Shown here: positions 1-64,000 of the stretch, piece by piece | Numbering within the stretch: the first letter of the stretch is position 1 | Layout of the letters: each line of letters starts with the position of its first letter | Origin: Metaphire vulgaris | Lineage: Eukaryota; Annelida; Clitellata; Crassiclitellata; Megascolecidae | Assembly (NCBI GenBank): GCA_018105865.1 | Contig: JACLAT010000043.1 | Span: 558,001-622,000, forward strand | Direction: 5' to 3' | DNA: 64,000 nt | Notes under the pieces: generated by a model | Database searches by the model: none | What the model was told of the DNA's origin: nothing | Seen by the model: only the letters and a program-made list of their open reading frames with translations | Made by a program: the position numbers and the translations under genes

Positions 1-514
1 GTACGTCTGTCTGTCTGAATATGTGGTGAGGACATAGGGATACATGGGTATGGAAGAGTAAGATGACGACAGCATGGGTTTTCCTCTGGTTACTTATAAC
101 TGATGGACTTTGGTATTCACTACACAAGTGTTGCGCGCAATTAAACAAAATCTGAATTCGTCCGCTCACCGCATTAATCGCCATTCGGAATTAGTTCTGT
201 ATATTATAATGGCCTTGAAATACGAGCGTTTGTTTCCTCGAGTAAAGAGGGAAAACCCTGAAATGTCTAATGTGGTAATGCACAAGCTGTGCAGTGCAGA
301 TTACACATGCCACACACAAAACCTGGGTGTTCCAATAGGCCTAATCAGTTTAGTAAGAAGTAAATATGATATTGGAGTGTTCGGAGGCAGGCTTAATAGC
401 AATCAGCAGTTTACAAGCCACAAATCCTCATTATAAGTCCCGTTCATGTTGTGTTTTCATTTAGCACAGTGCCTGGGCAATGTAAAGTTTTCAGTTACGC
501 CATTTCTGTCTCAG

Positions 515-14319
<13,805 letters not shown>

Positions 14320-14621
14320 AAACTGTAAGTATTTGGCATTGCTTTAATTCAGCGGTTATCAGATGACTTTGTGTCACGGCCCACATTTGAACCTGTCAAA
14401 TTAAGCAGTGACGTTATACAGATCAAGTGTGTAAAAATGGTGATGACCTTTTCTCATTTGTTTGTCCGAATTTGGTTTGCTTCATTTTATATGCTAGTTG
14501 TTTCCTGTTCTAAGGCAAAGGTCACTCTCGAGGCCAATCTTTGGGCAGCGGCTCACGGGTTGAGAACCGCTACTCTAATTAATCAATGTCGTTCCAAGCC
14601 GGTTGATTGACACAGGGATAA

Positions 14622-15016
14622 GTGGCTGTCCATTAATTATGTGAAAAATTTTTGGGCAATTTTTGATCCCTCGCTCATGTCAACAAATGCCAACGTTCAA
14701 TTACCCCTCCCATTTAATTACGTCAAGAATATTTTGACTCCCGCCTAAGATCAGTGACGGGTCCCCTTAAAAAGGTATTATTTTTGCGGTGATGACTCTT
14801 TTTGATCGTCAAGTGTCAAAATGTGGTGATGACCTTTTTGTCTGCTTGTCAGAGGATTTGCAATAAAGAGTATTCCATAAAATCTCCTATTTTTTATTAT
14901 TTGTAAAACATGAAATTGTTGACGTTAACTTCTATAGGCCCCTCCCTTTGTCAACAACTGTCTAACCTTTTCAATCCTCTACCCATATTTTGTTGACGTA
15001 ATTAATGGACAGCCCC
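14622..15016. mobile_element. PIF/Harbinger-like MITE
   Basis: Ends TGGCTGTCCATTAATTATGT and ACGTAATTAATGGACAGCC are inverted repeats. Flanks TAA (14619-14621) and TTA (15017-15019) differ at one base. Lies just 3' of the lectin stop. Confidence 0.6.
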
Positions 15017-15079
15017 TTACAGAAGCAAAGTAATTTTCATATTAATACTTCTACTGCATCCAAATAGATTGTATTCTTA

Positions 15080-16040
15080 TTTACATATTTGAGGTAACTT
15101 AGGTGTTGGAAGCCAGCTTAGATGCAATGAAGAAGTTCGCCGCCTACAGGGTATACTATACGATGGTCAACCATTTAGAAAGCAGGAATCATTAACATCA
15201 TTGCGTTGACTAATTAATCAGCGAGACGCCGAAGTAGAGAGTATTGAAAGGCTGCAGATGTTTTGAAGGGAAATCTCTGCATATCAAGATCAGGCGATGA
15301 ATTTATGAGAGGCGGTCTTCCGCCAGATAATTTGACAGACCCGACTAAGGATGGACGCCAGGCGAAGATATGGACGGCAGCCAATCTACATAGGCTGGAG
15401 AGGAAGCGCTGTAGAATACTTTTTGAGTTTGTGTGATTAGTCGAAAATTATACCGGGAAATGTGCATAGAACTTTTCATAAACGATCAGTAAGTCAAGAT
15501 CCTCAAGTTTAGTGCAATAAAAAAAGCGCAAATGCGTGTAAGGCAGCCGAATATCGCCTCCGGTATAAATCCTTACAAATAGTAACGCCATCTTTGTCTC
15601 TGAAGAACCAATTGAATGATTAAAGCAGCTGTTTATGCAGCCGATAGTGCCAGACAGCTAGAAGATCAAGTAGAAATGTATAATGGAAACAACTTAAAAG
15701 TTGATATAGGTCTCATACGACTCTAAAGATCAAACGTCACACGTCAGATCATGCAGCAGTAGAATACAGAGCGAAATGTAACGGAGTGAGAAGGGCTGCA
15801 TAAACAGAGAAAGCAAATTGGTTTGAAGAGCGTCCAATGAAAGACGTCCAAAAGTACCACGGTGAGCTGACGGCAAGAGAGGCATACAAACTGATACACT
15901 CGACATGAAATGGCCATTAAAGATGTACATGGCAATGTGATAGTGGAAGAATAGGGTTCATTCAAAGGTGGACTGGGTATTGGAGTGGACTGTGTGAAGC
16001 ACAGATGGATATTACAATATAAAAAGAGTTTAAAAGACTT
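15080..16040 (+). pseudogene. Degenerate RTE-like LINE linker region
   Basis: Heavily frameshifted plus-strand sequence. The recognisable part is near 15910-16010: IKDVHGNVIVEE and, in another frame, RWTGYWSGL followed by an EAQM stretch, the usual linker between endonuclease and RT. Everything before 15800 is too decayed to assign. Confidence 0.4.
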
Positions 16041-16049
16041 TTGAAAAAC

Positions 16050-16461
16050 GCTTCGGCTCGAGTTGGGACGAACACGCAACACCGCTTCGAGCACATAGAT
16101 TTCGAGCGTTGCTGGCTAACGTTTCGGGCGATGCACGACCCCTTCTGCGTGGCTACTTATCGGGCCTGATCCTCAAGTCTATGGCGGTCGACCGGCGCTC
16201 GCAGCTTTGTTCAAGCAACTGTCATCAACAGGTACCTCCTCCGTCCAAGACGGCTGTCTTTGTTGACAGGTCGTTCACAGGAGGGGCAATCGGAGCCTGT
16301 GAAACTTTCTACCGAAGAACGTGACAATTGAGACCTCCCCTGAACTGTTCATCAAGTGCCTTAAGACGCATAATATGTCTAACATCTCTGACAGTAGTGT
16401 CCCTTGTTAAGCGCTCTTGACTTTAACCTTCGCTATGTCTACTGCTCTCTATAAATCATGT

Positions 16462-16525
<64 letters not shown>
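16050..16525 (+). pseudogene. L2/CR1-like LINE 3' fragment with (AAT)n tail
   Basis: Frameshifted RT C-terminus (DFERCWLTFRAMHDPFC, VPPPSKTAVFVDRSF) followed by GCGCTCTTGACTTTAACC and CTCTATAAATCATG, ending in (AAT)n at 16463-16525. Same family as 4821-6278. Confidence 0.65.
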
Positions 16526-16526
<1 letters not shown>

Positions 16527-16527
<1 letters not shown>

Positions 16528-16735
16528 GAACATCCGCTATATACAGTACGAATAGCAAAGGGTCTAAGACTGATCCTTGCGGCACATCGTGATGGACTCG
16601 ACGCTCCGGACATTTTATTGTTCCACCCTACCGCCTGTGTACCATAGGCTAAATAGGTCTTGATCCAGAGAAGTGGAAGGCCTCTAGACCGTAGGATATC
16701 TCCAGTCGCCGGGTGAGAATCTGCTAAGCTAAAAT
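16527..16735 (-). pseudogene. L2/CR1-like RT fragment, head-on to the previous one
   Basis: Minus strand reads LLWIKTYLAYGTQAVGWNN and, after a frameshift, HHDVPQGSVLDPLLFVLYIA, the motif B region of RT. It abuts the (AAT)n tail of the plus-strand fragment, so the two pieces are convergent across the microsatellite. Confidence 0.6.
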
Positions 16736-16739
16736 ATAA

Positions 16740-17440
16740 TGTTATATACCAAAAAAGGTCTGCTTTCGGTAGCGCCATTTTGGCTGCTCGCATGTGTGTG
16801 TACATGCTTAGGAATATCGCCGTTGTTGGCGTTTTTACCGACGTCTTACGCTTATTTCTTTGTGCTAATCGCGCGGATTGTTGCCTACCTATCGTTTCCG
16901 AAGTAGATGGCGATCGTCTTTGCGCTTTCTCTGCGCTGAACGGATCGAATTTATTTCGCCCGTGTCGGCGCGGCTGGTCCGCCACTGTATCTAAGTCGGC
17001 AGCCCGTCGACGGAGTCTACAGGCTAAAACGCAAAGACTGTTCCGGTCCACGCGCGGAGTTTCATCTTCAGTCGGTTCCCATCAAGTTCGGCGATGGATT
17101 ACTGTCTCGCAGATGACCGCCCTCAAGGATTCACCGCCTGATTTTCGCAACGCGGAGAATTTCTCTCAGCATCCATGCGGTCCTTCAATATCCTTTCTGC
17201 GTTTCGCTGACTCTTCGACGGAACGTCTTCTTGCGGAGGACCGCCTTCTGAAGGGTTCACTGCCCCATTTCGACACGGCAGCGACCTCTTTCGTGCCATC
17301 TGAGCGGATTTTCCCTCAAGACCAACATCTTCCGTTCCATGTTGATTTGTCAACGTTGTCGACAGCGCCTTTGACTTTGGCCTGCATGTGCTACGGCGCT
17401 GCTACGGCGCTATAGAAATTGTACAGTACAATGCAATACA
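16740..17440 (+). repeat. LINE-like 3' non-coding remnant
   Basis: Ends with GCCTTTGACTTTGGCCTGC and CGGCGCTATAGAAATTGTAC, the 3'-end signature seen on other L2-like copies here. A plus-strand open frame of 211 codons crosses it but shows no protein motif and is probably chance. Confidence 0.35.
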
Positions 17441-17557
17441 ATTAAAATCACTTAGCACTGATGAAATTGATAGTTTTAAATGAAAAAGCGATGCATTTAT
17501 ACAGCCGCCTTGAGCTTTGAGTCTTCAGCTTATTTGAAGCTCCTTACCTTCATAAAA

Positions 17558-17828
17558 GGGGGCGGGAAGTTAGCAGAGTGGTAACAACGTTGGATGATGG
17601 AGCAGGAGGTCGTGGGTTCGAGTCCCGCAGGAGCCCTAAAGGTCGACTCAGCCTTTTTCGTGATGGCAAAATGAGTAGCAATGGCAACATTGCGAAGGTA
17701 ACCATAGTATTGGCGGAATGACTGGCCACCGTCCGCTGATAAATGGCTTAGCCACCTATGGGCTGATGGTCATGAAACCGGAGATCAGCACCGGCACCTA
17801 CGGGCACAGCGCCTATGGATGAACTTTA
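17558..17828 (+). mobile_element. tRNA-derived SINE with perfect 15-bp TSD
   Basis: 5' head has a pol III A box (TTAGCAGAGTGGTAA) and B box (GGTTCGAGTCCCGC), with a tRNA-like T-arm GTGGG/CCCGC. The body then diverges and ends GCGCCTATGGATGAACTTTA. It is flanked by CTTACCTTCATAAAA at 17543-17557 and 17829-17843, a perfect 15-bp target duplication, so the insertion is recent. Confidence 0.8.
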
Positions 17829-17981
17829 CTTACCTTCATAAAAATGTTTTACCTAGTGTTATTTTCTTATTCCTATGCGCCCCGAGCGATAGTTTTGGAA
17901 CTAATTCACTTCACTAATTAATCAAATTTAGAATGATCAATTTGCTATTTTCCCATAAAATTTCGTCATATAAAGTCTACT

Positions 17982-17987
17982 TTTATT
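17982..17987 (-). promoter_or_regulatory. Candidate polyadenylation signal of the CARD gene
   Basis: AATAAA on the minus strand, about 120 bases downstream of the propeller stop codon, in AT-rich sequence. Position and motif fit a 3' end; no cDNA evidence is available here. Confidence 0.35.
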
Positions 17988-18108
17988 CTTTCGTCGTTCA
18001 CTCGATTTCAAATGATTGCGAAATACATAAATATGTAAATATTGAAAATACTTTACTAAATGTGTAATATTATTTCAGCTGACAAATCAAACTCAATACT
18101 GAGGTTGC

Positions 18109-18977
18109 CTAAGACTTATTCAAGAAAACAGTTACTACGCCATTAAATCCGCAGACAACGAGTTGCTTTTTTCCTTCGTCATAATAAAGTCGGTGAGGAT
18201 AAAGAGGATTTTTCTTTCCACTGTCTTCATCTTTCCCTTTACTTTTAGGAAATAGAATTTGATTAAAACGAAGATTTGAGTCCAAGAGAACTACTCTGTC
18301 ATTGTCAGAATCAGCCACAAACACTCGATCGCTTGAATCGATGCTGAGATAACCGGAATTGGAAGAAATCAATCGTTGTCCCTTATTTTGAGGCTGATAA
18401 TTGTGAACAATGGTTTTTCCATCACTCATCAGAGTCGTTATCGTCGACTCATCCTTTTCCTGTATGAACTGCAAAATGACGAAATTTCCAGTCGATGTTT
18501 CCACTGCATGAATAGGCATTTGAATATTTTGACAAAGAGAAATTAAAAGACAAAGTTGGGCACCAGGTCCATAGATTCTCAGACTAGGCGAATGTTTCCA
18601 ACTGACCATCAGTAACTGATCACTTTTTAACATCGATAGGCTTAATGGCTGAAAATCATCTGATAATTCTAACCATTTGATTTCGCTTTGATTTGTCTTC
18701 GAGTTTTGTTCACGTTTCCATACGCAGACATTAGGGCTACGATGAATGTCAAGAATGTAGAGAGCGTTTTCTTTCTCGCAGGAGACAATATCATATGCTT
18801 CTTTGATCTCTTTCAATTGGAATTTTCGTAGAAGAACAAACGGATATCGGTCATAGAAGATTTTCATATCTCCACCATAGTCTAAGCAATAGAACTCATT
18901 TCTCAATTTAGTAACTCCAACTGCTCCACCAAGTTCATCGATTGTTTCTAAAGATTCGTCGAATATACGAGGAAGAG
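18109..18977 (-). CDS. CARD gene exon 9: C-terminal NHL-like beta-propeller
   Basis: 869-nt terminal exon, acceptor CATTTGATTTCAG, stop TAG at 18111-18109. It encodes 288 residues of repeated beta-strand units of about 45 residues, such as NEFYCLDYGGDMKIFYD, ALYILDIHRSPNVCVW, DRVFVADSDNDRVVLLDSNL and QLVVCGFNGVVTVF. The V-F-V-A-D-S-D-N-D-R-V and Y-D-E-x-x-x-x-L-x-V signatures are those of NHL/six-blade propellers in TRIM-like and other invertebrate proteins, used to bind proteins or RNA. Intact over its whole length. A minus-strand AATAAA (17987-17982) lies about 120 bases past the stop. Confidence 0.75.
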
Positions 18978-21112
18978 CTGAAATCAAATGATTGACAATT
19001 ACAGAGAACCATCAATAATTAGTTATTTAACATTTTACATGCAAATACAAGTGGCAAATCGTAACATTTTACAAAACTGTTTTAGGTACGAACAAGGCTC
19101 GACCGTGCGTATTAAACGTATAATATTTCCAATGATATTATACGTTTAATACGCGTACCGTCGTACGGTAAAAATTTCGTACGTTAAAAATACGTTGCCT
19201 AAAATAAGTGAACTGAAAGGTTAAAATTTAGCAGGAAACATTTACTTGTTATTCCATCGTTTAAATCTAATTCGACGTTGAGTGAATAATTATTTATCAA
19301 AGCGGTTTGACTAATATAAGAATCAACTTCAACTTCAAATGTCTCATATGGGATCGGAGGCCCGGCGCTGGCCTGTTTGCTAGACTATCTTTAGCGTATT
19401 GACGGAGACTGACTCGCAAGACGTCTATTCAAGGCAGCGATCGTTTGCTCAAGACAATGAGCGAACGCCGAGACCTGGTTTTATTGAGAAAACTCAGACA
19501 ACTGTCAAAAATCCCAGACAACAAAGAAAATGACTGGAAAACAACTACGGCTACCAAACAAGCTGCATCTACTCAAACGCACTGTAATAATTCCATTCAG
19601 CGCTCGCGATAAGACTAGATGATACGTGCAATTCACACAGCAATAAGTTTAGAACTCTTTCAGCAACTCACAGCCAGAAAATGCATTATTCAAACCACTC
19701 CATTCCCCCAGGATATTCTTCCTGGAGATAGAAATTATAGGGAAGATACTGTACTCGGACTTTTTCAGCGAACGCGACTTCAAATAGACCGACAATTACA
19801 AGACCATACAAATTCGCAGATTCGCAAGGTGGCTCTTCTCTAGTCGGATTACAGCCGATATCTGATCTAGCCGATTCACACATTCGCTCACACATATCGA
19901 GGCTTTGCGCAGCCATAACTACAGCTTTCAGTAAAAACAAATTATTCAAACACCTAGCTATCTTAGTCACTAGAGTTCTCAAAGGAACCGAATTAATCTA
20001 TACTCCATTCGTCTTCCCGAATCCTGTTGCTGAAAAGATCACGACCCTTAACGGGCCTATACACCACATATCTCAGGGACAGATCACAGACGGTCTCCTG
20101 GGATGGTTCCCTGTAGGCCCCTAGTCCCGTCCATCGTGGCATGCCACAAGGGTCGGTCCTAGGGCCGCTGTTATTCGTCCTCTACGTGGCCGACGTCGGG
20201 CGTGTCATCGACTCGCTCAGCCTGTCCTCCCACGCGTACGCCGACATGTACAGGTATACGCAGCTTCCCCCCTCAAGGCGAGACCGGCGAGCTGCGAACT
20301 CGGGTCCAGGACTGTGTGCTCGAGGTGGCGGAATGGATGGCATCGAACCGTCTCGCCCTCAACCCTGACAAGACGGAGCTGCTGTGGCTGAGCACTTCGA
20401 GGAGGGGCCACCTTATCGACCCAACACCTCCTGGGGGTGCTCATCGACTCATCGCTGACCCTCGTCGGGCACTTCAGCGCCGTGACTCGCTCTTGCTTCT
20501 TCCAACTCCGGCAAATTCGAGAAGTTCGTCGTTACATAACAATACCGGCCGCTGTTCATCTTGCCCGCGCTCTCGTACTCTCAAGACTGGACTATAGCAA
20601 CAGTCTCCTTCTCGGACTACCTGGGAACCAGATCAGTAGACTTCAGGCAGTCATCAATGCCTCTGCTCGGATTATCTTCGGCTTGAGGTGGCATGACCAC
20701 GTGACACCTGTGCTAAGGGACAGGTACCATTGGCTTCGGGTCCTGGCGCGCCTAGATTACAAGCGGTGTTGACTGACTTTTCGCGCTCTTCGGGACCCAG
20801 CCTGTCCCGATTACTTGGCATGCCTAGTACGACGACAAACGACGACTGGGTGCAGTCTCGAGCTGAGATCTAGCAGCCGCCACCGGCTGTACGTTCCTCC
20901 TCCGGCCAGGACTCCGAAGTTCGGCGAGCGTTCTATGACTCGCGGTAACCCACTTCTTGTAGATTGCGATCCCTGATGCGCTGGCCGGGATTACTTCATC
21001 TGAAATGTTTGCTAAAGACCTAAAACCGTTTTTGTTCACCATATCGTATAGTTGACTGTACAGCGCTTTTGATTTTGGCTGATGGCTATGTTACGGTGCT
21101 TCACAAATCGTC

Positions 21113-21170
<58 letters not shown>

Positions 21171-21838
21171 TGCTATAAACAGACACTTGGCTTCAGCTTC
21201 ATAATGATTGAGGGCATCTGGGATACTGAGGTCTGCTATCACCTCCAGTCATATTCTGCTAACGTGTAATTACGTATAAATACGCATCAGAGATGTGCGG
21301 ATCGCGGATAGATCCGCCGGCGGATCCAGATCCGCATGAATTTCATGGATCCGCGGACCTCCGCGGATCCGAGTTCTAAAATGACTGGCGGATGCGGATT
21401 ATCCGCGGATCATAACAACTGGCAAAATTTTGACAATTATAAAATTTTTCGGCGTAAATCAATTGCCCGTAGATGAAAGGTTCGCATATTAAAAGTTTGC
21501 CGCATTATTTCGTTTAATGCATTTAGTTAAACATATTTCCATTTCAAACTCAAAGACGTACGGTCGTATCTTGGTTCGAGTCTTAAGTAAGTAAAACCAA
21601 GCTTCCTTGGCGCTGTCTGAAAGATTGACGCAGTGCACCTGCTTATTCACGATCGTTCATTCTGTGTAAAATCTACAGTTCGTAATCCGTAGTACGTGGT
21701 GGCCAAGGTTTTAGTTCCAGTTAGGCATTCGCAGAAAAGTATTTTTATGGAGGATGATAAACTACTATGCATATGGCTAATAAAGACTATTCCGGCAAAC
21801 TGATCACGAAAATTCAGGTTGGAGAACTCAACTGCAGC

Positions 21839-21936
<98 letters not shown>

Positions 21937-24900
21937 ACATCTCTTTTATTATGTCCATGTTTGGGATATTCGATAATTTTACTGCAGTTGAAGTAGATTA
22001 GGCATAGACCGTAGGATCTACAAAAAAGTTGGGGACGGATAGTTGAAAAATGGATCTATTTACTATCAGCAGATGCGGATCTTCTGCGGATCGTAATAAC
22101 GGATCCGCTCACGGATGCGGATTCTCCGCGGTCCCAAAATTTCTGGACCGCACATCTCTGATATGCATCTAATACTGTGGCGGTCTCGTCGCGCGGTCGT
22201 CGGTCGGGCGGCCCCCAACGCCCGCTCGGTTTCCCGATTGCTTTCCGCCGCCGACTCTGCCTGATCGGCGGCGTCTGTTTGACTGTCCAATTCACAGCCA
22301 TCAAACGAGGTGTCCACGGCAGCCGGACAGGCCGCATACTGAGGATGGCCGCTCTTCGACACAGGGTCCCTAGTTTCCTCGTCTGACGTGTCTCTGTCTG
22401 TCCTGTCACCGGCCTCGTCCGAGAGACCCTTTAACTGGCTCCTCTTATCGCTGGCCACCGCTTGGTCTCGGCACCTTAAGCGATTTCTGTACATATTCTT
22501 GGTCACTGGCTTCGACTTTGTATTGCGCCTCTTTATTCTCGATAAAATCTTGGTCTTCCGCTCTCTTAAAGAAAGGCGGCGATGTCTTCTGTTGCGGCTT
22601 GTTAGCATGCTTGGTTTCTCATGCACTCACTTCTTGACGGGCAGTGGCGTCTATTTTCCGTCAACGGCTTCACTATATAACCGGGGTCACCGTGCCTGAA
22701 TGGACGCGGTCCACTCTTTTTCCCAACGGTAAATTCACCCAAACTGACTCCCCGCGCCTTTACGACAGGCGGGGCTTCTGTTTCCTTCCTTTGCTCAGAG
22801 TTGAACTCCTCGGTGCATATGCAACGAAAGTGTAGGATTTTTTCATCACAGCCAAGACTCACCTTCTTAGACAATGTCCTCAGACTCGGTCAACAGCGAC
22901 TTTATAGGACACAACTGCAGCTTCCGATAATTATTGGTTTATTTATTTATTAACCAAATAATATTTACAAAACGTAATCAAATTTGACAACAATGGCAAC
23001 TAGTGGCAACACTGGTAACAAAGACAAAGACGCGTTAGCTAGCAGGGCCGCCGAGAGAAGTTCAGGGCCCCGGTACAAAAAAATTGTGACGGGTCTCAAA
23101 ACATTTATCAAATCTCAGAAAACCTGACGAGCAATTAAAAAACGTTATCGCCTCTCCAAAATGAGTCTGACAAGCAAAAAAACGTAATCGACTCTCCAAA
23201 ACAACAGTCTGACAAGCAACAAAAACCTTATCGGGCACGGGCCCCTGTGAGCTCCATGGGCCCTAGAAAAATGTACCGGTTGCATCCCCATTCTCATCAG
23301 GCCTGTTAGCTAGACGCACCCGCGGGCTGCCAAAGTAACGTAACTAGCGCCACACGGCGAATACTATCAATAGCCTTTAATACGTCAATATGAAACGATA
23401 ATATTTTAGCACTTTATCGGGCTCCAGTGCTCATCCGTTTTCAATCGCTGTGCTTTGCTCTATTGCTTCACGATAATAGTAAAGTTACCCCAAATACTAG
23501 ATCGCATCCATACGACTGACAGATTTTCAGAGATTTTAAATTTTAAGACCGGCGCTTGAGCGGAATTTGCTACAGCAGTCTGTATTTTCCAATATTTGCC
23601 GTCGTCGTCAGCGGCGATAAATGACTTCATCTACGGGCCAATATACGACCAACCATCCCTGCTAGCCTGGCGCCGGGGATTAACCTTCTTAGCGTTAACG
23701 ACGACTCAGCCGTACAACCATTTTGATGTAAAAAGGGTTAACGACGAGTTGCGGTCGTCTATTGTCTACGTCTCCAGTGGAGCAGGTGCAGCTGCAGGAG
23801 CTGAAGGTGACCACTAGGGTGATTCTAAAAAATAAAATTTTGAATTTTAAATCGGCCAACCCCCCATATTTTTCTATTTGATATTAATGACTTGTAGTAA
23901 TTTTTTTCAGATTTTAAAAAAAACATTTAGGACTAGCACAATCACAGTGAAGTTTTAAGTATGAGTCATTCCAAGTCAATTCAAGAAATGGCTCCAAGTC
24001 AACCATCTCAAAAAATTATGAAATTCACCACGCTTGTTTCTCGAGCATCCAAGTGAAAGTTTACAAAATTTTACCCTGCTCTCTTGAGTAGTTTTTGAGA
24101 TATTCAACTTTTATTGCACCCAGAGGGCCGTTTTTGGACGTTTCGCGGCAGCCGCTTAAATTTCTCACAAATTCAGACCCCTATAACTTCAGAAATATCA
24201 TAGCTAGAAGGCTGAATCTTTCTGGACTTATTCATTACTAGTATTATTTTACAAAACAAGAGCAAAACTTTGTCTGTTGACAAAACTGTACTCCCTGCAG
24301 AGTCACAAAAATAGAAGAAAAAATGTGCACCTTTCCCGCTATTCAATGTTTAGGTCTCTAAAGGGAACCTTTCTCTTTATTTCAGAGTTGTGACTTTTAT
24401 TCCATAAACTGTCCTGTAGCTATATTTTCTTTCGGTGCAAACAGAATTTTCATATTGTTACTCCCTGAATTTTTACTGGTTCTTAAATATATGTTCAAAG
24501 GTCTATGACGAATATTGGCTTAGAGTGTGAAAATGGCCATGTGGGACAGGTGGTGGCTTAAAATTAATGGTATCACTAAATAGAGCACATTCATTACTAC
24601 AATATATCCCAAATGTGTTATGGTACTTTTTCATTAAGATTTTTAATAAATTTTCAAATTTACGACTTTTTTAAAAGTTAAGTTTAGCACATCGTGTTGT
24701 AGATGTGATTCAAGGAGACCATAAATTCCACTTTAACTCCTGTGTTTGAAGCAGTGGTATCAAAACATATTCCTGTAATGTGATCTTGCCATCCCCATTC
24801 ATTCACAGTATTTATGGTTGCATAAGTCATGCACTCATCGGTTCCACTGTATAGTTTAGGAACAGAGAGCAGTTTAATGATGCCATCACCAGCTACAAAA

Positions 24901-27900
24901 CTTGGCAAGCAATCTACATGTTCTTTGCCAGGAGTTGCCAGAGCAGTGAAATCATCCATAATTTTAACATCCCAGTCAGTCTTGTCCGTTTCGACCACCA
25001 AAGACGCGTCAATAGGTCTTCCGTCGCTATCGGTCTTCGTCGACACCATCAGCATGTCCGGTCCCCTGCCGCTGTCCGTCAACGCCGCTTCGTCTCTCGT
25101 CAGCGTCGCTTCATCGGCTGCAGCGTCTGTCGCCGTCGTCTCCAGCTGCGCGCATCGAACAGTCAGATGCGACTATCTGCCGTAAAAGGTTCGTGCAGCC
25201 TTCGTCACCTACGCTAGCTGCGCGCGGCGGACCTAAATTTAGCTCGATACCGCTCCGCTGCTGCTTCTCGATATACGCTGCTGGTATCTCTAAGAGTCCC
25301 CTCGGTCCTAAGCCGAAAAAATTATTCTAGCCTAGTGGCCAATCTCGGAGACCTATCGTCGTTACTGATATCTAACAAGACTCTCGATCTTGAGCGGACG
25401 CGGCGATTCTAATCGTTTTACCGAAGACTTTACCGCCATGAAATCACCTCTACAGAAGGGTTATTTTTAGTCGGGGCAGTCCGGTTTCAGTTAATGATTA
25501 TTTTTCAGTTACAGTTACAGCTAAAGATATTGAAATTATTTTCCAGTTATAGTTACTGTTAAAGTTATTGTCATTTTTCAGTTACAGTTTCAGTTATAGT
25601 TAATTATTTCTGAGTTATTTTCAGTTAATCGCCATTGAACACGTCAACGAAATTTGATTTTTTAAAATAAGCACTATGCCTTATATATATATGAGATGAC
25701 CATTTGTCAGTCGTGGAGACAAAGACAGTGCTGATGAGGAATGTGACCTTCCCCTGATGATACACAATATATGAGCGCCATTCAACCTCTTGCATTGGCT
25801 ACAGCTACAATCAGGACTCGCAATACTAGAGGGCAGTGATGATGACAGCACTGAAGTCAGTTTGACATTTCTCAAATTGTGTCTGAATCCCTAAGGTCTG
25901 GGATCAGTCCTGGAAGGACAAGACAGCAAAAACGAATATCAGCTGAAAGATACTACAACCATATTTCAAGCAGATCAAGAAGAGGAATGGTCGAATGGAA
26001 AAGATCTTCAGTATGGTGAAAGAGTTGCTCATCCGTGGAAGCCTGTTGTGTTATGGGAGGTGGCATCCGAAGCCATGGACAAACTCATTGGTGGTCAATG
26101 CCCTTCAAAGCAATGGATTCAATTATATCGTGTGATATAATCATCTGCTGACAATAACAAATAATTATTTGAGTGAATACAAGCTGGCAAAAGTGTTGCC
26201 ATATCTGAACCAGCCAAATGAGAAGTTCTTTCCATGTGAACAAGACCTATCATTGTTGTTTTGTTCATGGTGTGTGTCGTCGGATGCGAGACAAAGTGGG
26301 ACATGGGGCTGCCGAGAGTACCACCCACCGTCCCTGTGAATATTGTTCTGCAAAAGAACAAATTGTCTACTTGAAGTGCAACATTGAATTCACATTTCAT
26401 GCTTCACCGTATGTCAAAGGTGTAGAAGAGCTTGTGACACCTTGGAAAATCTTGGTCGTCAATCTTTTGTTATGGATCCATTATACTATTTCTTACTGCC
26501 AGGAGTCTTGTTCTTTTCAAATCAAATCCTTGATATTGCTGAAAATTAGTTATTAGCTCTCTAGAAATTTTTCTGATTATATAGGATCAGCATGTAATTG
26601 AAATTTTGAGTCAAATGCTATAATTGAAGATCCCCTACCCGTACGATCCCACCGTCCCATATATGGGACACCTTGAAAAACCGAGTTACCACTAAAATAT
26701 TTCATAACTGGTCCTGATATGCTTTAACTTTAGCTTATAGGCCTACACTGCAAATATTGCATTAAATTTAATTTTGAATACAAGACTAAAAGCTGGGATC
26801 AGATGGGTTATGCAATTTATGGTGTGTGCGGGGAATGGACATTGTCTTCTCTGAACATAATATCTTCGGACATTATCCCTTGGTACATCCGATGAAATGA
26901 CAGCCCCAGAAATAAGCCCCCTTTCTTTGCTTAATAGGCTTTTACGACCTCTACTGGTGCTGTGATGAAAGATAATTATGTGTCGCTATCACTATAGAAA
27001 TGTTCTCTATTGAAATAATCTCTAAATCAAAATTGAAATCGTTTCTACTCACCGGTCTTTGAAGCTTTCACCTATTCGTTCTAGTCAATACACCTCGTGA
27101 TTTTCCTATAAATTCGACGCTACGAAATTGGCTTTGGAAAGTTTGGACACCTAATTCGTATTTAGAATGCTAGACTAACACATCAACGTTTCCCAACCCA
27201 ACCACCATAACTGCCTAAATTCCTGACCAACCCAACCAACCCATGGGTTAACCCAACCCATGGTCATCTCTGCTTGCATGTCCATCAAAACATGACATAA
27301 ATAATTTCGGAAAATCGAGAGTTTAAATGTGTTTAATCGATGATCTGGTAGCGAATTTTATAGGCACCTCATGTAATGTACAGAGATAGGCATTTTAAAA
27401 CATTAATGTAAATAGTTTCGAATCATTCACTAGAGGCGCTTATGTCAGTAGAGAATTATAAGTAAAACATTAGTATACTTAAATAAGTAATATTCCTAGA
27501 GTAAATAAGTATTAATGAATATCAGTAAAAGAAGGGTGATTATTCTAAATAGAGGCATAACGTTATTTGATAGATAGCGCAAATAATGTAGGTTTCACAG
27601 TAAGGTTAAGATGTGACTTAAGCACACCACCGTTAAAGAGGGTTCAAGGGGCTTAAATAAGGCCTTAGTTGATTAGGAAAAGGGACTGACTGAGTGAGCA
27701 CACGTAAAAGTGAGCACACAAGAGAGTGAGCGACAGAGAGAATAAAGCTGTGGGTGCAGAGTCATCAAGGTAAGCCTTGATGTCGACTACTAAGTAGAAA
27801 AAACACTTCTTGTACAGGGAAGAGCTGCTTCACTGCGAAAGCAGGTTCCCAAAGGGCAGGGTTGTGCCCCATCTAAAGTAAAATCTCCGCGGCGCGTTCC

Positions 27901-30900
27901 AGGTAGTGAATGACTATTGAAGAGAAAGAGGTTAGAATATGGATATACAGAAAGGATCTGAATATAAGTAGTGAGTTAGAAACACTTCAGGAGGGTGTGA
28001 GAAAGGAACGAGCAGCAATAGAACGGGTGCACGGAAGCTAGAAAGAGTGCAAGGAGATACAGGAAGGGTGCTAGAAGTATAGTTAAGGGTGCAAGAAGAT
28101 AGTTAATTCAGGTGACCTAGCCAAAAAACTATGGGCCAATACGCGCCAAGAATACCCCGATAGTGTTTGGACGTGGCATCCTGAAGAGAGGTCCAATAAA
28201 CACTATTATTGTTGAAAGACACGTAGGCTGGTTGAGAGTACAACTTTGGTAGGATCAGGCCAGTCGCCGGGTCGCTACAATCTTTTTATGTGGTGTTTGT
28301 CATTTTTCAGTCGTTTTAACTATTTCAGTTATTTATTTTTCAGTTACAGTTACAGTTAAAGTTATTGGTATTTTTCAGTTATAGTTACAGTTACAGTTAA
28401 CTGGTTTGGTATTTTTCAGTTAACTGATATTTCAGTTACAGTCACAGTTAACTGAAACCACACTGAGTCGGGAAAACTAAATTTTCACCGCTCGGGGCTC
28501 TCCTATACTAATAACCAATGGTTATAACCTCCAAACTCAGCACCGTCTTCGTACGTTTATCAGTAATTAAAACTTAATTAAAATTAGTACACATTACAAC
28601 ATTAATAAACTCTAATTAATTAAATTCAATTATTAAAAATAGACTAGTAAGTAACATTAATAACACCAGCAACTACAATTAATAATACTCTCGCCATCAG
28701 TGGCAGGCTGGCAACCGCCACAATAGTGCGGTGTCGGGTCAATTGTTCGCACGCCAATTGATCGACACAAATTGACCGCTCAAAATTGATCGCGTGGTCT
28801 ATTGGTCGCACGACAATTGACCGCTAGCCAATTGATCGCAATATCAGCGATAATTGTCAAATGAACGAAGCTTCGCACTCAAAATACCTTCTCAGCTAGG
28901 CTTATTTAAGATTAAAACTTGTTATCGAAGATTTTCTAATCTAATCTAATCTTAAACTTCTATAGCGCCACTTTCATATTTAAAACTTGTTATCGAAGAT
29001 TTTCTAATCTAATCTAATCTTAAACTTCTATAGCGCCACTTTCATAATGCACAGGAGCATCAACCGATGGCACACCAAATCCAAATCACTAAAGATCCAG
29101 GTCAAATCCAGGGTATCCGGCCGGACAAACGGGTGACAGTCTATGGTGGATAAGCCCGGTCAAAAAGATGGGTTTTTAATCTTGCTCTAAAAATTTGTAA
29201 AGAATTTGCAATGCGAACATGCTGAGGTAATGAGTTCCAGAGTTTTGGGGCGGCCACTGAGAAAGCACGAGAACCAAGAACTGTCCGAGTATGGGAGATG
29301 GAGAGAACTATTGCAGACGAGGATCTGGTCAAGTATTTGTTTGCTTGTACAGAAAGTTTTGAAAGAAGGTAACTGGGTTCCTTATAATAAAGTGTTTTGT
29401 ATACCTGAAGGCAGATTTTAAAGTCTATCCTTTCTTTAATTGGAAGCCAGTGAAGACCCCTTACGGACTGGGGTTATGTGCTCACGCTTTGGGGGTTTTG
29501 AAACTACCTGAGCCAATGAATTTTGAACTCGTTGGAGTTTAGCCAGGTTTGATTTAGAAATGCCAAAAAGAAGGAGTTGCAATAATCAAGACGACTGGAC
29601 ACTAAGGCATTTGCCAAAAGCATTAATGCAGGTTTATTCAGAAATTTCCTAATACGATACAAATCACGAAGGTGGTAGTGAGCTACTTTACAAATGCTAT
29701 TTATGTGAGTTGAGAAAGAAAGTGTGGAATCAAAAATTACTCCTAGATCTCGTGCAGAACTACTTACAGGAATAGTTGTATCGCCAAGTTTAAAAGCATT
29801 TATAGAATCAAATTTCTTGAGCTGGGGCTTTGTGCCTAAAAGTAAAAATTCAGTTTTAGCCGGGTTTAAAAGCAATTTGTTTGAATCCATCCAGGACTGA
29901 ATATGAGAGAATGCTTGAGAAATAGTTTCCAATGAAGATTCTGATGAAGACTTATCGAATGGAATAAAGATCTGAGTATCATCTGCATATAGGTGGTAAT
30001 CTAGGTGATGGTTTGACAGTAATGAGCCAAGAGGAGTCGTGTACAAAGTGAACAAGAGAGGACCAAGAACAGAGCCTTGGGGGACCCCACAATTTAAATT
30101 AGCTGATGATGAAAAGGTGCCATTTGTGCAGACAGACTGAGTGCGAGGACTCAAATAAGTAGTGAACCAGTGCAGTGCTGAATCAGAAAGACCAAACCAG
30201 TGTTGGAGACGGTGTAGGAGGATGGAATGATCCACAGTATCAAAGGCAGCTGATAGATCAAGAAGTATTAATGCAGTAACCTTGCCATCATCCATTGCAT
30301 TTATGATATGATCGTGGACAGAGAGAAGAGCAGTTTCAGTAGAATGATATCTACGGTATGCTGACTGAAAGTGAAGAAAAAGGTCATTTGAAGATAGATG
30401 GGCATGAATTTGATTTGCAACCACTCTCTCGAGAATCTTTGATAAAAAGTTCAAGTTGGATATAGGCCTGTAATTTGCCGATTTTGCCGATCAAATATTG
30501 AGATACGAGACATTGATACGCAATCTCACTCGTTGATTGCGTTGACATCTCCTTCGGACCATACAATGGACAGTTATCGTTGATATTGCGATCAATTGGC
30601 TAGCGCGCGATCAATTTTGAGCGGCCAATTTGTGTCGATCAATTTGCGTGCGAACAATTGACCCCGAACCCAATACTGCATACTTGGACATATTATACGT
30701 ATGATACGCGTATAATTCCAGGGTACGCAACGTACGGTCGAATCTTGGGTATGAACTCAGACTCGGAAGGAGTAGTCTATTCTGAACAGATTAAAGTCCT
30801 TTTAATAGCGACATGAGATTAAATAGAATGTATATTGATAAGAATAGACGAATGACAGAGAGATTTTCGAGTGATCTGAGCGATAATTTCTTATTTCAAT

Positions 30901-33900
30901 GTCTTAGGTCGTAAATAGGGCCGATTCGGTGACATTGAATCACGCGACACTTAATCACGCGACACTTAATCACGTGGACACTTAATCACCGACACTTAAT
31001 CACGCGACATTTAATCACGCGACAGTTAATCACCGACATTTAATCATACGACAGTTAATCACGCGACAGTTAATCACGTGAAAGTTAATCACATGAACAT
31101 AGAATATGTAGACAAATGTAGAAGATTTGGTCACTACCGTCAGTTACAGTAACATGGTACCCTCAACTTCCATTTAGTTGGATTATACTGCTATTATTTG
31201 AATTTGGCCGACGGTTAGTTTGTTTATATGACATTAGGCTGTGTATATCTTCCCGACCCGCCTTTAATGTAATGTAATGTAATTAGCTACTTAAATTGCG
31301 CCTAATCAATCAATGTTAGCAAGCGCATTATAATTAATGTCAATTATGTCAATTATATTATATGCGCAATTAAACAGATGTGTCTTCAAATGTTTGCGGA
31401 AAGCGACGGGCGACTTTATGTTCCGTAGCGCATGGGGTCCAGCGTACGAGAAGGCTCGTTGTCCTATGACTGTCCGAAGACGAGGTTTCTAGTATTGACT
31501 GGTAGAGGCCGATCGTAGGCCTGGTCTACCAATGGCGGTTGATGTTGGCTGGAGCAGATCGGCCAGATAGATCGGACAAAGACCATTCTGTGCACAGAAC
31601 ATCAGCGTGCATAGTTTGTGTTGTATCCGTGACTGGACTGGAAGCCAATGAAGTTCGCGAAGCGCCGGAGTGACGTGGTCTAGAAGTTTCAGGTCCAGCA
31701 CCAGACGTGCAGCAGCATTTTGTACGCGCTGCAGGTTGGCCAGTGTAGACTTTGGAAGGCCGGCAAGAACAGAATTACAATAGTCTAGTCTGGACAGAAC
31801 AAACGCAGAAACCAGTGGCGAGGCGACTTCTTTGCCAGCGATTCGACAAATCTGGCGGATACGTCGTATGTGATAGAAGCAGCTCTTGGCTAACTGTCCA
31901 ACATGTTGCTTCATGGTTAATTCGTTGTCAAACAGTACTCCGAGATCTCTGACGACGGAAGAAGGGCGGACGATGGTGCCCTGAAGTGCCAGACTACAAT
32001 CGGTGTTAGACGGCTTAAGCATGTTAGCATGTGAGCCAAACCATGCAAGCTCAGTCTTGGAAGCATTAAGTTGCAATCGTCGTGAGGAACACCATCTTTG
32101 GACCTCTGTGATGCAATTTTGGAGACGACCAAGAGCAAGACCGACGTCTTTAATGTCCACATTGTCGTAGATCTGTTTATCATCAGCAAAAATATGATGG
32201 CGAAGATCATGACGTTGAAAAATGAGGGCAAAGTCTTCTGTGTATGTGTGTCAAAAAGTGATATTTAGGTTGGTTGTTTGTATATGTTTATGTGTATTTA
32301 GGTTGGCTGGGTGTGTGCGAGAGGTGAGCTGGTGTGCGCTTTGATGGTGTCTGTATGGTATCTGTATGCTGTATGGTGGCGTGAGTGAATGAATAGACGT
32401 GAAGGTGAAAGAGAGGTAGTAGTCGAGCGGAGGTCGCTGTTGTGAGTGGAATGGAATGCGGTGGCGTTGGTGAAGAGAAATTGAAATAGAACGCTGACAA
32501 AGGTCAGAAGAAGAAGCATCGATGTCGAATTGACGCCATGAGCGACGTTGAACGCAGCGTGGCCTTGTATGATTGTCCCGGTCAGAACGCCGTAACGCAG
32601 CAGTGATCAGAGAATGATCTAAGAGAATCCCGGATGGATCGACGCATAAGTTTAGGACATCAACATCCACTGTCGGGTGATCAAGTGTATATCCCACAGA
32701 ATGTGTCGGTGAGTAGATCCTCTGTTTCAGGCTGTATATGTCGAGAAGTGAAACAAATTTGGCCGACAGAGGATCGTCTGGCGTATCGAGGTGTAGATTC
32801 AGGTCGCCGAGAAGCATCAGTGGCGCATGAACGTGACTACTCTCTCTAGTAGGTCAGCGATATCGTTCAGAAAGCTATCAGTTGCTCGCTGAGAACCAGG
32901 TATATACAATACGACGACGAGCTGGTTGAGTCCACCACCGTCAAGGTGGACGCAGAGGTGCTCGAAAGTTACTTTGCAAAGTACGGCGCCCAGCTGCTTT
33001 AATCCGTTGAGTCTGTTACTGACCGCTGTATCTTTAACACGCTGGGGGCGTCAATTGACTTCCTTATTTTGGCACTACAGAGCGGCGAGGGCGTCAAATA
33101 ACATCCTCTGTACAATGCATCTGAAGCCAGGGAGGTCGCATAACGGCCACGCCTGGCAAAGAACCTGCAGCGCAGTCAACGTGTTAAACAAAGATATGTG
33201 ATGCTCTCACTCCATCCTTAAATGTTAACCTCTTCTACGGAGATATACAGTATGCCTCAACTGACCGCAAAACAACAAAACTACGCGAGAATATCGAAAA
33301 CTTAATTAAATATATCTGTAAAATTGGAAAATGTCGCTTAGAAGGTTAGGGCATACATATCGAGGTGATTAACTGTCGCGTGATTAAGTGTCGCGTGATT
33401 AAGTGTCGCGTGATTAAGTGTCTCGGGATTAAGTGTCCACGTGATTAAGTGTCGGTGATTAAGTGTCGTGTGATTATATGTCCGTACACCATAGGGCCTA
33501 TGTTTTTGGGCGAAGTCGAAAAGCGAAATCTGGAAGGTTTACACTCCAGTAGTTTACTGTAGTTATATATTTTTACATACGCCGCTTAATGATCATAACT
33601 CAGCACATTCAATATCAGTATTTACGCCGGATTGTCTCCGCAGAATTGCAGATGTTTAAAAACATTAAAATTAATTTAGGAAACGTAAAAAGCAGAATTT
33701 TTCTCATTTTAGGGAGGACCGGTGCAACGGAGAAGATTTAAAACGAACAATACAAATTAAGAAGACAGTTCGGATGACGGAGATACAATGATTGCCGAGT
33801 GACTTTTATCTCAACAAGACTCTCCAATGGTTTTTGGACAATATAAACCTTAAACGCTTACCTATTTACACGCGTACAACTCCACAATCACCATGATTTT

Positions 33901-36367
33901 CATTATTACAAAATTAGCATGTCAATCTCTAGTAAATCGAGTTCCTATTTTCAATTTTAAAAAGAAGTGGAAACATCAGCTGAGTCTTCGGGAAACCACA
34001 ATTGGGATAAAAAGTGTTTTACCGAGAAAGTGAGCTGAGACAAAATCACTTACCAACTGCCCTCTTTTTCAGTTGATCAATGTCCAAGTTCATCCTTATC
34101 TCGTGTATACATTGAGGACTTTCTTCTCCTACAGGATAAAAAGAATGGCGAAGATATTTCGATTGTTGCAGCTTTTTAGGACCTGATGATTTGCACCAAA
34201 TCCATCGAACGAAATCTCTGTCTTTCATTGACCCCAGAATTTCACATCCAGAGTCTTTGAAGAAGCGAGTGATCTTTCCGTCTTTAATTAGACTTCGGCT
34301 GTTAATTTCAACTCTGGCAGAAGCTGAATCAAACAAATATCACCCGTCATCAGAGTTGTAATAAATACTTCACTGAAGTATTGAAATACTTTCATAAATA
34401 CTTAGTTCTCAGGTAGTATTTAAATAGTATTTAAATACCCAATAACCAGGGTAAGTATATAATTACTGGCAAATAAGTTTTAAATACCTGTTTAAATACT
34501 TGAATATGTATTTGACGCATGATTCGCCACAACCGTATTTTTGTGCAAAAGAAATGCTAGTTAAAATTATTTTAACAATGTCATTGTAGGCCTACTTAAT
34601 GTTTAACTGTCTCAAACCATCGGTTGTGGCAACTAAGTTTAGGGTATGCGAGCAGCAGCGTACGTGATGCAATGCGTTTAACAGGTTGGGCTGTTTATAT
34701 TTGTATTTTGTGACGACTGACGAATAGTAGAACGTCTTGCTCATGAAAATTGCAATAAATCAAAAGTATTAACATTTTAAAACCCCTTAACTGTGTATTT
34801 AACGGTAACTCAATGTAAAATGGACGGATATATCCGGGATCCCCAGTTAAGGGGTTAAATACATCAAAATGCTCTATGGTATTTAAATACTATTTAAATA
34901 CTCAATTTTGGATGGGTATTTCAATACTTTCTCAAATACTGGAGAGAGTATTTAAATAGTATTTAAATACTAAAGTATTTAAATACTTATTTAAATACTA
35001 AAGTATTTAAATACTTTACAACACAGTCCGTCATTGATAAACCGTTATACGATGAGCATGCAAGCACTACAACTCTGAAAGGGAAATTTTAAGTAATTTA
35101 GAGAATGGAAATTCGATGTACAATTTTATCATTTTAAATTTAAAAGAGACATTGAGCACAAATTCGTTATAAATTTGGGTAAATGGGACTGTAAAAAAGA
35201 GTTGGCCGAGAAGAAGAACGAAAATCAGTTCGAAATAACATAAAATAAATAAGAAAACGAACACAACAGTTAGTGAAATAAGGGAGGGAAGGAAGGAGAA
35301 TAAAAAGCGAGAGGCAAGAAAACAGAAGATCTGAGGCGAGGAAAATATGGAAAATCGAACGGACCACAACGGTCAACGCTTGAAAACTTGCCAATGATCA
35401 CGGGCAATGATACAACCGTAAGATATGAAGACCTTATCTGACTTCCTAGAAAAAAGTAATTCGAATAAATTAAACAACATTCTGTTCTTCCATTTCCCTC
35501 TTTGTCTGCTTCTTCTTTTCTATAGGAGATATGTATATTTGGAGACGCATTCCCCAAAAGACAATTGAGTGTCTGTCTAGTTTATACAGAATTCTGTTTT
35601 CACTAATTATCTTCAAATAGACAAGGAGGATTGGAAAATCTGATTATATAATAACAGGGAAAATAGAGGAACAAAGAGCAAGAAGAAGACATAAATGAAA
35701 TACACAGAAAGCCTAAGAGAGGATAGATTAATCAAATACAACATTGAACTGATAAGAATAAACATAAACATTCATGGTCGTTGACGTGACACTGCATAGT
35801 GCATGAAAAGATGAATTAACTATAATTAATAATACATATCATAAAATAAATTTGGGTTGACATTGAAAACGAAGAACATACTCCCACAATTTCTCATTGC
35901 TTTAGAAATCCAGCGACGTTCTGATAAGCGCAAGTAATCGCTGAATAGATTTGCAATGGTCTCATCTTTGTAATTCAGGATGAGTGAGAGATCAGTTGCT
36001 TTATTTGAAGCCTGTGATTTCTTCACAGTAGAATATTTTCTTGCAATAAGTGCACACTGAATGTCACTCAACAGATCTTGGTGTTTTAATCTGTTTGCTC
36101 CAGTTTTAATCTGAGACACATTCTCTTCAATGAACTGTCGATTGCTTTTCCAGAATGCTGAGATAGAGTTTTTCCTTTCGCAAATACCTACAACATAGAA
36201 ATGAAATTATGATCTAACCTTTGTCCTATTTTGCCTACTTGTGGCGCGTTACCAAACAAAAAACTTTTCGCCAAAGAGTTTACCAATTACCTAAAATATG
36301 GACATTAGAAATTAGCACATGTTTTAATTCCAGAGACACGAACTGTTTCCAGTATTGTGAATACAAT

Positions 36368-36423
<56 letters not shown>

Positions 36424-39027
36424 TCTAGAGCAATTATAAAATGTTCTTATTGTTTTCATTGATGTGCGAGATTTTCCTGCTGAATATAGGAGAGGACTGG
36501 TGATAAGCAATCAAAAAGAGTGACAAAAAAGAAAGAATCTATTTGTTTTACCTGACAGATAAGACCAACGATTTTCCTTGAACCGTCTTTCTCTCATTCG
36601 TTTGAACCAACATTTATTTATTTCTGCTAATTGTCTGAAGCCCTCCTTATCCTTTTCATCATCAATTTGGCTTTCTATTTGAATGAAGATAGCAAATGAT
36701 TTATGAATTATGACGTCTGTTACTTCTAATGGAAGGTCGTCTATCTGAAAACATTGCACCCATTCTGTATTTGAAATTAATTCGACGATGATTTAACTGA
36801 AATTGAAGTGTCTAAGTAAATTTAATCTCATGGAAATCTATTTTCTCGTTCTTTACTAAACAGCTGTAAAAGAACTGGAATAATGAACCCCACAGTAATT
36901 AATGTGCACTACTGTATGAGTAATGAACGTTTTCTTCTGAATCTTCAGGTAGAACTTTAAAGTTATGAGCAGCGATTCAAATAGTGGCATGCGACTACTA
37001 GTAGTAGGACTATATACTCAAATGGCGAACTCACTTCGAGGTTTTAAGCATTATATCAAATGATCGATATTAATGATTACACCAATACAGATGGAATTCG
37101 TCGGGCAGGTGATGAGAAAAGAGGAACTAAAGAACTTCTCAGTGGCAGCTATAGGTAAAGGAAAAAAATCGAAGGAATTATATATGTATATATATATATC
37201 ATATTAAGATCCTTATCTGTATGTCTCTCTGTCTGTTACCTTCAAGCGTTCTGATTGGTTGACTATTGGTAGCGGTTTAGACCGTTTAGTCCTTACGTCG
37301 CGATGCGTTGGTAGACGATGTTCGAAGACGACGTTGCTATTGGTAACAATTGTTCGTAACTGTTTGTTAATTAGTTCACGTAGCCAGCGATGCACCGTTG
37401 CGTAGCCTCAATACTATGTCCTGTGAGAACGGCGCGTCGCTAGAGAGAGGTGGGAGGGATGTTGTTATACTGTCGAGACTGATCGATCCACCTGTTTCTA
37501 GGTCGTCCCAGAGGTCGCTTCCAAGAGGAATCAGAGCGACGTCCAGATGGCAGGTCGACCTGATGCCATAGGACTCGGTGCGGAGACACATACTCTTCAA
37601 GACGCATACCAAATAGCCAGTGGCGGCTCTAGGATTTGGCAAGTGGGGGGCCGTTGGGGTGACAACTTCTAATCATGGGGGCCAACCATTTGTTGTTTAA
37701 TGTATGTAGCATTAAGTATAGGGTCCCAACTGGGGGCCTCTGGGGTCAGGCACTCAATGGGGGGGCACGGCCCCCTGCCCCCGGTGGAGCCGCCACTGCA
37801 AATAGCTCAATTCAGGCCTATAGAGCCAAATAGAGCAAGGCGACGTCTGGACAGCATTTCAGTTCACTGGGGAGGGGTGCTGTACGTTTGAGGATTTCGT
37901 TGTTTGTAATAAAGTCGTACCAACGTATTCCCATAGTAATCCGCAAGCTCCTTGTTTGGAAAGCTTCCAGCGCTCTCGCTCTTTAGCGAGTAAGGTCCAT
38001 GTTTCCGCTGCATAAAGAAGGATGGACAGAATGAGCGAACGGTACATGCGAATTATGAGATCAAGAGATAGTCCTCTATCCTTCCACACCTTGTTAACTG
38101 AAAACATGGCCGATGATGCTAGACCAATACGACGTCTTAAATCCTCTTTGCAGTGTCCATCAGATGTCTGGAGACTGCCTAGGTATAGGAAGCTTTCAAT
38201 TGATTCCACTGCCTCTCCGTCCATGTATATCGATGCGGGTTTACAGCCGGACCCAAGGTTTTGTAGGCGGGTCTTTTTCCATGAGGCTTTCATACCCAAG
38301 GGGGCAGAGGCTGTACTGAAGTCAAATAGGAACTCAGCGACCTGACCATAAAATGTGGTAGTGTCGTCAGCATACACTAAGTCCGATATGGCTTGATGAC
38401 ATGTGTTCCAGAATCCAGTCGTTAGATAAACAGAAAAGAGCTGGGCAAGTACACAGCCTTGTCGCGCCCCGGATGATATCCTGAACTCGGCAGTAGCATC
38501 ATGACCAACACGAACTTGATCCTTTGTGTTCACATATGTAGGTCGATGATCAGCCTTAGGAGAATGTCCGGTATGCCCTTAGAACGTAACGCCTTCCATA
38601 GCGCTTCGCGGTCGATTTAGTCGAATGCCGCTTTTATGTCCCGATAGGCTACGTTTTGAGGGCGGTCGACCTCACGATGCAGCTCAGACAGGAGTCTTAG
38701 AGCGAGAATGGCATATACCGTCCAACGCCCGGGAGTGAAGACTGATTGTTGAGATTGCTAGATTTTGAGGAGCAGAGGTAGGATGCGTGCTAGACCTTAA
38801 CCTGGCACTGATAGCAAGGTTATAGGTCGATAATTGCCGCATTCAGTTCTTGAGCCTTTTCCCTTGTATAGCATGATGATTATTGCATCCTTCCAGTCTG
38901 AAGACACATGACCAGTCCGCCATACCTGGATAGACATGGAGTGGAGGGCAGAACTGACAGGTCCTATTGTGGTTTTCACAGTGGTTTTCACACAGCCTTA
39001 CTTAGACTCCTAAACCACTTAAAATCA

Positions 39028-39083
<56 letters not shown>

Positions 39084-41805
39084 CGCAGATTTCAGGAGTT
39101 CAGGAGTTCTGCAGCACGTCCACTTTTTAGTTTCTTAATGGCAGAAATCACTTCGTCTGGAGAAGGCTCGTCAACGTTGGTGTCATTATCAGGTTGAGCC
39201 GTAAGAGCTTCTGTAGTTCATTAGATATTGTTCCTGGAGAAAAATTGGGAGTATTGGGGAAGTGTTCCTTCTATCGTTTATAGTGTCGCGACCCTTTTAA
39301 TTTTTTAATTCAATTCCCCACGATGTGGCTACCCCAGCCGTAAAATTATTTTTCGTTCATAGTGTAATCTGTTAAAAATAATAATGTCACGACAATTAAA
39401 AATGTTTGAAATCATTCTGATTCAATTGTCTGCATGTCTATTCTCGAATGACAATTATTGTAAAATAATTTTAACTAGCTAACAGTAACTACCAATGAGG
39501 AAATTTTGTGCAATAGGGCCTAACACGTTTTTCGCATCGTGAAAGATACAACCCCATATTTCCGATGGTCTAAGGCCAGGCACGTCGGAACGAATTTTCA
39601 GCAGGGGGTGCAGATTTTCTCAAGATAAAGTTGTGACAAGGTGAAACAATTCGTGTATGAAATAACCCTGACGAGCAACAAAAATTTCCTCACTAACTTT
39701 ACTTTATCTTCCTAAAAGCCTTGACAAACAAAAAAACGTCGCTAGCTTACTTCTTTATTTCACCCATACTAAAATCATTACATTGGCTTAAAATAACTGA
39801 ACGTATCCAATATAAGATAATAACACTTACACATAGCTCACTTCAGTCATCAAAACCTGTCTACCTTAGGTCACTATTAACCCCTCAGCCTCCTCGACCC
39901 ACACGTTCGTCATCTCATCTCACTCTGTCACGCCCGCTAAATCAATCATCCCTGAAAATTTGCAACCGTGCCTTCTCATATGCTGCACCTGAACTCTGGA
40001 ACTCGATCCCAGCTTCCCTTCGCACACTTGGACACTTTCAAACAGTAAAATCTCCTGAGTCCTCATTTCCTATAATTCCTGCACTATCCCCTCAAGTCTT
40101 CAGGTCTAAGCTTAAATCCTTCCTGTTTCTTAAATCATTTCCGCCATAGCTGCAACAACCTAGCCTCACTGCCCTTCGGATATTGACTATTGCCTGACTG
40201 ATATATAATATACCTTCCCCATAGCTATTTTAAGAGAGGCTGAGCGCCTAAGAATAAGCAGCAACTGTTGTGCTGCTTTCCAAGGCGCTATAGAAATCCA
40301 CGAGATTTTACTTTACTTACTTACTTACTTACTTTATTTCATCCTCCTAAAAGCCCTGACGAGCAAAAAAGGCCATCATCTCTCTTTCCTCTATTTAAAA
40401 ATCCTCACATGCAAAAAATTTAAAAACCAGCTTCCAGGGGTGCAGCTGCACCCTCTGCACCCCCACTTCCTACGGGCCGTAAGCGCTTCGGTTTGAGCCG
40501 TAAGAGCTTCTGTGTCTAGTTCATTGGATATTGTTCCTGCAGGATAATAGAAAGCATTGGAGAAGTGCTCCTTCCATCGTTCTAGAACCTCTTCTGTAGA
40601 ATTGCATGAGGCATGCAATCTGGTTTCTTGATTGTTGTAAATGATGGTGATTTACGATGTTCTCCATCAAGTGTCTGTATGGTCTTGAAAAGTGATCGTG
40701 TGCGACTATAAAAGAGATCATCCTCAGCCTCATCTGCCATACGTGACAGGTATTTATTGTATAACAATTAATATGTATTGTAAGTTTGTAACGTTGTTTT
40801 CAAGTGAACCGGGTGACAAAAAACCACGCGAATTGAGCAAAAACGACGATATCATAAGGCATCCTTTGTAAGCACACGTATTGTACGGTCATCTTTGGGA
40901 TCTGACTATCATCCATACGGATGACGTGGCCAATCCACGATGACTTTTTATTGCCAGCTAGAAGATGGTGTAGCCAGTGTTTATTCTAGGCCCTTTTGGA
41001 AGGATTCCACCCCAAAGTTTGAAAATTCCCCCCAAAATTTCTATATGTTGCATTGGGGGATGGAAAGGATGGAAATCCCCCCAAAGTGTGACGAGAGGGT
41101 TTTTTATTTTGGAGAGGGGAAAATATAAGACAAGACCATATTCAGAAGAGCATTTAAGTCAATGAAATTACCAAAATAAACGAAAGTAATAGCCTATATG
41201 AAGTTACCCTTGGATTTAATTGGAATTAAGATTATTTTGAATGTCAGATTCAAGTTCCTTACAATATATTGATACCAATATAAACTTTTCGTCTGTTTGA
41301 CATGAATATGAGTCAGAATATGAATGGTACTCACAGTTGTCTTCTCCATTTGGAAAATTTCCACTTGAACGGGAATCTCTGAAAAATTATAAAATGATAC
41401 AGATGTGAAAACGTGTTGCCTTTGGTTCGAATTAAAGTCAAATTAGGCATGCGCACTAAATTAAGAGATCAGGGCATAGATATAGGATAATGATTGGTCT
41501 TGTGTATACAGTATCTATTAGATAATTTAGATTAGCCTGCAGTATGAAATGTTGTCGTATTTATGGTTGCTGAAACTGAACAGCGCACACTGTTCAGTTG
41601 GCTTTTATTTCAAGAATCGAGAATAAGAAGACAAGAGAGGAGAATGCATGAACACAATTACTAAAAGACAGGAACGGAAAGAATGAGATTACAACGAAAG
41701 AAAACAAATTATGAATGAAAGAACACATGGAAAACAGAGGCTCTCACACGTCACAGATCCCACTGAGCCGTTCAAAACCGCATTACAGTATTATTATTGA
41801 TTCAC

Positions 41806-41886
<81 letters not shown>

Positions 41887-44800
41887 GACGATGATGATGA
41901 TGAAGATGATGAGGTTGCTAAAGAAAGAAAACAGCGGAGAATATTGTTAAACGTTACAGCTAGCCGACGTATAGCGACCTACGACATCATGAGGATGACC
42001 TGATGCATCTCGTTTCTAATGCACTCAAGTATCTTCAAGAACTAAATTATTGCAAACTGACCTATGGAATTTCAACCTCGAACTATTCTGAGTAAAGTAT
42101 TCCCAGAATTGATCACAGACTGAAGATAAATGCACTGCTATAATGGTGCTGTAGGGTTTGTAATTGATCGATATATTATTATGTTGAATGCCAGCAGATG
42201 CAGTGTCATGTAATGTGTAATGTAATAGAGTGTTTATATAGCGCCTCTTTAGTCTTAATTAAAAATCATTCAGAAGCGCTCCCACTGCGGTTAACGCTGT
42301 TGTCAAAGCCAAGGTCAGAAGCACAGTTGCCAGCGTTGATGACTCCTTAGTCGATGAAACGAAGAAAACTGTTTGTGCTTCTTGCGGTCAACTTTGCCAC
42401 AGACATGGCTGCAGTAATACGCCGATAAAACTAAACATACAGCGGATGGTTCCTTTTAAGGTTTAGGTTAGTTTAGTTAGTTAGCAATGAAGTCTTGATT
42501 TCAAGGGTAACAATCAGGAAACTAACTTCTAAACATTTGCCTTGCTTTGCTGCTGTCACTTTCATAGATTTTCACCGAAAGGACTTTTAAATTTATGTTG
42601 TGAGTCAATGCAACGAAGAGTTTTTCGAGGAATTTCTTCATCTCTGAATTAGCAATCATTTTGCACAGATCATTAAATTCGTTTTCTTTTCTGCAACATA
42701 TAAAGAGAACAATGCTTTGTCCTCGTTTTACGGCAATAATATTCAACTGCGCTGCGCTTAACACACGATTTGCCTGTTCTGCTGAAACATTCCTTTGTAG
42801 AAGTAAGTTTGTCACTTCGTCAACAATCTGTGTTTCTGTTTCATCTAGATTGTCGGTCTCCAGCGTTGCATGAACTCGTATGAGAGCTACAAAGCAAGCA
42901 TTTAGGAAACAGAAGTCATATTGTGTCTTAAATTGCTTTTACTAGCGACAATTAAGGTGCAATAAGAAGTTACTTTCATAGCCATTGCATGATGATGGTG
43001 TCGATGATGATGATGATTATGATGATTATGAGACGATGACGATGATGATGACGGTTATAATGATGATGAGAAACAGCACCAAGTGTAGCCAACTTGGGTA
43101 CAATTTGAGCAGGATACAACTGAAATCTTTGCAATCATCATCATCAGCAGCAGCAGCATCTTCTCGTGTAACTAGCGGAGGGCCGTTGCGTTGGCTCAGA
43201 ACCGTTTCCACGAAGATGGCATGAGTTGTTACTGTCCTGGCGGACTTCATAAAACCATCGGATAAGGATGGCGACCACGAGAACGTCTCCAGGATGACCA
43301 GATGACACATCAAGAATCCGATGAGCCGAGACGTCCTCTATCATCGAGACTGCAGCAACGTGGGCGAACAAAGTCCCAATCGGCGTTTGATTAGAAACTC
43401 GGCGAGCAGAGCTTGGGTAAGGACTTCTAGGTTGATGGTAAAGTCATTCCATCGAATTTTCATGATGCAGCGGATACTTTTTGTATGAAATGTCTCTATC
43501 TGCGAAGTTCTACAGAAAGAAGCGTTCATGTCTCTGCGCATAAAGTAGCACTGACATCATGTACAGACGAATCTTGAGTACTAGAGATGTTGATACGTTG
43601 GTCCATCCACATGTTGTTGAGGAGAAAATGGCTCATGAGGCGAGGGAGGTGCGTCGTTTGAATTGCCTATATGACGATTGGATACTGCCTAGATATACAG
43701 TATGAAGCAGGCCCGTACGAAGTGGGGATGCAGAGGATGCAGCTGCACCCCTTGGAAAAAAGTAGGGGGTGCAGCGCACCCCCTGAAGACGAGACTGGGG
43801 ATGCAGACCTGCACCCCTTTAAATTTTCGACTCAAAAATATATAGGAAATGACCTTTTTTGGCTTGTCCACAGAAAAATTTGACAACCAAACATCTCGCC
43901 TCGGAAAATCTGCACCCCTGCTAAAAATTCGTTCCGAAGTGCCTGGTTGAAGCTCTCTGTTAGTTCTATGGTTTTGCTGCCGATGGACATCGCTGAAGGT
44001 GGAGGGCCGCACCATAGGTTCTGTAACCGCATTTTCTTCCAGGAGGCCTTCAGACCGAATGTTGCGGCGGCGGCACTGAAGTCGGCGAGATATTTGACAG
44101 CATCCGCTTTAGGGGGCAGAAAGAGGGTGTAGTCATCGGCGTAGACCAGGTCGATAAGTATTGGAGGCCGACGTTAATTCTTGAAGCAGATGACGTATGG
44201 CTCAAGATCCAATCGATGGCGATGCAGAACAGACCAGGAGCGAGGAGTCACACCTGTCGGACCCCAGATGATGTCTTGAATTTTGAGGCGAGGTTTTGAC
44301 AAACACAGAAGGAAGGGTCTGTGTTTTAATGGAAATCGATAATCAGTCGAAGTTTGATGTCAGGCAAAGGATCAGTTATTGGCAGTATTTTAAAGAGTTG
44401 AGTCAGACAGTTCAGACATTATAAATTTTACCATCCGAAATGGTAAATGTTCACGATTTGTGTTAAAGCTGTCCTCCACTTGCAGCTACACACGCTCGAA
44501 GTCTATTTCGCCACTGTCTACCAAAGGCATTATCAATTCAATTGCGCGCTCATCCAGTCTAACCCGCTCCTCAGCAACGTGCTATCGTAGCTCGCTGACT
44601 TTGTTGATATTTGTTTTGCAGCCATTTTCTTAAAGTGCGCCGCAGGTCATGAAGTCCGCTGGGCTTATGTCGGGGACATTGGGTGGCCACAACTTTGTTG
44701 GGATGAAGTCTGATGTCTGGCGTCACAATTTTTAATAGTTCGACAGTATACCAATCCCTATGCGCCTGGGCCCCAGCCTGTTGAAACATATAAAGTAGTC

Positions 44801-47566
44801 CGAGTAATGCCTAATTTTGGACCAAAGATCTCTAGTAAGCAATATGCACCTATATTAGGCCTCCCTGTCTATTCACCTTGATGCCAGGATCAACAAAGTA
44901 AAGATTGCAAAATACGCGGCATGTGCTTTATTTTATAACTGCATTTATATTGCGCTGTTTCGTGAATATTTATGACATATGCAAATTAGAACCACATCAT
45001 CTACACTGTGAAAGCAAATGTTTTAGCGAACATAGCGACATGATTTTCATTAAAATAGGACTGCATGTGGAAAAGCTATAATCGAAATACAAAGTTGTCC
45101 TGACCGTGTATGCAAACAGTTTGTTTACCTCCTCTATTTTGCAAAATATCCGCTATGTGTTCTTGATTTGACTTCCTGAGACAGTTTATCAGAGTTTGAA
45201 AAGATTTTTGGCTTAATCTTCGTACCATCTCGAGTAATGCTTCATTTTTCTCGTAGTTAGTTGTTTTTGAGCGTAATAAATCTCTTTGTCTGTTGTTGAT
45301 TACTTGCTCAGAGTACAGCATGGATATAAGCTCACAATTATAATTATCAATAATATCAATCAATTGACCCAGATTAGCATCCAAAATTTCATGTTGCCAT
45401 TCTGTCAATGGCCAATTGTCACCAAATTCTTCGTTATACTCTAAAATTGCAACAAATGAGATGTGAATCAACTTCACTATGACGTTGTTTGCAATCGAAG
45501 GATTAGCAGCCATTTTAAAAATTGTACCTCTAGTAAAAATTCTAACTTTGCGCGTACCCCTAGGCCAGTGCAGGTCCGTCTTTTGCCAGTACGAGGCCCC
45601 TGACACCTGACGGCCTGCGGGGCTCCGGATAGATTGGATGTAGGGCCGTTTTGAGGCATAGACAAGATAGGCACGTGCCTAGGGCCCCGCGATATATGAA
45701 GGACCAGACGAGGGTCCAACAAGGTTGTTTCTTCCTGATGCTCGAAATAGTTGACCAGCAGAAAAAAGGTCATCACGTTTTTGGTGCTTGATCTTTCAAT
45801 TAATTTATCCTCTAAAAGTTTATAAGAAAAATGGGCAAAACATAAAAATGCTGAATCGCGCCGGGTCCCTAAGATTTGCAGGGTCCCTGGCACAGTGCCC
45901 AATTTCTAACACATAAAAACGGGCCTGGGCCAGTGGTGTGCAGAGGGGTGGTGGCCCCGGGCAACTATCAGATGGGGCATCCAAATGAGAAACCAAGTAT
46001 GGGTATGTGCTATACAAATTGCAAATTTTAAGAAAAAAGACAAGCAATAGGTTCTTGTTTGACCTGACGACGTTTTCCTGTTCGTAAATGACCTGACACA
46101 TTTTCGATATGCCGTACATATTGCGGAAAGTGATGGCTACGATTTTGAAACTTGAACAGCTTGGCGTCATGCATCAACAAACCTGCACACCAGAGACGCC
46201 ACTCCACTAGGCACGCTTACTCAGTTTTTGGCATTTCTTGTTTTTTTCTAGTTTTGCATAGGGTCTATTTTGGTTGGCTTAGAGAAAAGTGGCGACGACC
46301 TTTCTTAGTCCACGAAGGTCAGCCAGCTGCCAACCCATGCTACATGCGTCTAAGAGCTATATTTATTTCGCGTTCACAATCTTTTTGTCCAAGGAAAAAA
46401 AGGGACATTTACTGTTCGCAATAGCACCCTGTATTTACTATATTTGTTTCTTTCATTATTTTCTTACATTTTTAAATTCTTGTTTTCCTTCGCGAACCCC
46501 TTGCATGACAGCAGCTCGCGTACCCTTAGGAATACGCGTATCACCGGTTGAGAACCACGGACTACTAGCTTACTACTATGTATATTCGTTCTTGGTAAAA
46601 TAAAAAGGGCATCTTACCTCCTCCGCTCTTAATCCAGTTTACCACATGAGATTGAGAAGATTCAGAGAGTGCTGTAATTAAATCCATGTGTCTTTTCTCT
46701 TGGAAGATATAATTCAGCATCATTTTGTTAATTTTTACTCTTGCTGGCTCACATCGTATTTGCTCCAACTGATTGCGTGTTATTGCGTTTATTTTGAGGA
46801 GCTTTTCAAGAAGTCCAAATTGAGATTCAATGAGCTCTACGAGTTTTTCCCTTTGGTTTTCTATTTTCTGAATATCTGTATATAAAAATCAATTCAAATT
46901 TGCCACCTGAGTCCATTCAGAAGTTTATCAATGCTAATTCTATTCTATCGATGTTAAACAATAATTATCTCTTCCATAACAACACCAAAGTGTATCCTTA
47001 AATTCTTAACTTTAAAACTAGAACGCTTACATTAGTATCTATTGCATAATGTCAAATAAATTTTGAGCATGACTCTAGATCTTGCTGATGAAACCTATCC
47101 TATAGCTGTTTTGAGTGTGCTCCAGAACTGATCTTAATTTCATTTAAGCATAGACATATATAAAGGCTTATTTCATAAAATCAGAACCCACAAAATTACT
47201 GTAAATATTAGTAGCAGAAGGACATTTTTAACGTCCAAAATGATCGACTTGTGTTATAACTTGTGCTATCTGTATGAATTCAAAGTTAATAAACCATTCA
47301 ATTTTAATCTGCAGTAAGATCACTTACTCAGCACAATACCAGTTGGTATCATGGATCTATCATACACTGACTAAATTAGGCCTATTCTTTACAAGCACCA
47401 TGCAATATTTACTGTGTTGGTGAAGATACCAATGACCTATTGAATTTCATATTCATTCTTTCAATTTTAGGCGATTGATTCCTCAAACAAGTATCATATG
47501 CCACCAATAGACCTAAACCAGAATAATACCTTCAGTCTCTTGCTCACTGGTTACGTTGCTCGTCAT
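18109..47566 (-). CDS. CARD-CARD-(TRADD-N-like)-(F-box-like)-beta-propeller gene, nine exons
   Basis: Minus-strand model: 47566-47530, 46875-46618, 45440-45129, 42886-42527, 41378-41335, 36744-36552, 36187-35882, 34323-34054, 18977-18109. All introns are GT-AG, exon phases match throughout (mostly 1-1, one phase 0), and the sum is 2,649 nt, giving 882 aa. Domain order: CARD1 (about residues 20-97), CARD2 (about 120-202), a possible TRADD-N-like domain (203-322), a short linker, an F-box-like segment (338-401), two unrecognised exons (402-593) and an NHL-like beta-propeller (594-882). CARDs assemble death-fold signalling complexes; an F-box would recruit SCF ubiquitin ligase; a propeller would bind a partner. 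The combined role is inference. The weakest links are the exon 4 donor (GTTAGT) and the 15-kb last intron; the alternative is two adjacent genes. No transmembrane segment is seen, so a cytosolic location is likely. Confidence 0.6.
19107..19154. other. Perfect 20-bp palindrome with 8-nt loop
   Basis: GCGTATTAAACGTATAATAT (19107-19126), loop TTCCAATG, then its exact reverse complement (19135-19154). Lies just inside the last intron of the CARD gene. The remainder of 19155-20057 shows no recognisable gene. Confidence 0.85.
20058..21169 (+). pseudogene. L2/CR1-like LINE fragment with (AAT)n tail
   Basis: Plus-strand RT remnants in several frames: MPQGSVLGPLLFVLYVADVG (motif B), a damaged motif C region (SSHAYADMYRYTQ, second Asp lost), NRLALNPDKTELLWLSTS, LLGVLIDSSLTLVGHF, then LSRLDYSNSLLLGLPGNQIS and RDRYHWLRVLARLDYKRC. 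Ends in (AAT)n at 21114-21169. At least three frame breaks. GC-richer than the other copies. Confidence 0.8.
21288..22160. mobile_element. hAT-like MITE with CAGAGATGTGCGG ends
   Basis: Inverted ends CAGAGATGTGCGG and CCGCACATCTCTG, with many GCGGATCC-rich palindromic words inside. Flanked by ATACGCAT (21280-21287) and ATATGCAT (22161-22168), an 8-bp duplication with one change. Contains a long (AAT)n(ATT)n palindrome at 21840-21937. No transposase. Confidence 0.75.
21840..21937. repeat. (AAT)n(ATT)n palindromic microsatellite
   Basis: About 16 ATA triplets followed directly by about 16 TTA triplets, a near-perfect self-complementary block of about 98 bp inside the hAT-like element. Confidence 0.9.
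22170..22880 (-). other. Unassigned hydrophilic minus-strand coding-like stretch
   Basis: Overlapping minus-strand open frames (22874-22602, 22626-22066) encode charged, disordered sequence rich in Arg, Ser, Asp and Glu. It could be an ORF1-type remnant of a retroelement. No motif is recognised, and no gene is seen in 22880-23820 either; 23040-23300 contains GGGCCC-rich inverted pieces suggestive of another decayed DNA element. Confidence 0.2.
24684..25082 (-). pseudogene. Transposase-like fragment (DTTASNTG family)
   Basis: Minus-strand frame of 132 codons containing GIIKLLSVPKLYSGTDECMT and GICFDTTASNTGVKVEFM. The F-D-T-T-A-S-N-T-G motif, preceded by a G-T-x-x-x-x-x-A-x-x-x-x-x-x-E-W-G segment, occurs in a family of uncharacterised, transposon-derived proteins that I associate with invertebrate genomes; the Asp is plausibly a catalytic DDE-type residue. 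It is truncated at both ends with no upstream exon visible. Family placement is from memory and unsearched. Confidence 0.5.
25477..28465. mobile_element. Large hAT-like element with CAGTTACAGTTA-rich subterminal regions
   Basis: Ends CAGTCCGGTTTCAGTTAA and TTAACTGAAACCACACTG are inverted repeats. Subterminal regions (25490-25630, 28310-28460) are packed with CAGTTACAGTTA words in mirror orientation. Flanked by AGTCGGGG (25469-25476) and AGTCGGGA (28466-28473), 8 bp with one change. The 3-kb interior has only short open frames (for example 26218-26556, with CEYCSAKEQIVYLKC), and I cannot identify a transposase. Confidence 0.65.
27375..28279 (+). mobile_element. Possible solo LTR inside the hAT-like element
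   Basis: Stretch with internal AATAAA signals (27740, 28195) and an LTR-like end CCAGTCGCCGGGTCGCTACA. A TG start is ambiguous and I found no clean target duplication, so this is weak. Confidence 0.25.
28912..29047 (-). repeat. 68-bp tandem duplication of a LINE 3' end
   Basis: Two direct copies, period 68 bp, of AAAACTTGTTATCGAAGATT followed by TTCTAATCTAATCTAATC and TATAGCGCCACTTTCAT. On the minus strand this is GGCGCTATAGAAG plus a (GATTA)n tail, the 3' end of the LINE at 29141-30480. Confidence 0.85.
29047..30480 (-). pseudogene. L2-like LINE: RT nearly complete, C-terminus partly decayed
   Basis: Minus-strand frame 30454-29504 encodes 316 residues of intact RT: NFLSKILERVVANQIHAHL, SAYRRYHSTETALLSV, LLDLSAAFDTVDHSILLHRL (motif A), NCGVPQGSVLGPLLFTLYTT (motif B), YHLYADDTQIF (motif C, intact) and LLNPAKTEFLLLG. 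After a break the C-terminal RAFSVAAPKLWNSLPQHVR (29141-29332) follows. The endonuclease is missing (5' truncation near 30480). It is a different subfamily from 4821-6278, with a (GATTA)n rather than (AAT)n tail. Confidence 0.88.
30930..33486. mobile_element. Fold-back-like element C (ACTTAATCACGCG subrepeats) enclosing a LINE
   Basis: Left arm 30932-31095 has about 11 tandem units of ACACTTAATCACGCG (14-16 bp, varying at ACA[CTG]TTAATCAC and CGCG/CGTG). Right arm 33363-33486 has about eight inverted units (GTGATTAAGTGTCGC). The 2.3-kb interior carries an EN-RT LINE on the minus strand. No transposase was seen. Confidence 0.7.
31380..33210 (-). pseudogene. L2/CR1-like LINE: endonuclease and C-terminal RT, middle deleted
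   Basis: Minus strand. 33210-32251 carries the AP-endonuclease: NQLVVVLYIPGSQ, LLGDLNLHLDTPDDP, the PTHSVGYTLD motif and ILLDHSLITAAL (G-D-x-N, T-L-D and D-H catalytic motifs). 32160-31489 carries RT after the catalytic motif: RRLQLNASKTELAWFGSHA, RDLGVLFDNELTMKQHV, LSRLDYCNSVLAGLPKSTL and LHWLPVQSRIQHKLC. RT motifs A to C are absent, so an internal deletion removed them. Tail near 31270 is a (TAATG)n. Confidence 0.8.
34054..34323 (-). CDS. CARD gene exon 8: uncharacterised
   Basis: 270 nt, phase 1-1; acceptor TTTGTTTGATTCAG, donor GTTG|GTAAGT, both strong. It encodes 90 residues with Trp/Cys/Lys-rich strands (KDRDFVRWIWCKSSG) and a helical end (LDIDQLKKRAVG). No family is recognised. It may be the first blade or an N-terminal cap of the propeller that follows. 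A hAT-like MITE begins 27 bases upstream of the acceptor. Confidence 0.55.
34351..35026. mobile_element. hAT-like MITE, ATTTAAATAC-rich
   Basis: Ends CAGAGTTGTAATAAATAC and AGTATTTAAATACTTTACAA are inverted; the interior is filled with AGTATTTAAATACT palindromes. Flanks CCCGTCAT and TCCGTCAT form an 8-bp duplication with one change. Lies in the intron just upstream of CARD gene exon 8. Confidence 0.65.
35882..36187 (-). CDS. CARD gene exon 7: uncharacterised helical region
   Basis: 306 nt, phase 1-1; acceptor TTCTATGTTGTAG, donor GGGA|GTATGT. It encodes 102 mostly helical, basic residues (for example NSISAFWKSNRQFIEENVSQ and TIANLFSDYLRLSERRWIS). I do not recognise a family. Without the donor the frame would run only about 18 codons further to a stop at 35826, so this exon could instead be a terminal one. 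Confidence 0.5.
36370..36421. repeat. (TA)n microsatellite
   Basis: About 25 TA units in the intron between CARD gene exons 7 and 6. Confidence 0.95.
36552..36744 (-). CDS. CARD gene exon 6: F-box-like segment
   Basis: 193 nt, phase 0-1; acceptor GCAATGTTTTCAG, donor GTCAG|GTAAAA. It encodes 64 residues with the F-box pattern: DDLPLEVTDVIIHKSF (L-P-x-E-V-x-x-x-I), then FRQLAEINKCWFKRMRER (L-x-x-[IV]-N-x-x-W) and an Arg-rich tail. F-boxes bind Skp1 and bring substrates to cullin-RING ligases. The insertion in the middle (IESQIDDEKDKEG) makes the match looser than usual, so the call is tentative; a generic helical linker is the alternative. Confidence 0.45.
37198..37375 (+). mobile_element. 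Helitron 5' fragment
   Basis: Plus-strand match to the 5' part of the Helitrons at 6867-7278 and 54457-54959 (ATATTAAGATCCTTATCTG, CTTCAAGCGTTCTGATTGG, GGTAACAATTGTTCGTA). The hairpin and CTAG end are missing. Confidence 0.7.
37380..39280 (-). pseudogene. RTE-like LINE reverse transcriptase (minus strand)
   Basis: Minus strand, decayed. SDWKDAIIIMLYKGKGSRTE and YRPITLLSVPG (38991-38797) open RT; GARQGCVLAQLFSVYLTTG and LVYADDTTTFYGQVAEF (motif C intact) follow at 38500-38330; then IESFLYLGSLQTSDGHCKED, LLYAAETWTLLAKERERW and, past a MITE insertion, a GRPRNRW-type end near 37480. Stops and frameshifts show it is dead. A (TTA)n run at 39031-39081 and a 37618-37798 MITE interrupt it. Confidence 0.75.
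37618..37798. mobile_element. hAT-like MITE with perfect 8-bp TSD
   Basis: Ends CAGTGGCGGCTCTAGGATTT and GGTGGAGCCGCCACTG are inverted, flanked by perfect CAAATAGC copies (37610-37617, 37799-37806). Inserted into the RTE-like LINE. Confidence 0.8.
39573..40486. mobile_element. GGGGTGCAG-type MITE, copy 1, with LINE fragment inside
   Basis: Left end AGGCACGTCGGAACGAATTT, right end GGGGTGCAGCTGCACCCTC through TTCCTACGGGCC. The same ends occur at 43704-43949 in inverse orientation. A LINE 3' fragment (about 39770-40330, plus) lies inside, flanked by TTTATTTCA-like copies. Confidence 0.6.
39770..40335 (+). pseudogene. L2-like LINE C-terminal fragment
   Basis: Plus-strand frame ends at 40149: ILKSLHWLKITERIQYKIIT, SKPVYLRSLLTPQPP and RAFSYAAPELWNSIPASLR, the standard end of L2/CR1-type RTs, followed by the 3' signature AGGCGCTATAGAAATCCACG and a (TTAC)n tail. 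Nested in the MITE 39573-40486. Confidence 0.75.
40486..40850 (-). pseudogene. RTE-like LINE linker fragment
   Basis: Minus strand: SRMADEAEDDLFYSRTRSLF, then EEVLERWKEHFSNAFYYPAG and TISNELDTEALTA, the linker before RT. A shorter second copy of the last part is at 39130-39270, so two fragments of the same family lie near each other. Confidence 0.6.
41335..41378 (-). CDS. CARD gene exon 5: short linker exon
   Basis: A 44-nt exon between a good acceptor (TAATTTTTCAG) and a very good donor (AACT|GTGAGTACC). Read in phase 1 it gives IPVQVEIFQMEKTT and ends in phase 0, exactly the phase needed by exon 6. No domain can be assigned to so short a piece. Its reality rests on the two splice sites and the phase match. 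Confidence 0.5.
41807..41886. repeat. (TTA)n microsatellite followed by (GAT)n
   Basis: About 27 TTA triplets, then GACGATGATGATGATGAAG. Produces a spurious poly-Tyr/poly-Asp open frame. Confidence 0.95.
42170..42300 (-). repeat. LINE 3' end with (ATTAC)n tail
   Basis: Minus strand: GGCGCTATATAAACACTCTA followed by TTACATTACACATTACATG. This is only the 3' end of an L2-like element, like that at 48236. Confidence 0.5.
42522..42886 (-). CDS. CARD gene exon 4: possible TRADD-N-like domain, with in-frame stop just past donor
   Basis: Acceptor TTGCTTTGTAG. The exon encodes about 120 residues starting LIRVHATLETDN, with an alpha-beta pattern and the central motif GQSIVLFICCRKENEFNDL followed by a helix (MIANSEMKKFLEKLF) and a final strand. 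This recalls the ferredoxin-like N-terminal domain of TRADD and related domains in animal NLR-like proteins (G-S-[IV]-V-x-x-[IL] followed by a helix); I hold that only moderately. If the GTTAGT after 42527 is used as donor, the exon is 360 nt and phase 1-1; if not, translation stops at TAG 42524-42522, giving a 323-aa protein. Confidence 0.6.
43340..44160 (-). pseudogene. RTE-like RT split by a MITE
   Basis: Minus strand: YADDYTLFLPPKADAVKYLA (motif C intact), FGLKASWKKMRLQNLW and TIELTESF reach 43950; the reading resumes at 43700 with a YLGSIQSS segment and, further on, FHTKSIRCIMKIRWNDFTIN. Same family as 37380-39280. The interruption is the MITE 43704-43949. Confidence 0.7.
43704..43949. 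mobile_element. GGGGTGCAG-type MITE, copy 2, with TSD
   Basis: Inverse-orientation copy of the ends of 39573-40486 (AGGCCCGTACGAAGTGGGG ... CGTTCCGAAGTGCCTGG). Flanked by TGAAGC on both sides (43698-43703 and just after the element near 43950), a 6-bp target duplication. Confidence 0.65.
44390..44800 (-). pseudogene. Tc1/mariner-like transposase C-terminal remnant
   Basis: Minus strand: FQQAGAQAHRDWYTVELLK, then a decayed SPD/DLxPxD region, LRRTLRKWLQNKYQQSQRA, and WRNRLRACVAASGGQL. Q-x-G-A-x-x-H and the R-x-R-x-C-V-x-x-x-G-G end are typical of DD(D/E) transposases of the mariner/Tc1 group. Frameshifts and the lost Asp after FQQ (Ala instead of Asp) make it non-functional. Confidence 0.6.
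45129..45440 (-). CDS. CARD gene exon 3: second CARD
   Basis: 312 nt, phase 1-1; acceptor GTTGCAATTTTAG, donor GGAG|GTAAAC. After about 20 linker residues it encodes a second CARD: LGQLIDIIDNYNCELISMLY for helices 1-2, EQVINNRQRDLLRSK, then the NEALLEMVRRLSQKSFQTLI region and a QEHIADILQ end. The last motif (x-E-H-I-A-x-x-L) is a standard CARD helix 6. CARD2 is only loosely similar to CARD1, so any duplication is old. A hAT-like insertion lies immediately upstream, in the intron. Confidence 0.8.
45505..46562. mobile_element. hAT-like non-autonomous element, copy 2
   Basis: Shares TTTTAAAAATTGTACC and GCGCGTACCCCTAGG on the left and CACCGGTTGAGAACCAC on the right with the 12612-13325 copy and typical hAT ends (CAGTGGTTCTCAACC type). 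Further nested pieces occur at 45565-45980. It occupies most of the intron between the two CARD exons. Confidence 0.55.
46618..46875 (-). CDS. CARD gene exon 2: first CARD
   Basis: 258 nt, phase 1-1; acceptor TTTATATACAG, donor GGAG|GTAAGA. The 86 residues fit a caspase-recruitment domain: helix 1 EKLVELIESQFGLLEKLLK, then the loop and helix 2-3 motif AITRNQLEQIRCEPARVKIN, helix 4 MMLNYIFQEKRH, helix 5 LITALSESSQ and helix 6 HVVNWIKS. The spacing, the I-x-x-E-P turn and the final (E/S)-x-x-x-H positions are the family's usual ones. The symmetric 1-1 exon is what a shuffled domain exon would look like. Confidence 0.78.
47530..47566 (-). CDS. CARD gene exon 1 (start codon)
   Basis: On the minus strand ATG at 47566-47564 opens MTSNVTSEQETE, followed by one base and the donor GAAG|GTATTA. 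The leftover phase-1 G joins the next exon to make an Asp codon and continues the frame smoothly into CARD1. This is the only in-phase ATG exon found just upstream of CARD1, so it is chosen as the start. A 5' non-coding exon further upstream is possible. Confidence 0.6.
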
Positions 47567-48235
47567 TTTCTGGGTGCTCGAATATTTAGTCACAGCAGAG
47601 GATTGGACCTTTGCTAAATACTAATTGACACTGAAATTCAGAAATATAATATCGTACTGTAAAATCAGCAATACGGATACAAATCTCATTCTATATATGA
47701 AGCATAACTACAGTATATCTAATGCAGAAACGTTATCAAATACTTCCTATGCACTGAACTAATTTTCACCTTGATCTTGAATGCATGAATTGTCTAACCC
47801 GGATAAAATGAACTTGCATAAATGGACGAATTGAACAATAGCGAACTTGCTTAAAAACGAAGTGAGATGCTCAATACTGTATAATAACAACAGAAAAATA
47901 AACTCCACTGATACAAATGCGAGACTAAAGAACAAAAACGACCACCCAGCATCTTTTATAAATTTCGAAACGAGAGTTGCAATTTTTCATTGAAACATGA
48001 ACTGATAGTCTTTAAAATGGTGCCGAATCAAGAGAATCCAAAACGGAATCAGGTCTTCAGAGTGGCAGCTGTTTTCTCAAGCAAAGAAACGAGTATTATT
48101 CTGCGCCGAAGTACAATAGCATTAGGTAAGTCACGTGACACAGTAACAAAGTCCGCACGTAAAAGTTATTACGCATGGCCTTAATATTGTAACAGTTGCT
48201 TCTGAGCGAGTGAACCACGAGGTGATGCTATAATC

Positions 48236-48880
48236 TGTTAGTAATGTAATGTAATGTAATGTGACATTTGCATAACGACTCCTCTCTTTCTACTCCGAGG
48301 CGCTCCTAGCATTGGAGTCGCAGGGTAAAGTAGTGAGACTTTAGCTTTCGCATTGAGCAGAGCGAGGGAGTAAGAAGTGATTCCCGAATGAATGGGTTCA
48401 AGGCATTCCAGAGGGAGGGTCCAGTCACTGCAAAAGCCCGACGCTGGGTAAGAGCAGTGCGTGATTTGGGGACATAAACATTCATCTGATCAGTGGAGCG
48501 GAGCAGGCGATGAGCAGTGGAAGAGGGTGATTTGAAAAGCTCAGTAATGTAAGATGGCGCCTGACCTCGAAGTGCTGCAGAAACAATACTTACTTGTTTG
48601 AATTTAATGCGTTAAGAAATTGGAAGCCAGCGGAGGGTGTTAAGCATAAAGTCTGAGATGCTAGAGTAGCGAGGAGTTTTAGCCACAAGACGAGCCGCAG
48701 CATTTAAGACAGATTGCAGAGTGGAGAGCAGGCTTTTGGGCAGGCCAAAATAATTAGAATTGCAATAGTCTAGCCTACTAGCCACAAAAGCATGAACCAG
48801 AGATTTGGCTACAGATAAAGAAAGCGAAGAACGAGTAGCCCCAATTTGCCTCTAAGTTGGTAAAAGCAGGATCGAGAGAG
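48236..48880 (-). pseudogene. L2-like LINE C-terminal fragment with (ATTAC)n tail
   Basis: Minus strand in several frames: SRLDYCNSNYFGLPKSLLST, LQSVLNAAARLVAKTPRYSS, LFKSPSSTAHRLLRSTDQMN and AVTGPSLWNALNPFIRES, then the (TTACA)n tail at 48239-48262. Upstream of the CARD gene start. Confidence 0.75.
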
Positions 48881-49840
48881 TCTAGCAAAATGCTCCTTGA
48901 ATAATCCTTAATGATGTTTAGTCTAAGGCAAAAGTTCTTAAAATATGGCCTTCATTATGAAATGCAAAAAATACGTCAGAGAAACAGACTCTAGCAACGA
49001 TCAAGACCTCGTGAATTTCAATTGATAACTAGTAAATTATTCCAATTCAAACTATCAATGGAATTCTTGTAATAACATTTACAAGTTTACCGCACAGTTG
49101 ATATAGGCACCGTGAGAATGATAAATTGAAAGTAGTAGAAATCAAAATGAAAATATCAACTTCTTTAAATGATATAGCAAAATCATAATTTCTATTGCTT
49201 TTGATGCTTTTTCTGAGCCATAAAGGTGACCGACAGTGACAAAAAAGCCAATTGAAGTGCCTCAAGGGAGGCACCGGAGCCAGGGCGGAAACGAGATCGT
49301 CAGACAAAGAGAACCAGGACCCTATGTTGAGGAGCTGTCATTCTCAGTATGCGGCCTGCCCAGCAACTGCGGACACGAGGTGTTTGACCATCAGGTCAAA
49401 GTTAAGCATCACTACCATCAGGTAGTGGTGCTTAACGCAGAGTCGGTGGCGACGAAAGGCGATCGCGAAACCGAGCGGGCGAAGGAATCCGCCCGACTTC
49501 CGGCAGTGCGACGAGACCGCGAGCCGGGATCGCCTCACAATCAAGTCTTGTTGCAACAAGAACATTAGTTTTAGTAAGAGGGGCAGGGCACATTTAAGCA
49601 CAAGATCTCGAATTCGACAAATATCTCTTATTTGCAAATGAGTAGCTTTACGTATCTGATGAATAATAGTATCGTCGTCGAATGACAGTTTTATCAAATA
49701 TTAAACCTACTGTAAGTCGAGGACAGATTGACTTTGGGCGACTGAAATGTTATCACATTTAATACCATCAAATTTTATGGCATGATTGCATGGGTTCGAA
49801 GAAAACGCTCAGCCTTTAAAGGTTTTGGTCAAGATCATAA

Positions 49841-50173
49841 GGGGTCGTCCATAAATTACTTCACGCGATTTTGGCACTTTCTTGACCCCTGCCCTACGTC
49901 ACGCGACGTCACAAAACGTCGGACCCCCTAAAATATGGCGTCACAACGGGCCGACCCCCCATATTCATCTTCCGAAAAGTCTTGAAAAGCAAAGAAAGGC
50001 CATCCCTGTATTTTTTCCTCTCGAAAAACCCTGGCAAGCAAAAAAGGACAATGGTCATCATCTAAATTTTTTTGCCTGACGTAACATTTACGGACAACCC
50101 CGTCGTCACACTTCGTCACAATTGGCCGGACCCTCCCTTTCCTAACCGCGTGACGTAATTTATGGACGACCCC
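49841..50173. mobile_element. PIF/Harbinger-like MITE, TSD TAA
   Basis: Inverted ends GGGGTCGTCCATAAATTACT and GTAATTTATGGACGACCCC, flanked by TAA (49838-49840, 50174-50176). No transposase. Confidence 0.7.
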
Positions 50174-50493
50174 TAACTGAACAACCAAGACTGATCTATA
50201 TACACTATACAGACACATAGATACATATTCTAGTGACAATAGTGAGAAACAAATTAATAAATGTGTCTCGTCAAGTTAGAAGTGTCAGTAGAGAAATGTA
50301 AAAGAAGAGATCCAAAGATGTGATATCAGTATGTCCCATGTAAGATGTTAATCGCCCACTTTGTCACAAACGACGCAACTTTTTGAATAGACGCAAAATA
50401 AATTGCAAAATTCTTCGTAAGCCCCTATAATCTGCAGTATTTTCACGATGCTATACAAAGTGTTAGTAATTTCGTTTTTACGCTTACCTTTCG

Positions 50494-50556
50494 TTATCGA
50501 GATCTTTCCAGGATGATGTTTGGGTATTCTTACATGAATCACATGATCGCCTATAT
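50494..50556 (-). CDS. Isolated exon-like piece upstream of the CARD gene
   Basis: A 63-nt minus-strand piece, phase 1-1, between acceptor TTTTTCGCATATAG and donor AAAG|GTAAGC. It reads DHVIHVRIPKHHPGKISITK. The phase and splice-site style match the CARD gene's exons, so it could be an alternative upstream exon or part of a neighbouring paralogue. No domain can be assigned from 21 residues. Confidence 0.3.
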
Positions 50557-50559
50557 GCG

Positions 50560-52127
50560 AAAAAGCATATAAGTTGGACACTGGAAAGTGCTGGATTTAC
50601 TTAAATTATTAATAATCTGTTTGTGAGGTTGAATATCGCTAAAGAATAGTTTTGCGCAAGATAAATAATTGAAAGTCCTTCGTCATAGTAATATTTCCTT
50701 AGCAAATGCCTTTTATTTTCACTTTCGGATTTAGCCTACAAACTGCCGATGTAATCAGATTCAATGCAAAATATTTGTCCGTCTGTGTAATTTTAGACTG
50801 CTCCGCCTAGATTGTCACACAATAATTGAAACTAGACCTTCATTTTGCAAATAAAAACTATAACTACATTGTGTTATATTCATGAACAAAAATATTTTAA
50901 GTTGTCAACAGCAAGCATGGATTACGGCTAAGATCGTGAAAAGGGTCATAGTCTAATTGCTCAATCAAATATAACTAGGATTCTTTCCAGTTTTACTTCC
51001 GACGATATATTATTCTATTATTTCCATTAGACGATTCTTTAATCTATAAATTGAAGCTGATTACCATCGTGTTCGATCTACCTACTGTAGTAGTACCAAC
51101 CGTCATTAACATCCAGGTGTGAGAGCCAACGATCGCTTACCTGTAGGCCCTAAGTCTTATGACCTACATAAAATTCCCAGTCCGAGCTATTTAAAAGTTC
51201 CGGGAGTTATAAGCACATGCATATATCACTGGTGTACATATGAAAAATAATTTTTTGTTGACCTAAGTATTTTTGCTGATTTTACCCAAAAGGAAAGTGC
51301 TGATTCCAGATATGAAGACAAAACATATTACGGGTCAAATTTTTTCACAAATAAGAAATGCTTCAATAAAGGTATTAAAGAAAAGATTTTCCCGTCCCGA
51401 AACTATACTATAACAGCATTGAAACTTTCTGATAACAGCATATGCATCAGTCCTACGATTAGTTAACGATCTAAAAAAATATTACGGTTATGGTCGAAAA
51501 AACTATCAATTATTGTAGCACTACTATGCATGTCGATCTTGTAATTTTTAATGCCCCATTTGCTCAATAGAAAGGTTGCCATATTTGATATGAACATTGA
51601 ATTAGTAAAAAAAGGCTATACGAGTTCTCGTCGAAACATGACTAACTTTATGCTCATTGTCAGATAAATATATGGATAAATTTACAGCTGTTTCAATACA
51701 GCTTTCTGCAATAATTTAGTATTTGGCATACGAGATCTGCTCGACTCCAAACCGGTCTGCGTGAAAGTGATTGTGTTAGAAACACGCACTTTAATTGGCC
51801 TCTGATCCACTGCTTTCTCTCTATCCTCACTGAACTGATATTGCCCAGTTTCTATGTCATCTGTTTCGACATTCGTTAAGTTTGGCTATAGACCTACTCA
51901 CATAGGCCTATATTATAATTACTAAAACAGTAAGAAGCTTATAATATGACAGAGTAATAATAAATTACAAATGACAGATTGAAAAGAGTCAAAAGAAAAT
52001 GCACATAATTAAGAACACATGATTTATTAAAGTGATTATGCAATTCATTACGATCGCTCGTAAAGTAATAATTCATCATCTATTGTAGATTGCTGATGAA
52101 CATGCTGTCATTTTCCTAATAGCATAA
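50560..52127. other. AT-rich stretch without recognisable genes
   Basis: About 1.5 kb of AT-rich sequence between the isolated exon and a hAT element. No open frame longer than about 60 codons and no repeat signature that I can name. Confidence 0.5.
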
Positions 52128-52135
52128 TATGCCTC

Positions 52136-53077
52136 CAGTGTTGTATGAAGTACTGAGTTTGAGTACTCAAGTAAAAGTACAAGTACTATGTCATTTTTAC
52201 TTAAGTAAAAGTAAAAAAGTACCTATAAAAATAGTTACTCAAGTAAAAGTAAAAAAGTACTCCTCAAAAAGTTACTTTTTAAGTAAAAAGTAAAAAGTAC
52301 CTTGACAGACGGAATCATCAACAACTCCACATTATCATGCTAAATCACATTTTTATTACTACTTTTAAGCAACATGCAGAAGCCTCAGCAGTCAACACGT
52401 ACACATTTACACCATTAACTGCATTAGCGCAAATGCTGATTTCACAAAGCCGTAGCTAGGGGGCAGGGTCAAGCTGTCCCGGGCGCCGTCCTCGAAGGCG
52501 CAATTTGCACACTAAGTCCTTAATTTTTCATACCACTTTCCTCCGGCGTGAAAATAATGTTGATAAGTAAAAAAGGTCATCGCCGGTTTTTCAGACTATC
52601 ACAGGTTAAAAATTTGTTTGTTGTACGTTGCCGTGAAAACTGGGGTAAGCAAAAAAGGCCATCACCGGAATTTAGGGGCGCAGAATTTATACCTTGCCCC
52701 GGGCGCCGACTGCTCTAACTGCGGCTCTGTGATTGCATGTAGGTCTAAGAAAGATCAAGTTTTCAAACAATCTGTCAGTCATGCGTGTACGTTTGTTGGT
52801 CATTGTCAACCCTGTACGACTAAACACGGGAAGTTGTGAAGAATTAAACAGATACTCCAGTAAATGTATCGAAATTTGCCGATGAGAAATTTTACTTGTA
52901 ACGAAACGTGAAAGACATAATGTAACGAAGTAAAAGTACTAATATTTGAATAAAAACTTACTTCGTTACAAGTAAAAAGTACTGGGTAAGTTGTGTACTT
53001 CGTTACAGTACGAAGTACTCAGAATTGTACTTAAGTAATGTAACGCGTTACTTTTACTTCGTTACCGCGCAACACTG
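52136..53077. mobile_element. hAT-like MITE with perfect 8-bp TSD and nested insert
   Basis: Ends CAGTGTTG and CAACACTG, subterminal AAGTAAAAGTA/TTACTTTTACTT arrays, flanked by perfect TATGCCTC copies (52128-52135, 53078-53085). A second element with ends CACAAAGCCGTAGCTAGG and CTAACTGCGGCTCTGTG is nested at about 52448-52730. Confidence 0.85.
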
Positions 53078-53272
53078 TATGCCTCAAAGTTCAAGACTCG
53101 ATGATGTACCCAACGGTTCCATTCAAACGCCTACCGAAGGGGTAGGCTACCTGTTTAAACTTGTATAAAGTGGACTAGGAGGCCACTTTCCGCTCGTATC
53201 CGGCGAAAAGTATGTGATTTTCTAATAATGTACCGAAAGTTATCAAATTAAATAACGTCTCTTTCTGCTTCT

Positions 53273-53489
53273 GGTACTTGTCGGTTATCTGTTGCCATGC
53301 CCCAACCGTAGGGTTAGGGTTAGGGTTAGGATTAGGGTTAGGGTTAGGGTCGGGATGGCGGCCTGTCCTTTCACCCTATTTCAATTTACCCCCAACGCGA
53401 GGCCCAGCCGACGCCGCCTCGGCCTACCGGCAGCCGTTGACCGTTGACGCTGACGGTTGGGGCATGGCAACAGATAACCGACAAGTACC
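53273..53489. repeat. 36-bp perfect inverted repeat with telomere-like loop
   Basis: 53273-53308 and 53454-53489 are exact reverse complements over 36 bp (begin GGTACTTGTCGGTTATCTGT). The 145-bp loop starts with about six TTAGGG units (53309-53351). Followed by an L2-like 3' end (53620-53690, AAGGCGCTATAGAAATTCAC). Confidence 0.9.
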
Positions 53490-53619
53490 CTGCTTCTTTT
53501 TTCTAAGTCTGCCTTGCTGCTTCCCCTCTCTCACTCTGACTGAACTCTGTATTTGACCTTGTCCGGCTGACCACTAAGCTTCGGCTGTCGCCATTTCAAC
53601 GGTAGAACGGGTAGATTAA

Positions 53620-53690
53620 GCGCCTACGAATAAGCCTGCACTATGCATGCACCTGCCCGAAGGCGCTATAGAAATTCACGCGATTTTACT
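53620..53690 (+). repeat. L2-like 3'-end signature
   Basis: AAGCGCCTACGAATAAGCC, then AAGGCGCTATAGAAATTCAC and a TTTTACTTATTAC tail. Closely like 40235-40320, but with no coding part. Confidence 0.5.
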
Positions 53691-54456
53691 TATTACATAT
53701 ACGATATCAACACACGTATGAAGGAGACATACTGTACATATTGGTAGTTGAAACTAAACTTTCTTTGAATCACTACTTGTTGACATGTTAAATTCATTCT
53801 GCTATCTAGCCCGTTTCATTTACGTGTGCAATTATCTTTATAAATTTGTATAATTTCAGATTTATTAGAATTTACAATATCTAAAACACACATCAAAATT
53901 AATAAACAAATACTTGTGCAACGACGTATTGTAGAAGTTAGTAGTCAAATGTACTTTCATACAGTATTTACAAAGCCTTTTGTGATAAGACTAAAGTCAA
54001 TCAATGCTAAGAGTCGTTTTGCTTACATTTCTCATCATCACATCACAAATATGAAGAACGAAAATAGCGGCGATTATGTCACAAAATATTCTAGCACGCT
54101 ATTTCGACAAATGTCATGAGAGAAATTTGGTATAGTTTAAACATAAGCCTACAGTAGGCATGCGTCTCAGAGGCTATTCAAAATCACGCAGCGTAATTCT
54201 GAATAAATAGCGTCGGCCAAATTTTAAGAAAAGGTCGTATTGACTGAAAGAGTGGCTGACAGTGTCCTACTCGTGTTCGGTACGCAACAGTAAGAGCGCA
54301 GAACAAATATGCACACACCACTACGCCTTTGTGCTTACGTGTAGGCTAATAATACGTCAGCAGTGGGTAAACCTTGGTATTAAAGGGCCCTATTAGCGCA
54401 TACAGTGTATGCTATTTAATGCAGCTCGCACAAATAGAATGCTCAAATGTTTTAAA

Positions 54457-54959
54457 TCTATAATATTAAAATCCTTATCTGTATGTCTCTCTGTCTGTTA
54501 CCTTCAAGCGTTCTGATTGGTTGACTATTGGTAGACGGTTTAGACCGTTTAGTCCTTACGTCGCGCGATGCGTTGGTGGACGATGTTCGAAGACGACGTT
54601 GCTATTGGTAACAATTGTTCGTAGAACCGGTTTAGTCGAGTCATTGCAGCGTCAGAGGGCTGGGCGTGCGACGACGTTGCTATTGGTAACAATTGTTCGC
54701 AGCCTGAGGTTGTTACGCAATTTTAACGTACATTTTAACGTACACAAAAAATACGTGTACAGCGTCACAAATGGTCACAGTTGCGTGATTTTAACGTACA
54801 TAGGCCTAATTATTACGTGGCGCAGAGCTTGGTTAGGTGGCGATCATTGAAATGTTGTTCAGCATGAATTCAATGATGGGGTATTAGGTATAGGTAGTGG
54901 ATTAGTATTATCCTGCACTGCGAGCGAAGCGAGCGCGAGCGAAGCCAGCATCTTTCTAG
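54457..54959 (+). mobile_element. Non-autonomous Helitron, copy 2
   Basis: Begins TCTATAATATTAAAATCC after an A and ends with the hairpin GCGAGCGAAGCGAGCGCGAG and ATCTTTCTAG before a T. 503 bp, no Rep/helicase. Direct internal duplication of TTGCTATTGGTAACAATTG (about 54599 and 54674). Confidence 0.8.
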
Positions 54960-55440
54960 TTATTATCTAACAAATCAGCAAATCACTTTATCAGTGTGAG
55001 ACGAGTGCAACTCTATATTGTTTTTCACTAATTCTTTGTAATCAGATGCCAATTTACCTGTCTTAATGCGTAACCCAGACTCTCTAACAGCAAGTATTAC
55101 TTTATTACTTATTTATTCTGGTACAATATGATATTTACTGTAATATAACATCTTCTAAGATAATTAATGCAATTCTAAATGTTATCGCGGGCAGAGTAGA
55201 ATGCGAAGACAGGCCTCATTCGGCCCACGAGCAGTTTGCCCACCATAGCCATGAGTCATCCTCGTCATGCTCGGTACACATCGGAGCCTTCGGACGCCTT
55301 AAAGCTGCCTTTCCACTTGCATTCAACCAACGCGGCAGTCACCATGTTGCAACACTGCGCTTTCACCGCAAGCGACTCGATGTTGCATACGGGCCTAAAA
55401 AAGGGCCACGCCCACGAACATTTGATGTAGCGCACCTTAA

Positions 55441-55695
55441 ATGGCCGACGAGGAGTTTGTAGCGTTATGTCATTTGATGATGGTGACCGTAATGGCATCG
55501 TTACGTGTTTTATCAAAAAAGAAGGAAAATAAATCTCTCAAGCAAAGGAAGGTTTTGGTGAGACCATGGATAAGATGCAGAGAATTGCACGGAGTATATC
55601 ATAGCCTGTTCAAGGAACTAATTATGGCTGAAAAGGAGTCATTTCAAATCAGCGACCCATCGGGACAGCAGAATTTCTTATGTATATACATGTAA
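55441..55695 (+). pseudogene. PIF/Harbinger-like transposase N-terminal fragment
   Basis: Frame of 84 codons with KVLVRPWIRCRELHGVYHSL and FKELIMAEKESFQ. W-V-R-P-W-x-x-x-R-x-x-x-G-x-Y-x-x-L-x-x-E-L is the conserved N-terminal region of HARBI1/ALP1-like transposases. The DDE nuclease part is not found downstream, so it is truncated; AT-rich sequence follows. Confidence 0.5.
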
Positions 55696-56999
55696 ATTAA
55701 ACGTGTTGCTTTATAAAGGTGTGGTTCTGGATCGTAATTAAATCTTAAATTACAATGTCATACAAGACACTATTTCATCCAGCTCACTTTTAGGACAGCA
55801 CTTTCTTGACTGGTGTGCTTACTTATTCAAATTTGATTACAGTCAATGAAATTAGTGTTTTATTTGATTGATTTATAGTGTTTAGTTGACTTTCTCAGTT
55901 TTTATGTCGTGAAAATGCCTTGCTGATATTCACCAGATGGCGTATTCTCGCGTCATAGATAAATAAAATATATTTGAGGTGCTCTTTTCAGGTTATGTGT
56001 TTTTGTTTCATTAATTCTAAAAGCGTTTCATTTTCTCTCAGGATTATGTGTAATGTATTTGTCACAATCCTCAGCAGTTTAAAGAGTTTTTTAGCCTGTC
56101 GTTGCTCAAGGAGTGTGCAACTGTCTTGGTTTCTGCAAAATGGAGTTGCTGACCCCAATCTTCATAAGAGAACTTTATACAGTTCTTCATAATGCCCATA
56201 CGGGAAATAGTTGCTAAGAAATGCAGATGGTTGCAACGATAGAGAGGCCAGAGTTCTTCTAATGGCGGCCGACGTGTCAGATCAGCCAACAGGCGTAAAT
56301 ATTCCGCGTTTGCTACTGAAACTATAAATAGCTTTTTTCTAATACTTACAATCTATATTTTGTATTTACAGACTGCATTGTGCCTAATTACCCCTACTTG
56401 ATAAAATGCGCAGTTGTGAAATGTAATAATATAATGCAATAAAAGGCAGCTTTACCTCAAAAACGGCAGAATATGTATGTGATTACTGACAACCATTGAT
56501 TTCGCAAACACCTGACTATTGGTACCAACTATACGATGTGGCCCTTCATACAATTTAATTGAATTTCTTTCTATTGTAAAACTGGTATGCGACCAAAAAG
56601 ATGTTTGAAAAGTAAGACTTTTTCTAAAGGATTTTGACATGCTGAAAATGAAAAAGGACTTAGTTTTTAGCCATCACGTGAGATTTTTTCAAAAAACAGT
56701 AATTTTGAAGAACGTAGGCCTAAATCTTCTATTTTCGCAGCCAAATTGCATGTGAAGTAAATAACTATAATATAGTAGCTGTCTTATTTATCATAAATTA
56801 TATAATTTCTCGCCATAACTTGACTAGACTTACATGAATCTTTGCTGTATACATATATTATCTTAATAATTTTTTATGTAAAATGTGTAATTTTGATGGT
56901 ATAGAATGGATAATATGTCTTCCAAGAGGGATGAAAGTTTTTCGAATAAGAATCACTGTAAAAAAAGTCTTTATTCATTTTGTTACATATGTGAAAGTT

Positions 57000-58190
57000 T
57001 CACTGTAAAGAAACAAAGACGGAGCATAACAGAACCCATTAAAAACTCTATACAAGTACTTCATGGTGAAACATAGGACCAAGATCAAGTATGGGCATCT
57101 CACGTCGTTTTTCGTACTTGTGTTGCAGCGTTGCGCAGTTGGAAAAGATGAAAGAAGGTGGCATTGCTATCCAAATGGTCTGGAGGGAGCAGAAGAACCA
57201 CTGTGATGACTGTTACTTCTGTATGGTAGACAGAAGTGGCTTCAACACAAAGAACAAGAAGACTGTCAAATACCCATCTCAGCCATCAGCGATAAGACCA
57301 GTTCCTCATGGTGCAGATCTTCCTGTCCCTGATCCACAGAGTCACATCTCCTGATGACATAGCAGACAACAGTGATTTGGAAAGGGAGATGCACGCTGGT
57401 TGTTGTAGTGCAGGGCACGACGAGGATGTGTCAGAGCAAGACTTGACATATTATCACCATTTACTCATGGTGAACTCAATTACCTGGTTTGGGATTTAAG
57501 TCTCTCATAGTTTCTGAACTGTTAGGATCCCATTTAAAGGCCAGGAATCTTCTGTCTGTTGTAGTAACAATAGTAACATTCTTATGGTACTTGGTACCAG
57601 CAAGACAGTCACTAACTCCTGGTTCTAGGAACATCTTGCACGAGAACTTGGCAGATTCGAGTAAAATCTTACAGCCCTTTCTTCATATAAAGCTGGGACT
57701 TATGAAGCAATTTGTAAAGGCTCTAGATAAAGAAGGTACTTGTTTTAAGAACATAAATGAAAAGTTCACAGCTTTTACTACAGAAAAGATCAAGGCAGGA
57801 GTGTTTTATGGACCACTAATATGAAAGGAAACTAATGCAGGATAAAAAATGTTGAACAGACAATGCAAGGACTCGAAAGATTTGCATGGAGAGTATTCTG
57901 TAATGTAGTCAGTAAGTTTTTTTGTAACACCAAGGATCCCAACTATGCTAACATTGTGGAGGATTTGCAAAGTTTTAGGTGATCGATTACCCTCCCCCCA
58001 GTTTGGTAGTGTGTGAGTGAGGAACAAGGTGAGCGATTTCACCAGGATGTGAAGACTATGGAGACTCGAGTCCTTGCATTATGAAGACTATGGAGACCCG
58101 CTACCAGGGCAGATGGGACACTCATATGATGGCCAGTTACTGCTGGTGTTTGAAGAGAGACATAACAGCTACGAGCTAAGCCAGAATTCT
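57000..58190 (+). pseudogene. Decayed copy of a transposon-associated protein family
   Basis: Plus-strand pieces in different frames: DRSGFNTKNKKTVKYPSQPS followed by SAIRPVPHGADLPVPDPQ, then QDLTYYHHLL, SHLKARNLLSVVV, FLHIKLGLMKQFVKALDKEG, IKAGVFYGPLI, and near 58030-58130 GERFHQDVKTMETR with a downstream ADYCW-like end. I associate these motifs with long uncharacterised repeat-family proteins in invertebrate genomes. At least four frameshifts and internal deletions. Family assignment is from memory. Confidence 0.5.
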
Positions 58191-59539
58191 GAGGAAGCGC
58201 AGTTTCATTCTATGATTATGCTGACTGTTGAAGTTGTTTGTAACTTTTATATGCCTCAGCAAACTATTTTTATACAGTTTATAATATCAGTCTCTACTTA
58301 ATTTAGTAAAATGCTGTGGCACTCATGTACCCAATTTGTTTTATAATTTTTGTGTTACTCAAACTGGCAACGTTTCCCATTGTAACTACGTAAAACTATA
58401 TTTGCAATTTGTAAAAAAAATGTGACGCGATGAAGAAATTTTGAGTGCAGACCTGAAATCAGCATGTCAAAATTGTGTAGAATTACCTCAAAACTTCAAA
58501 ACATCTTTCAACAAATTTCATTTTGCATACCAGTGTTATTGCTTTCTGTATCTTCTCATCTGTTGCTTGCCTTTGAGAAGAAGTCTTCACTATTTGTATA
58601 TGGTCTGATACAGCGTGCCACGTCCCAGTGTTGGAGTTGTGAAATTTGAGCTGGGGTTGAGGACTGAAATTCAATGCATGACAGAAACTGCATGTACCAG
58701 ATATGCGATTTTTGGGAGGTTTGCTAAGTTAGCTGGGAGGGTTCAACCCCCCCCCCCAGCTTCCCGGCAACTCCAACCCTGCCACGTCCCATCTTTATAA
58801 ACCGACTGCCTGCAGGACCATATTATCTGGCTGATGAGTTTTCACCTAGACGTTGACATACAAAGAAACGTAGGCATACAGAAACGTATAAATACACGTT
58901 AAATTGTTTAACTAGTTGCCCTCTTCATCTAAGACGGCTAAATGTTTGGATTGGTCTGATATCTGTGAAGTTTTACAGAATCTTGGAAAATTTTACAGAA
59001 ATTTCTGGAATTCTGTAAATTAGTGTTTTACAGAAGATATAAATTTTACAGAACATTTCTGTGTCACAAGGTTGCCAGAACAGTTGTGTAAAATTTACAG
59101 AAGTTTTGAAACAGTGTAGTTCAGGGGATTGCTCGTCGTCATGCTATGAAGGAATTTTGTGGGGTTCGTGGCGCGGTATCTTATATTCCCTGAAGACAAC
59201 GGAAATGAAATTTATCTAGAGCCAATTACTTCCGATATTAAATTAAACAGATTCATTGACAATATTTAGAGACATTTATTAATTTAAAGACCTTTCACGC
59301 TGTGCTAATCATTTATTTCATATATAGAATTATTGTGTGCTAGATGGTTGACAATGTATTTAAGTGTTATATTAGTAAGAAATGAACGCTCATTCTATTG
59401 TTTTTTCTTAAATATAACATTTATTTAATTGAAAGGTGCATGCGTCTATCTCTTTCTCCATTGATAGGACCGGAGGCGAAAGAAAGATGACCTGAACCGT
59501 AACTTAGCAAAAACATGAAGATGATTCCATTATTTACAT

Positions 59540-59711
59540 ATGCCTTGTTAATATTGAGATCAGTCATGAGTTTATCTTTCATATCTGATGTGAATCCTTT
59601 AAGTAAGGCAGGAACACATACAGTTAGGGACAGACAGACAGCTGAAAGGAAGAAACACTTGGCCTGACGGTGACTCATAGGAAGGCTCCGAAGGCTTCCA
59701 GGTCTCTTCAA
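59540..59711 (-). CDS. Candidate first exon encoding a hydrophobic N-terminus
   Basis: Minus-strand ATG at 59711 followed by basic residues and the hydrophobic segment CFFLSAVCLSLTVCVPALL, then KGFTSDMKDKLMTDLNINKA and a possible donor TAT|GTAAAT. This could be a signal anchor or first membrane helix of a transporter. No partner exon was identified, so this is weak. Confidence 0.25.
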
Positions 59712-59920
59712 GAGAAGAGGAACTGCTGCTATGTGGATTGATTGAATCCAATCATAGGCCTAATTAATAAGCCAAAAGAGAAACCTATTGGTCCATGTTC
59801 TATACAGAGCCTGTGATCTGCAACATTATGAAGCATTATTTGTGAATGCATTGACAAAGTAAGAAAAGATCCATTTCTTTTTCTATTTCATCAATTCTGA
59901 AGTTTTTAGTAACGCACATA

Positions 59921-59921
<1 letters not shown>

Positions 59922-59991
<70 letters not shown>
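59922..59991. repeat. (TTA)n microsatellite, tail of the minus-strand LINE
   Basis: About 23 TTA triplets. On the minus strand this is the (AAT)n tail of the L2-like LINE that starts near 63680, split from it by a 160-bp GGGGCAACCCC-type insert (about 60000-60155). Confidence 0.8.
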
Positions 59992-60702
59992 GTTTGTATT
60001 ATCTTTGGGCCGTGTCCATAGAGTCAGTAGTGTTGTGGGCGCCAACGGTAAACTTTGCCCCCGAGCGCCGGATACCCTCGCTACGCTACTGGGCTGCGCC
60101 CTAGGGGAGGCTGCGCCCCAGTAAGGCCTACGGCCTCGCATTGGGGTTGCCCCAGTATTATTATTAAGACAATTTATAGAGCGCAGTAAGCATAGTGAAG
60201 ACTAAAGTCAAAAGCGCTTAACAATGAACATTATAAGATATATTAAACATACAGTATGTGTCTTAAGGCACTTGATAAACAAATCAGAGGAGGTCACAAT
60301 TGTCACGTTCTTCGGCAGAGAGTTCCACAGACTAGGATTGCCCCTCCGGAAGGATCTGTCACCGAAGACAGCCGTCTTGGACGGAGGAGGAACCACCAAT
60401 TGACGACAGTTGCTTGAGCGAAGCCGCGATCGCCGATCGATCGCCGTAGACTTGATGACCAGGCCCGATAAGTAACTGGGGCAAAAGAGATCATACAGCG
60501 CCCGAAATGTTAGCCAACAATGCTTGAAGGCTATACGCTCCGGGATTCTAACTTCCTAAGCCAGTGAAGATTATCGCGTAGAAACGGTGTCACGTGCTCA
60601 TTGCAACTCGAGCCAAAGATCAGACGAGCCAAGACGTTTAGCACCGACTGAAGACGATTTAGTTGGTTGACAGGAAGTCCGAGCAGAACGCTATTACAAT
60701 AA

Positions 60703-62123
60703 CACAGGTTTACAAAAAAAATGTTTTTGAAAATTGTCTAAGTTTTTAAGACTGATTTATGACAATTAGGTACTGTTAAAACCGAAAATGACACTGGTTT
60801 CTTTGAATCAGGTCAGGTTTTTTTTGCTAAGGTGTTTTAAAAAAATCTAGTCTTATAACTAAATCGACTGCATTTTGTAACATTAGAGGGCAGCCAACAA
60901 ACTTTTTTGCCAGTTCTCTCAGAAGTTAGACTTCTTTTTGGGTATATTTAGGGTGCTGATTCCAAATATGGCATCAGATTTTTTCTATCAGCTCTAGTTT
61001 GTGAGATTCGGCCATATATTCTAGACCGGACATGTATGATAATTGCCTATATCACATGGCAACAAAAAAATTTGTGTTGCCCTGTTGCCTTAGAAGTAAG
61101 ACCTGTTTCTTAGTATATTTATGGGTCCTGATTCCAAATATGGCATCAGATTGTTTCTATCAGCTCTAGTTTTTGAGATACGGTCATATAACCGTAGACT
61201 GCAAGTGCATATGATAGTTGCCTATATCACATGGCAACAAAAAAAATTTGTGTTGCCCTGTTGCCTTAGAAGTAAGACCTTTTTCTTAATATATTTATGG
61301 GTCCTAATTCCAAATATGGCATCAGATTTCCTCTATTAGCTCTAGTTTTTTTTAGATATGGCCATATATCCTATATTGAAAGTGCATGATGATTACATAT
61401 ATTTGCTCTATGTAGCTTCTGATTGCTTTCACCTAAAGGTCTTTGTTATTAACATTAAAGGTTTTATATTTCCAGAAGAAATCAATTGAAATATGTGCAG
61501 TATCATAAATTATATGACTTAATTAAATAAGCATGATTCATGACAACTGTTTTGAGGTAATTGTGGACGCAGGAGCAGCAACATACCTCCAGGACACATT
61601 TAGAAATACAATTGCATGTTAAATGCTTGAAGTGCCATCTTTTTCTGATTTCTAGTGTGACAAAATGAATGACAACTAATTCACTCATTAATATAGTTGT
61701 ATCTAAATATGTAATAGTTGTTGCTTTGAAGATTTTTGCTGTTCCATTATAGAATTTGAATAGATTAAGGATTCTGCAGTTAACGCACTTTAGTAGAACC
61801 AAAATACAAGGACGACTAAGCCGTATCTCAAAAACTAGAGCTGATGGGGCAAAACGGATAACATTTTTGGAAAAAGGGCACCAAAATTAATCAAGAACAG
61901 GTCTTACTTTGCAGGCAACAAACTGTGTGTTGACCATTTCATTATAATGCGATCTGCATGGCGTTAATATAAAACACATGTATACATGAAAAATCATAAA
62001 GTAGCGATATATCAAAAAGTTGACCTGATTGAGCAAAACCAATCTTATAATTGGATTTAGGACATTGAAATTGTCCTTAATCTGTTAAGAAAACTTAGAC
62101 AATAAATTTCATGTAAACCAGTG
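60703..62123. mobile_element. 1,421-bp TIR element inserted into the LINE, TSD TAA
   Basis: Ends CACAGGTTTACA and TGTAAACCAGTG are inverted repeats (11 of 12). Flanked by TAA at 60700-60702 and 62124-62126. Removing the element and one TAA brings the interrupted LINE codons back into one frame (Asp-Tyr-Cys-Asn across the junction). No transposase; contains 172-176-bp tandem repeats. Confidence 0.8.
60890..61390. repeat. About 2.7 tandem copies of a 172-176-bp unit
   Basis: The block with TTCCAAATATGGCATCAGAT recurs at 60961, 61133 and 61309, with surrounding TTGCCTTAGAAGTAAGACC and TGCCTATATCACATGGCAAC shared by adjacent copies. Confidence 0.85.
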
Positions 62124-63769
62124 TAATCTACTCGAGCTAAGACGAGGGCACGGACGAGATTTATGACGACAATCACCGGCAGGTATCGACGGATCTCCCT
62201 GATCATACGCAGCTGAAAAAAACAGGTACGAATGACATTGTCCAAATGTCCGATAAACGAGAGTGTCTTGTCAAAAAGAACTCCAAGGAGGCACAGTTCT
62301 GTGCTCGGAGTGACATCAACATCACCAATCGAAAGCGTATTCCGGCATATGAGATTCCTCATTCGAGGAGTGCTTAACCAGAGTTCTGTCCTCCCCGGGT
62401 TCAGCGAGAGTCGATTTTCATCAGTCCACCTCTGGACAGAGGAGATGCAGCCCGTAATGCGGGACCGCAAGCATTCTACCTCAGACGGAGAGCAGGAGGC
62501 ATAAACCTGAACGTCATCAGCCGTGGCATGATAGGCAAGCCCACACGTTTCGATGATACGACCAATGTCCGCCACATAGAATATAAACAATAGTGGACCG
62601 AGTACAGATCCTTGTGGCACTCCACTAAAAACACGGCATGGAGTCGACGTGTGACTTTTCCAGCTAACAGACTGAAACCTGTCAGCCAAGCAGTTCCGAA
62701 TCCAAGACAGAGCCGGCTTTTTTAGTCCATAAGTGGATTCAAGTCGGGGAATGATGATGTCATGGTCCACCGTATCAAAAGCAGCCGAGAGATCCAGGAA
62801 GCTGAGGAGGGCCAGCTGGCCATTGGCGACCGCCTCAACAATGTCATTGTAAATGCGCAGGACCGCAGTTTCGGTGGAATGGCCCTTCCGATAGGCGGAC
62901 TGGCCTTTAGGCATTAGTCCATTCATCGTCAAATAGGCCACGAATTGATTATGAACGACTCTCTCAAGCAGCTTAGACAGGAAAGGAAGATTGGAAACGG
63001 GACGGAAGTTAGATAATTCCGCTTGGTTCAAGCCTGACCGCTTGAGGTGCGGGTAGACAACCGCTCGCTTCCATGACGATGGAAATTCTCCGCTGCTTAA
63101 AGAGGTCGACAGTAGAATCGTGAGAAACGGAGCAAGCGTCTCAATGGACTCTTTGAGGAGCCACATCGGAAGGGGGTCGGCTTGGCATTGTTTACAAGGT
63201 GACGCCATCACGATGGACGTGACCTCTGCAATCGAAGGAGCAGAGAACGGACCCAGAGTAATCCAGAAACTTGGCCGGGCCAGCATTTGCCGTACTCTCT
63301 CTGATTGCATTAACATTACCATCCATGAACTGGTGGTAATCTTCAACAGAGAAACTAGACGGCTGACCAGGCCTCTTGCCACGGTTGCCCAGAAGCGTGT
63401 TCAGGTGTTTCCAAGTCTGCCCTGTGTCACCTTTAGCAGCGTCAAGGGCGCTATTCCAGTAGTGTCTACCCTTCTGCCTCACAAGGCGTCTACTGGCTTT
63501 AAGAGCTGAACGCCAGGCACTGTGTGCAGCTGCCTCACCATCCGTCCCCCTCGCCTTCCGGTATGACCGCTCGAGGCGTCGCGCATCTTTCTGATGAGTT
63601 TGTTACTAGGCTCAAAGCGACACAGCTCTGCCAACCCGTCGTTCCAGGTAGAGCTGCTTCGGATCTTGCTGACTGATATTTTATATATTATGACAAGACG
63701 TTATGCTTTATGAAATATGTAAGGGAAAACCCTGACATTTTAACATCAAAACCCGACACCATTTCTCGT

Positions 63770-64000
63770 CGTCGCAAGGCATTATTTAGACCCGATGCAC
63801 GGCTGGACGTTAACACCCCAGCACATGGCGCCCTTGTCTGCACCATAGCATGTCGTAACGAACGTCATCCTCCCTCAAACTGGAAGCGACTCCCTGGGAG
63901 ACCGCGTCACCGCGACATTCTTAGATCCAGCAGATCGGAGATGGATCCTCCTCCGCTATAGCGCGCGAATGGAACCTTGCACAGGATGTGGACACTCCGC
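63770..64000 (+). pseudogene. Possible RTE-like LINE C-terminal fragment
   Basis: Plus strand reads NWKRLPGRPRHRDILRSS, resembling the W-K-R-P-x-G-R-P-R end of RTE-type RTs. It runs off the window end. Confidence 0.3.

Follow-up and report, generated by a model that had tools for sequence, protein, structure and literature searches.

A nine-exon gene model with a CARD-CARD head and an NHL-type propeller tail in Metaphire vulgaris, one of a modular, expanded family

The window analyzed here, the whole 64,000-nucleotide stretch of Metaphire vulgaris DNA, carries on its minus strand two CARD exons and, far downstream, an exon for a beta-propeller. CARDs assemble cell-death and immune signalling complexes and nucleate filaments, and propellers bind ligands. 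Do the two ends belong to one gene, and what kind of protein would such a gene encode?

The nine-exon model, the CARD head and domain X

The first-pass annotation had described nine exons with canonical splice borders and consistent phases that sum to 883 codons, and an exact rebuild bore this out. The gene runs on the minus strand from position 47566 to position 18109 and comprises 883 codons including the stop; its internal borders are all AG/GT, the phases are consistent and every exon is open. The features are as follows.

47530-47566, minus strand: exon 1, start codon plus 12 codons (MTSNVTSEQETE), phase 1 out; defined by reading frame and donor only
46618-46875, minus strand: exon 2, CARD 1; Pfam CARD at E 1.2e-4 and 22.4 bits, slightly below the cut-off of 23.9; same exon in paralogues
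45129-45440, minus strand: exon 3, CARD 2; Pfam CARD at 7.3e-10 and 39.2 bits (cut-off 23.9)
42527-42886, minus strand: exon 4, domain X (X1), a conserved alpha/beta domain; 58% identity to P0002 and 82% to the C4 copy
42522-42524, minus strand: in-frame TAG in the exon-4 splice donor GTTAGT (AGAA|gttagt), the stop of the open frame 42522-42938
41335-41378, minus strand: exon 5, a 44-nt linker exon; phase 1 in, phase 0 out
36552-36744, minus strand: exon 6, F-box-like segment (IDDLPLEV...LAEINKCWFKR...W); 52 genome matches among those listed, window included
35882-36187, minus strand: exon 7, a conserved segment and perhaps a third CARD in degenerate form; 50 genome matches among those listed
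34054-34323, minus strand: exon 8, a conserved segment and perhaps another X domain that has diverged; 48 genome matches among those listed
18109-18977, minus strand: exon 9, C-terminal NHL-type beta-propeller and stop; matches NHL propellers in the PDB, has 159 matches in its own genome and is 31% identical to P0002

In a Pfam scan of exons 2, 3, 4, 6, 7, 8 and 9, each taken alone, exons 4, 6, 7 and 8 gave no match of weight. An eight-exon model without exon 5, with an acceptor at 36764 or within CAGATAG, was rejected since the CAGATAG acceptor is not kept in the copies on C4 and C43, whereas both exon 5 and the acceptor ahead of ATA, in phase 0, persist there. In two loci on C21, exon 5 was not found, and further exons lie in its place.

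Elsewhere in the window, two open frames on the plus strand (10398-10715 and 14002-14319) resemble what we take to be a fucolectin/F5-8C-type lectin (ENLALGRPATQSS...) and are perhaps exons of a neighbouring plus-strand gene. Four frames look by eye like reverse transcriptases of non-LTR retrotransposons (4767-5711 on the plus strand; 29504-30490, 31489-32250 and 62057-63400 on the minus strand), and two of them sit, again by eye, within introns of the gene.

The head belongs to the CARD superfamily: exon 3 lies above the Pfam cut-off and exon 2 slightly below it, and the related protein P0002 reaches 66.5 bits over two stretches. The overall architecture given in the first-pass annotation is supported; what it overlooked is the large family around the gene and the standing of exon 4 as a conserved alpha/beta domain of its own, here called domain X. 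An AlphaFold2 model of domain X, made from two sequences, has the order beta-alpha-alpha-beta-beta-alpha-alpha-beta-alpha (pLDDT 56.6) and matches generic ferredoxin-like folds, ACT domains included; by sequence, no match of weight was found in the PDB. According to the main text of Kaur et al. (eLife 2021, PMC8195603), TRADD-N is RRM-like and ACT-related, with two kinked helices and four strands, and its beta2-beta3 turn bears a small-residue-Ser motif. At the predicted beta2-beta3 turn of the X exons, a Ser is invariant (7/7), with a Gly two places earlier, or a Cys in one of them. Exon 4 possibly has a TRADD-N-like topology, as far as the model goes, and we do not name it TRADD-N. Pfam TRADD-like_N (PF20694) gave no match in the seven X exons, and the two places in the genome that it does match are not among the X exons read. 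A TRADD-N chain is absent from the fold matches listed for the model, an absence that excludes nothing.

One gene or two neighbouring genes

The TAG in the exon-4 donor lies in letters that are identical in three copies (the window, site 42522-42530; C4:20.33M; C43:374k). Since it is conserved, a retained intron behind exon 4 could yield a short CARD-CARD-X product. The same TAG would also close the first of two neighbouring genes, that is, a CARD-CARD-X gene ending at the TAG and an F-box-like-propeller gene starting from the ATG of exon 5 (MEKTT-IDDLPLEV). Exon 5 decides between one gene and two because it holds this ATG, which opens into exon 6 in phase 0. Five copies of the exon were read (window, C4:20.33M, C43:378k, C4:20.448M and C43:8.5k). 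The 44-nt length, the AG acceptor, the GTGAGTAC donor and the open frame are kept in all five, whereas the ATG is present in two and lost in three. A first exon would not need the acceptor, length and donor that persist while the ATG is lost, which argues that exon 5 is most likely an internal exon.

What lies upstream of exon 5 bears on both readings. An X exon precedes it in 4/5 copies: in the window, at C4:20.33M, at C43:374k (the end of X only, as the stretch read ends inside it) and at C43:12.9k (diverged, E 5.6e-12). The short stretch read upstream of the fifth copy contains a processed gene, or what looks like one landed in the family: a long intronless frame (L038:3-1931, plus strand) just upstream of exon 5, which we take to resemble methionine aminopeptidase 2. 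In favour of two genes, no CARDs were found ahead of two cassettes read upstream: the 8.9 kb ahead of exon 6 in the C43:12.9k copy hold no CARD and only the diverged X, and the 5.7 kb ahead of the C4:20.45M cassette hold neither CARD nor X. With the conserved TAG and the phase-0 ATG on one side, and on the other the loss of that ATG in most copies, the X exons ahead of exon 5 and a protein that joins head to propeller, we regard two genes as unlikely.

The protein in question, P0002 (783 amino acids), was the sole relative returned by a protein search with residues 200-882; used as the query, it found itself alone (7991 candidates sharing most words were scored). In one open frame it has the layout CARD-CARD-X-long helix-NHL, and it exceeds the Pfam cut-offs for CARD, in two stretches, and for NHL. 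Over exons 2-4 the identity is 54% (167/307; exon 2 48%, exon 3 55%, exon 4 58%), and the alignment ends at the codon that is split by the exon-4 donor. The propellers are 31% identical. Since the frame is open across borders at which the genomic copies read have introns, we infer that P0002 is a transcript (contigs up to 2713 bases). Between head and propeller it has not exons 5-8 but presumably a coiled coil, modelled at low confidence as a long helix; prediction without relatives gave a pLDDT of 35.6 and was uninformative. When the window was searched for a TRIM-like coiled coil of the sort that P0002 seems to contain, none was found. Together, the P0002 homologue, the family copies and the constraint on the exons support one protein with two CARDs at its N terminus and a propeller at its C terminus, as first proposed, and the exons would be joined in RNA.

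The middle cassette, the propeller and the constraint on the exons

The genome searched comprises 728,303,522 bases in 246 contigs. Of at least 151 matches to the middle cassette, the 150 listed and used here are 52 for exon 6 (window included), 50 for exon 7 and 48 for exon 8. Among them, exon 6 is followed in order by exons 7 and 8, on its own strand and with steps of at most 13 kb, at 45 of 52 places, and these roughly 45 genome places lie within a wider CARD-X set with other tails. The seven exceptions all rank in the bottom eight exon-6 matches by similarity (39-52%), and there exons 7 and 8 may be too diverged for detection. No counterpart of exons 6-8 was found beyond this genome in the searches made. 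Among the matches listed, a Pfam-level CARD lies within 20 kb ahead of just three exon-6 places, the window being one; this count used 24 of the 150 CARD matches scored (out of 639 candidates), namely those on exon-6-bearing contigs other than C8, plus one on C18.

Exon 6 had been read as F-box-like. In an alignment of nine copies, I1, P5, D10, I12, S16, L39, W46 and K56 are invariant, and in most copies they lie within LPLE and LA-V--CW. By eye the consensus, LPLE--D-I ... LA-V--CW ... W, does look F-box-like, but the Pfam F-box matches only one of the nine copies (E 0.16; not the window's copy) and no F-box protein is among the PDB matches of the exon-6 profile. An F-box in exon 6 is thus plausible but unproven from the sequence.

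If exon 6 is not an F-box, the product could still be one protein, with exons 6-8 as a helical linker plus a diverged CARD and X, and would act purely as a CARD scaffold that the propeller gates. The two near-identical C21 loci bear on this. Each carries on one strand CARD, CARD, X, CARD, an X-like exon, an exon-6 homologue, a CARD-like exon, an X-like exon and a propeller, and each would be one gene. The homology of exon 6 is clear (0/1000 shuffles as good). For exon 7 against the C21 exon, a fraction of 0.026 of 1000 shuffles was as good, and for exon 8 it was 0.017 of 1000. At the exon-7 place, these loci hold a CARD-like exon (0.015 of 200 shuffles against the CARD-2 profile; no Pfam CARD), and at the exon-8 place an X-like exon (0/1000 shuffles against window exon 4; 0.095 against the X profile). 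These C21 exons speak for the scaffold, as do the lack of an F-box match in the window's own exon 6, the single weak match among nine copies, the absence of F-box proteins among the PDB matches and the separation of the F-box-like motif halves by about 15-20 residues (by eye). However, the LPLE...W spacing and the conserved residues of the nine copies look F-box-like by eye, a RING/B-box exon lies behind X at another locus, and exons 7 and 8 themselves gave no significant match when scored against the CARD and X profiles. An identity of exon 7 as CARD and of exon 8 as X was therefore not claimed, all the more since exon 7 scores equally against the C21 X1 (0.023 of 1000 shuffles). We treat the pure scaffold as a serious possibility, short of the favoured one.

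The propeller of exon 9 scores 15.2 bits with the Pfam NHL model, below the cut-off of 20, and matches NHL propellers in the PDB, designed and natural, over about one repeat (PknD 4.5e-6, Thin 1.1e-4). The NHL cut-off was passed by the relatives P0002 (26.0), L014 (30.9) and L011 (24.8); the C21 propeller L018 gave no match. Among the matches listed, a propeller lies downstream of exon 8 on the same strand within 20 kb in 44/46 cases. For the same 46 places, the controls gave no propeller upstream on the same strand and four ahead on the other strand. This pairing used 46 of the 48 exon-8 matches and 125 of 150 propeller matches listed, and second pieces of split matches were dropped by hand. 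When the 150 scored CARD matches (of 639 candidates) were paired in the same way, 30 had a propeller downstream on the same strand within 20 kb, against 6 upstream and, on the other strand, 3 ahead and 0 behind; these are counts of matches, not genes, and on C74, C32 and C29 two or three matches share one propeller.

A further copy, at C4:20.323-20.345 Mb, has CARD1, CARD2, X, exons 5, 6 and 8 and a propeller in order on one strand, with an exon-7 match located between exons 6 and 8 (genome match only). Its identity to the window is 52% in exon 2, 53% in exon 3, 82% in exon 4, 62% in exon 6, 76% in exon 8 and 73% in the propeller. In comparisons of exons 2, 3, 4, 6, 7, 8 and 9 with two copies (C4 and C43:4-22 kb), dN/dS was below 1 in 10/10 cases, with values of 0.15-0.53 outside the propeller (0.15 for exon 3 against the C4 copy) and of 0.72 and 0.80 in it. 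The propeller values are the highest of the exons compared and still below 1. The sensor role given to the propeller in the first-pass annotation is reasonable. These values also bear on whether the model could be a degenerate family member or a gene-prediction artefact in repeat-rich sequence. An intron of about 15 kb ahead of exon 9 is transposon-rich by eye and some copies elsewhere bear stops, but the window exons are all open, the ratios indicate constraint throughout and the propeller follows exon 8 in nearly every case listed; we consider degeneration or artefact very unlikely.

Between the window and the C4 copy (L035), dS is 1.3-2.1 in the CARD exons, near saturation, and 0.2-0.4 in exons 4, 6, 8 and 9. 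Given this contrast, head and tail do not share one simple history, a point against the single-gene reading, and an exchange or replacement of heads suggests itself.

Layouts around one head, proposed role and known systems

CARDs ahead of the cassette were read in the window, in the C4 copy and, in a different layout, in the two C21 loci only, and the head also stands in front of other tails. In L007+L029 (G000:C50:56048-68999), CARD-CARD-X exons are followed by an exon with a RING and two B-boxes and then by a Kelch exon; the borders from X to Kelch fit phase 1 as read, and an ATG lies inside the RING exon. The locus is possibly a CARD-TRIM-Kelch gene, and possibly a separate gene starts from the ATG of the RING exon. 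At further C50/C23 loci, what comes after the head exons is a CARD, then a coiled-coil-like frame and then Kelch (L021+L022), or else Kelch (L008+L030; CARD 2 and X, not CARD 1, in the stretch read). On C8 (G000:C8:0.23-1.93 Mb), there are many CARD and NHL-type propeller matches, several of them same-strand pairs, with no exon 6-8 among the matches listed; this cluster is probably another branch of CARD-propeller genes. The gene in the window is one member of a modular, expanded family, which has the look of fast-evolving, mix-and-match immune receptors.

Our favoured reading, which we hold to be probable, is a single gene of the order CARD-CARD-X-exon 5 linker-F-box-like-two conserved segments-NHL propeller, whose product most likely acts as an immune sensor-adaptor. 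The faster-changing propeller would bind a ligand (microbial, viral or danger-related), ligand binding would release the head, and the two CARDs would then nucleate CARD assembly and recruit partners that carry a CARD, for instance caspases or other adaptors. The middle cassette would set the outcome, and this branch would possibly recruit an SCF-type ubiquitin ligase via the F-box-like segment. Since exon 6 lies behind X just as the RING/B-box exon does in L007+L029, recruitment of a cullin ligase by this branch suggests itself, and that locus lends the ubiquitin coupling some indirect support; taken by itself, the ubiquitin step is somewhat doubtful. For the family at large we tentatively propose exon-shuffled receptors that share one CARD-CARD-X head, while two further parts, linked mainly through phase-1 exons, can be exchanged: the ubiquitin-ligase module (RING/B-box or the F-box-like cassette) and the propeller (NHL or Kelch). 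Dozens of sensors would arise in this way, and they may turn ligand binding into CARD assembly and ubiquitination.

If this holds, dozens of propeller-tailed CARD proteins would amount to an extensive repertoire for innate sensing that does without NLR ATPases, and one head set beside RING/B-box, F-box-like, Kelch or NHL would be a natural experiment on the coupling of death-fold assembly to ubiquitination. The family also informs how exon shuffling builds receptors, and it raises the questions of where in the tail diversifying selection acts and how far head and middle work independently of the tail.

Several known systems resemble this gene in part. TRIM-NHL proteins (TRIM2/3/71 type) share the C-terminal NHL propeller and the possible coupling to a ubiquitin ligase, but here CARDs and X stand in front, and neither RING nor B-box was matched in exons 2, 3, 4, 6, 7, 8 and 9, each scanned alone. 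F-box proteins of the FBXW/FBXO-Kelch type likewise have an F-box ahead of a propeller, the segment here being F-box-like; we know of no CARDs in that class. CARD inflammasome adaptors and NLRs are alike in their CARD head and putative sensing tail; the NACHT/NOD ATPase, a feature of NLRs, gave no match in the same seven exons, each scanned alone.

Another such system is TRADD-N, with its lineage-specific expansions in marine invertebrates. According to the main text of PMC8195603, expansions with a Death-fold, TRADD-N and a variable tail, some with beta-propellers, occur in sponges, cnidarians, bivalves, brachiopods, echinoderms, hemichordates and amphioxus. Like the gene in the window, they have one or more N-terminal Death-fold domains, a small alpha/beta domain and a variable tail that can be a beta-propeller, and they share large copy numbers, fast domain shuffling and nearby retrotransposons. 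They differ in their head, which is mostly DED, and in their propellers, which where named are of the WD40 kind; that main text mentions neither NHL nor F-box, and domain X here has no Pfam TRADD-like_N match. No description of the exact order with an NHL tail and the exon 6-8 cassette was found within the literature searched. The first-pass remark that the arrangement was not recognised is fair for this order, but the broader Death-fold, TRADD-N and propeller plan had been published in that paper. The gene structure is real, and its exact domain order, apparently new, varies a plan that such expansions had already made known.
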